Assembly: GCA_024741835.1 (NCBI GenBank)
Contig: JAENRP010000125.1
Span: 1,998 to 65,997, forward strand
Direction: 5' to 3'
DNA length: 64,000 nucleotides
From: Diplocarpon mali
Taxonomy: Eukaryota; Ascomycota; Leotiomycetes; Helotiales; Drepanopezizaceae
Part shown: piece by piece, positions 1 through 64,000 of the stretch
Position numbering within the stretch: the stretch's first letter is position 1
Layout: every line of letters starts with the position of its first letter
Made by a program: the position numbers and the translations under genes
Notes under the pieces: model-generated
What the model saw: the letters and a program-made list of their open reading frames with translations, nothing else
What the model was told of the DNA's origin: nothing
Database searches by the model: none

Positions 1-109
1 TTATACTTTTTACCTACGGACTAGGCCCAGGAGTTAGAAAACGAAACTAGTAAAATAAACAAATAAGCTATAGAGTCGTAAAAACAATTAAAAATAGTAT
101 TAACCTAGA

Positions 110-3100
110 TATCAATTTTCTTTAGTTTTCTTTAAAGGATAGGGAGAACTATTACTAGATAATACTCTCTTTATAAAGCGCTTACTTCTTTTTAATAGTT
201 TACTATTAGTATTAGAAGAGTCCGGTCTTAGTATTATAAGAGCTTTAGTATTTTATAAAGATACTATTATAGTTTGATAGCTTCTACTAATAGGAAGGGA
301 GACTTATATTATAATATTATTATTATTATCCTCTTTATTATTATTATTATCCTTTAAAGAGTTATCTACTACTAAAGGGGATACGGTAGGAGATTCTATA
401 GCTACGACTTCCTTAGCCTTGCCTTTCTTTAGATTAAGTCGCAGGCTAGGCCTAGGAGTTGTATCAAGGGTTTTTGCATAAGGCTTTTTAATACTATACT
501 TCTTAAGAAGAATTGTCTCGTTAATCATATTATCAGCCTTAATATTATAGTTAGTGCCTTTCGTCTTAGCCTAGGATTTGTTACTATATAACTATAGTTC
601 CAGTTATTGCATTAGCTTCTAAGTATTAGTAAAATCGTTAAAAAGTTCTTACTTATATTTCTTTAAATATATTATCAATTGTGCTATATCCTTTAAGAAT
701 AACTCCTTTATAACTATTACTACTAATAGGTCATTTTATAATCTTCTACCTATAAGGGCCTTTGATAATAGACCGCCTTTTATCATCCTAAGGGTTATAT
801 AGAACTTTGCAAAAGATTCTCCTACTGCACCCTATCTTACTATACTTAATCTCTTTATACTAAGTGAGTTAATAAGAAAATCTTTTAAGTTAATGCTATT
901 CTTAAGTGAATTATTACTAATAACTTCTATATAATTATTGCTAATAGTTAAAAAACCGCCCTTTTTAGGTTCCTATTCCGAATCGAGATCAATAAATATA
1001 CCTTATCTTATAAATACTGAGAATAGAGTAGTATTATTTAAAACGTATTCTTTTAAAACAATTTTCTCCTTAGTATTCAGCTCTTTTTATTATATAGCGC
1101 TTTACGCTAGATTTAATAAGATCTATTAAGAGCTCTTAAAACAATAGGATATAAGTATAAATGATTTATAAGACTTTTCCTATATAGTAAATTCTTTAGT
1201 TGATTGTTTTATAATAGGAATTATATAATAGTTAATAATTCTATTATTAGAGGAGTTAACCTGCGAGCTAGGCTTAGGAGTTGATTTAATAAATCGCAAG
1301 TTAGCGTCAATCTTAGTAGTAATAATTCTCAAATAGTAATTAATGCCTATAAACTATATAGGCTTAAGATATATTACTAACTTATATAAAGACTTATATT
1401 AAGTTAGCAGAGCACTTAAGTATAATTTATAATGTATCCTTAGTATCTATTATATTAAGCTATAAGTTATATTATAAAGGTAGGCAGAGGGGGGGTTTGG
1501 CTTCTTATCTAAGGTCCAGAAGTGGTATTAGTACATTTCTAGTTCTTCTTATACTAATATTAAAAATGAATTCTTTCTACAATTACTATAACTATACGTA
1601 CGCATAGCGCTTAAAAAGGCGCAGCTAAACAACTTAGGCATATTTAAAAAGCCTTTGCTATAGAATGATATAAAGTTATTAATAGTCAATATAGCGTTAT
1701 ATTAAGCAGGGGTCTATGCGATATTATAGAACAATTTAAAGGCTTTAGGTGCTACTTAGAACTTAGAGAAACCTAACGATATATCTTTCTTAACCTAATT
1801 AGCTATTCTATTACTAGTGGCTATAATTGCATAGTTTCTAAAGTGTAATAAGAACAGTTTTAAATCGAGAGTAGTATAAAATTTATAAATATTAGATAAT
1901 ACCTCTTTATTAATAATGCCTATTAATGCTAGTCTATAGTATAGTGTATATTATCATTTATAGAAGGTATAAAATTTCTCAAAATAAAAGTCTCCAAATA
2001 TCCTTATTACAAATTTACTTAAGCGAGTCTTTATTTCTAGTATTATTATAATTCTAAATCTATTACCATACTGTAGTATTATCTTAATATTAAAGGGGAC
2101 TTGATAATATTCTATAGAAATCATTATTATAGTATCTTTAGGCTTCTCCTTAAGTATATAGTAATCGCCCTTTGATTTCTTATAATCGATAAAGAATTAT
2201 ATAATATTATCTAAGGTGAATTCGTCTTATTACAGTTTCATAATCTATTTAATAGCTCTTACCATTGCCTCTTATACTAATAAAACATCTCCCTAGTTTT
2301 CCTTCTTCAAACGCTTTATTATAGACTTATAGAATTTTAAAATAAACTTTTACAGTTCTTCAGAAAAGGTCTATATAATATTAGATATATCCTTCTTAAT
2401 ATTATTAAAAATTTCTAATACATTAATAATAGGGCTATCTACTTCATCCGTTAGCTTATCTTTTGAATCTATATTATTACGTATTCTAACTTATAGGCCA
2501 GGCCCGCGGGCCAGTTTCTTTACTACTAGTGTATAAGGTGTTTTAGGCATTTCTAAGGATAGTGATTTAAATATATCTAAGTCTAATGCTTTAGGGTTAT
2601 AATAGTTAGCAGTTTGTATTTCTGGTATTATAGGCACCTTATGCTTATAGACTTCTTTATTATATACTAATTCCACTTATAGGCCAGGCCCGCGAGTCAA
2701 ATCGCGCTTATCTATTGATCCTACCGCAGGTAGTAGTAGCTTTAGGGCGGCAGGTATAATAAATTCCTATCTTTCCATTTTGTTATCGAAGTAGTTTATA
2801 GTATATTTAGCTAGATATATTATCTTTTCTTTTATAATAAGTAGACTGCATTATAACTATTGCAGGCCGAGCGTATTTAAAACAGTTTGGTTAAGGAGTA
2901 TAAGATTATCATACTAAGCGGGGCTGTCCTTTATAGCTTAAATAGTAAAGTGTATAATAGTGCTTGAGAATCCAATAAATTTTTTACTCTGCGTACTATT
3001 TCCTTATAACTTCTTTATACCTTCTTAAATAGTGAAATAATTCAATACCTATATAGCTTTGGCCATTGGTTAATATATCTTAAAAATTTTGCCAAGTCCT

Positions 3101-3585
3101 TGCAAAGTATTATTCACAATAATATTATTTATAAAGTAGCTTCGAAAGAGCGTTCTACATATTCTACTTGTAAACTATATCAGTCTTTTAATATACTTAT
3201 TTTTCTTATCTCGGTTCTTTTAAAATAAATCAATCGAATTAGCATACTTCTAATACTTTTATAAAAACTTTTCATAATTAATACCTTTGCCTTAAAGTTC
3301 CTTATCTAAGAAATTATTAAAACCTAAGAATCCTTCCTTAATAGTAGAAATTCTATAGTTAAGCACCTTAATAGATAAATTTAAGAATACCTACTATTCG
3401 GTCTTACTTAATATTCTATAGGTACTTACTATATCTTCTAATAATCTTAATGACTTGCTATCCTATAAGAACCCTCCTTTTAATATTAGTTCATTATTAG
3501 TAGTGCTTAAGGACTTGCTGCCTAAGGTAATAACCGATATATTCTTCTTAGGTATGGCCTTTTTACTTATGGTTAATAGTACTAT
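110..3585 (-). pseudogene. ORF3 of giant Gypsy, copy A (unknown family, RIP-disrupted)
   Basis: I do not recognise this protein. Reading TAA/TAG as former Gln gives one continuous frame of about 1,150 codons, matched along its length by ORF3 of B. The start is placed at an ATA (3585-3583) that would be ATG before RIP; the start is uncertain. The N-terminal 130 residues resemble the N-terminus of ORF2, sharing a pattern S-T-Y, then Q-Q, then F-L-x-K-E-L and K-G-I. The C-terminus has an acidic Asn-rich tract (about 304-380). Four palindromes near 436, 1258, 2488 and 2674 lie within it; in B the matching four are all in one reading phase. No retroviral enzyme motif, signal peptide or clear membrane segment was seen. 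Confidence 0.6.
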
Positions 3586-4069
3586 AATGAATTATTTAGC
3601 AGGGGAGGTAGCTTTAAATAAAGAGATAATTATTTAAAAAAGATTAATAATATAATAGGCTTATACTTGAAAAGATTGATAATAGAAAGATAATAGTAGT
3701 AGTATTAATATTATAGGTCTAATAGAGTTGAAAAGAGAAGTAAAAAAAAGTAAAATCGTAATGTAAAGAAAGGCTTATTTATAAAGTTTGGAGTCGCATT
3801 AGTATACAAAGGAAAAGTAAGCATAAAGAGGCTAGAAGTAGGAACAAAAGTAGGATATAATACATATAAGGACCTATAATTGGTAAATGATAATTCTTTA
3901 AAGGTAAGGATAATATTTCAAAGGTAAGCGTTAGAAAATTGCATATAAAGGAAATAATTAAAGGATAAATCATATAAAGAATAAAGTAGAGTAAAGAATA
4001 TATATAGAATAAAATAATAAATAGAGAATAAAGAGGTACTAGTATATAAGAAGTAGATAATCTTAAAAG
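3586..4069. other. Spacer between ORF2 and ORF3 of copy A
   Basis: AT-rich sequence matching 41456-41932 of copy B. I see no convincing conserved frame and no LTR or polypurine tract. It may hold leader sequence for ORF3. Confidence 0.4.
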
Positions 4070-7000
4070 ATTTAACTCGAATTCGTAAGTCCTTTAAATA
4101 GTCTTCTCTAAGGGTAATAGGCTAGATTCTTTAGATTGCTTAACTTAATTATCAGTTCTATTATTACTTTAGAGTCTTCTTCTCTTATATTAATTCTTAC
4201 CTTTTAGCGTTTTTACTAATTCAAGTGACTAAGGTTTATTTGAACCATCTCGTAGGCTTAAGCCAGCCGAGTCCAACCTCACTCGCAGGCCAGGCTCGCG
4301 AGTCAGTCTTAGCGTTTCTAAGCTTAAGGGTAAAAATAGGAGATTGGTTCCTAAATTAGGGTCTAATACTATACTAGCGTCTTAGTTTGTCTCTTTTCTG
4401 AATTTTCTTATAATAATGCCTTTATCAATTAGTGCATTAGGCTTTTAAATAGCATTTACTTTATTGTATTATCCTTAAGACTTGAGTTTATAAAGAAGCG
4501 ACTTAGTATTTATAATATTCGTCCAGGCCTTAATAAGGGTATTAAAGAGTTTTTAATTATATTCTATAAAGTGGATTTTCAATTTGTCCTTATTAAGAAG
4601 GAATAACTCCTATACTTTAGTTATAATAGAAGGATCTATCTAAGAGCGCCGATTAATAATAGCTTTAAAGAGGCTATTATAGTTCTTAAGATAAAAAGCT
4701 GCCTTAAAAGGTATAGTAGTTCTATTTGCATTAATCTATTAAAGTATTAAAGGTTACTTTAAAGTAAAGACTGAAAAGATAAAATCGGAGATTTAAGTCT
4801 TATTTTCTAAGGTATTCTTATTAAGGACAGCTATATAGTTGTTGCAAAAGGCTATAAAACTACTAGTCTTATAAGAATTGTCCGAAAGCATTTTAAAAAG
4901 GTATCCCTATTTTATTATTACTATAATTAGATTACTATTATTAGTAATAGGTCGCAAGATCTCCTTTCGCTTTAATTTTACAGTTATTTAAGCTAGTTGA
5001 GATTTTAAACTAAGTGCTTAAGAAGTCTATTGACTTATCTTCTTTATAGATAGAATGAGTTTTATAGTCAATTAAGAGCCGACCTACTTATTAAGGCTTT
5101 TAGAAGCTAGCCTTTATCCGATCAGTAGGATCTAATAATCTAAGACTTGCTTTCTAATAAAATTGACTTATAGGCCAGGACTGCGAGTAAAAATCGGAAT
5201 TTCTTTATTAGTAGTACTTATATCTCTCTTTATCGAAACGACTTGATTATAAAGACTAAGGCCAATTAATTAGGGAGGTTTAGGGTAGGCTATAAGCTGA
5301 TAGGTTCCTCTACTTCTTACTATTATAGTTAAGAGGTAGAGTCTATAGTACATTCGAAGGACTTATTAAGTAAGACTAAATATCATATTATAAAGAAAAT
5401 AAAAAGGTATAAAGGTCGCGCTATTTATAAGGCAAAAGTGATAAAGATATATCTTTGCTTCTTATCTTATAATAGAGAGGAATATACTTATAAAAGCACT
5501 ATTATTAATAGTAAAATTATCGGTTAGGAAGCGGCATCCGAAGGGCTTAGGCATTATAATTGACCCTTCTTCCTCTATTTCCTTTTGCTATCTATTGCTT
5601 AATAATATTAATAAAAAGGAATTGTTCCATTCCATCGGCTCTAACGCTTTTAAGGCTTTAAGATTAGCCCTAAATTTTATAGCACTTAGAGATGCCTCTA
5701 TTATTAACTAATTAGATTTGTATATCTTTAAAAAGATAAAGAACTAATTATTAAGGTAAATTAAAAAAAGATCAATATCTTCTACTATATAAAGAAGTTT
5801 AAGGTATTTAATAGTTTTATTAATATTAAATCCTTTATAATTAAGACTATAGTAAACTGAAAGAGAGCGAATATAAAGGTCGTAAAGTCTTTTCCCTTCG
5901 ATTCCTACGCTAGGAAGATACTATCGAAAGCGAGTCTTTATTATAAAGGATACTTAAATATCATATTATTCTTTAAGCTCAAGGTTGAGAATGACCGATT
6001 AAGGCATATTGCTATAATTATAAATGTCTTAATTAATAGATTCCTCTTTGCATTCTCTTTCTCGCAAGATAAAATAATCTTATTCGGCATCCAAGAGACT
6101 AGGTTCTTAACTTTTATAATTATTAAAGAATTGAATAATATCTATAAGGGTAAACTCGTTTAAGATAAGCTATTAAATTTATCTAATAGCTCTCTTAGTC
6201 ATCTTTAGAGCAGTTAGAATAGGGTCTTTCCTTATATTATTATTTTTAAAACAGTTATATATAGATATAAAGAAGTTAAGAACTAGCTCCTTTAAGTTGT
6301 TAAGAAAGGAGTTTAAGTAAGTGCGCAATCCTTTGGTTTTAAATTGCAAATTAGCTAAGGTAGCTATCGAACGATCTATCCTTTTTAAAGGTTAAGCTAA
6401 AATAGGTTATTTAGCTAGAGGAAAGTCCTTTGAAGATTCTGAAAATTCTAAAGAGGCTACGCTAAGCGTTTGGGCAGTTTATTTAGCAGCGGTTTCTAAA
6501 ATCATTTTAATAAGAGGCAGATTAGGTCCAGTTTTAAAATTCTTATTTCTAACTCTTAATCTAGGACCGCAAGTCAAATTATATCGTTTAATACTTATTA
6601 TATCTTTAGGTTAAGAAGCGAATTTCAAAGTAGGCTTGATTATAAATAACCAATTCCCTTCTTTATTATTAAAGAAATCTTATCTAAACCCTAGTATAAG
6701 AGTCCAATTCTCTTTTAAAATAAGCAAACTATAAGCAGAAGCGCAAAGCCTTAGCATATTAATAATAGTACTATTAAGTAGGGTAATATCTATAGCTTAA
6801 TTTGATCTTTTTATAGCCCTATTAGCTGCTATAAGTACTATATTAGATAAGCCTATAAATCTACAATTGCGAATTCGATTGCCTTAGAATTTTGCTACTT
6901 CTTTTTAAATAATAAAGAAATTGAGAATCTAAATAGCTTTAGCTATAGGAGTATTTTCCTTAAGAATTTTTAATAATACTCGCCTTCTATTATTAGAATT

Positions 7001-7420
7001 AATATTTGTTAAGAAGCGCGAACAAAATAGGAGTCCTCTCTTATTAATAGCTAAATTATCTAGTTATTAAATAGATTCTTCCCTTTTATCTTAATCCATT
7101 TTGAAAGTGTTGGCTAAGGTTATATATTAATCTGTATTAGCTAAGAATTCCTCTTTGGAAATTCCCTTTAGTCTTAATTCTTTGGTTAGGAAGTCGTCAA
7201 ATTGGAGAATTCCAAGGGCCACTTGGATTAAAAGGTTATTAATAGCATTTGTATAAGCTAAAAGGAGTTCTTATTGCTTTATATCTCTTAAGGCTACGTA
7301 GGTCGATTTAAAGTTCTTTAATAATATAATAGCTCTACTATCCTAAGATAAGTTTATAATTAGTACTTATTTATCTCCTATTATAGCAGATAAAACCATT
7401 TGTAAGTTCTTTAAAGGCAT
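4070..7420 (-). pseudogene. ORF2 of giant Gypsy, copy A (unknown family, RIP-disrupted)
   Basis: This ORF follows pol on the element's coding strand. It starts at an intact ATG (7420-7418) giving M-P-L-K-N-L. The first 150 residues resemble ORF3: both contain S-T-Y, a Q-Q pair, F-L-x-K-E-L and K-G-I. A second shared block of about 25 residues reads D-E-F followed by I-I-Q-F-F. The best reading frame changes at the position matching about 40,100-40,250 in B, so either two overlapping ORFs exist or both copies inherited a frameshift. Palindromes lie near 4281, 5165 and 6551. No known enzyme motif was found. Many Gln codons are now stops. Confidence 0.58.
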
Positions 7421-7689
7421 ATTGCTTATAAAAGATAGGAAGTATAAATAAGAAAGTTCAATAGGGTATAAGAATTAAAAGGGCATATAAGCTGCAATAG
7501 GTTTGCTATATATATATTAAGGAAATTGGACTTTTTATTTATTATTTAAGGAAAGTAATAGGAATGCTATAATTAAAGGCTAATATTAAAAATGTAAAAT
7601 AAGTTAGAGTAGGCAAGAATTTAAAGTGATCTTAAAAGATCTATATCTTAAATAATAAAGGAGGCGATTTTACTAAAAATGTAAAAATA

Positions 7690-10600
7690 AGGATTAGAGG
7701 AAGGTAGGATAATTGATAGGCTAGGAAATCGTTTAGTATTCCTATCTGCGTTCTTTGGATATTTTAAGAATAATAACTTAAGGTTGCAATTAATTAGGTA
7801 TTTTAATATTCTTTACTTATAGGACTGGCTTATAGGTTAAGTTGGAAAAATCTTAGTCTTTGTCTAAGGGTTTAAAATTGCTTATATTGCTATCGGTTCC
7901 TATAGAAGATTCGAAGGTTATATTAATTTCTAATTCGTCTTTTAAAGGGAATAAGGTCTAGTCGTATTAATAAAAGCGATTTAATCGATTAGCTGCAAAG
8001 GTTCTTTTAATATTAACTCTATTAAGTTCCTAAAGAGAATAGTATCCCTTTTCTTTCTACTCAGACTTAACTTTAAATGGACTAAGCCATTGATAGTTAA
8101 GTTTAGTATTTTAAAAGCAGCCTATGCTTCCTTAGCTTTTTCCCGATATCGTTTCTTTTGCAGAATGATTTCCTTTATATTTATATCTTAAAGCTTAAGT
8201 TGTCAGCATCTTATTATAAGCAAATCGGAACGGTTTTGAATTTGACTATAGTCGAACAATCTCCAAATAGGCTATCGGGATTTAAAAGGAAGCTATGCCT
8301 CTTTACTATAGATAAGGAAAAATAGTATAACTCTAGTTAGTTTATAAATTATCATTCGATAAGCAAAGAGTATTTTATAAAAGTGTTTTATCTAATTTTT
8401 AAATCCTTTATAAGTAACTTTAAATAGCCTATTAAGAATGTTGCGATATCCTTGCTCTACTACTCTATTAGCTTTCGAATTATATACTAAGATTTAAACC
8501 TATTTAATACTATATTTTTATAAAAAAGCTTTAACTACTCCTTTATTTTTAAGGCCCCTATTAATAGTTAGTTTATTAAAAAGTCTATAGCAATAGACTA
8601 TATCTTCTTAAAGGAACTTTGCAATAGATTTAAAGTTAGCAGATTTCAAAAGTTGTCCTTTAGGCCATTCTAATAGGTCTTCCTTTATTAGAATAAAATA
8701 TATAATCCTATTTTCGATTATTAGTACTTATATAATATCGAGACTGACTTTATAAAAAAGGCCTAATAGCCAGGTTGGGAATAGAGGATTCTCTTTACAA
8801 CTAGGTTTTCGTTTCTAATAGGGGATACAACTTTTTATAAAAGCTTTATAGTCTTTAAAAGAACCCTTTTAAAAGAATTTCCTTAAGAGTCGGTAGTAAG
8901 TAGACTTAGCTCTTTAATAGCCAGTTTCCTTATAAATATCCTAGATAGCTTTAGCCCTTAGTTTTTCATTATCTAAGTAAAGTTGTATAAGGTATAAGTT
9001 ATCGCTTCTTTTAAATAATTGTTCTCTTTACATTAGATAAATTAAAGCTTTAGCTTTAAATTTCTAAAAATCCTTAAGAGCAATTGTCTTTAGTTATTTA
9101 AGTATAATTAAAAATTTCGCGATTTCTTTAAAGTCACCTAAGTAGTTAAGTAATAAAATTCTCTTATTTGACTCGCAGGCTAGGACTAGGAGTCGAGTCC
9201 CTTTAAGGCAATATATTGATAGATAACTAACTTCGTTCTCTATCCACTTATCAATATCTGTTTTATCTTTTTTAATTAAATTAAAGGGATAAGGGCGAGT
9301 TCTTTTTAAAAGGCTATTTGTAATAGTATTTTTCATTCTTAGAATATATTTGACTTTAAAGTCTATTAGTCTTATCTAAGCAATCCATTTTATTAGCAAG
9401 GCTTTAGGTAGGTCGCTTGCAGCTTTATTCAATTATTCTACTAGCACTTTAGCATCGGTTTCGAGGATGAAATAAGTACTATAAAGGTTGCTTCTTATCT
9501 TTTTCATTACTTTTAAAGCTCCTTTGCATTCTTATTTAATAGCCTTATACTTTATCTCTATTAGATTCTAAAGACTACTTTTAAAGCAAGCTAGATGTCT
9601 TTTCTATTAGCTATTAGCTTATTAAAGGATAGCACCCTATCTGATTAAGCTTATATCAACTATTAGTATAATTAGCCTAGCGTCGGCTCTATAGTCTATT
9701 TTGATTAGATATAGTACTTTAAGCAATACTTGTTTTAATTATTTTATAGCATTTATTTAGGGTTCCTCCTATTGAAACTTAGCCCCTTTCTAAAATAAGG
9801 CGTAAATAGGTACTGCCTTTTTAGTAAAATCTTTAATTTAAATGCGATAGTATACTATAATGCTAATAAACGCGCGGGCTTCTACTATATTATTATACCT
9901 CTTCTATTTATCGATTTTAAGTACTTTAGCCCTTTAAGGACTTCGGCTATTAGAATCAGTAATAAAACTAATAATTTCCATTGATAGAAGATAGTATTAT
10001 AACTTTGGACTAACTATTGCTCTTGCCCTTTCGAATTGTATAAGCACTTAGTCTAGGTTCTAAATATATTCTATTATAAATCATTATATACTAAGGAGAA
10101 CTTCTTTATAATTATAAAATGATCTTAATCCTTTTACTCTTATATTATCTATATAAAGGAGTATAATATTAAGTATATAATCTACTAATATCTTATAGAT
10201 TACTTAAATAAATTAAGCAATCGAATTTATAGCCTCTTAAGGTAATCTTATTATCTAAAGTAGCTTAAGAGAGGTTTAAATTGCTATTATATCTTTTAAT
10301 TTAATATTAAGAATAAATTGGTTATATTTAAAGAAGAAGTTAATAAGAGAGCTATAGGTTAATCTTACGAATTCATTTAAGAACTTATCTATATTTAAAG
10401 GAATATTAGCGTCTTTAATAGTTACTCGGTTCATCTCTACTACTACTATTATTAGTTTATAAGTTCCTTTCTCTTTCTTAGCAATTAGGAACTATTTATT
10501 CTTATAAGGGCTATTATAAAACTTAAGAATACTTTGCTTTAGCCTATCCTTTAATATTTCGATTACCTTTTCCTAAAGAGCTTTAGGGACCTCGAATGTT

Positions 10601-11900
10601 TTCTTTTATTAGGCTTTATAAGGTATTATCTTAATCTTAATATAAGGCGTAACCTCTTTTCGAATCTGGCTAAGTTCTATTTAATTAAAAGCTAAGGCGT
10701 CCTTTCGATTTATTAAGGTTTTATAAAGTAGTTTGCATTCTTACTCTATTAAGTCTTCTCTAATTTTCAATATATCGAAACGTTCTTTTATTAGCTGATA
10801 TTCGATAGGTTTATTAGAAAATTTACTTATAATAAACTTATCAAATTTGCTACTTAGCTTTAAAGGTCGAAGCTTCTTATCTTATTTAAACCAATCATCT
10901 AGTCCTTTAGGCTTTAAGCTATTAGAGATTCCCTAATCTATCGATTATACTTTATCGGCCTTACTTTTATATATAGTTTGAATATTAGCTAATACTATAC
11001 TTCTCTACTTCTTTCCTTTTTTATTAAATCCTATAAAATAGTCCGAAATTTCCTTTTTAAAAATAAATAAAAGATTTTCTAAGTTATTAATTTAAAGTGT
11101 ATAAATAGAAATATTATTAGTAATTTTATTATTTTTCACTTATAGGTCTGGCTTATAAGTGGTTTTTAGGTTTTTTAAAATGATTAGTAAATTATTGAAA
11201 TTTATAAAATAAACCTTCTTCTTTGCCTTATTTTTCTTTTTTCTTAATTATTATTCTAATAAAATGCCAATTATACTATTTTTTAAAATTCCAGATTTAA
11301 CTCTTAGTTTAAGACCGCAAGTTAAATCTCTATTATTTAAAATTAGCAAACTCACCTTTCTTTTACTATAACTCCTTGCTAAGTGCCTTCCTTTACTAGT
11401 ATTAAGCCTAGCCCTTATACTAGCTAATCGTTTTTTAAAACCTTATTTTAAAATTCGGCTATATCTTTTATAATAACTATTTATTCTTCTAAAGATCGAT
11501 CTATATTCTAAAGACTAGCTTTTATAAGACTATTTCTAAGATAGTTAAATATTAGCTAAGATTTTAAAATAAAGGGCATTTTTAAAAGAATATCGTTTAA
11601 AGAATTCTCTATTATTAGAAAGTTAGTATAATTAACGATTCCTCCGACTTTAACCTTTACGTTTTTCACTTATCTATTAAAATTGTATTTCAATCTAAAG
11701 ATAGTCGAATAAATAAGGAGTCGATTGCTAACGATTATCACTCGAGCTATTTCCGCCACTTTTCTAGTTATTATATTAACTTTTAAACTATAATTAATCA
11801 AAGCCTTTACTTTAATTAATTCTTCTATTAAATAAATAATAATAGGGCTTTTTATTATAACTGCTAAATAATTTCAGTTAATATTCTAAGATATTAAAGC
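7690..11900 (-). pseudogene. Gypsy pol of copy A: protease, RT, RNase H, integrase
   Basis: Order on the minus strand is protease, RT, RNase H, integrase, which is the Ty3/Gypsy order. The protease active-site segment (about 11808-11778) reads A-L-I-N-Y-S-L-K-V-N, explained by G-to-A changes of an ancestral D-C-G motif (Asp to Asn, Cys to Tyr, Gly to Ser, Glu to Lys). The RT box near 10130-10170 reads Y-I-D-N instead of Y-I-D-D. The RNase H end (9094-9336) is a rare stop-free stretch that contains an in-frame palindrome near 9170. Integrase follows to about 7690. The same domains in B confirm the assignment. Inactive. Confidence 0.8.
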
Positions 11901-14523
11901 TATTGCTATAATATTATAGTACCTTTAGGTTCCTTTATTTTCTACAATTTAAAGACATTTGATTAAGGCTAAGTGCTTTTCAAAGTTCTTTTATATTATA
12001 ATTTCCATTTCCTTATTATTATTCAAATCTTTAAAGGCAATTAGGATATGCTTTCTTAGCACTTTATTAAAGCGTTTAATCAAATTAAATAGGTCTTTAA
12101 ATATAAGGTTAATTTGCTAAGCTATAACATTTTCTATAGCTTTCTCTATTATAGTTAAATTAGCATATTTATCGACGAATTTTTCCTATTTTAATATCTA
12201 TCTCTTTTGCTTAAGGTTAAGGGTTTGCGTAATAACTTCAACTTCTTAATCTTTAAGCTTAAAGCTATCTTTATCTATTATATCTCTAATTAATTTATCT
12301 ACTATATCGGCTTTATCCTTATCTATTGTAATTCTAGATTATTAGGTATCTTTTAGCATTTAGACTCTATATTAAGATTCTTAAGTTATATATATTGATT
12401 TCTAAACTTTAGCTGGTTTTATTAGTATTAAAGGAGTGGTAGATCTAAAAGGACGCTAAGTATTCTAAGGGTTTCTAGATATAGAAGCAGTATTAATATT
12501 AGTAGATATATTATTATTAACCTATCCTAAGATGGAAATACCTCTAACTTCTATAACTATTTAATTAAAAGCTAAGTCCTTAAGAACTCCCTTAGGTAGG
12601 TTGCTAATTAGACCTATATATATATAAGTTGGAATTTTAGTATTTATATTTATAATATACTATCATTCGACTAAATTCTCGTCCTATTTTATACTATATA
12701 TCATTATTCGAATAATCTATAACTATAAGCGATTCTAGTACTTTTTAATAAGGATAGCTTCTAGCCTAGGATCTTTAATGCAAAGTATCCTATACTTATT
12801 AATATATATAACCCTAGTATTAATAAAATAAAGGAAAAGAGGGCAATCGTTGCAGTACTTATATAAAGCGCAGTTAGGTTCTTTATTATTGCAAAAGTTG
12901 CAGGTTAGTCGCCTTCCATTGCTATTTCCTTAGTACCCTATAGTATTAATATTAGTAAAGTGCTAATTAGGATCAATTCCTCCTTCTTCAGCCAGCTATT
13001 GTATTCTTATATTAGCTGGTTATTCCGAATGATAAAAAGCAGGAGTCTGGTAATAGGAACTACTAGATTAGCTTATAGTAGCCGAGTTTTGTCTATTACC
13101 AAATTAGGGAATATGCTATTTTTCTTATAAAAGATTATTAATCTTAGTTTCTAAGCTTTAGATTTAGAGTTCTATAAATTAGGTCTTAAGTTCCTTAATT
13201 CTAAGGTTGGATCTTACTCCTAAGTCAGGCCCGCGAGTGAAAGGTATAACTACTAGGTTCTTCTTTGCCTTTTCTATAACTTCTAAAGCTTTCGAGTATT
13301 CTTAAACCAGATTCTTAAGGTCTTTAGTATAAGAAGGAGTAGGGGCTTTTTCCTACTCTATAGCATTAATAGTTCTTTTACTAAGATCTGATTTTAAAGC
13401 AAAGGCTGAGAATTCCTTAAATAAGGCAAAGGTTATAAGGTCTTGCTTATCGATCCTAAAATGCTTAATAATCTTATTTTAAAGGCTAGTAGGTAATCCG
13501 AGTAAGAAAAGGCGGCCTCTTTCAACTTTGCTAAGTATTTTCTAGCTAATTAAGGTATTTAATATATAAGTAAAAGTCCGATAGTAGTTCTTAAGTTCCT
13601 TAGGAGTATAAGTAATTAGAACAAATTCCTTTAAGAAAGCTAGGGTATTGCGAATCTGCTATTTATTAAATTCTCGGAATTCAGACTTAAGAGCCTTAAT
13701 AAAGAATTCCTATAAACTATGCGTTTTCCATTTAAGGAGGAATTTAATAATATCTTTACTTATATAATTATAGTAGCAAGGAAGTTAGGAAATCATATCC
13801 TCTTATATAATACTAAAATCGTAATAAGTTTCCTTATATTACTTAAGGAAATTAGTAATATTAGCACTTATAAAGTAAGAAGCGCTAAGGGAACTAAAGA
13901 GAGGAAAGTGATTAATAATAGCCTTAAATGTGGCTATTATCGTTTTATACTAACTATTTAAGTTAATAGAATCTATAAGGGGCAAAGGGGAAGCTTTAAT
14001 ATTATAAGATTGATTGCTAAGAGGAGTACTTTAAAATTTAAAAGGACTTAAAGAACGTTTAAAATCTAAGTCAATTTTAAAGTGATTAAGATAAGTTTAA
14101 AAAGATTTAAATAAAGGGTTAGTAAAAAGTTTAAAATTATTATTATTTTTAATATTTTCTAGTATTAATATTGAAAAAGTAGGTAGCAGTCTTAAGTTAT
14201 TTAAAGACGTCTTTTTATCCTCCTACTTATAAGCTAGGCCTAAAAGTAGAATTCCGAATTCTACTAAAAGTTTAATCTAAGTTTGCTAAGAGATTCTAAA
14301 TAGGTATTAAATAGCTAATAAGAGTATTATAACTAATCGCAATAAGATAAGGTTTACTTAATTTAAGACTAATTTCTAAAATAAGGTTTATATCTAAGAT
14401 TCTTTTTAGCCTTTAGGCTAATTCCTATTAGTCCTTAGAATAAAGGGGTCTTTAAAAACAATTCTAAGTCAATTTTTAAAGTTCTATTAAGCTAAGGCAG
14501 CTGAATTATCAGATTCGGATTTC
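11901..14523 (-). pseudogene. Gypsy gag of copy A
   Basis: Homologous to gag in B (22848 onward) and C (42900 onward). The central capsid-like part around 13,000-13,960 has the same block as B and C (for example K-D-I-I-K and N-T-L-A-F-L-K-E-F). Near 12,850-12,910 the zinc-knuckle-like segment keeps more cysteines (C-N-F-C, N-C-A-L-Y, D-C-P-L-F) than B. Copy A keeps the gag frame where B has a 1-nt deletion near 23552. The ATG is not visible: the codon matching C's ATG is TCT. The boundary with protease is arbitrary because the two read on without a visible natural stop. Palindromes near 13216 and 14225. Confidence 0.72.
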
Positions 14524-14919
14524 TAAAGATTCTAAGGAGGCACTTCCAATTGGAGTTTGCGCTTAGTATTACTTAAGTACTTAAAACTACCACTATTTAA
14601 GATTGCTATTATAAGGTTCGCCAAACTTTTTATACTAGGAAGCTGAAAATTCCGAAAATCTTAAAGTTAAGGAAGAAAATAGGGGTTTTCAAAGCAGAGC
14701 CGAAAAGGGAAAATCTAAGGTTATTAATAGTTGCTAAACGAAAATCGATAGTTCTAAGTAACTAAGCGATTAAGGATAAGGTTTTTAAAGTTAATTAAAA
14801 TACTATAAGTGTTTCAAAGACGTATTTCAAAGGCCGGTCTCTTATTTATAAATCAAAAGATCGATAAGGTTATATAAGGACGGAAATCTTAAGAAATCGG
14901 TCCTTGCATAAGTTACTAA
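14524..14919 (-). other. Leader and primer-binding region of copy A
   Basis: Untranslated leader between 5' LTR and gag. Immediately inside the LTR the minus strand reads ttagtaacttatgcaagga, matching the same place in B and C. It resembles a tRNA primer-binding site starting TGG after correcting one G-to-A change; the tRNA is not identified. No gene seen. Confidence 0.5.
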
Positions 14920-15165
14920 TATAAAATAGAAAGGAGATAATATAAGAATAGGCCTAAGGGAAGACCTAAAAACAAAAGGAGGAAGCACTATAAGCAGGCT
15001 CTCTTAGATAAGATATTAAGAATAAGTCCTAAGTATAAGGTATATTTAGTACTTATAGCAACGCGCGCTATCTCTATATATAGAAGGTGGCCCTTTTATC
15101 CTCCTACCGTCCTACGCCGATCATATGATATATGTCACAAGACCTATCCATCTCAGGTCTCTATA
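14920..15165 (-). repeat. 5' LTR of Gypsy copy A
   Basis: 246 bp, the reverse complement of the 245-bp LTRs of B. The inner edge is at 14920 and the outer edge ends in tctctata at 15165. It contains the conserved stretch (LTR sense) gcctgcttatagtgcttcct seen in A, B and C LTRs. Confidence 0.9.
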
Positions 15166-17338
15166 ATAGATAGTATACGCGCTAGATCTAGGATAAGTAA
15201 TCATATCTTTAATAGTTGAGTTTGATAAATCTCGAAATAGAGAAGAGCTATCCTTAAAGCTCTATATACTTAAAGATTTGCAAGGTATATTAGTCAATGG
15301 TAATACTATTAAGTCGAATTAATAACCCCTCTCTTTTAGCTTAGATATATTAAGTGCACCTGCTAATCGACGACCTGCTAATCGCCTAAAGGCCGAATAG
15401 ACTATTCCTATCGTCTGCAAACTGCTTAAAATATAGAATAACTTTAATATTATTATCCCTTTAATTAAAGCACTTATAGTAAAGGACATTCCTAAAATAG
15501 GTATAAGTAATAATAAGCCTCTACTATTAGAAAGCGGTTCTTTAAATAATAAGCTTATAGAACCTATAGCTAAACCTATATCTTTAAAAAGGAATAGAAA
15601 CCTAGAACTAGAAGATACCTTAAACAAATATGAGTTTAAGTATATTTAAGCTATAATAGTATATAGGATTTATAAGCTCGAACTTCAATAGAGCTTTAAT
15701 AAAGATAATGTGTTCTTAACCGCTAGGAAGATAATAAAAATCTCTCTTTTAAAGATATATAATAAAGCTATTAATAATCTAAAGAATAAAGCAATATAAA
15801 GTAAGGCAATTTAAAAGGAGATAAGCTCTTTTATTATAAATGGTATATAGATAGAGGAACCGACGCCAAAGGATATAAACCTAGTATTAATAAAGTAGGT
15901 CTTTATAATTAAGATATATGTAAATAGAACCTTAAAGCGTTATAAGGCAAGGCTTATAGCTAGAGGCTTCTCCTAATAGTATAGAAAAGACTACTTTAAC
16001 ATATTCGCGCTAATAGTTCGCATAGATACCTTTCGCATATTTATAGTAATAGTAGCTGCTAAGGACCTTAAATGCAAATAATACAATATTAAAAATGCAT
16101 TTACTAAAGCGACTATAAAGGAATGGATTTTTCTCTCCTAACCTAATAGTATTCTTATATGCGCTAGCCACTCTCTTTATATACTCTATAGTATCTATAG
16201 GCTTAAATAATCAGCTTATAATTAAAACCTCTTATATAGCTTTACTTTAATAGAAATAGGATTCGTTTAAAGCCTAGCTAACCCTTATCTATTTACTTAT
16301 GCTAAGCGTAGAATCAAGTTACTATTATATATTAATAATATTGCTATAGCTGCGAAAACAATTACTTAATTAAATTAGTTCTTTATAATAATTCGGAAAC
16401 GTTTTAATACTAAGGATCTAAGGGGAATTTATAAGATCCTTAGCATTTGCATTATAAGGAACTGCTTTACTTAAGAACTTTAGTTAGACTAAGAGTAGTA
16501 TATTAAGAAGATCTTAAACTAAATAGGACTCTCTACTTATATTCCTAACTTTAAACTAAAGCGTACTTTAATTAAAGGAAAGTATAATAAGTTAAAGCCT
16601 ACTAATGAAAATAAGTAAAGAAAAGATCTAAAGAAGTATTAATAAGATATTAGAGCGATTATATATACTATAGTATATATAAGACTAGATATCGCCTTTA
16701 TTATTAAGCAACTTAGTCAGAACCTAAAGGATCTGACGATTTAATATAAGAATGCAATTAAGCGATTTAAAAGGTACCTTCGATTGATAATCATATAGAA
16801 GGTAAGATATAGACTAATAAAATATATAAGCGTAAAGCTTAAGGTATATACCAATTCCAATTAAGCAAATATAAAAGGTTGGAAAAGTATATTTAAAAGT
16901 ATAGCAGTACTATATAGTAGACTTATATTATAAGGAAGTAGGAAGTAGAAATCAGTAGCTATCGCAAGCATTAAGGCCGAATATATATTAATATTATCAA
17001 ATTGCAAGTAAGGATTATAGATCGCCTAAGTTCTAAAAGATATAGGTTTTATTAAGTATATTAAATAAGATAGGAATTGTATTAATCTTTAAGCAGATAA
17101 TATAAGGGCAATTGCACTTATAAAGAATCTATACTTATATAAGCGATCGAAATATATTAATATTACCTACTACTTTATCCGCAACTTTATTATAAAGAAT
17201 AAGTTATTAATTACCTATATCCTAACCGATCGAATAGTAGCAAATGGATTTATAAAGCTATTAGAGATAGTTGCAAAGTTCAAAGCATTTAAAGATATGC
17301 TAAAGTTATAGAAGATAGTAAGGGCTTAGCAGGCTTAA
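15166..17338 (+). pseudogene. Copia pol of D1: end of integrase, RT, RNase H
   Basis: The plus-strand frame contains the Copia RT sequence: A-R-L-I-A-R-G-F-S near 15950, a run ending L-K-Q-S-A-Y-N near 16210, and the RT catalytic box near 16321-16345. The box reads Y-I-N-N, while D2 keeps Y-I-D-D, so both aspartates were mutated by G-to-A. RNase H follows, with Y-T-N-S-N-Q-A and a repeated K-S-V-A-T-A stretch near 16,850-16,960. The frame ends near 17338. Gln codons are stops throughout. Confidence 0.85.
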
Positions 17339-17342
17339 GGAC

Positions 17343-17494
17343 GACTCCTAGGCCCGCCCTACGAGTTAGGTTATATAATCTTATAAAGGAAAGTTTTTAA
17401 ATCGACTCTTAGGCCTAGACCGCAAGTCAAGTTATATAGTCTTATAAAGGAACGCTTTTAGGAAATTTAACTCCTAATCCTATCCTATGACTAG
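17343..17494 (+). repeat. Palindromic repeats in D1 3' untranslated region, one duplicated
   Basis: Three palindromes start at about 17344, 17405 and 17470. D2 has only two in this place (59269 and 59333, 64 bp apart). D1 carries an extra tandem unit of about 61 bp made of one palindrome plus the spacer containing cttataaagga, so the repeat has been duplicated here after the copies diverged. The third copy is strongly degraded. Confidence 0.75.
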
Positions 17495-17630
17495 GATTGG
17501 TGATTTTAATAGAAGTTGCTATTAATTGATTATTTTTAATTTAAAAAGATACTTAAGAGTTAGATTAGCGCAAAAGGATAGTTATTATTTTCCTAACTGC
17601 AGGTCAATCGGAATAAGGTTTAAGTAGAGG

Positions 17631-17825
17631 TATTAAGATAAGTGATATAGCTATTACTCTAATGTATTATCATATGACCCTACTGCTTAGTTAGTAGGAT
17701 ATTAATATATATATAGCTATAGGGAAGAAAGGGGTAACCTTCCTTCCTTAACTCTTACTAATATATCGACCATCGACCTTTAGAAGCCTCCTTTACCTAT
17801 TGCGCCGACTCACTTAAGCTCAATA
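17631..17825 (+). repeat. 3' LTR of Copia D1
   Basis: 195 bp, same length and sequence family as both D2 LTRs. It starts tattaagata (TG to TA at the first dinucleotide) after a purine-rich tract and ends in gctcaata. Confidence 0.9.
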
Positions 17826-20613
17826 TACTTACTAATAAGTGCAAGTTATTAAACAATTATTTAAAAGCTTTAAAGGTTTAATAAATAAACGAAGCTTTTA
17901 AACTTCTAGTGGTTTAGGTTCTTAATAAGCCTATCTGCGTATATTTCCTTAATAAAAAGGTAGATTATTTAAAAGCTTCCTCTTTAGTACTCTTAATAGA
18001 TCTATATATTATTAATTTCGATATATTAAAGGCTTATCTTAATCTTCTTATTCTTTATAATAATTAGCCGAATCGTCTATTAGTTATTGCAATATATATT
18101 TCATTTAAAGAGGGAGTTTATGCGAATCTTTTTAAAAAGGCGTTTTATAGCTATTATCTCCTTTGTAATAGAAACTATACTATAGAGTTCTGCTTTAGTA
18201 GAAGAGAGCGTGATAATCGCTTAGCGATTTGCTTTTTAAATAATCGGTCCTTTAAATAGGAAGAAGACGTATCCTTAAAAGGATTTGCAAGTCTCTCGGT
18301 CATCTTTAAAAGAAGCATTTAAAGACGCAACTAGTTGGTATTCCTTAGCCTTAAAGCTATAGGCAATTCCTAAGAAGCATATACTATATAGGTATTAAAG
18401 CGTCTAGTCTGCGGCTAAGAGGTACTTAAAGCTTAGATTAATTAGAAAGAAAGATAGTTAAGAGGCTGCAAACGCAACGTTTAAGCGTATTATAATCGCT
18501 ATATAAAGAATAGAGCTTATTTTTTCTTAATACTCCTTTACCTTTTTTAAGGAAGCTTGCCCTAAGTTCTTAATAAACTCCTTCTTTAATAGTAGAGTAT
18601 TAGGAACTCTCCTTATATTAGCTCCGAACTTTTAAGCGATCTTCTTAATATAGGTATTATAAATTAAGGAGATCCTCTTTGCTTTTTTATTTTAAATAAT
18701 CCTTACTTTAAAGAACTAGGAGATATCTCTTATAATAGTAAGCTTATACGCCCTCTTTAAGTCTTTAATTAGACGAGTCGCTTAATCTAAGTTAAAGGCC
18801 TTATATAATACTTAAATATTATTAATATAAAATGCTATAAAAACTATACGATCCTTTATTATAAAAATACAAGGCTCCTTGCTTAATAGCTTAAGTTAAA
18901 GGCCTTCAAGCGTTCTTGCGAAGTTCTTATATTATAATACTAGAGAGTCTTTTAGCCTATAGAGCGCGCGGTCTAGTTCTACTACTATACTAGGGCGCTT
19001 AAAGCCAATTAGTAGGAAGCATATGACTAGAGCACTCCTTAGGTCTTTAAGAGTATTAATAAATGCGTTAATAATATTAAACTACTTTACTTCTATATTA
19101 AAGTATGTAGTAAGCGCTATTAGTACTTTAAAAGACCTTACTATAAGCGTAGCTGCGTAGGTTGAGAAAATTAAAGCTTTATCTTAAAGATCCTCTTATA
19201 TAACTAGCTATAATCGGCACTTTAAAAGCTTACTAGAGCCATTGACCTTATAAGTAAAAACCCATTTCAATAGTATTAGTAAGGGCTTTAAGTAGTCTCT
19301 CTATACGATTTTCTAATAACTTTGAGATTTTAAATTCCTAATCTCCTAGCGCCTTCCTTCTTTAAATCGTTTACTAAAAGGGTGCTTCTCTAAGTCTAGC
19401 TATCCTTTTAAAGGCTTTGGTAAAGAGCCTTAGTACTATAGGCGATTAGGAGACTGCGCTTTATCCTTTACTTAATTATCAATTGCAGCTTTAATAATTG
19501 CATAAACTGTTAAATAGTCCTTCCTATCCTCCCTTATTTATTTGTTCGCTTAAAAGGTTGATATAAACTCTTGCGTATATAAGAAGCAAGGTAAATCAAT
19601 ATTACTTTAAGAGAGTATATACTCTAAAGTGATAGCATATACTTTTAAAGTCTCTTATTACTTAACGCTTAAGCGTCTTATCCTCTTTTGCTTAAGAAGA
19701 GGGAGTTCTTCTTTACGCTTTTCTTTATAAGTCTCTTCCTCTATTTTTATTATTACTAAAGGTTCCTTTAAGAGTCTAGGTAGCTCTATCTCTTAAGCCT
19801 AAAGTCTTTAAGCTAGTATTATAACTTAAGGTATTATATTATAAAGGCCTGCTCCTTTTATTAAGTCGCTTCTTATAAGACTATTAAAGCTTCTCCTAGA
19901 TCTTAGTAATAGTACCTCTAGCCTTTTATTAGAGTTTACTAAGGCCTGCCTTTATAATTGAAGACTCTATCTTAAAGCCTTTAAGCCATCTCTATTCCTA
20001 TATAGAATAGCGGCTAGAGATCTGCCGATCGCCTTATAGAACTTATCTTTAAAGACTCCCTTAAAGTTATTTATAATTCCTTCTTTAGTAGGGCCTCTAT
20101 AAGGAATTATTACCCTTAAGCTCTAGTTTCTATTTGCCTTCTTAAAGACTAGCGAAGTGGCTTTTAGTTCGCTTGCTTCTACCCTTGAGTTTCTAAGCGG
20201 GTCTCTTAGAGAATTTAGATTTAAGTTAAGGCCTTTTATATTATTAGTTAAAGGCTATAGAGTAGCGTTAGTCTATAATATAAGCTCTTCTTATATAGCG
20301 GCTTCTTTTATAGCAATTGCGTTCGGCCCTGCGATAAGCTCTAATTCCTCGAAAATGCCTTCGAACTCAGCGTCCTAAGCTCCTTCTCCCTCTCTAATCA
20401 ATTGGAGGGTTATATTAAGTTCTTAGTGCGATATAGGGTTTGCGCGCTTAGCTTCTGGACTATAGAAGAAAGGCTTATCGAATTCGATATTATAAGTTAT
20501 TATTACTTGCTAAAGTATAAGAACCCAGATTCTATAAATATTAAAGGTAATATATCTAATTAAATAACCTAAGTGTCTTTATAATTTAATTTTAAAGGTT
20601 CGGCAGTCCCTTT
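17826..20613 (-). pseudogene. Ty1/Copia element E1 fragment: integrase end, RT, RNase H
   Basis: Minus-strand Copia pol, homologous along its whole length to 50271-53040 of E2. The RT section near 18720-19200 reads (minus strand) S-T-Y-A-A-T-L, then E-V-K-Q-F-N-I-I-N-A-F-I, then L-D-R-A-L-Y-R-L-K-D-S, typical of Copia RT. The catalytic box near 18800-18840 reads F-Y-I-N-N (was Y-V-D-D). The RNase H C-terminus near 17850-18010 ends A-D-R-L-I-K-N-L. The 3' end is cut by D1 at 17825 and the 5' side by Gypsy G at 20614; the rest is outside the window. Plus-strand open frames here (for example 20157-20378) are antisense shadows. Confidence 0.83.
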
Positions 20614-20920
20614 TGTAACGGCCGCACCCCCAACTGGCGCAATTACCTAGGAGTATAGCGTTTTAAGGTTTTGCAATCTCGATTTAATGCAGGGTTATTT
20701 CGAATCGACCCCGAAGGTGCAAAAGGATATTCTTATATAATATTATATAAATGGGCAAAGAGCCTTAAGCTGCTTATGTATATAAGGAAGAAGGGCTCTC
20801 CTATAGGGAGGGCTCTTTAACTTCTTCATTTCTTTTATATTAGACCTATAGAATACGCCTTTTGCATTACTTCTTACTACTATACTTAATCTCGCACTTC
20901 GGTAGTTCTATATTATTACA
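20614..20920 (+). repeat. 5' LTR of Gypsy G
   Basis: The interval begins TGTAACGG and ends TATTATTACA, so it is bounded by short inverted ends TGTAA/TTACA. Homology between E1 and E2 stops exactly at 20613, fixing the left boundary. The right boundary is inferred from the TTACA end because the partner LTR lies outside the window. Confidence 0.72.
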
Positions 20921-21265
20921 TTAAACGAAGAAGTTCTTCTCCGCCGGGGACGGCTTTTAATAATATCCTACCCCTTTTGAAAATCGATTTGCGGTTGTTT
21001 CGACTTTCGATAGAATCAGGATCTTAAAGATCTCTTAGACAAACTAGGAGCTTAAATATAACTCATTAACTAGTATAATCGAGGAACGCTTTTACTAGCC
21101 GGAATTTCTTAACTACTCCTTTTATAGAAGTGCTATAGGCAGAAGTTAGAAAAGCACTACGCTACCAAAACCCTTTTTCTATAGAACCCCTTTTTGACCG
21201 AATCACTACCAAAACCAAAATCGGTAGAATAAATTCCCTACTAGCCGGAAGTCAGCTAATATAAA
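20921..21265 (+). other. Leader of Gypsy G
   Basis: Sequence between the LTR and the first gag-like residues. It starts ttaaacgaagaag, a possible primer-binding site that I cannot assign to a tRNA. No gene or repeat seen. Confidence 0.4.
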
Positions 21266-21927
21266 ATGTACCTGGTTCATTTAAGGAACTAGCTTCTATA
21301 AGGAGTACCCCTACCCCAGCCCCTAAGGCTAGACCTTCCTCTGCCGCTAAAGGTAAGAGATAATAATGCTATAGCTAAGCTAATTAAGATAAATAAGACT
21401 TTTCAAACTTAAACGTCTTATAAGAAACAGTCTTAAGTTTAAAAGAATCCTTATAATATTAAGATCAATCTAATTGATAACTATAAAGCGAGATTAGTAG
21501 GATTGCCTAGGCTATCTTTAGCCTAAAGACCTTAGCTTATTAAAGCCAAAAGACAGCTTAGCGCATATATTAGACTATTAAGCGAGAATCCACCTACCCT
21601 TAATAAAGCGAGACCTAGCCTCCTCCGAAAGTCGATACAGATGCAAAACGGATAAAAATTCAGCTAATTGAAAAGATTACCCCTTTTAACAATAGGACCT
21701 CCTTAATGTATAAGCAGTAGTTAGCTTTAGTCTAAGACCGATTGCAAGTTAACGCCGACTTATATCCAAATAAGCGAGCTTGCCGAGCCCTTATTTAAGG
21801 ATCTACTATAGGATAAGCCCGAACGTACCTCAAACCCTAGTACCTCTTAGAGACTAACCCCTTTCGAAACTGTCAAGAAATAGTAGAACTGCTAAGTAGT
21901 TACTTTTTGACTAGCCAAGAGGTAGAC
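21266..21927 (+). pseudogene. Gag of Gypsy G, N-terminal part
   Basis: The plus-strand frame, with Gln stops restored, gives a Gln/Ser-rich N-terminus followed by a gag capsid segment. The segment includes Y-K-Q-Q-L-A-L-V near 21705 and R-A-L-I-Q-G-S-T-I-G near 21790. It ends S-S-Y-F-L-T-S-Q-E-V-D at the E2 insertion. The continuation after 62276 is in register. The start codon is not clear. Confidence 0.7.
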
Positions 21928-22124
21928 TATGGTGCGGTCGGCTGGAGGGCCTTCATTGGGTCGCTCAGGAGGCTCGCAAAAGTAGGGGATGATGATTAAT
22001 TATATTATTATCTAATATATATATAGTAAGGAGACTTCGGAAAGAAAAGGGAGAGTCTATAACTTAGCAGAGTCACGTAGAGGGTCTCTAGAATAAGTAA
22101 AGACTCCGCCTATTCTACACAATA
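21928..22124 (-). repeat. 3' LTR of Copia E2
   Basis: 197 bp, the partner of 62074-62270. In plus sense both begin tatggtgcggtcggct. Differences between the two are mainly C/T and G/A. The distal end reads aata here against gaca in the partner, both RIP-compatible. The 69 bp from 22125 to 22193 are E2 sequence before the Gypsy B insertion. Confidence 0.92.
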
Positions 22125-22193
22125 TACCCCTTAGTTAGGCGATGCTCCCAGAATCGCTCAGCTATATAGATAAAACAAAAGAAAGAATAGCAA

Positions 22194-22438
22194 TATAGAG
22201 ACCTGAGATGGATAGGTCTTGTGATATATATCATATGATTGGCGTAGGACAGTAGGAGGATAAAAGGGCCATCTTCTATATATAAAGATAGCGCATAGCG
22301 CTATAGTACTAAATATACCCTATACTTAGGACTTGTTTCTAATATCTTATCTAAGAGAGCCCGCTTATAGTGCTTCCTCCTCTTGTTTTTAGGTCTTCCC
22401 TTAGGCCTATTCTTATATTATCTCCCTTCTGCTTTATA
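22194..22438 (+). repeat. 5' LTR of Gypsy B
   Basis: 245 bp, starts tatagagacctgag and ends gctttata. It matches 48646-48890, the LTR of A and, more distantly, the LTRs of C. Confidence 0.93.
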
Positions 22439-22847
22439 TTAGTGATTTACGCAAGGACCGATTTCTTAAGATTTCTATCCTTATATAACCTTATCGATCT
22501 CTTAGTTTATAAATAAGAGACCGGCCTTTCGAAAAATATATCTTTAAAATACTTATAGCATTTTAATCAACTTTAAAAACCTTATCCTCAATCGCCTAGT
22601 TACTTAGAACTATCGATTTTCATTTAGCAACTATTAATAACCTTAGATTTTCCCTTTTTAACTTTGCTTTAAAAATCCTTATTTTCTTCCTTAACTTTAA
22701 GATTTTCGGAATTTTCGGCTTTTTAATATAAAAAGTTTAGCAAACCCTATAATAGCAATCTTAAATAGCAGTAGTTTCGAGTACTTAAGTAATATTAAGT
22801 ATAAACTCTAACTAGAAGTATCTCCTTAGAATCCTTAGAAATCCGAA
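22439..22847 (+). other. Leader and primer-binding region of Gypsy B
   Basis: The first bases ttagtgatttacgcaagga are conserved with A and C and look like a tRNA primer-binding site (TGG start after one G-to-A change). The remainder is AT-rich leader up to gag with no other feature seen. Confidence 0.5.
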
Positions 22848-23113
22848 TTTAATAATTCAGCTGCCTTAAGATAATAGAACTTTAAAAATTGCCTTAAAAT
22901 TGTCTTTAAAGACCCCTTTATTCTAAGGACTAATAGGAATTAGCTTAAAGGCTAAGAAGACTCTTATATATAAACCTTATCTTAGAAATTAGTCCTTAAT
23001 TAGGTAAACCTTATCTTACTGCAATTAGTTATAATACTCTTATTAGCTATTTAGCATCTACTTAAAATCTCTTAATAAACTTAAATTAAACTTTTAATAG
23101 AATCCGGAATTTT

Positions 23114-23137
23114 ACCCTTAAGCCTAGCCTATAAGTA
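23114..23137. repeat. Palindromic repeat in B gag N-terminus
   Basis: Counterpart of 14225 in A and 43165 in C. One of two B coding copies read in the shifted phase. Confidence 0.7.
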
Positions 23138-24120
23138 AGAGGATAAAAAGACGTCTTTAAATAATTTAAGACTGCTATTTACTTTTTTAATATTAATATT
23201 AGAAAATACTAGAAATAATAACAATTTTAAACTTTTTACTAACCCTTTATCCGAATCTTTTCAAACTCGTCTTAATTACTTTAAGATTAACTCGGATTTT
23301 AAGCATTCTTTAAGCCCTTTTGAATTTCGAAGTACTCTTTTTAGCAATTAATCTTACAATATTAAAGCTTCCCCTTTACCTTCTATAAACTCTATTAACT
23401 TAGATAGTTAGTATAAAATAATAATAGCTATATTTAAGGCTATTACTAGCCACTTTCCTCTCTTTAGTTCTCTTAATGCTCCTTACTTTATAAGAGCTAA
23501 TATTACTAATTTCCTTAAGTAATATAAGGAAACTTATTACAATTTTAGTATTTATAAGCAAATATGATTTCTTAGCTCTCTTACTATTATAACTATATAA
23601 GTAAAGATATTATCAAATCCCTTTTCGAATAGAAAACGCATAGTTTATAAGAACTCCTTATTAAGGCTCTTAAGTATGAATTCTATAAATTTAATAGATA
23701 GTAGATTTGCAATACTTTAGCTTTCTTAAAGGAATTTGTTCTAATCATTTAAACTCCTAAAGAACTTAAGAACTACTATCAGACTTTTACTTATATATTA
23801 AATACCTTAATTAGTTAGAAAATACTTAGCGAAGTTAAAAGAGGCTGCCTTTTCTTATTTAAATTACCTACTAGCCTTTAAAATAAGATTATTAAGCATT
23901 TTAGGATTAATAAGCAAGACTTTATAACTTTCGCTTTATTTAAGGAATTCTCGGCCTTTACTTTAAAATCAGATTTTAATAAGAGAATTATTAATACTAT
24001 AGAGTAGGAAAAAGCCCTTACTCCCTCTTATATTAAAGACCTTAAGAGCCTGGTCCAAGAATACTTAAAGGCTTTAGAAGTTATAAAGGAAGTAAAGAAG
24101 AACCTAATAGTTATACCTTT

Positions 24121-24144
24121 CACTTACAAGCCTAACCTAAGAGT
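24121..24144. repeat. Palindromic repeat in B gag
   Basis: Counterpart of 13216 in A and 44150 in C. Preferred phase (T-Y-K-P-N-L-R-V). Confidence 0.75.
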
Positions 24145-25627
24145 AAGATCTAACTTTAAAATTAAGGAACTTAAGACCTAATTTGCAAAACTCTAAATTT
24201 AAAGCTTAGAAACTAAGATTAATAATCTCTTATAAGAAAAATAGTATATTCCCTAGTTTAGTAATAGGTAAAACTCAATTACTATAAGCCAACTTAATAA
24301 TTCCTATTACTAGACTCCTCCTTCTTATCATTTAAAATAACCAGCTAATATAAGAATGTAATAGTTAATTAAAGAAGGAGAAATTAATCTTAACTAGCAC
24401 TCTACTAATACTAATACTATAAGGTATTAAGGAAATAGCAATAGAAGAAGACTAATCTACAACTTTTATAATAATAAGGAACCTAACTGCCCTTTATATA
24501 AGTATTATAATAAATGTCCTCTTTTCTAATGTTTTATTAATATAAGGGTTATATATATTAATAAGTATAAGATGCTTTATATTAAAGATCTTAGGTTAGA
24601 AGCTATCCCTATTAAAAAGCACTAGAATCGCTTATAGTTATAGACTATTCGAATAATGATATATAGTATAAAATAGGATGAGAATTTGATCGAACGATAG
24701 TATATTATAGATATAAATGCTAAAATTCCAACTTATATATATATAGGTCTAATTAGCAATCTACCTAAGGGAGTTCTTAAAGACCTAGCTTCTAATTAAA
24801 TAGCTATAGAAGTTAAAGGCATCTCTATCTTAGGATAGGTTAATAATAATATTTCAACTGATATTAATACTGCTTTTATATTTAAGAACCCTTAGAATTC
24901 TTAGTGCCCTTTTAGATCTTCTACTTTATTAATATTAATAAAACCAGCTAAAGTCTAGAAATTAGCATATACAACTTAAGAATCTTAATATAAAGTCCAA
25001 ACGCTAAAAAATACCTAATAGTTTAGAACTATAGTAGATAAGGATAAAGCTGATATAGTAGACGAATTAATTAAAGATATAATAGATAAAGATAGCTTTA
25101 AGCTTAAAGATTAAGAAGTTAAAGTTATTATATAAACCCCTAACCCTAAGTAAAAGAGACAGATATTAAAATAGGAAAAATTCATTAATAAATATACTAA
25201 TTCATCTATAATAGAGAAAGCTATAAAGAATATTATAGCTTAGCAAATTAACCTTACGTTTAAAGACCTATTTAGTTTAATTAAACGCTTTAATAAAGTG
25301 CTAAGAAAGCATATCCCAGTTGCTTTTAAAGATTTGAATAATAATAAGGAAATAGAAATTATAATATAAAAGAACTCTAAGAGGCACTTAGCCTTAATCA
25401 AATGTCTTTAGATTGCAAAAGACAAAAGAATCCAAAGGTACTATAATATTATAGCAATAGCCTTAATATCTTAGAATATTAATTGAAATTATTTAGCAGT
25501 TGCAATAAAAAGCCCTATTATTATTTATTTAATAGAAGAATTAGTTAAAGCAAAGGCTTTGATCAATTATAGCTTAAAAGTTAATATAATAATTAGAAAA
25601 GTAGTAGAAATAGCTTAATTAATAATC

Positions 25628-25926
25628 TGTTGGTACGCAGATTCCTATGCAGGAGGCAAGCTGCCCTCGTTCCTAGGGTCATCTTATATAGCTATACCAT
25701 ATGCGATATAAGGGGTTTCGTATGTATTTCGGACGGCTATTCAGCCGGAGGACTTCGGAAGGATATCTATATACGGCTAAGAGGGACTATAGGAGGGAGG
25801 ATATTTATAAGTATAAAGGTACTATCTCAATTATATAAAGATAGATAGATATTATAATAGATTCTTTTTAATAATAAGTACTTAACTATATTTATATAAA
25901 TATCGATTATTAGTATAGAACCTATA
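25628..25926 (+). repeat. 5' LTR of Copia H
   Basis: 299 bp, begins tgttggtacgcag and ends gaacctata. The 3' LTR begins tattagtatatag at the same place, differing only by G-to-A and C-to-T, a direct view of RIP. Confidence 0.95.
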
Positions 25927-26320
25927 CTAATTAGTAGTAGTACCTTTACTATAGATAGTAAGGTTATTAAACTGAAGAATTCTTTTTTAATTTAAGGAGT
26001 ACTTAATTGTATTTCCAGCTTACTTTAAATATTAACTTAAACGTATAAAGTAATATCAGTTACTACTAAAGGGGAAAAGGCGAAAGGTATGCGAATCTAG
26101 CTAGAATTGTTACTTTAAAGGTAGATACTATCCTCTTCTACTTGCGTTCTATTATATATTATAATTAGGGTAAAACTGGAGTGCAATCGGTATCCTAATT
26201 ATAATTAGATAATAGTATAATAATATGTAAAATACGATTATATTAGACTTCTTTTAGACCCTATTAGGGCGTAGAGCAATATCTGGATAATATTAGGAAA
26301 TGATTAAAGGGAGACTATTA
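25927..26320 (+). other. Leader of Copia H
   Basis: Untranslated region between LTR and gag-pol. The primer-binding site should start at 25927 (ctaattagtagtag), but I cannot match it to a tRNA. Nothing else seen. Confidence 0.4.
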
Positions 26321-29300
26321 ATGCTATTTAATCTAAGGCAACCCCAGATACTAAGGGACCTTGAAAGGGATATAAGACCCTAAGAGGATTAACCTAGCGA
26401 AGAGGCCCTTAGATTAAAAGATTAATATATAGAGAACTTTCGAAAGATATTATAAGATAGTAAAAGGAAAGGGTTATACCTTGCTAAGGACTTTTAAGAG
26501 GAGTTCTAAGATTGGATAGTTAGCGACTTTAAATCGCTAGATAAGGACATTCGATAACGCCTGAGGGACGACCTTTAGTACTATAGAGTATACGTTTAGC
26601 GTAGGAAGGGCGTTTCGATCAGCTAGGCACTTTTCGATATAGTATACTAAGAAGGAAATGAGTAGCTAGAAGACTAGCTAGAGTTATAGACTTAAGAAGT
26701 ACTAAACTTGGTTATAGTATAATCTCCGAAATATAGAATAAAGTCTACTTTAGAATTTGCCGAATCTATGCGAATAAGCAAGCCACTCGCTTAAAGGGTT
26801 ACTATAGCTAAATAGGAGATATTACGCTAAGACTCGCTTTAGCAAAGATACCTTAAATATAATAATAATACTTTATAAGATAACCTATATAAAGCGGATA
26901 CTCTAAGATAAACAACCGAATAGTATAACTTTAAAAGAATACCTTATTAACCCTAATTAGAATGAATCCTAGTCTTGCAATACTTAGAGATCTTGAATTT
27001 AATACTAATGCTGCTGATCCAATTGAGAGATAGATTATTGCTACCCTTTGCTATAGGAAGGGGTTTAAAAGCGCTTCTAGACCTTAATCGGAGCGACGCT
27101 TAACTATCTTAGTATATTATAGAACCTTTGACTTTAGATTAGGCTAAAACCCTTATAAATCTGAATAAGATATATACTAAGGAGACTTAGTACTTAAGCG
27201 GGAAAGATCACCTCGATAAGAAGCTTTATATATTCGCCGATTTGTGCTAAAGAGCCTTGGTAGACTAGAGCATATGGCATAAAGCCTTTCCATCTATACT
27301 ATAAGACTCGGCCTTGATGTACTACTATTGGTACTTATAAAATAAGAACTTTAAGTTTGCTAAGCTAGTAGAGGCCATTCGGGCCAATTACAAGACTAAA
27401 GAGAGAAGTAGCAGATTCCTAAAGAGGTAGTTTCGGCTGACATTTGACCTATTCTAATAAGAAGACTATTAAAGGGGGAAACCGATCTTAACCTAACTCG
27501 AAAACTATACTAAGGAGCTATAAAACCTGCAATTAGGCCTATATGCTAGTATAAGGAACGATCGATCTATTAAAGATAGACTTATATAAGGTATTTTTAA
27601 GAATCGGCTATTTCAAATGGCACTTTTTAAGCTACTAGTGATGTTCCTAGCTCTATTGGATAGCTTATAGGCTTGCGTAGGAGTAGTTGCCTAGGACGGA
27701 CTATCTAGACCCTAGCACCCTAGTTCAGCTACTAATAGACCTTGATATTATTTAGCTAAGGAGCAAGGGCAATCTATAGCGTACTTTTCGAATAGAAAGA
27801 TGAAGTTTGCCTAAGGTAATAAGAAAGGAATAACCTTTTAACTAAAACCAGGCTATATAAGGTGTATTATATACTAGAAAAAGGACTGCTATAGTAGTAA
27901 GCACTTAAAAGAAGAAAGAGCCGCTTAGAAGTCTTGCTATATAGTAAGCCGATAAGCCAAAGGGTATAAGCTAATAGATAAAATATATAAGGCATACTTA
28001 GCTTAAGAAGACAATGGAGTATATTCGAAAGGCAATAGGATTGATAAGGATAAATAGGAAACCTCTTTAGAAGAGGAGGACTAAGTAATTAGCGATCCTA
28101 AGGATAGTAATATCAACTTTACTATAGTATTCTTAGCTTTTGAAAGGGAATATGACTTGAGAACTATGCTTAACTAGCTTGAAAAGCAAAAGGCTAAATA
28201 CCTCTTAACGATAAGGGTTAATAAACTGATATAAACGGACCTTAAGGTATTTACAACTTAGTAGACGGATCAATTCTTTTAAAGATTCCTAATCGATATA
28301 GGCGCCTTAAATAAAAATGTAAGAGGAATCAACCAATTTAAAGCCTTGCAAAATATATAAGATGTAGTTCTAGCTCTACTTAGCGCTGAAAAGTATAAAA
28401 TTACCTTTAGGGTAGGTTTGCGAAATGCAATTGGTAAGACAACTGTTCGAATACCAGCAGGCCCTATAGAGTTCTTAATTATAAAGGTAGATATACCGTT
28501 TTTGGTCTGCTTATAATAATTCGATAAAATAGGAGCTAAATACGATAATCTGCGCAATTTGCTTATAATCGGCAAGGAGAAATACTTAATCGTCAGAAAA
28601 TACAGGTACCTATAGCTCCTATTTAATATAATAGAGCAACTTCTAATGACTTTAAAAGGTACGATTAATATATGCTATTTAATAGAAATAGAGATCCGAA
28701 GGCTATATAAAAGATTCGGATATCTATTAGTAAAACGCCTTAAATACCTCTTGAACTAGGCTAGTTATAATATCGACTTTAATATTATAGTAAGAGTAAG
28801 GGAAATATGCCGATATTATCAACTCTACGCCGACGCTCCTTATAGATTCTAATTCAAGCTATAAGACGATATCAACTTCAATTATACTATATATATCGAT
28901 ATTGCTTAATTCGGTAGAAGGAACGCCCTTTATATAGTTAATAAAGCGACGGGATTTGGAGCTGCAAGGTTCTTATAAAAGGGAATAGGAGTATATTCGG
29001 CCGACGTAGTATTTTAAGCCTTTAAATTGGCTTAGCTAGATACATATATTAGACCTCTTGATTTTATAGTATATAACTATAGTACTAACTTCAACTCAAC
29101 AGAGTTTAGAAGCTCTTTAAGATCTATAGAAATAACCCTTAAACTGGTTCTTATAAAGGCGTACTATTCTATTAGCAAGGTCGAACGGTATTATCGCCCT
29201 TTAAGATATGCCTTCAAGATAATAATAGTTGAATACCCCTGATTAAGCGATGATAAAAGGCTGCAAATGGCTATTAAAGCAGTTAATGATATAGCAGGGC

Positions 29301-31558
29301 CTAATAAAATGATTCCTACCTTACTCGTTTTTAAGGCATATCTAAGGCTAATTGAACTAGATCTACTAAATCCGTTGGTAGAATAAAGGGCAGTAATAAT
29401 TAAGAAGGTTATAAAGGAAGTTAGGAAGATCTATACTACTTGCAAGGTTAACGACGCTTTAAGTATAAGGAATAGCCTTAGAACTACTTATATCTATGAT
29501 TTAAGGCTAAAAGACGTAGTATTAGTATATTAAGAGAAGGGAGGATAGATAGGCCTATTTGAGTTCCTAGGCTTAGAGAACGAAACCTATATAGTTGATA
29601 TCGGCGGCAGAATAAGGCACTTTAGATCGATAAGCGTACGTCTATTCAAAATCGATAATAAAGAAAACTGCCTAAAGGAAACTAGAGGAACTGAACCTAA
29701 GGATCGAACGACTACCGAAAGGGAGTAGAACGCAATTAACGTCGATAAAGAAGTAGAGCCCTTTCGCTTAGCTAAGCCGCAACTTAATAGCTATAAGCAA
29801 TTGCCAAGAGTAGAGGTTCCCTTTGTTAAGCCTATTTCCGGCCTTTTTATAATCGATAACAATTATAATACTAAGATATAGATATCTTTTAAAGCAGATG
29901 ATAAGCTATACGTGGCCAAATCGGAAGTATTCCTAATAGAGAAGGAGAATAGGGACTAAGAACTGTTGCAGAAGCTATAGGCAGAAGGCAAGATTACTAC
30001 TCCTAAGCGCCCTTTCTAGTAATCTTGCCTAAAGGAGTATTAAAGGCTAATGAATAAGGGGGTATTTGTACTAATAAACAAAAATGACCCTGCTATAAAA
30101 GGCAAGAGGATCTTCAAATTGAGAATAGTTGATGAGATAAAGGAGAAGGAGATAGATTACCTATTCGAGAAATCACGCTTAGTTATATAGGCTTAGAATA
30201 ACACTAGTAAGAAGAAGGAAGGCATAATCACTTAATCCCTAACTATCTAATAAGTAAGCTAATGCCTTTTAGTATTACTTTTAGCATTAATCTAGGAATA
30301 CTTTAAAGAATAGGGTAAAGAGGGCATTCTCGGCCTATAGGATATTATATAAGCGTATACTTAGGCAGCTTTAAAGCTATTATGCAATATATTTGTATTT
30401 CCCTTATAAGATATCGCTAAGCTATTCCCTATAGGTACGGTCTTTAAAGTAGTGCTGCCGCTTTATAGTATTCCCGAATTAGGAAACCACTAGTTTAGCA
30501 CCTACTATAAGTACTATCGTAGCAATCTCAGTATAGCTAACTCAACTTATAACCTTTATCTATTATTAACCTTAAGCACTTTTCCCTTTTTTAATATAAT
30601 AGGAATACAAACGGACGATACTTTAATACTTAAAGAAGTAGACTTCTTAAAAAAGGAAGAGGATAAGATTAAAAGGGTAGGATTCCTTATAAAGCTAATA
30701 TAGTACCTATCGAGTACCGAATTACTAGCTTTTAATAGGTGTATTATTTCCTAGGAAGGGGATATAGTATATATACGATAAAAGGGCCAAGGCTAAAGGC
30801 TGGAACTAGTCGACACTTCTTAAAAGGGCTATAAGTAATAATACTTAAAGTAAAGAGCAAAGGGAGCTTATTTAACTATAATCTGCTAGCTAGAAGCTTC
30901 CTTCGATTTATTAGCCGTAGCCTAATACTAGGATCCGATAGTTTAAGATGCAGAGAATCTAAATAAGCGACTCAATTAGATCTGAAATAACCCTAAAAGA
31001 GGCCTAACCTACCTTACTATCAATTTGCAGAACGCTAAACTATTCGCATTTATCAATAGATCTTTTGCTAATAATAAGGATTTAAGCTTATAGATCGGCT
31101 ATATTATTATACTAGCTATTGAAAAGGAAGGAGAATTGCAGTTTACTTTAAAAGGCAATATTCTATACTATAGCTTGACGAAGTGTAAGAGAGTGATAAG
31201 AGCTATACTAGCCTTTGAACTATATGCTATAGTAGCGGGTATTAATATACTAGTTTCTATAGCTATAACAATCGATATAGTAATAGCTAAGCTAAGTCTA
31301 CCCTACCTCCTTACTATTATATATATAGATTTCCTTTCCTTATATAAGTGTATTATCAAATTGGGTATTATAAAGGAGAAGCGATTGATAATCGATATAA
31401 TGGCTATTCGATAATCGTATAAGAATAGGGAGCTTATAGAAATACGTTAGATCGATAGCGCTAGCAACCCTGCTAACGCTATAATAAAAGCTAATCTAAA
31501 TCAGGCCCTTTAATAACTGGTGGATACTAATTCGATAACTATTAAAAAGGAGGGATAG
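26321..31558 (+). pseudogene. Copia gag-pol polyprotein of H (RIP-disrupted, single frame)
   Basis: One frame from ATG 26321 to TAG 31556-31558, about 1,745 codons, with Gln codons as stops and no frameshift needed. Zinc knuckle at 27863-27904 (C-I-I-Y-Q-K-K-D-C, then K-H). Protease D-I-G-A at 28295-28306. Integrase zinc region about 28690-28830 (R-F-G-Y, C-R-Y-Y-Q), core with Y-I-D-I-A near 28900, a second site with Asp to Asn near 29080, and K-V-E-R-Y near 29175. RT about 29950-30700 with Q-T-D-D at 30608-30619. RNase H about 31040-31430, including F-E-L-Y near 31219; 31136-31414 is still stop-free. The order with integrase before RT is Ty1/Copia. Confidence 0.88.
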
Positions 31559-31729
31559 GTATAAAGGCCTATTAGGGCATAACCAGACCTAAAAAGGTCT
31601 TAGATTAATAATATCTAATATTTTTAATTGCAAGCTATTAGCAATTTTTTATTTATTTTTTTATTTTTACTATAAGATATATTCCTACACTTGCTATTAC
31701 TACCTTCTTTTTATCTTTTCTTACTTACC

Positions 31730-32790
31730 TACGCGTACTTGCATTTTTTTTATTATTTAAGTAGTATTAGAGAAAGAGGTTATGGCAAAGTAGCGATTAT
31801 TATATTGCTAAAGATAATAATCTACTAACGATTCCACCTTTAATAAGCACTTATCTTAAGCACTAGGATTTTTAAGGCGTAGATCCTTAAACCTCTAAGG
31901 CCTAGAAGCCTTACTACCTAAAGCAGCAGCCAAGTTGGCCCGCTCCTCTTAAGCTTATACTTAAGTAAGAGCGGCTGCGATCTCCTTTAGATTCGGCTTA
32001 TCTAAATTACTAAGATCCAGATCCCTACCCTTTAGAGAGCCCTTAAAAGGCACTTATTTGCCCTTACCCTTTTAATAGCGGATATTATTAAAGGGAGCCT
32101 AAGAGCGGCCTTTAGCTAAGCTAGATAGCCCCTTTATACGCTAGAGGGAGCCGAGCACCTTAGCGCCTTAAGTTTTAAGATGCCTAAAGGTAGTATTGCC
32201 GCCTCGGACGGCGCGTAATAGATCTTGCAAATAGTTAGTTATTAATATTAGATAGATTCAAGGGTACTTATAGCTTGCTAGGTATTCGCAAGGTCGATAC
32301 TATAGCAGAGGATATAAGCTTTATTTAACTAGGCTAGCTGAAGGGCATCTTAAGTCTTTAGGACTATAGAGATTTATATCTAAGTCTCTTTAAATAGGAT
32401 TCGGGCCGCCTCTTAGATTGCTTTAATATCGCCGCTAACCTAAGCATTCTAGAGGATAATGTACTTATCTTAAGCTTAAATAGGTATTTAAAACGGATAT
32501 CTATCAAAGGTTATTAAAGTATAAGGATATTAAAGGGCACTTACTAGGATACACTTTACCTACTGCGTAATATAGTAGTTATACTTTTTAAAAGTGAGAG
32601 TATTAAATGCATATATATAGCTAGTATTATTCTTACTAGCCTCCTTTCTTAATATTATATGCGTATAACGTACGCATAGCACCCGAAAGGCCTTAGGCAG
32701 GTCCTTAGGATTGCATTTAAGCATTATCTAAGTTAGCAAGGTATATATTAAAGGGGGTTGGCTAATAATCAGAGCACTTACTAATAATAA
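31730..32790 (-). pseudogene. Antisense open frame downstream of pol in Copia H (unknown)
   Basis: Between pol and the 3' LTR the minus strand has a frame of about 350 codons whose interruptions are almost all TAA/TAG, as expected for lost Gln, plus two TGA compatible with CGA. A segment near 31870-32010 reads like a folded, charged protein, with A-A-A-L-T, E-E-R-A-N-L-A-A-A-L-G and R-F-K-D-L-R-L-K. GC content is higher than its neighbours. I do not recognise a family. It could be an accessory antisense gene, an older inserted fragment, or chance. Confidence 0.3.
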
Positions 32791-33349
32791 TAGTATTAAT
32801 AGGATAATATGAGATAAGATCTATTATAGGGTTAATCAACTTAGAAGCAAGAGGGGGAATCGACCTACTTATAAGAAGTAGGAGTTGGAGTTGAGAGATT
32901 AAGGGAAGAGGGAAGCTCGATATATATACCTTCTTAAAGGCCCCTCTTTTTCCCTTCTATAGATTATTATAATTCATAGCTATAGTGGATTACAACTCCG
33001 GATAACTCTTTAATAAAGAGTCTCGAACCTACCAGAACGCAACTAGACTATAATTGTACTACTATAAGGCTCGAATAAAGACCTTAGATTGCTTTTATTA
33101 CTTAGATACCTTTCCTTTCCCTCTTTGCTATTTTATCTTTACTATTTGCCTTTATCTTTGCTATTTTACTTTATATATACTATCCTTATCACCTATTACA
33201 TCTGCCTTTGCTATTAAGCTATTTATCTTTACTATTTTATTCTTTATTACTATTTGATTATTTGCTACCGATCTGCCTCCTTTATGCACCTGTTCTACGT
33301 ACTTCCTTATGCGAGTTGAAAAGGTCTTTTCAAAAGAGAGTACTGCCGG
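32791..33349 (+). other. 3' untranslated part of Copia H
   Basis: No convincing gene. It contains pyrimidine-rich stretches (for example 33100-33260, repeats of ttatctttactatt and tttgctatttta) that give short open frames by composition only. A purine tract (caaaagagagt, 33331-33341) just before the LTR could serve as polypurine tract. Confidence 0.4.
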
Positions 33350-33648
33350 TATTAGTATATAGATTCCTATATAGGAGGCAAGCTGCCCTTGTTCCTAGGG
33401 TCATCTTATACAGCTGTACTATATGCGATATAAGGGGTTTCGTATGTATTTCAGACGGCTATTCAGCCGGAGGACTTCGGAAGGATATCTATATGCAGCT
33501 AGGAGGGACTATAGGAGGGAGGACATTTATAGGTATAAAGGTACTATCTCGATTATGTAGAGATAGACAGATATTATAATAGATTCTTTTTAACAATAAG
33601 TACTTAATTATATTCACGTGAATATCGATTACCGGTATAGAACCTATA
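33350..33648 (+). repeat. 3' LTR of Copia H
   Basis: 299 bp, partner of 25628-25926, followed by the second TSD copy taatc at 33649. Confidence 0.95.
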
Positions 33649-34062
33649 TAATCGTTAGCGATCGACTTCTTATATATTCAACTATCTTTAGATTAAAATA
33701 CAATTTTAATAAATAGGTGAAAAATATAAAGGTTAAAGTCAAAGGGATTATTAATTATACTAACTTTCTAATAATAGAGAATTTTTTAAATGATATTCTT
33801 TTAAGAATGCCCTTTATTTTAAAATCTCAGCTAATATTTAACTATCTTAAAGATAGTCTTATAAAAGCTAGTCTTTAGAATATAAATCGATCTTTAGAAG
33901 GATAGATAGTTATTATAAGAGATATAGCCGAATTCTAGAATAAGGTTTCGGGAAATGATTAGCTAGCATAAGGGCTAAGCTTAATGCTAATAAAAGAAGG
34001 CACTTAGCAAGGAGTTATAGTAAAAGGAAGGTAAGTTTGCCGTTTTTAAATAATAGCGATTT

Positions 34063-34089
34063 AACTTGCAGTCCTAGCCTAAGAGTCAA
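34063..34089. repeat. Palindromic repeat between protease and RT of B
   Basis: Counterpart of 11299 in A. Same phase as the downstream RT frame (T-C-S-P-S-L-R-V). Confidence 0.75.
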
Positions 34090-34224
34090 ATCTAGAATTT
34101 TAAAGAATAGTGCAATCGGCGTTTTATTAGCTTAATAATTAAGAAAAAAGAAAAATAAGGTAGAAAAGAGAGTTCGTTTTATAAATTTCGATAATTTACT
34201 AATTATTTTAAAAAACTTAAAAAC

Positions 34225-34249
34225 CACTTATAGGCCGGACTTACGAATG
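34225..34249. repeat. Palindromic repeat between protease and RT of B
   Basis: Counterpart of 11137 in A; 162 bp (54 codons) after the preceding copy and in the same phase. Confidence 0.75.
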
Positions 34250-36191
34250 AAAAATAATAAAATTACTAATAATATTTCTATCTACGCACTTTAAATTAAT
34301 AACTTAGAAAATCTTTTATTTATTTTTAAAAAAGAAAATTCGGACCGTTTTATAGGATTTAATAAAAAAGGAAAGAAGTAGAAAAGCATAGTACTAGCTA
34401 ATATTCGAACTATATATAAAAGCAAGGCAGATAAAGTATAACTAGTGGATTAGGGAATCTCTAATAGCTTAAAGCTTAAAGGATTAGATAATTGATTTGA
34501 ATAAGATAAAAAGCTTTAACCTTTAAAGTTAAATAGCAAATTCAATAAGTTTATTATAGGTAGATTTTCTAATAAACCTATTAGATATCGGCTAATAAAA
34601 GAGCGTTTCGATATACTGAAAATTAGAGATAACTTAATAAAGCAAGAATGCAAACTACTTTATAAAACCTTAACAAATCGAAAGGACGCCTTAACTTTTG
34701 ATTAAATGGAACTTAATTAAATTTAAGAAGAGGTCATACCTTATATTAAGATTAAGATAATACCTTATAAAGCCTAATAAGAGAAAACATTTGAAGTTCC
34801 TAAAGCTCTTTAAGAAAAGGTAATCGAAATATTAAAAGATAGGCTAAAGTGAGGCGTTCTCGAATTCTATAATAGCTCTTATAAGAATAAATGGTTCCTA
34901 GTTGCTAAGAAAGAGAAGGGAACTTATAGACTAATAATAGTAGTAGTAGAGATGAACCAAGTAACTGTTAAAGACGCTAACATTCTTTTGAATATAGATA
35001 AGTTCTTAAATGAATTCGCAAGATTAACCTATAGCTCTCTTATTAACTTCTTCTTTAAATACGACCAATTCATTCTTAATATTAAATCGAAAGATATAAT
35101 AGCAATTCAAACCCCTTTTAAGCTACTTCAAATGACTAGATTACCTTAAGAGGCTATAAATTCGATTGCTTAATTTATCTAAGTAATCTATAAGATATTA
35201 GTAGGTTATATACCTAATATTGCGCTCCTTTATATAGACGATATAAGAGTAAAAGGATTAAGATTATTTTATAACTATAAAGAAGTTCTTCTTAGCATAT
35301 AGCGATTTATAATAGAGTACATTTAGAACCTAGACTAAGTGCTTATATAATTCGAAAGGGCAAGAGCAATAGTTAGACCGAAGTTATAATACTATCTTCT
35401 ATTAATAGAAATTGTTAGTTTTATTACTGATTCTAATAGCCGAAGTCCTTAAAAGGCTAAAGTGCTTAAAATCGATAAATAAAAGAGGTATAATAATATA
35501 GCAAAAGCTCGCGCGTTTATTAGCATTATAGTATACTATTATATTTAAATTAAGGATTTCGCTAAAAAGGTAGTACCTATTTATACCTTATTTTAAAAAG
35601 GGGCTGAGTTTTAATAGGAGGAACCTTAAATAAAGGCTATAAAACAATTGAAGTAAGCGTTGCTTAAAGTGCTATATCTAATTAAAATAGACTATAGAGC
35701 TAACGCTAGGCCAATTATATTAACAATTGATATAAGCTTAATTAGATAGGGGGCCGTCCTTTAATAAGCTAATAGCTAATAGAAAAGACATCTAGCTTAC
35801 TTTAAAAGTAGTCTTTAGAATCTAGTGGAAATAAAGTATAATACTATTAAATAGGAATATAAAGGCGTTTTAAAGGCAATAAAAAAGATAAGAAGCGACC
35901 TTTATAATACTTACTTTATCCTTAAAACTAATATTAAAGTGCTAATAGAATAATTAAATAAAGCTATAAGCGACCTATTAAGAGCTTTACTAACGAAATA
36001 GATCGCTTAAATAAGACTAATGGACTTTAAAGTCAAATATATTCTAAGAATGAAAAACACTACTATTAATAGCCTTTTAAGAAGAACTTATCCTTATTTC
36101 TTTAATTTAATTAAAGAAGATAAAATAGATATTAATAAGTGGGTAGAGAACGAAGTTAGTTATTTATCAATATATCGCTTTAAAGGGACTC

Positions 36192-36217
36192 GACTCGCGA
36201 GCCTAGCCTGCAAGTCA
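36192..36217. repeat. Palindromic repeat in RNase H to integrase linker of B
   Basis: Counterpart of 9170 in A. Lies in the stop-free frame 36020-36292 and is read in the shifted phase as L-A-S-L-A-C-K-S. Confidence 0.8.
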
Positions 36218-37626
36218 AATAAGAGGATTTTATCACTTAACTACTTAGGTGACTTTAAAGAAATCGCAAAATTTTTAATTACGCTTAAATAACTAAAGAT
36301 AGTTTCTTTTAAGGATTTTTAGAAGTTTAAAGCTAAAGCTCTAATTTATTTAATATAAGAAAGGCGGTTATTTAAAAGGAGCGATAACTCATTTCTTATA
36401 TAACTCTATTTAAATAATAATAAACTATAAGCTAGGGCTATTTAAGATATTTATAAAGAGATAGGCTATTAAAGAGCTAAGTCTACTTACTATCGGCTCT
36501 TAAGAAAATTCTTTTAGAAAGGTTCTTTTAAAGATTATAAAGCTTTTATAAAAAGCTACGTCCCTTATTAGAAATGAAAACCTAATTATAAGGAGAATCC
36601 CTTATTTCTAAGCTAGATATTAGGCCTTTTTTATAAAGTCAGCCTTGATATTATATAAGTACTAATTACTAAAAATAGGATAATATATTTTATTTTAATA
36701 AAGGAAGACCTATTAAGATAGCTTAAAGGATAACCTTTAAGATCTGCTAACTTTAAATCTATTGCAAAGTTCCTTTAGGAAGATATAGTCTATTACTATA
36801 GACTTTTTAAAAGACTAACTATTAATAAAGGCCTTGAAAACAAAGGAGTAGTTAAAGCTTTCTTATAAAAATATAATATTAAGCGGGTTTAAATCTTAGT
36901 ATATAACTCGAAAGCTAATAGAGTAGTAGAATAAGGATACTATAATATTCTTAATAGTCTATCTAAAGTTACTTATAAAGGATTTAAAGATTAGATAAAA
37001 CGCTTTTATAAAATACTCTTTGCTTATTAAATAATAATTTATAAACTGATTAGAGTTATACTATTCTTTCTTATCTATAGTAGAGAGGTATAGCTCCTTT
37101 TTAAATCTTAATAGCTTATTTAAAGATTGTTTAACTATAGTCAAATTTAGAACCGTTCTAATTTACTTATAATAAGATGCTAATAACTTAAGCTTTAAGA
37201 TATAGATATAAAAGAGATTATTCTGCAAAAGAAACGATATTAGGAAAAAGCTAAGGAAGCGTAGGCTGCTTCTAAAGTACTTAAGACTTACCCTATTTAA
37301 AAAGATGATCTTATTCTAATTTATAATATTATAAGAAGTATTAATATATTAGTAGATACTAAACTTGATTATTAATAGCTTGGCCTATTTAAGGTTAAAT
37401 CTAAGTAAAAAGAAAAGGGATACTATTCTTTTTAGGAACTTAATAGAATTAATATTAAAGGAACCTTTATAGCTAACTGATTAAAGCGCTTTTATTAATG
37501 CGATTAGACCTTATTCCCTTTAGAAGACGAATCAGAAATTGATATAACCTCCGAATCTTCTATAGGAACTGACGGCGATATAAGCAATTTTAAACCCTTA
37601 GATAAAGACTAAGATTTTTCCAACTT

Positions 37627-37651
37627 AACTTATAAGCCGGTCTTATAAGTA
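37627..37651. repeat. Palindromic repeat near the end of B pol
   Basis: Counterpart of 7815 in A. Preferred phase (T-Y-K-P-V-L-Q-V). Confidence 0.7.
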
Positions 37652-38889
37652 AAGAATATCAAAATACCTAATTAATCGCAACCTTAAGTTATTATTCTTA
37701 AAATATCCAAAGAATGCAAATAGGAATATTAAACGATTTCCTAGCCTATCAATTATCTTACCTTCCTTTAATCCTTATTTTTACATTTTTAATAAGGTTG
37801 CCTCCTTTATTATTTAAGATATAGATCTTTTAAGATCATCTTAAATTCTTACTTACTTTAACTTATTTTACATTCTTAATATAGGCCTTTAATTATAGTA
37901 TTCTTATTACTTTCTTTAAATAATAAATAAAAAGTCCAATTTCCTTAATATATATATAGTAAACCTATTGCAGCTTATATACCCTTTTAATTCTTATACC
38001 CTATTGAACTCTCTTATTTATACTCTTTATCTTTTATAAGTAATATGCCTTTAAAGAACTTATAAATAGTTTTATCTACTATAATAGGGGATAAATAAAT
38101 ATTAGTTATAAACTTCTCTTAGGAAGGTAGAGCTATTACATTATTAGAGAGCTTTAAATCGACCTATGCAACTTTAGGAGATATAGAGTAATAAAAACTC
38201 CTTTTAACTTATGCGAATGCTATTAATAACCTTTTAACCTAAGTAGCCTTTGGAATTCTTTAATTTAATAACTTCTTAACTAAAGAATTAAGATTAAAGG
38301 GAATCTTTAAAGAGGAATTCTTAGCTAACGTAGATTAATATATAACTTTAGCTAATGCTTTTAGAATAGATTAAGATAAAAGGGAAGAATCTATTTAATA
38401 ATTAGATAATTTAATTACTAATAAGAAAGGACTCCTATTTCGTTCGCGCTTCTTAATAAATATTAATTCTAATAATAAAAGGCAAGTGTTATTAAAAATT
38501 CTTAAGGAAAATACTCCTACTACTAAAGCTATTTAGATTCTTAATTTCTTTATTATTTAAAAAGGAGTAGTAAAATTCTAAGGCAATCGAATTTGCAATT
38601 GTAGATTTATAGGCCTATTTAATATAGTACTTATAGTAGCTAATAGAGCTATAAAAAGATTAAATTAAGCTATAGATATTACCTTACCTAATAGTACTAT
38701 TATTAATATGCTAGGGCTTTGCGCTTCTGCTTATAGTTTGCTTATTTTAAAAGAGAACTAGACTCTTATATTAAGGTTTAGATAAGATTTCTTTAATAAT
38801 AAAAAAGGGAATTGGTTATTTATAATTAAGCCTGCTTTAAAATTCGCTTCTTAGTTTAAAGATATAATAAGTGCTAAACTATATAATTT

Positions 38890-38915
38890 AACTTGCGGTC
38901 TTAAATTAAGAGTTA
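38890..38915. repeat. Palindromic repeat in B ORF2
   Basis: Counterpart of 6551 in A. Preferred phase (T-C-G-L-K-L-R-V). Confidence 0.7.
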
Positions 38916-40275
38916 GAAGTGAGAATTTTAAAACTAGACCTAACTTGCCTTTTATTAAAATAATTCTAAAAACCGCTATTAAATAAATTGCTTAAACGCT
39001 TAGTATAGCCTCTTTAGAATTTTCAGAATCTTTAAAGGACTTTCCTTTAGCTAGACGACTTATTTTAATTCGACTTTTAAAAAGGATAGATCGTTTAATA
39101 GCTACCTTAGCTAATTTGCAATTTGAAACTAAAGGATTGCGCGCTTGCTTAGATTCCTTCTTTAATAACTTAAAAGAGCTAGTTCTTAATTTCTTTATAT
39201 TTATATATAACTGTTTTAAAAACGATAATATAAGGGAAGACCCTATCCCTATTATTCTAAAGATAATTAAGAGAGCTATTAAATAGATTTAATAGCTTAT
39301 CTTAGACGAATTCGCCTTTATAAATATTATTCAATTCTTTAATAATTATAGAAGTTAAGAACTTAGTCTTTCAAATGCTAAGTAAGACTATTTTATCTTA
39401 TAAGAAAGAGAATGCGAAGAGGAATCTGTTAATTAGGACATTTGTAATTATAGTAATATGCCTTAATCGGTTATTCTTAACCTTAAGCTTAAAGAATAAT
39501 ATAATATTTAGGTGTCCTTTATAATAAAAACTCAGTTTCGATAGTATCTTCTTAGCGTAGGAATCGAAAGGAGAAGACTTTGCGACCTTTATATTCGCTC
39601 TTTTTCGGTTTACTATAATCTTAATTATAAAGGATTTGATATTAATAAAACTATTAAACACCTAGGACTTCTTTATATAATAAAAGATATCGATCTTTTT
39701 CTAATCTACTTTAATAATTAATTCTTTATCTTTTTAAAGATACGCAAATCTAACCTATTAATAATAGAAGTATCTCTAGGTACTATAAAATTTAAAGCTA
39801 ATCTTAAAGCCTTAAGGGCGTTAGAGCCGATTGAATAGAATAATTCCTTTTTTTTAATATTATTAAATAATAAATAGTAGGAGGAAATAGAAGAAGAAGG
39901 GTCAATTGTAATACCTAAACCCTTCGATACCGCTTCCTAACTAACAATTTTACTATTAATAATAGAGCTTTTATAAGTATATTCCTTTTTATTAAAAGAT
40001 AAGAAGTAGAGATATACCTTTATTACTTCTACCTTATAGATAATACGACCTTTATACCTTCTTATTTTCTTTATAATATAATATTTAATCTTACTTAATA
40101 AGTCCTTTAAATATACTATAGACTCTACCTCTTAGCTATAATAGTAAAAAGTAAAAGGGCCTATTAGCTTATCGCTTATCTTAAACCTTTTTAATTAATT
40201 GGCCTTAGTCTCTATAATTAAGTTATTTTAATAAAAAGAGATATAAGTACTACTAATAAAGAAAATCCAATTATT

Positions 40276-40299
40276 ACTTGCGGTTTTAGACTGCGAGTT
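40276..40299. repeat. Palindromic repeat in B ORF2, after the frame change
   Basis: Counterpart of 5165 in A. Preferred phase in the downstream ORF2 frame (T-C-G-F-R-L-R-V). Confidence 0.7.
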
Positions 40300-41159
40300 A
40301 ATTTTACTAGTAAGCGAGTCTTAGATTATCAGATCCTACTAATTGGATAAGGCCCTGCTTTAAGAAGCCTTAATAGGTAGATCGGCTCTTAATCGAATAT
40401 AAAACTCACTCTATTTGCAAAGAAGATAAGTCGATAGACTTCTTAAGCACTTAGTTAAAAATCTTAACTAGCTCGAATGATTGTAAAAATAAAGCGAAAG
40501 GAGATCTTATAACCTATTACTAATAATAGCAATCTAATTATAGTAATAATAAAATAAGGATATCTTTTTAAAATGCTTTTAAACAATTCTTATAAAACTA
40601 GTGGTTTGATAGCCTTTTGCAATAACTATATAGCTATCTGCGATAAGAATACCTTAGAAAATAAGACTTAAATCTCTGATCTTATCTTTTTAATCTTTAC
40701 TTTAAAGCAACCTTTAGTACTTTAATAGATTAACGTAAGTAGAACTACTGCACCTTTCAAGGTAGCTTTTTATCTTAAGAACTGCAATAGCCTCTTTAAA
40801 GCTATTATTAATCGATACTCTTAGATAGACCCTTTAGTTATAATCGAAGTATAGAAGTTGTTTCTTCTTAATAAAGACGAATTGAAAATCCACCTTATAG
40901 AATATAATTAGAAACTCTTTAATATCCTTATTAATACTTAAACAAACGTTATAAATACTAAGTCACTTCTTTATTAACTTAAGTCTTAAGGATAATGCGA
41001 TAAAATAAATACTATCTAAGAGCCTAATATACTAATTAATAAAGATATTATTATAAAAAAATTCAGAAAAGAGATAAGCTATAATACTAGTATAGTGCCA
41101 GACCTTGACTTAGGAACCAATTCCCTATTTTTACCCTTAAGCTTAGAAACGCCAAGACT

Positions 41160-41184
41160 GACTCGCAAGCTTAGCCTGCGAGTA
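41160..41184. repeat. Palindromic repeat near the end of B ORF2
   Basis: Counterpart of 4281 in A. Preferred phase (T-R-K-L-S-L-R-V), 885 bp after the previous copy. Confidence 0.75.
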
Positions 41185-41455
41185 AGGTTAGACTCAGCTA
41201 GCTTTAGCCTATAAGATAGTTTAAATGAACTTCAGCTATTAAATTTAAGGGTATTAATAGAAGATCCTTTAAGAGAGGTCCTTGAAGTTGAACAATCGCT
41301 AAGAAGTAAGAACTAATATAAGAGAAGAAGACTCTAAAGTAATAATAGAACCGATAATTGAGTCGAGCAATCTAAAGAATCTAGCCTATTACCCTTAGAG
41401 AATACCATTTAAAGAACTTACGAATTCGAGTTGAATCTTTTTTTTAAGATTATCT

Positions 41456-41932
41456 ACTTCCTTATATACTAGCACTTTATTATTCTCTATTTATTATTCT
41501 ATTTTATATATATTCTTTACTTTACTTTATTCTTTATATAATCTATCCTTTGATTATTTCCTTTATATACAACTTTCTAACGCTTACCTTTGAAATATTA
41601 TCCTTACCTTTAATAATTGTCATTTACCAATTATAGGTCCTTATATATATCATACCCTACTTTTGTTCCTACCTCCAGCCTCTTTATACCTACTTTTCCT
41701 TTGTGCACTAGCGCGATTCCAAAACTCTATAAATAAGCCTTTCCTTGCACTACGATTTTACTTTTTTTACTTCTTCTATAACCCTATTAGACTTATAATA
41801 CCAGCACTACTACTATTGTCTTTTGTTATCAATCTTTTCTAGTATAAGCCTCTTATATTATTAATCTTTTCTAAATAATTATCTCTTTATTTAGAACTAT
41901 CCCCCTTATTAAATAATTTATTATAGTACTAC
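41456..41932 (+). other. Spacer between ORF2 and ORF3 of copy B
   Basis: Matches 3586-4069 of A. AT-rich with pyrimidine-rich stretches. No gene, LTR or palindrome seen. Confidence 0.4.
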
Positions 41933-42203
41933 CGAGCTTAAGTAAGAAAGCTATACCTAAGAAGAATATATTAGTTGTAGCTTTAGGTAGCAAACCCTTG
42001 AATACTACTAATAATAAACTAATATTAAAGGGTAACTTTTCATAGGATAGAAAAGCTTTAAGATTATTAGAAGATATAGTAACTACTTATAGAACGTTAG
42101 GTGAAATAGAATAGCAAGTATTCCTAAACTTATCTATAGAAGTATTAAACTATAGAATTTCTACTATAGAAGAAGGATTTTTAGGCTTTAATGATTTTCT
42201 TAA

Positions 42204-42451
42204 TATAGAGACCTGGAAGTGGAGGATCTTGTAATATAGGTCATATGGTCAGATAAGGACTAAGAAAGGGGTATATATAAGACTACTATTATACTTAGAG
42301 ATAGCACGCAATACCAACTACCTATTTTACCCCTAATTAGTGAATTGTCCTAGTTCTTATCTTCGGAGAGCCTGCTTATAGTGCTTCCTCCCTCTTATCT
42401 TTGGTCTTTATATAGGCCTATTCTTAGGTATTGTTCCTGCTCCCTCTTATA
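42204..42451 (+). repeat. 5' LTR of element C
   Basis: 248 bp, matches 44890-45137. Followed directly by ttagtaacctacgtaagga, the same primer-binding-like sequence as in A and B. Confidence 0.93.
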
Positions 42452-42899
42452 TTAGTAACCTACGTAAGGACGATTCCTTTAAGATTTCGTCTTTATACGA
42501 CTTCTCCTCTTGATTCTCTTAGTTCGTAGATAAGAGATCAACCCTTCGAAAACCCCTCTTAAGATAATAATTATTTAGTTATTTGTAACTATCAGTTGTT
42601 ATTCCTCTATTATCGACCTTGCAATCACTTAGTTATTTAGAACTATCGATTGCCACTCTCTACTATTAATAACCTTAGATTTTCCTATTTCGGCCCCTAT
42701 TCCGCCTCTCTTACCTCTGATCTAAAAAGCTTAAATTATCAGCTTATCGGTACAATTATCGGATTTCCAACCTTTCTAATATAAAGAAGTTTGATTAGCT
42801 ATAATAGCTACTTCAAATAGTAGCAGTTTCGAGTATTTATATAATATTAAACGAAAGCTCTAATTGGGAGTATCTCTTCAGTTTTCTTAAAAGGCTAAA
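42452..42899 (+). other. Leader of element C
   Basis: Collinear with the leaders of A and B. Contains the conserved run aactatcgattgcc near 42640 also present in B near 22610. No gene. Confidence 0.45.
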
Positions 42900-44420
42900 A
42901 TGGATACTTTAGCTGCCCTTACTTAATAGGACTTTGAAAACTGCCTTAGAATCATCTCTAGAGACCCCTTTATTTTAAAGACTAATAGGAATTGTCCTAA
43001 AAGCTAAGATGAATCTTTTTTAAAAACTTTATTTTAGAAATTAGTCTTTGACTTAATAAACCTTTTCTTACTACTAGTAATTATAGTACCTTTATTTATT
43101 ACTTTATACTTATTAAAGAAGTCTTAGTAAAGTATAAATAAACTTTTAGCAGAAGCCGGATTTTCACTCTTAGGCCAGGCCTGCGAGTAGGAATATAAAA
43201 ATGCAATTTTATATAACTCGAGTTCTTTACCTTCCCCTTCGATACCTTCCCCTTCGATAACTATACCTGCTTTTTTAATATCGATACTTGAAAATACTAA
43301 AAATATCAATTTTAAACCTCCTTTTAACCCTTTGCCCGAATCTTTTCAAGCTCGCTTTAGTTACTTTAAGATTGACTTAGATTTTGAAAACTCCTCTAAG
43401 GGCCTTGTATTCGACCTAGCTCCCTTCCTATTGAAATAAATAAAGCGATAATAGTAGCTTTTAAAGCTATTACTAATCATTTTCCCCTTCTTAGTTCCTT
43501 TAATGCTCCTTATTTTACTAAAGCTAATATTACTAATTTCCTTAAATAATATAAGGAGACTTATTATAATTTCGGCATTAGATATAATAAGATAATTAAT
43601 CGACTTTCTTACTATTGCGATCAAACTAGCAAAGATATTATTAAATCTTTACTTAAGTGGAAGCTTTGCAAATCCTAAGAACTCTTTATTAAGGCTTTTA
43701 AATCTGAATTTTAAGAATTTAATAGATAGTAGATTCGCAATACTCTAGCCTTTTTAAAGGAGTTTATTCTTATTACTCGCACTCCTAAGGAATTTAAAAA
43801 CTACTATTAGACCTTTACTTAAGTGTCGAATACCTTAATCGATTAGAAGATTCTTAGTAAAGTTGAAAGAGGACGCCTTTTCTTACTTAGATTACCTACT
43901 AGCCTTTAAAATAAGATCATTAAGTATTTTAGGATTAATAAGCGTAATCTTATAATATATGCTTAATTCGAAGACTTCTCGACCTTCGCTTTAAAATCAG
44001 ACCTTAGCGAAAGGACTATTAAAGCAATAGAAAAGGAGAAAGAGCCTACCTCCTCCTTTACTAAAGATCTTAAAAGCTTAGTGCAAGAATATTCGAAGGC
44101 TTTAGAGGTTACTAAAGAGGCAAAGAGAAATCTAATAGTAATTCCCTTTACTTGCAGTCCTAGCTTAAGAGTGAAATCTGCCTTAAAAATTAAGGAACTT
44201 AAAGCTTAGTTTTCTAAACTCTATATTTAACATTTAGAAACCTTAATTAAAGGCCTTCTTTAGGAAACTTATTGCGCCCTTTAGTTTAGTAATCGATAGG
44301 CTTTAGAAGGTAAAAACTAGTATGCGAACTCGAAATACCTAAATCCAGCTTCCCTTAAGTTAAATAAGCGAGTTGCTACCTTAGAAAGGCTTAATAATCG
44401 TATATAGCTATATTAAAGAA
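42900..44420 (+). pseudogene. Gag of element C
   Basis: Starts at an intact ATG (42900, M-D-T-L-A-A-L-T), which also calibrates the gag start of A and B. N-terminal homology runs to about 43,400. There the sequence diverges and the frame shifts, so an indel is likely around 43,400-43,440. From there the capsid-like block is good: N-H-F-P-L-L-S-S-F-N-A-P-Y-F, K-D-I-I-K-S-L-L-K and L-L-R-L-P-T-S-L-Q-N-K. Palindromes at 43165 and 44150 sit at the positions matching 23114 and 24121 of B. The zinc-knuckle part seen in A and B is not found. The end is uncertain. Confidence 0.7.
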
Positions 44421-44889
44421 ATTCTTAAATTATTAGTCGAATTTTATATAAAGCCTGGATTTTCTTTAGTAAGAACGCCTCTTAAGTTGGTTAAAGCATA
44501 TATACTTAGGATTACTTAAAATTATCTTCGAATTTTCTTTAAAATTGCGATTTAATAGCTTTGATAATTTTCAAGCTTTTAACTCGCAGTCCTAGCCTAG
44601 GAGTCGCATTACCAAAGGAGGAAAAGGAGTTTTTATTATTTTTATTCATTTACTACCGCACCTCCCCCCTTCTCCCTTTCCCTTTATATATTTCTTTGAA
44701 AATCCACTCGCGGGCCCGACCTGCGAGTTAAAAAAACCCTCTTTCCTTTTCCCTATCTTTACGACTTTAGGTACTAACTCTACTTGCACTTATTGCTCTT
44801 GCAAATAGGGATTAGTATTCTTAACTTGCAAGAGTCTTATATCTTTGCTAATAGTAGCAAAGGCCGCTATTTAAGTTAGTTAAGGCATA
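44421..44889 (+). other. 3' non-coding part of element C with two palindromes
   Basis: No gene seen. Two well-preserved palindromes lie at 44581-44605 and 44705-44729; the second is one of the least mutated in the window. No counterpart positions were identified in A or B, so these two may be specific to C. Confidence 0.55.
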
Positions 44890-45137
44890 TATAAAGACTT
44901 AGAAGTAAAGGATCTTATAATATAGGTCATATAGTTAGATAAGGATTAAGAAAGGGGTATATATAGGACTACTATTATACTTAAAGATAGCGCGTAATAC
45001 TAACTACCTATTCTACCCTTAACTAGTGAATTGTCCTAGTTCTTATCTTTGAAGAGCCCGCTTATAGTGCTTCCTCCCTCTTGTCTTTGGTCTTTACGTA
45101 GGCCTATTCTCAGGTGTTGTTCCTGCTCCCTCTTATA
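44890..45137 (+). repeat. 3' LTR of element C
   Basis: 248 bp partner of 42204-42451. Starts tataaagact against tatagagacc in the partner. Followed by TSD ttaa. Confidence 0.93.
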
Positions 45138-45747
45138 TTAAGAATAAGCTTAAGATAAAAGGGATCGATTATGAAAAATTTCTATAGGAATATTAAAGGT
45201 ATGCTAATTTAATAGATTTGTTTTAGAAAAATCGAGATAAGAAGAATGAGTATATAAAAAGATTATTATAGTTTATAAGTGGCATCTATAGTATACTTTT
45301 CCAGACCTACTTTATAATTGATATTACTACTAATAACGCCCTGCGGGGGCTTGGTAAAATCTTTAAAATATATTAACCTATAGCAAAGGCTATATAGGTA
45401 TTAAATTATTTCACTATCTAAGAGGGTATAAAAAAGCTATAGGGAAATAGCATTAGAGGTAGAAAATTTATTAGGTTCTTAAGCACTATTATACACTCTA
45501 TCATTTAGATTATAAAAGATGAACTCTTATAGTATAATAATTTTGCACTTACTAATTAAACTGTTTTAAATACACTTAGCCTTTAATAGTCGCAATATAG
45601 TCTACTTATTATAAAAGTAAAGATGACTTATCTCGCTAAGTATACTATGAATTACTTCGATAATAAGATAGAGAGATAGGAGTTTATTATCCCTATTACC
45701 TTAAAAATGCTACTACTTTTAATAGGAATAACTAATAAGGAGAATTT

Positions 45748-45774
45748 GACTCGTAGGCCTAGCCTATAAGTAGA
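45748..45774. repeat. Palindromic repeat 1 in B ORF3
   Basis: Counterpart of 2674 in A. Preferred phase (T-R-R-P-S-L-Q-V). Confidence 0.8.
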
Positions 45775-45933
45775 ATCAGTATATAAGGCAAATGTCCTTA
45801 AGCCTAAGGTACTTATAATATTAGGAACTCAAGCAGCTAACCTGCCTGACTACTAATCCTCTAACTCGGACGAATTTAAGTTACTATCTTTAGAAATGCC
45901 TCGAATACTTTAAATACTAGTAGTAAAGAAAAT

Positions 45934-45959
45934 GACTCGCGGGCCTAGCCTATAGGTTA
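45934..45959. repeat. Palindromic repeat 2 in B ORF3
   Basis: Counterpart of 2488 in A. Preferred phase (T-R-G-P-S-L-Q-V), 186 bp after repeat 1. Confidence 0.8.
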
Positions 45960-47163
45960 ATATATATAATGCTATAGACTTAGAAGATAATTTGTCTAAT
46001 AAAGAGATTAGTACTATTACTAATATACTGGAAATTTTTAATAACACTAAGAGAGATACCGCCGATATTATATAATCTTTCTTTAATAACTTGCAAAAAT
46101 TTATTCTCAAATTCTATAAGTTAATAATAAAGCGTTTAAGAAAAGAAGGTCGGGGAGAAGTCTTATTAGCATAAGAAAGGATAATAAGAGCCGTTAAGCA
46201 GATTATAAAACTGCTATAAGACGAATTTTCTATAGATAATATTATACAGTTCTTTATTAAGTATAAGAAATTGAAGGGTGACTTCTATATTCTTAAGGAG
46301 AAATCCGAAGTTAATACAAATATTATCTCTATAGAATATTATTAGGTCCCCTTTAATATAAAGATGATACTATAGTATAGCAATAGTTTTAAGATAGTAG
46401 TAATATTAGAAATGAAGATAAGACTTGCAAAGTTTATAATAGGAATATTTAAGGACTTTAATTTTAAAAAGTTCTATGCCCTTTATAAACGCTAATATAT
46501 ATAGTACTATGGATTAGTAATAATAGGCCTTAATAATAAAGATATATCATCTAATATCTATAAATTTTATACTGCTTCTAACCTAACCTTATTTTTATTA
46601 CATTTAGGAAATTATACAATTATAGCTACTAGTAATAGAATAGCAAACTAAGTTAAGAAGGATATATTATTAGGCTTCTTTAAGTTTAGAGTAGTACCTA
46701 AAGCCTTTAAATTGTTTTATAATATTGCATAGACCCCTGCTTAGTATAATATTATACTGACTATTAACAACTTTATATCATTTTATAGTAAAGGCTTTTT
46801 AAATATGCCTAAGTTATTTAGCTGCGCCTTTTTAGGCGCTATGCGTACGCATAGTTATAGTAATCGTAGAAAGGATTCATTTTTAATATTAGTATAAGAA
46901 GAATTAGAAATGTACTAATACTACTTCTAGACCTTAGATAAGAAGCCAAACCCCTCCTTTGCCTTCTTCTATAATATAACTTATAGCTTAATATAATAGA
47001 TATTAAGGATGTATTATAAATTATACTTAAGCGCTTTACTAACTTAATATAAGTCTTTATATAAACTAGTAATATATCCTAAGCTTATATAGTTTATTAG
47101 AATTAATTACTACTTAAGAGTTATTACTACTAAGATTAATACTAATATAAGATTTGTAAGATT

Positions 47164-47189
47164 GACTCCTAGGCCTGGCTCGCGGGTTA
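47164..47189. repeat. Palindromic repeat 3 in B ORF3
   Basis: Counterpart of 1258 in A. Preferred phase (T-P-R-P-G-S-R-V), 1,230 bp after repeat 2. Confidence 0.8.
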
Positions 47190-47984
47190 ATCCACTTAAT
47201 AATAGAACTATTAACTACTATATGATTCTAGCAGCTAAATAATCGACTAAAGAATTCGCTATTTAGGAAAAATCCTATAAATTATCAAATCTTATACCTT
47301 AACGCCTTAAGAATGCTTAGTAGATCTTACTAAATCTGGCTCGAAATGCAGCATAATAGAAAGAATTGAATACTAAAGAGAAGATACTTTTAAAGGAGTA
47401 CATTTCTAATAAGACGACTCTATTTTTTATATTTATTAAATAAGGTATATTTATTAATATAGAATCTGCTAGAGAACTAGGAAAAGGTGGCTTTCTTACT
47501 ATTAGCAATAACTATATAGAAGTTATTAGTAATAACTTATTAGAAAATAGCATAGACCTAGAAGATTTTCTTATCGATTCTATTAGTATAAAGAGACTTA
47601 GCACTATAAGATAGAGTATTGCTAGAGAATCGTTAGCTAAATTTCGTATAACACTTAGTATAAGAAAAGGAGGCCTACTATCAAAGGCACTTATAAGGAA
47701 ACGGCTATAAAATAATCTATTAGTAGTAATGATAGTAAAGGATTTATTCTCTAAAGATATAGCTTAGTTGATAATATATTTAAAGAAGTATAAGTAGGAA
47801 CTTTTTAATAATTTCACCTATACTTAAAAGCTAATTCAATAGTTAGAGCTATAACTATATAGGGATAAGTCCTAGACTAAGACGAAAGGTACTAATAATA
47901 ATATTAAGGCTGATAATATAATCGATAAGACGATCCTTCTCGAAAAGTATAGTATTAAGAAACCTTGTGTTAAACCCTCCGATA

Positions 47985-48011
47985 CGACTCCTAGGCCCGG
48001 CTTACGACTTG
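47985..48011. repeat. Palindromic repeat 4 in B ORF3
   Basis: Counterpart of 436 in A. Preferred phase (T-P-R-P-G-L-R-L), 822 bp after repeat 3. Confidence 0.8.
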
Positions 48012-48333
48012 ATTTGATTAAGGGCAAAGAGAAGGAAGTATTGTCTATTGAGTTACCTATCGCCTTCCCCTCTGCCGCTGACGAATCTCCAGAGGACGAT
48101 AATGATAATAAAGACGAAGATAATAATAATACTATAATATAAGTTTCTCTCCCTATCGGCAGAAGTCGTTATACTATACTAGCATTAGTAAGAAGTATAA
48201 AGACGCCTATTACACTAAGACCTAGTTCCTCTAATAGTAATAGTAAGCTATTAAGAAGAAGTAGGCGCTCTATAAAGAGAGTATTGTCTGGTGATAGGTC
48301 TCCTTATCCCTTAAAGAGAACTAAGGAAAACTA

Positions 48334-48645
48334 ATACCTAGGTTGGTTCTATTTTGATTGTTTTTGCAATTCTATAGCCTGTTTATTTATTTTAATAGTT
48401 TCGTTTTCTAACTCCTAGGCCCGGCCTATAGGTGAAAAAGCGTATTAAAAAAAAAAAAAAAAAAACCTCTTCTTTTTTTTCTTTTACCTTTAATAATAAT
48501 ATAGCCTTAGTTTAGGCCTTTTAATATATTAGTTTTCTCGCACTTAGGGTTTGCTAGTAATTGATATGCTATTACCTTAACTTATATTATTTTATATTCT
48601 TTACTAATAGTAGTAAGGGCTACTACTTTTGTTATTTAGGATATA
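48334..48645 (+). other. 3' non-coding region of Gypsy B
   Basis: Between ORF3 and the 3' LTR. Holds a palindrome at 48410-48434, a run of about 19 A residues starting near 48446 and a following T-rich run. The short purine-containing stretch before 48646 would be the polypurine tract but is weak. The matching region of A includes its palindrome near position 12. Confidence 0.5.
48410..48434. repeat. Palindromic repeat in B 3' non-coding region
   Basis: Counterpart of position 12 in A. Downstream of the presumed ORF3 stop. Confidence 0.75.
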
Positions 48646-48890
48646 TATAGAGACTTAAGATAGATAGGTCTTATAATATATATTATATAATCGGCGCAGG
48701 ATAGTAGGAGGATAAAAGGGCCATCTTCTGTATATAGAGACAGCGCGCAGTGCCATAGTACTAAATACACCTTATACTTAGGACTTATTCCCAATATCTT
48801 GTCTAGGAGAGCCTGCTTATGGTGCTTCCTCCTCTTGTTTTTAGGTCTTCCCTTAGGCCTATTCTTGTGTTGTCTCCCTTCTGTTTTATA
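48646..48890 (+). repeat. 3' LTR of Gypsy B
   Basis: 245 bp, partner of 22194-22438, followed by TSD gcaa. Confidence 0.93.
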
Positions 48891-48894
48891 GCAA

Positions 48895-50270
48895 TTGTAA
48901 AGAAAAGAGGCTCTATCTTATATACCGCCCCTTTAAAGGTCGTTCCTTCTAGAACGAGAAGGGTTGCTATAGGCAATAAGCGTTCTTAAGAATCTTCGCG
49001 ATTCTATACTAGTGCTCTATTAGGCTTCTTATAAAGTATTTCTATTATAAAGGTTCTCCTTTCCTTCTTTTAAAAACAACCCTCCTTTATTATTCAAAAT
49101 ATTATCTTTATATTAATAATTTTTAAATATAAAAGGAACTCCCGCTTATTATAGCCTTAGCCGCCCTTGCAAAGTAAGACCCTTAGAGTCCCTATACCCT
49201 ATATTGTACTGACTTTGCGCTAGGTTGCTAGCGCTCCTTAAAGAGTAGGAACCCTATCCTAATCGTCCTAGCGCTTGCTAGGCAATAAGCCGCCGCTGCT
49301 ATTCCTACTGCCCCTGCTGCCGCTGCTACTGCCGCTGCCACTTAAGAGCCCTGCCCTTACTGCGCATTGTATATTAAAGCCTACGATAGAATATAATAAC
49401 GCATATATATGCTATATTATATATAAAAGTACTAGCAATCTCGATTATTAATACTTTAATAGTACCTTTAGTACGTATTACGTCTATTATACTATACTAA
49501 GCAACGGCTGCTAATAGGCTAGCGGCCCTCTCCTTACCTCTTAAAAGGCTATTATATCAGCCTATACCTATAGTACCTTTAAAGAAGAGGTAGCGCTACT
49601 ATTTAATATAGTAAAGGGTACGCTTTAGAGCTTTTATAATATGTTTTATTAAATCTTATTAAGTTTTAAGCTAATTTTAAAAGATAGGAGCGATTAAACC
49701 TTAGTGCTAAGAGGGCCTGCTACTCTTATAAGTAGTAGTGCCGCTGCCTCTCCTACTCCTAGTATCCTATTTGCGTTTGCTTTTAGCCTATCCTCCACTG
49801 CCCTATTCCCTTTGCTTACTGCCGCTGCCACTCTTATCCCCTTTGCCTTTACCATTATAGCTGCTACTATAGTCTCTCCCTTTATCTCCCTAGCCCTTGC
49901 CTTTACCGCGCCTATCCTCGCCTTTGCCGCCCTTGCCCTTACCGCCCTTATCGCCGCACCCCTTACTATCGCCCTTGCTATTGCTAGTATATTTGTTAAT
50001 AGGCCTTTATTTAAGAGAGTACTAGTAGGCCTCTCTTAAGAGGAGATCTGTGCAGAGCTTATAGCTATAGCGTCTTAGCTCTTAGCCTTAGCTAAGAGAA
50101 TCTAAGAGAGGGTCGCGCCTTATAATAGCAGCTTAAGAATATTACCTATTCTATATTTTTAAAAAAGGAGAAGCTTTTATAATACGCTTTATAAGAGAAA
50201 ACAAATAAATGTAATTATAAGAGAGTAGGAGCTTATAAGTATAAGTCTCTTAATAATAAGTAACTACTTT
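48895..50270 (-). other. Long 3' region of Copia E2 with GC-rich low-complexity stretches
   Basis: Lies between RNase H and the 3' LTR of E2 on the minus strand. Two islands are GC-rich and little affected by RIP: 49,270-49,345 (repeats of gctgcc-like units) and 49,700-50,000 (repeats of gcc-ctt-like units). Because stops are rare, several frames are open on both strands. On the minus strand one is Gly/Lys-rich and one Ala/Arg-rich; the plus-strand frame 49704-50039 is Ala/Leu-rich. I do not call a gene. Confidence 0.45.
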
Positions 50271-53200
50271 AGTAATAAGTGCAAGTTGCTAAACGATTAT
50301 TTAAAAGCTCTAAAGGTTTAATAAATAAATAAAGCTCTTAAACTTCTAATAGTCTAGGTTCTTAATAAGCCTATTTGCATATATCTCTTTAATAAGGAGG
50401 TAGATTATTTAAAAGCTTCCTCTTTAATACTCTTAGCAGATCTATATATTACTGATTTCGATATATCAAAGGCTTATTTTAATCTTCTTATTCTTTATAA
50501 TAATTAGCCGAATTGTCTATTAGTTATTATAATATATATTCCATTTAAAGAGGGAGTCTATGCGAATCTTCTTAAAAAGGCGTTTTATAACTATTATCTC
50601 CTTTATAATAGAAACTATACTATAGAGTTCTACTTTAGTAAAAGAGAGCGTAATAGTCGCTTAGCAATTCGCTTTTTAAATAATCGGTCCTTTAAATAAG
50701 AAGAAGATATATTCATAAGAGGATCTATAAGTCTCTCGGTCATCTTTAAAAGAAGTATCTAAAGATGCAATCAATTGGTATTCCTTAGCCTTAAAGCTAT
50801 AAGCAATTCCTAAAAAGTATATACTATATAGGTATTAAAGCGTTTAATCTATAGCTAAGAGGTGCTTAAAGCTTAGATTAATTAAAAAGAAAGATAGTTA
50901 GAAGGCTATAAACGCAATATCCAGGCGTATTATAATTGCTATATAGAGAATAGAGCCTATTTTCTCTTAATACTCCTTTACCTTTTCTAAAGAAGCTTAC
51001 CTTAAGTTCTTAATAAACTCCTTCTTTAGTAGTAGAGTATTAAGTACTCTTCTTATATTAGCTTTAAACTTTTAAGCGATCTTCTTAATATAAGTATTAT
51101 AAACTAAAGAGATCCTCTTTACCTTCTTATCTTAAATAATCCTTACTTTAAAGAACTAGGAGATATCTCTTATAATAATAAGCTTATATGCCCTCTTTAG
51201 GTCTTTAATCAGACGAGTCGCCTAATCTAGGTTAAAGGCCTTATATAATACTTGAATATTATTAATATAAAACGCTATAAAGACTATACGATCCTTTATT
51301 ATAAAAATATAAGGCTCCTTGCCTAATAGCTTAAGTTAAAGGCCCTTAAGCATTCTTGCGAAGTTCTTATACTATAGTATTAGAAAGTCTTTTAGCCTAT
51401 AAAGTACGCGGTCTAGTTCTACTATTATACTAAGGCGCTTAAAGCCATCTAATAGGAAGCATATAATTAAAGCACTCCTTAGGTCTTTAAAAGCGTTAAT
51501 AAATGCGTTAATAATATCAAACTGCTTTACTTCTATATTAAAGTATATAGCAAGCGCTATTAATACCTTAAAAGACCTTGCTATAAGCGTAGCTGCGTAG
51601 GTTAAGAAAATTAAAGCTTTATCTTAAAGATCCCTTTATATAATTAGCTATAATCAGCACTTTAAAAGCTCGCTAGAGCTATTGACCTTATAAGTAAAAA
51701 CCTATTTTAATAGTATTAGTAAGGACTTTGAGTAGTCCCTTTATACAATTCTTTAATAACTTTAAGATTTTAAATTCCTAATCTCCTAGCGCCCTCTTTC
51801 TTTCATTCGTTCGCTAAAAGGGTACTTCTTTAAGTCTAGCTATCCTTTCGAAGGCTTTAATAGAAAGCCTTAGTACTATAGGCAGTTAAGAGATTGCGCT
51901 CTATCCTTTGCCTAACTATCAATTGTAGCTTTAATAATTATATAAACTATTAAATAGTCCTTCCTATCCTCTCTTATTTATTCATTCACTTAAAAGGTTA
52001 ATATAAACTCTTATATATATAAGAAGTAAGGTAAATTAATATTACTTTAAAAGAGTATATATTCTAAAGTAGTAGTATATACTTTTAAAGTCTCCTATTA
52101 CTTAACGCTTAAGCGTCTTATCCTCTTTTGCTTAAAAAGAGGGAGTTCCTCTTTACGCTTTTCTTTATAAGTCTGCTCTTTTATTTTTATTATTATTAAA
52201 GGTTCCTTTAAGAGTCTAGATAGCTCTATCTCTTAAGCCTATAGTCTTTAAGCTAGTATTATAACTTAAGGTATTATATTATTAAGGCCTGCTCCTCTTA
52301 TTAAGTTTCTTTTTATAAGACTATTAAAGCTCCTCCTAGATCTTAATAGTAGTACCTCTAGCCTTTTACTAAAGTTTATTAAGGCCTGCCTTTATAATTA
52401 AAGACTCTATTTTAAAGCCCTTAAGCCATTTCTATTCTTATATAGAATAGTAGCTAAAGATCTGCCGATCGCCTTATAGAACTTATCTTTAAAGATTCCT
52501 TTAGAATTATCTATAATTCCTTCTTTAATAGGGCCTTTATAAGGAATTATTACCCTTAAGCTTTAGTTGCCATTTGCCTTTTTAAAGATTGGCAAAGTGG
52601 CTTCTAATTTGCTTACTTCTACCCTTAAGTTTTTAAGCAGGTCTTTTAAAGAATTTAGATTTAAGTTAAGGCCTTTTATATTATTAGTTAAAGGCTATAG
52701 AGCAGCGTCGGTCTATAATATAGGCTCTTCTTATATAGTGGCTTCTTTTGCGGCGATTGCATTTAGCCTTGTAATAAGCTCTAATTCTTCGAAAATGCCT
52801 TTAAACTTAGCGTCTTAAGCTCTCTTTCCCTTTCTAATTAATTAGAGGGTTATCTTAAGTTCCTAGCGTAATATAGGGTTTACGCGCTTAGCTTTTGGAC
52901 TATAGAAGAGAGACTTATTAAATTCGATATTATAAGTTGTTATTACTTATTAGAGTATAAGAACTTAGATTTTATAAATATTAAAGGTAATATATCTAAT
53001 TAAGTAACTTAAGTGCCTTCCTTTATAGTTCAATTTTAAAGGTTCGGCAGTCCCTCCTTGCCTCCCTCTTTCTAATTAAAAGGTATGCGCAAGTGCTATA
53101 TATATAAATGCGACTTTAGTTAAGCTTTAAGCTTACTATCATTTGCTTAATAAGCAGCGGCTTATAGAATTAAAAATACTACTTAAGCTAATTATAAAAA

Positions 53201-53652
53201 GCCTTACTTAATAAGATTATCTTCTTCCTAGTAAGTAGGGAGATATTATAAAGGTATATAGTAGCCTCTATAACCTTTAGCCAAAGGCTTATTAAAAGCC
53301 TAGTATAGATCTTTATTTTAATAAAGCGTTTAATTAACTCTCTTCTTATTCGCTTTGCGCCTTTATTAGGTTAGTATATATAAGTAGGAGTAAGCTCTAA
53401 ATCGATTCCTTCCTCTTTTACTTATCTTTAGTACTTTATAAAAGAGTCTTCCTTTAAAGAGATTACTAAAGTATTATTATCTTATCTAATCTTATAAATA
53501 AAAAGCCTATATTAGCGTTTTACTTATGCTTTAAAGGCCTAAAGGACCTTTATAATTATATTTCTACCCTTCGATCTTAATAGGAACGTCTAAAGTATAC
53601 TACTATACTTGTCCTTAATTAAAAGAACTTATAAGCAACTATTATACAAGTT
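50271..53652 (-). pseudogene. Copia pol of E2, second part: integrase core, RT, RNase H
   Basis: Minus strand. The integrase core resumes at 53652 with L-Y-N-S-C-L-Q-V-L-L, then A-Q-V-K-R-Q-Y near 53,500, a Q-D-N segment near 53,480 and L-T-P-T-Y-T-Y, N-K-G-A-K-R-I near 53,370. The RT region about 52,000-51,200 includes L-D-R-A-L-Y and the catalytic box near 51241-51280, read as F-Y-I-N-N. RNase H ends near 50290 with A-D-R-L-I-K-N-L. The linker before RT (about 52,300-53,000) is long; the plus-strand frame 52567-52818 is its antisense shadow. RIP stops throughout. Confidence 0.82.
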
Positions 53653-53847
53653 TGTTGAGATGGGTGATATAGCCATCACTCCGATGTATTATCATATGAC
53701 CCTACTGCTTAGTCAGTAGGATATTGATACGTATATAGCTATAGGGAAGAAAGGGGTAACCTTCCTTCCTTAACTCTTACTAATATATCGACCATCGACC
53801 TTTAGAAGCCTCCTTTACCTATTGCGCCGACTTACTTAAGCTTAATA
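53653..53847 (+). repeat. 5' LTR of Copia D2
   Basis: 195 bp, starts tgttgagatggg and ends cttaata. The 3' LTR starts tattaagatagg. Followed by ggttataagcc, a probable primer-binding site; Copia E2 has nearly the same sequence (gttataagccc on its coding strand) right after its 5' LTR. Confidence 0.93.
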
Positions 53848-53966
53848 GGTTATAAGCCTTAGATAGACTGATAATAAATTATTAACTTCCTTTAGAAAGC
53901 ACTTGCGCTATAACTATTAATAGGAAGTTGAATAAGACTTATAGTAAGAGGCAAGCAATCGGCGAA

Positions 53967-54105
53967 TAGGAGGTGTGATTCCCTATTTAGCCAACCTATA
54001 TTATAAGAGGTGTGATTCCTTGCTTTATAACCCTTTGGTACTACAAGAGGTATGATTCCTTGCTTTACTATATTTTATAAGAGGTGTGATTCCCTGCGTT
54101 ATAAC
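53967..54105 (+). repeat. Four direct repeats in the D2 leader
   Basis: The unit agaggtgtgattcc (with tgc or tat after it) occurs four times, near 53970, 54006, 54046 and 54080, spaced 34-40 bp. The third copy has one change (tatgatt). It lies in the untranslated leader upstream of gag, so it may be an RNA or regulatory repeat. Confidence 0.75.
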
Positions 54106-54247
54106 TTAAAAACCCTTTTCGATAAGAGGACTTCCTCTCTATTTAATACTTCTATAACACCTGCTATTTAATCATTTCGACTTTTCGATAGGAGGAGTGC
54201 CTTTAACTATTTAATTTATTTGATTTTTTAATATAATTCTATTTGAA

Positions 54248-57200
54248 ATAGCAATAGCTTCTGATTCCGATCGAAATACTAGGCCTAAAGACCTTTAACC
54301 CTCTTAAAAGAATTGGCAATAATAGTTCGACGATTTAGAGCTTTACTTTAAGAGCAAAGGCATCGAAATAGCGATTTAAAAGACACTTATTAAATACGCA
54401 AGAATAGCCTCCTATACTCCCTCTACTGATTCGTCTACTTCCACTTTAATAGCTAATACAACTGCTAAGGATTTGCCAAATATATTAAATAAGCTTAGCT
54501 TAAGAGCTTTAGTAGATAATAACCAAGAATCCTAAAGGCAGATTTTGAATATAGAAAAGGAGAAGGAGTATAGGCTAGCCTTAGCCAAATGTAAGCTTAA
54601 GATTAATAGAGGTTTAAGCGATAAAGATCGAGATTTTATTTAAGTTTATAATAATACAAAGATAAGATAGGATACTTTAAAGGTAAAATACTCTTAAACA
54701 ACTGCCCTTAATACCTAGCATCTACTATAGTAAATCACTTCATTTTAATATAAAAAAGATAAAGATAGTAAGGATATAAATATAAATATAGACTTTGCCT
54801 AGTCTATACTATATGAAGCAAGAAGGAGAGTAAGAGCTATAGATCCTAGGATAGCTATAACTTTTAGGGAAACTTAGCTTTTTAGTTTCCTACTTAATAG
54901 CCTCTCTCTTAAGTTTGCTATTATAAAATAATCTCTTCTTATCTAACCTAACCTTAAGATTTATAAGAAGATCGACCTCCTTCGAACTATTAAGCAAGAC
55001 CTCAAAGGATACTCTAAATTAGCAAACGCCGCATTATAAGGCAACAATAAGCCTAAGAAGAGGAAGGAGCGTAGGACAAGCCCTTAAGCTTATTAGGGAT
55101 GCTACTTCTATAATAGTACTTATAATATTACTAATTGTAAAGTTAGAAGGCAATTGATTAATATAGTTGCTAGCTTTAATATTAAAAAGCAATTGAAGCA
55201 GAAGTTAAAAAGCAAACTGCCTTTATCTTGCCAAAGGCCGCAATTACTAAGGAAAGGCAAAGGAAAAGGCTATTTAGCTAAAACTTTAATAGATACCTTT
55301 AATAATAATAGTAGGTTATTTAAACTTAAATCCACTTTTGATAATTCAAATGATAATTATAATAAAGATGCCTATATCTTAAAAGCCGATCTTTATAAGA
55401 TCCTTGAATCCGATTGGTATAGTAATACTAATTATATAGCATATATGACTAATAAACCCTACCTATTTAAAGGCCTACTTATTAAAATAAAAAGGCGCTC
55501 TATTAAGGTTAGTAGTAGAAGGTTATATGCGGATTCAATAGGTATAATAGAGATGAATATCGCTAGCCTTTTTTTCCTTTTGCAAAATGTTCTCCTTATA
55601 CTTAACTTAAGTATTAATCTTTTATCTAATTATAAGATCTATATAAAGTTGAATTATATAAGAGTTTTTAATAATTAATTTATATAGTTTATAAATAATA
55701 ACTATAAAGTAATCTTTAAAGTTAAAATCAAAGATAGACTTTATATTATCTTAAAGGTAATATTATAGAAATTAACTCCTAGGCCAGACTTATAAGTGGA
55801 TTCCTTTAAGGAAAGTATACTCTCTGCCTTAATACAATTGAGTAAGGATAAAGAGAATAGATAGACTTTTAAGCTAGGACTATAGGTAGATTATAAAGTA
55901 TCCTTAAAGATGACTCTTAAGCTGGGATTATAAGTGAATTTAATAGAAATAACTCTTAGGCTAGGATTGCAAGTGGATTTTGCAAATTCGCTAATAACGA
56001 TTCTTAGGCTAGGATTGTAAGTAAAATTCGTAGAAATGACTCTTAGGCTAGGACCGCAAGTAGATCTTGCTATTTCTAGGAAATCGACTCTTAAGCTAAG
56101 ACTGTAAGTAGATCTTGCGGTTTTATTAAAAACAACTCCTAAGCTAGGCTTGCAATTGGAAAATAGTAAAACCTTAAACTGCTATTACTAGTCCTTTCCA
56201 GCTGCTAATAATAAAGTATCGATTAACAATAGGCTATTAAAGCTATTAGAAGCCGAAAGCCTATTAAGGTATTAGTTAATATATAAAAGATTCGCATATC
56301 TAAAGCTAAAGAAATTAAAGGGCCTGCATAAGGTCTCGACTTTAAAATGGAAGATCTAAGTATTAAAGGATCGCTTAGTATGCCGAATTTGCAAGCTAAT
56401 AAAACTTCAAAATCGGACGCAAACTAAGCTTAGTTTATAGAAAGATTCAATACTAGTGCTAATATCTATTAATACTACTAGACTATTTATAACTTTGATT
56501 AAAGGAAATAATTGGTTTTCTTAAATAGTAAATAACTCCACTTAGCAAATATAGACCATTTGCGCTAGAACTAAATCTAAGCTTATAAAAAAGCTGGAAA
56601 CTTAAAAAGTAATAGAGGAATACTAGACCTAGTTAAAGCTAATAACTATTAAGTCTAATAATATATTAAAGATTAAGGCAAAGCTTAATAAATAGGTAAA
56701 ATAAGGAATTTATTATAAATTAACTATAATATATAAAGGTTCCTATTAGAATAGTATCGCTAAGCGAAGCATTTAGCAAGCAGAGATTGACTATTGCGCT
56801 TTACTATAAGATGCTAACCTGCTATTAGAATTCTAGGACCTTGCGGTTAAGGCAGACGTATACTTGCGAAATAGAATAGGTAGTAGACTAATAGTTAATA
56901 GCACTTAAATATCGCCATATAAGGCATATTTCGGATAGAAACTAAGCCTAGACTATATCTGCGTCTTTAAAAGCGTCTGCTATTCTTATATTAGCCTAAA
57001 GTCCTAGCCCGCGGGTATAAAAAGTAAAAAGCTAATAGACTAAGGTAGAGAATATATATTTATTAGGTATATTAAATAGATAATAAAGTAATAAATAGTA
57101 TATACGCTAGATCTAAGGCAAGTAATTACATCCTTAGTAGTTGAGTTTAATAAAGCTTAAAATAGAAGGGAGCTATCCTTAAAGCTCTATATACCTAAAG

Positions 57201-59263
57201 ATTCGCAAAGTATACTACTCGATAGTAATACTATTAAATCGAACTAATAACCCCTTTCTCTTAGCTTAGGCATATTAAGCGCATCTGCTGATCGACGACC
57301 TACTAGTCGCCTAAAGGCCGAATAGACCATTCCTATCGTCCGCGAACTGCCTAAAGTATAAAACAACTTCGATATTATTATTCCTTTAATTAAAGCACTT
57401 AAGGTAAAGGATATTTCTAAAATAGGTATAAGTAATAATAAGCCTCTACTACTAGAAAGCAATTCCTTAGATAATAAGCCTATAGAACCCATAGCCGAAC
57501 CTATATCTTTAAAGAGGAATAGAGACCTAGAACTAAAAGATACCTTAGATAAACGCGAGTCTAAGCGTATCTAAGCTATAATAGCATATAGGATCTATAA
57601 GCTTGAACTTTAATAGAGCTTCGATAAAGATAATACATTTTTAATTACTAAGAGGATAATGAAAATCTCTCTTTTAAAGACGTATAATAAAGCTATTAAT
57701 AATCTAAAGAATAGAGCAGTATAGAGTGAAGTAATCTAAGAGGAGATAAGCTCTCTTACTGCAAATGGCATATAGATAAAGGAACTAACGCTAAAGGATA
57801 TGAACCTAGTATTAATAAAGTAGGTCTTTATAATTAAGATATATGCAGATAGGACCCTAGAATATTATAAAGTAAGGCTTATAGCTAAGGGCTTCTTCTA
57901 ATAGTATGGAAAAGACTACTTCAATACGTTTGCGCCGATAGTTTGTATAGATACCCTTTGTATATTTATAGTAATAGTAGCTGCTAAGGACCTTAAATAT
58001 AGATAGTATAATATTAAAAATGCATTTACTAAAGTGATTATAAAGGAACGGATTTTTCTCTCCTAACCTGACGGTATTCCTATACGCGCTAGCCACTCTC
58101 TTTATATACTCTATAGTATTTATAAGCTTAAATAATCAGCTTATAATTAGAACCTTTTATATAGTTCTACTCTAATAGAAATAGGATTCGTTTAAAGCCT
58201 AGCTAACCCTTATCTATTTACCTATACTAAGCGTAGAATCAAGTTGCTACTATATATCGACGATATTGCTATAATTATAAAGATAACCACTTAATTGGAT
58301 TGGTTCTTTATAACAATTCGAAAACGTTTTAATACTAAAGATCTAAAGGGAATTTATAAGATCCTTAGCATCTGCGTTATAAGGAACCGCTTTACTTAAG
58401 AACTCTAGTTAGACTAAGAGTAGTATATTAAGAAGATCCTAGATCAAATAAGACTCTTTACTTATGCTTCCAACTTTAAGCCAAAGCGTACTCTAATTAA
58501 AGGAAAGTATAATAAGTTAAAGCCTATTAATAAAAATAAGTAGAGAGGAGATCTGAAGAAGTACTAATAGGATATTAGAGCAATTATATATACTATAGTA
58601 TATATAAGATTAGATATCGCCTTTATTACTAGGCAACTTAGTCAAAACCTAAAGGATCCGACGATTTAATATAAGAATTCAATTAAGCGACTTAGAAGAT
58701 ACCTTTGATTAATAATTATATAAAAGGTAAGATATAGACTAATAAAATATATAAGTGCAAAGCTTAAGGTATATACCGATTCTAACTAGGCAAATATAAA
58801 AGGTTGGAAAAGTATATCTAAAAGCATATTAGTACTATATAGTAGACCTATATTATAAGGAAGTAGGAAATAGAAATCAGTAGCTACTATAAGCACTAAG
58901 GCAGAATATATATTAATATTATCAAATTGCAAGTAAGGATTATAGATCGCTTAAGTTCTGAAAGATATAGGTTTCGCTAAGTATATTAAATAAGATAGGA
59001 ACTATATTAATCTTTAAGTAGATAATATAAGGGCGATTGCACTTATAAAGAATCTATACTTATATAAGCGATTGAAATATATCGATATTGCCTACTACTT
59101 TATCTGCGACCTTATTATAAAGAATAAGTTATCAATCACCTATATCCCAACCGATCGAATAGTAGTAGATGGATTTATAAAGCTACTAAAGACGGTTGCA
59201 AAGTTCGAAGCGTTTAAAGATATACTAAGGTTATAGAAGACAGTAGGGGCTTAGCAGGCTTAA
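54248..59263 (+). pseudogene. Copia gag-pol polyprotein of D2 (RIP-disrupted, single frame)
   Basis: A single frame of about 1,670 codons with Gln stops. The start is set at ATA 54248 (probably ATG before RIP). Gag about 54,250-55,150; zinc knuckle about 55,096-55,150 (G-C-Y-F-Y, then N-C-K). Protease near 55,410-55,450 reads N-T-N where a D-T-G is expected, then Y-M-T-N. The stop-free segment 55154-55678 spans knuckle to protease. The palindrome array follows (55774-56159). Pre-integrase about 56,236-56,400 (R-L-V-C-R-I-C-K). Integrase to about 57,000 and beyond. RT about 57,790-58,500 with intact Y-I-D-D near 58250-58270. RNase H about 58,770-59,200. Confidence 0.87.
55774..56159 (+). repeat. 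In-frame array of eight palindromic repeats in D2 gag-pol
   Basis: The repeats begin (ACT position) at 55775, 55865, 55913, 55952, 56000, 56039, 56087 and 56135. Spacings are 90, 48, 39, 48, 39, 48 and 48, all multiples of three. Each reads in the same phase as variants of T-L-R-L-G-L-Q-V-D, with short variable linkers. The array lies between protease and the pre-integrase zinc region, where a Copia polyprotein normally has only a short linker. Confidence 0.88.
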
Positions 59264-59496
59264 GGATAACTCCTAGGCCCAGACCGCGAGTCAAGTTACA
59301 TAGTCTTATAAAGGAACGCTTTTGGAAATTTGACTCCTAGTCCTACCTTATAAGTAGGATTAGTGATTTTAATAAAGGTTACTATTAATTGATTATTTTT
59401 TTTAATTTAAAGAGATACCTAAGAGTTGGATTAGCGCAAAAGGATAGTTGTTGTTTTCCTAATTGCAGGTCAATTAGAGTAAGGTTTAAGTAGAGG
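59264..59496 (+). other. 3' non-coding region of D2 with two palindromes
   Basis: Palindromes at 59269 and 59333, then an AT-rich stretch with a T run near 59395 and a purine tract (agtagagg, 59489-59496) directly before the LTR, a good polypurine tract candidate. Confidence 0.6.
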
Positions 59497-59691
59497 TATT
59501 AAGATAGGTAATATAGCTATCACTCCGATGTATTATTATATGACCCTACTGCTTAATCAGTAGGATATTGACATATATATAGCTATAGGGAAGAAAGGGG
59601 TAACCTTCCTTCCCTAACTCTTACCAATATATCGACTATCAACCTCTAGAAGCCTCCTTTACCTACTGCGCCGACTTACTTAAGCTTAATA
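59497..59691 (+). repeat. 3' LTR of Copia D2
   Basis: 195 bp, partner of 53653-53847, followed by TSD aagtt. Confidence 0.93.
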
Positions 59692-59696
59692 AAGTT

Positions 59697-61900
59697 ATTT
59701 AAAAAGTTAAAGAGATCCTAGGAGATCTTAAAGAAGGGCCTTAGAGATCGGTTCTTAAAGGGAGTGCGAGAAATAACTTACTTAGCAGACGCTACTATAT
59801 ATATAGGGTACTCTAGCCTTTATATTCCCTTGATCTTTACTCCTTTAGTGCACTTGATTAGCGCTTAAAGAGCCTTTGCGCCTAGGTGGCCAGCGCAAAG
59901 GTACTATATATACGCATTATTATCCCGTACCCTAGTAAGCATATAGCTAGACTAGAACCTATTATAAAGTATTGTCTTAGCTATAAAGAACGCTATTAAG
60001 GTAAAGAAGTTATATTAAAGTATATTTGGAAGATCTAAATAGTTAATAGGCTTATATTTAAAGAAAAAAAGATTATAGCAATGCTTTAATTAAGCTTGCT
60101 TTATAGAATCTATAATGCTCTTAAAGCGCAAAGTAAGGTCTACCCTAGAGTATTAAAAACCCTTATTTATAAGGAGCCTTTTTAAGATAATATTAGTAGT
60201 AAACTCCTTTATAATAGCAATATTATAAAGCGTTATCCTTATAGGAGAGCTATTATACTATAAAAGAGAGTCTACTATATATCTATTACCTCTCTTAATA
60301 ATTAGGAGTTTTAAAGTACTTACTTTAATATATTGCTGCGAATTATTAAAAGGCTTTAAGGTGCCTGCGATAAGTAAATCCTTTGAATTAATAATATAAG
60401 TGGCTGCGCAATTGTTAAAAAGCGTACTTAAAGAGAGCAGGTAGCACTTTAGCTTAAAGAGGTAGTAGATATTAAACAATTCTTTAAAAGCGTTAAAAGT
60501 AAAGGGATCTATTACTATAAAGACTAATAAGTTCTCCCTTTTACTTAAACTATCCTCTTTAAAGGCTAAAGCCTTTCCTTTAAATTTGTCAATTGCTATT
60601 ACTATAATATTATTCTCTTTAAGCTATACTTAAAGACCCTTAAACTAGTCTTTTACATTTAACGCCTTTTATATTTATAAGACCTCCTCTTGTAAATAGA
60701 GAACCTTTATATTTTCCTTACGCCTATCTATAGCGTATAATAGTTTTTAATAGTCCTAAGGCTTCTAATAGTAATTGTTAGAGCCTTTATAAGGGCACTT
60801 AGGCTTAATTTCCCTTTTAAAGCTTATAAAGCGATTTTAGGAGCTGCTTACTAAAGCCTGCGAAAGGGTTTTAGCATCTAAGAGAGACTCTTAAATAGTA
60901 AAAACTGCTAGCCCTTTATTATTAATTGCTCTATTAGATTTAATGCTTGCTAAGGCGCGACTTAATTGTATTAGGTTATGCTTATATAAGGTTCCTATCT
61001 GCTTATTAGTAATTATTTCCTCCTTTAAGCGAGTCGCTTAATTCGGATTAATCTTTATTATAATTAAGTTTAAAAAGTCAATCACTCTTAGTCTTCCTTT
61101 AATCTTAAGAAGACTGTATTATTCTGCTAAGTAGTACGCCTTTTGCTACTTTTGGATCTACTGCTAAGTGTTAGTTCTCCTAGTCTTGCTTTAGCATAGT
61201 ATATTATAGTATTAGAGCCTTATCTAAGACTGAATAGCCTTATTAGAAGGCGTAATATTATGCTTTAAAATAGATACTAGGCCTTAGAGTAAGAGTTACT
61301 AGTTTACTAAATTGGTATATAGGTCGTTAGCTATAGTTCTACTTATAGGAGTATCTTTATTAGGTATTAAGGATAAGAGCTTTTTAGTTTAGATTTATAC
61401 TTAAGCTATTATAAAAGCTAAAAGCGTTCTATCGATAGTCTTAGAGACCTATTCTAGTAGTAGTTTATAGTGTTTGCGTTAGGTCTTTTAAGTTTCCTTA
61501 TATATAAGGTGCTCCTTTATTAAGATTTTATATTCATCTTTAATATCTTTATAAGAGGCCTATAGAGGAAGAGCTTTTAATAGATCTCCTAAGGGAAAGC
61601 AGGCGTAAATCTATTTGGATCGAGTCGCTATATACTCTTTATATAACCTCGCGTATACTATACAAAGGTTGGCCGTTTCTAGTTCCTTAAGCTCTTATAT
61701 AAAGGGAGCTTAAGGCTCAGTCTTTATAATTAACTTAAATAGGAGTCTTAGATTGGTAAAAATGGTAATATTATAAAGCTTAGCGAAGAATATATATTTA
61801 CTAAACCACTTTACTTAAAAGGCAAAGGTATTAAGGCGAGGCTTAGAGATGCTTAAAGAGTTAGATATATTAAATAGAGTTTAGTAAAAAAGGTTAGGTA
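59697..61900 (-). pseudogene. Copia gag-pol of E2, first part: gag, protease, integrase zinc region
   Basis: Minus strand. Gag lies above about 60,750, ending with a degraded zinc knuckle (K-C-P-Y-K-G near 60,800). Protease near 60,400 reads L-F-N-N-C-A-A-T-Y-I-I-N-S, typical of Copia D-x-G-A-T-x-H-I with Asp to Asn and His to Tyr changes. The pre-integrase motif near 59,880 reads Y-L-C-A-G-H-L-G, followed by a C-x2-C partner with one cysteine lost. It ends at the D2 insertion (F-K-I-S-Q-D-L-F-N-F, the start of the integrase core) and continues at 53652. The stop-free frame 60258-60479 is part of it. The gag start was not located. Confidence 0.8.
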
Positions 61901-62073
61901 TATAAATAGAGTTTGTAAATAAGGTTCGATTGGAAAATGGAGATTTGTTAATTAAAAATGAAGGTCCTTTGAGTTGTTATAAATACTCGGAAAGTCGGTT
62001 AAGAGCTTAAAGGGCCCTTTAGCCAGTTATATATAAAGAGAAAGTATATTAAAGTACTTATAGGGCTTATAAC
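61901..62073 (-). other. Leader of E2 with primer-binding-like site
   Basis: On the minus strand the LTR is followed by gttataagccc (plus strand 62063-62073), nearly identical to the D2 primer-binding-like site. No other feature. Confidence 0.5.
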
Positions 62074-62270
62074 TATGGTGCGGTCGGCTAGAGGGCCTTT
62101 ATTAGGTCGCTTAGGAGGCTTGCAAAAGTAGGGGATAATAATTAATTATATTATTATCTAATATATATATGGTAAGGAGACTTCGGAAAGAAAAGGGAGA
62201 GTCTATGACTTAGCAGAGTCATATAGAAGGTCTTTAGAATAAGTGGAGACTCCGCCCATTCTATACGACA
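62074..62270 (-). repeat. 5' LTR of Copia E2
   Basis: 197 bp, partner of 21928-22124. On the coding strand it starts TGTCGTATAG. Followed (plus strand) by TSD tagac. Confidence 0.92.
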
Positions 62271-62275
62271 TAGAC

Positions 62276-62935
62276 CTATTTCGATCTACTTTCTATCACT
62301 TCTATATAGGAGAAGCCGGTTATTCTAAAGAAACTTTCCCTTAGTTTTAGGCCTAATTCCAATTAGCTGCGATCCAAGGAAAGGTCTTAAGATCTAAGTG
62401 GTTCTTCTTTATATAGAATAAGATTATCCCTTAGCTTAAAGCTATATGCGCCTTAGCTAAGGCCTCTTAAGGGAAGGACTATACTATTATAATTAATTAA
62501 TTGAACGCCTTTAATACTAAATGCTAAAGTAACTAACTTCTTAACCTTTTAATAAAAAGTAAGGCGACCCTAGTATTATACTAAAAGACTTCCGATTCGC
62601 TTCTTAATAAGACCGCTCGCGGTCCAAGCACCAGAAGTACCACTTAAGTTTCTAAGTCACTAGCCTCGAAGCCGATTACCCCTTTTTACTAAGATACGCC
62701 AGCTAAGGCTAGTTCTCTTACTTTACCCTTTAAGTAAGCTACCTGCTAGACCTATAGCAAAATAGGTTATTATAAGACCGAGTGTCCTTTTGCAAGTAAG
62801 ATCAATGCCTTAAAAGATGCAAAGGAAGCTGATCCGACTCTAAACTTAACTAAGAATAGGGTTAAAATAGAAGAAGATTAGGAAAACGAAGAGGCCTAGG
62901 AAAAGACTCCTACTTAAGCTTGCAAAAGTGCAACT
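62276..62935 (+). pseudogene. Gag of Gypsy G, C-terminal part with zinc knuckle
   Basis: Continues gag from 21927 in the same frame. A capsid-end segment reads E-A-G-Y-S-K-E-T-F near 62,325 and L-R-S-K-W-F-F-F near 62,390. Zinc knuckle near 62,744-62,790 reads C-Q-T-Y-S-K-I-G-Y-Y-K-T-E-C (ancestral C-x2-C-x4-H-x4-C with Cys and His changed to Tyr). Ends in the overlap with pol around 62,900-62,935. Confidence 0.75.
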
Positions 62936-64000
62936 TATCGAAGCTAGATCTTAACTCTTTAATAAGAGAGAAGCAATTCCTAACCTCTTATACTATTAGT
63001 ATAAATAGACTTAAAGTATTATTATTAGCTTTAATAGATACTAAAGCCCTTAATTACCTATTTTTAAATCGTTCCCTTTTTATATATCTTTTAAAAGCGA
63101 TTGGCTTTAAAATTCTTCCTCTTCTAACCCTTATTCCTATCTATAGATTTTAAAATACTATTTGCGCGCAAGCTACGCACTATATGCGCTTTTACTTAAC
63201 AATTGATAAAAGGTGTATTTACAACTGCCTTTAGGTTATTCTCGACCTAGGCTAGCGCAATACTATTATTAGAGTCAAATGGATACGCCGATTCCGATTT
63301 AAACTTGATCTAAAGGAAAACCGATTTATATAGCCTTTATATTATCCTCTATCACCCTAATTCGCAAAGGAAATTCTCATCTATCTTCCCCCTTTTAAAG
63401 GACTTCGAATCCAAGCCGATTACTAAGCTAATATTAACTATAGAGAATAGGAAATAGCTATAGATAAAGCTTAATAGATTAATAGAAGATAGTCTTATAT
63501 CAATTTGATAGTCTTAGCTAGGCGCGAGATCCCTATTACTATTACTAGGCTAGCGCCCTTGCCTATAACTAAGCCAGATCTAGGAAAACAGTCTAATATA
63601 AATCGATTATAATCTAACCCTATTCGCAAATGCCCTAAAGCTGCAATTCTTATTTGCGAAATTAGTACTAATGCCTTTTATTATAATATAAAGTATAAGG
63701 AGACTGAGTTCTTTTAAACTAGTATTTATAAAGTGGATAGGATTCTAAAGGAAAGATATAAGCCTAAGAATCCTAATATTAAAAAGCTTATTAATAATCG
63801 ACTCTTAAAATAGTACCGATCTTTAAAACAAGCCTTCTTAAAAAGGGATGCAGATACCCTCCCTTCCTATCGGTACTATAATTATAAGATATAGCTAAAA
63901 GGGCCCTTGCCTAACGCCTATTCGCCCCTTTACTATTAATCTACTAAGGAGCTTAAGGTTATAAAGGAGTACTTACTCGAGAATTTAGATAAAGGCTTTA
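62920..64000 (+). pseudogene. Pol of Gypsy G: protease and start of RT (cut by window edge)
   Basis: The protease is in the stop-free stretch 62920-63153, with A-L-I-D-T-K-A-L near 63031 (D-T-G-A with Gly to Lys). The frame is one base earlier than gag, so gag and pol overlap in a -1 relation. After a linker, the RT N-terminus is clear: Y-K-I-Q-L-K-G near 63890, Y-S-P-L-Y near 63925 and K-V-I-K-E-Y-L-L-E-N-L near 63965, matching the conserved Gypsy RT entry segment. RT catalytic motifs lie outside the window. Confidence 0.8.

Follow-up and report, generated by a model that had tools for sequence, protein, structure and literature searches.

MITEs are small inverted-repeat units present in many copies, with terminal repeats and a fixed-length target-site duplication. 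The repeat described here likewise consists of small inverted-repeat units in many copies, but it is far shorter, lacks a consistent target-site duplication and gave no demonstration of terminal repeats combined with one. Another parallel is offered by the Rickettsia palindromic elements (RPEs), described in the cited account as bacterial elements of about 150 bp and reported there in metabolic genes (PMC10969869). Both are palindromic repeats with many copies that lie in frame in unrelated proteins and encode a conserved peptide, whereas the fungal repeat measures 23-35 bp, is carried by retrotransposons, lies partly outside clear frames and is tandemly amplified. By description the fungal repeat resembles the RPEs. 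Scattered short palindromes that were proposed to be mobile include the yeast mitochondrial GC clusters (GC42) and the double-hairpin elements of Allomyces, and for GC42 the cited passages suspect RNA-mediated spread and report presence/absence differences with an AG target duplication (PMC4478555, PMC7218506). They share with our repeat the scattering of short palindromes in one genome, GC-rich in the yeast case; however, they are mitochondrial, whereas the fungal repeat resides in LTR retrotransposons and no empty site was found for it in the two site families tried. Fungal GalEa Copia elements are described in the cited source as having a conserved hairpin site next to the 5' LTR, with a 9-bp palindrome, and no usual primer-binding site (PMC5445492). 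The shared feature is a hairpin with a palindrome in Copia elements of fungi, but GalEa has one site, neither dispersed nor in frame. No description of the present repeat was found in the open-access literature searched, and the main text of the D. coronariae genome papers examined contains no word beginning with 'palindrom-'. The in-frame palindromic repeats that we found described were bacterial, and the dispersed GC palindromes mitochondrial.

Copy number and structure of the palindrome

The window is the whole stretch of 64,000 nucleotides that was analysed. A two-arm scan (at least 13 of 20 letters) returned 56 places in it, 42 of which have a centre of exactly 1 nt. A RIP-tolerant 23-mer scan (at least 15 of 18 scored positions) gave 46 copies, whereas each of 10 block shuffles gave 0-2, and 25 copies reached the strong class (at least 17 of 18). 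Across the genome (49.4 Mb), the RIP-tolerant form with up to two mismatches occurs at 11653 places compared with 88 for the reversed control, ACTCNNAGGCCNGGCCTNNGAGT with up to two mismatches at 2320 places compared with none, and the GGGCC form with up to one mismatch at 291 places compared with none. These counts show that the repeat reported in the original prediction is genuine; the excess over shuffled sequence, whose absence had been named beforehand as one possible refutation, is present in the window. Copies occur within LTR retrotransposons on very many contigs, some of up to 560 kb. The exact 23-mer pattern was found at 315 places in this genome, in one stretch of IMG/VR and in three matches in a prokaryote collection, none of the three from a Rickettsia record. 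The four outside matches have a GC content of 0.54-0.70 and unlike flanks.

The structure was read from 27 representatives, picked by hand from 25 position clusters. The core, ACTCnYRGGCCnGGCCYRnGAGT, is 23 bp long and forms an odd palindrome whose central base is free, all four bases having been seen there. The 24-26 bp palindrome first proposed is thus real as a palindrome, with a core of 23 bp and with most copies imperfect. Positions 6 and 18 of the core, neither of which entered the scan, are always Y and R (27/27 representatives), and positions 5 and 19 fail to pair in 21/27. The core itself is sharp at 23 bp, and mirrored flank preferences reach about 35 bp; position -2 is Y and position +2 is R in all 27. 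Site by site, pairing between the two flanks does not exceed that of shuffled flanks (at -2/+2, for instance, 11 pairs vs 14.9 expected), which indicates that the mirroring reflects a common preference and not an exact extra stem.

Hairpins of -12.5 to -18.5 kcal/mol were predicted for 4/5 hand-picked copies, and the fifth folds no better than its shuffles. No covariation between the arms was detected: the score was reached in 182 of 500 shuffles, and compensating changes do not keep pairing. In 140 aligned pairs, the mismatch rate was 0.147 at scanned arm positions, with flank values of 0.161 and 0.172; unscanned arm positions (0.227) and the centre (0.286) had higher rates. The earlier claim that the arms are better conserved than their neighbours was therefore not borne out. 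Transversions were rarer in scanned arms (0.011 vs 0.030 and 0.034 in the flanks) among sites that had been selected by pattern. A hairpin under selection was rejected for now, because covariation did not exceed shuffles and the arms change about as fast as the flanks.

Distribution among Gypsy and Copia elements

Segment limits in the window were set manually from repeat comparison. Gypsy A holds 14 copies, Gypsy B 15, element C 4, Copia D1 2, Copia D2 10 and element E one weak copy, so that the earlier counts (14, 14, 4, 3, 11 and 0) were essentially right. The copies of Gypsy A begin at its left end (12..34) and continue at 437..459, with the minus-strand open stretch TPRPSLRL, 1259..1281, 2489..2511, 2675..2697, 4281..4303, where both arms are of the G type, 5166..5188 and 6552..6574. 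The copy at 7815..7837 lies directly past the end of the match to protein P0001, and that at 9171..9193 lies in pol, with the RNase H match on one side and the integrase H2C2 match on the other. Two more (11138..11160 and 11300..11322, the latter with complementarity extending into both flanks) are located upstream of the P0001 match. Those at 13216..13238 and 14225..14247 lie upstream of pol, in the gag region by position, and have counterparts in Gypsy B and element C; the second is in a non-usual frame by stop counts. At the end of Copia D1, two copies (17344 and 17405) form a 61-bp tandem at 17344..17427.

Gypsy B carries copies at 23114..23136, 24122..24144, 24775..24797, 34064..34086, 34226..34248, 36193..36215 (the site equivalent to 9171), 37628..37650, 38891..38913, 40276..40298 and 41161..41183, and further at 45749..45771, 45935..45957, 47165..47187, 47987..48009 and, at its end, 48411..48433. 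Those of element C are at 43166..43188, 44150..44172 (open stretch TCSPSLRV), 44582..44604 and 44706..44728, and the weak match within element E (27298..27320) is at chance level. In Copia D2, a plus-strand stretch (54254..57163) has 61% identity to the Diplocarpon coronariae protein P0014. Eight plus-strand copies, starting at 55775, 55865, 55913, 55952, 56000, 56039, 56087 and 56135, occupy 55775..56157 at the place of the P0014 peptide array, in part as 39/48-bp tandems. Two further copies of this element (59269 and 59333; 59269..59355) lie directly past the end of the P0015 match and are probably non-coding.

The RIP-tolerant scan found no copy in 17471-22190, 48451-53550 or 59401-64000, and the 22.4 kb of other sequence in the window, these stretches included, contain one weak copy only. 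High-GC DNA (at least 0.46; 126 kb) had no strong copy and two weak ones, the same as shuffles, and the absence of strong copies from host genes refers to this DNA, whose gene content is unannotated. Intermediate-GC DNA (0.40-0.46; 26 kb) had five copies, three of them strong, and almost every copy in the sampled regions lies in low-GC DNA. Copies were met almost exclusively where the DNA is rich in retrotransposons. The repeat is accordingly not a genome-wide background motif, in agreement with what had been proposed from the window.

The hosts comprise a Gypsy family of about 15 kb, at least two Copia families and further elements, and the places within them are fixed, on either strand, both in interdomain linkers and beyond the pol match. 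In the sampled loci, 148 sites fell into 36 position clusters, 24 of which have at least two members, across both Gypsy and Copia elements. The repeat is therefore common to two superfamilies, as originally suggested. Among 20 exact-pattern matches read in short stretches and chosen by hand, not at random, 18 share flanks with retroelement or array sites already seen, and for two (L059 and L061) the one flank matched is that of L020:17. One array is common to L026, L020:3754 and L011:6667.

Reading frame, arrays and junctions

In the usual reading phase the palindrome encodes T-P-G-P-G-P-R-V, and the inverted copy T-R-G-P-G-P-G-V. By manual reading, 15 of the 24 recurrent clusters are in phase 0, two are in another phase and seven have no clear phase. 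This bias suggests that the peptide matters too. At the 9171/36193 site, the frame is fixed by the homologue P0001 and is not the usual one (GTRLLVLACES). One Copia frame of L030, which contains stops, has TREPGPGV and TRGPGPGV ahead of DTGAS, and TPGPGPRV beyond the match to the integrase region, indicating that both orientations occur. The in-frame sites examined are in retroelement proteins, namely Gypsy Pol and Copia Gag-Pol. Copies of the L028 type are located past the pol match, and since such copies lack a clear frame, the 'coding regions' to which the repeat was originally assigned are too narrow a description, although copies are often in frame.

Stops interrupt the frames that carry copies, with the exception of P0014, a Copia protein of D. 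coronariae that has eight peptide units in an intact frame. No comparable array was present at this place in four other, distant Copia proteins, and a protein search with the array region of P0014 returned P0014 itself alone. The arrays vary in length, with 7, 8, 8, 7, 6 and 8 units in L031-L036 and three in L037, and aligned copies differ by units of 39, 45, 48 and 61 bp.

Covering alignments are ungapped at the palindrome in 830/857 cases, and the 19 alignments with gaps of at least 8, read manually, are all at tandem sites. Exact empty-site patterns for the two site families tried had no match in the own genome. Direct repeats of at least 5 bp flank 4/27 sites vs 1.4 expected, and no target duplication of consistent length was found at these 27 sites. 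Classical transposition with target duplication was set aside, this slight excess being its weak support. A chimeric junction occurs at L060, where the palindrome links two flanks, one resembling, apart from two indels, the linker that follows integrase in L030 and the other being the tail flank of L028; it was found at one exact place, and since a contig ends 645 bp away, a misjoin is possible. With no clean empty site found and no arm covariation, mobility and a hairpin function remain inferences. Sharing by Gypsy and Copia, frequent in-frame reading and absence from other stretches of the window and from high-GC DNA make an RPE-like mode of working a fair lead, and this much of the original analogy holds; its other part, insertion as a discrete mobile unit, is conjectural.

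Origin of the copies and significance

With modest confidence, we favor a short palindromic repeat acting at the DNA level, dispersed among LTR retrotransposons and passed between elements, its copies having presumably spread via transfer between retroelement sequences. The 23-bp imperfect palindrome would have dispersed among LTR retrotransposons in a fungus resembling Diplocarpon. The likeliest route of transfer would be either template switching, with reverse transcriptase changing templates at the GC-rich palindrome, or ectopic recombination in which copies serve as partners, and each would account for copies staying within retroelements. Copies would be retained in interdomain linkers, mostly as the peptide above or its inverted form, and also in tails after pol that are probably non-coding, and several would later have multiplied locally as tandem units. 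A hyperparasitic 'hitch-hiker' palindrome of 23-35 bp is possible but doubtful; it would multiply by causing reverse transcriptase to jump at the hairpin from one co-packaged RNA to another, Gypsy or Copia. An in-frame T-P-G-P-G-P-R-V tag would be left behind, and spread would stay among the retroelements of a cell and not reach host genes.

The prevalence of phase 0, the eight units kept in the intact P0014, the position of sites in linkers and a tail copy that is open in phase 0 in one short stretch (L040) would also fit a Pro/Gly-rich flexible linker module, selected in Gag-Pol and amplified through unequal crossing over and gene conversion, with the palindrome as a by-product of the codons. 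We consider this unlikely, since there are copies beyond the pol match without a clear frame, the frame differs at 9171, inverted copies occur inside one frame and mirrored preferences extend beyond the eight-residue unit; moreover, among phase-0 third codon positions, 6 and 18 are Y and R throughout the 27 representatives, yet 12 takes all four bases. It is rather improbable that the palindrome is an RNA signal or a dyad-symmetric site bound by a dimeric protein of the host or of the element, repeatedly gained and kept as useful to retrotransposons: an odd dyad with a free centre, mirrored flanks and no arm covariation is what a dimer site would have, and four of the five copies folded gave predicted hairpins, but the arms change about as fast as the flanks within families, elements carry many copies at unlike positions, 22.4 kb of the same window has a single weak copy and one of five copies folds no better than shuffles. 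Low-GC DNA holds nearly all sampled copies, as expected of chance or of a composition artefact of RIP-mutated AT-rich DNA, but the reversed controls and shuffles rule this out, GGGCC forms without RIP change exist and a similar array is present in the intact D. coronariae protein, which leaves it a negligible probability.

A repeat with some 11,600 copies, concentrated in two superfamilies of LTR retrotransposons, would indicate the transfer of sequence between unrelated retroelements. The choice between template switching and recombination is open to a sequencing test at L060-like junctions and arrays of varied length, and the repeat would be a natural record of insertion-tolerant places in retroelement proteins.

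Distribution of the palindrome

The window (contig C125, 1998-65997) belongs to a genome of 49.4 Mb in 676 contigs, which has AT-rich blocks of ~30% GC and other blocks of ~50% GC. It is dense with decayed LTR retrotransposons with many stops in their frames, and their mutation by RIP was assumed from the original prediction and from base composition. Repeat comparison delimited Gypsy A (7-15165) and Gypsy B (22193-48438), an inverted pair of ~15 kb each. Gypsy B is interrupted by element E (25630-33648) and element C (42203-45140), both with direct repeats at both ends. The nested element E has 297-bp terminal repeats and lacks a strong palindrome despite the palindrome-rich Gypsy B around it. 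In a Pfam search of nine stretches with stops translated as X, Gypsy A matched RNase H and integrase H2C2, Gypsy B matched RNase H, and Copia D2 matched RVT_2, plus SH3 below the cut-off; five of the nine stretches, read in this way, had no match. The best protein relative of Copia D2 was PZA11_002196 of Diplocarpon coronariae (P0014), and the host was accordingly assumed to be this species or one closely related to it. The 701-aa Gypsy A query aligned across 99% of its length, at 37% identity, with P0001, a Gypsy Pol-like jgi protein of 1138 aa. The pol match of this Gypsy family lies at about 7.9-11 kb, and the several kb flanking it on both sides hold many of the palindromes.

Scanning with a RIP-tolerant 23-mer pattern found 46 copies in the window versus 0-2 in 10 shuffles. 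The predicted excess over composition was thus confirmed, as was the predicted restriction to particular elements: 45 copies lie in the 41.6 kb of the elements originally named, and one weak copy lies in the other 22.4 kb. Eighteen 10-kb regions not selected for matches were split into 2-kb pieces and classed by GC. Pieces with GC ≥ 0.46 (126 kb) held two weak and no strong copies (shuffles, 2.0 and 0), those with GC 0.40-0.46 (26 kb) held five copies, three of them strong, and those with GC < 0.40 (28 kb) held 18, 11 of them strong. Genome-wide, the pattern occurred at 11653 places versus 88 for the reversed control. The exact pattern occurred at 315 places in this genome, versus one IMG/VR stretch and three prokaryote contigs.

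Structure of the repeat

The repeat has a sharply delimited core of 23 bp (ACTC...GAGT), and 42 of the 56 two-arm matches in the window have a 1-nt centre. GGGCC-arm copies are also present in the genome, and the AGGCC form described originally is compatible with RIP having turned TGGGCC into TAGGCC. Column statistics were based on 27 hand-picked representatives from 25 clusters, covering 23 of the 24 recurrent clusters (the largest giving three) and two singles; tandem neighbours among them are not independent. Five core positions (5, 6, 12, 18, and 19) lay outside the scan, and conservation of the remaining core columns is partly a selection effect, as sites were chosen by those columns. Position 6 was Y and position 18 was R in all 27, the dyad centre at position 12 was free (A5 C9 G5 T8), position 5 was mixed, and position 19 was C in 23. 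Many copies carry one C-type and one G-type arm, and because these differ at positions 5 and 19, each of these copies has an orientation. Outside the core, -2 was Y and +2 was R in 27/27; nearby columns show the same mirrored bias, and the preference extends to about 35 bp. Site by site, flank-to-flank pairing in the 27 representatives was no better than with shuffled flanks.

Four of five hand-picked 35-mers folded at -12.5 to -18.5 kcal/mol (z -2.1 to -4.7), and the fifth at -6.3 kcal/mol (z 0.5). Arms paired in 78% of cells as written versus 20-41% when slid, which follows from site selection, and arm covariation was not above shuffles. Arms had been proposed to be better conserved than their neighbours; this did not hold within families, where arms changed at about the same rate as flanks. 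Arm complementarity seems to go back to the founding sequence and not to be maintained by selection for pairing.

Positions and turnover within elements

The 148 sites of the sampled loci fell into 36 position clusters, 24 of them with at least two members. By our reading of stop counts, 15 of these 24 are in phase 0, the usual frame (T-P-G-P-G-P-R-V, or T-R-G-P-G-P-G-V when inverted), two are in another phase, and seven are unclear. The Copia D2/P0014 type carries a palindrome array where P0014 bears eight T-x-x-P-x-x-x-V/L units (for example, TPGPDPRV, TPEPGSRV, and TPGPGPRV), and two to three further copies beyond the end of the pol match. Four other, distant Copia proteins lack an array of this kind there. 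A second Copia type (loci L030 and L028) encodes TREPGPGV and TRGPGPGV upstream of DTGAS and, as we read it, downstream of a zinc-knuckle-like stretch, and TPGPGPRV downstream of the integrase-region match; another copy lies past the end of the pol match, among T-rich repeats and without a clear frame. L030 and L028 probably belong to a single family, as their spacing matches (C21:8756 and 5361; C94:36431 and 39794). No copy was found near the WHRRLGH stretch of L030; we read the P0014 array as lying just upstream of its own. T-rich tandem-like repeats (ctattataaggtgattttttt and variants) separate the pol-match end from the palindrome in L028 (upstream of 1501) and in its relatives L025, L027, L029, and L040-L043. 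Gypsy elements carry about 14 copies each; the copy at 9171/36193 is flanked by the RNase H and integrase H2C2 matches and is in a different frame. A 45-bp array, with unit numbers from one to at least four, occurs in a further element of no assigned superfamily.

In 830 of 857 covering alignments there was no gap at the palindrome, and the partner position was also a scanned site in 820 (not in 37); therefore the sites are old within families. Copy number changes by units: arrays have 7, 8, 8, 7, 6, and 8 units in L031-L036 and three in L037. In line with these counts, the 57 listed P0014 matches (47 of 1116 candidates scored) have frame lengths whose differences are mostly sums of 13 and 16 aa. 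Every one of these 57 has internal stop codons. Elsewhere, L011 carries two units at a place where L020 and L026 carry one, and the copy at 17344 has a 61-bp unit that the copy at 59269 lacks.

At locus L060 (G000:C443:29450-29552), the left flank resembles the L030 linker downstream of integrase except for two indels, the right flank is that of the L028 tail, and the switch occurs at the palindrome. The exact junction occurs at one place in the genome, with six more at two mismatches. With a contig end 645 bp away, this may be a misjoin of the assembly or else a genuine deletion junction, produced through template switching or recombination.

Proposed origin and spread

The systems nearest in behaviour are the Rickettsia palindromic elements (PMC10969869) and the yeast mitochondrial GC clusters (PMC4478555); neither comparison places the palindrome firmly in the group. 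Codon selection alone does not explain all of the data: it gives no account of inverted copies, of copies in a second frame or outside clear frames, or of the mirrored flank preferences and the free centre. Pure DNA drift, in turn, leaves the phase bias unaccounted for. The data are best accounted for by a DNA-level palindromic repeat that was transferred among retroelement sequences and would be tolerated at places where a harmless linker peptide results. Because copies concentrate in retroelements, we favour transfer via RNA or cDNA, by template switching, or by recombination between dispersed element copies as the probable route.
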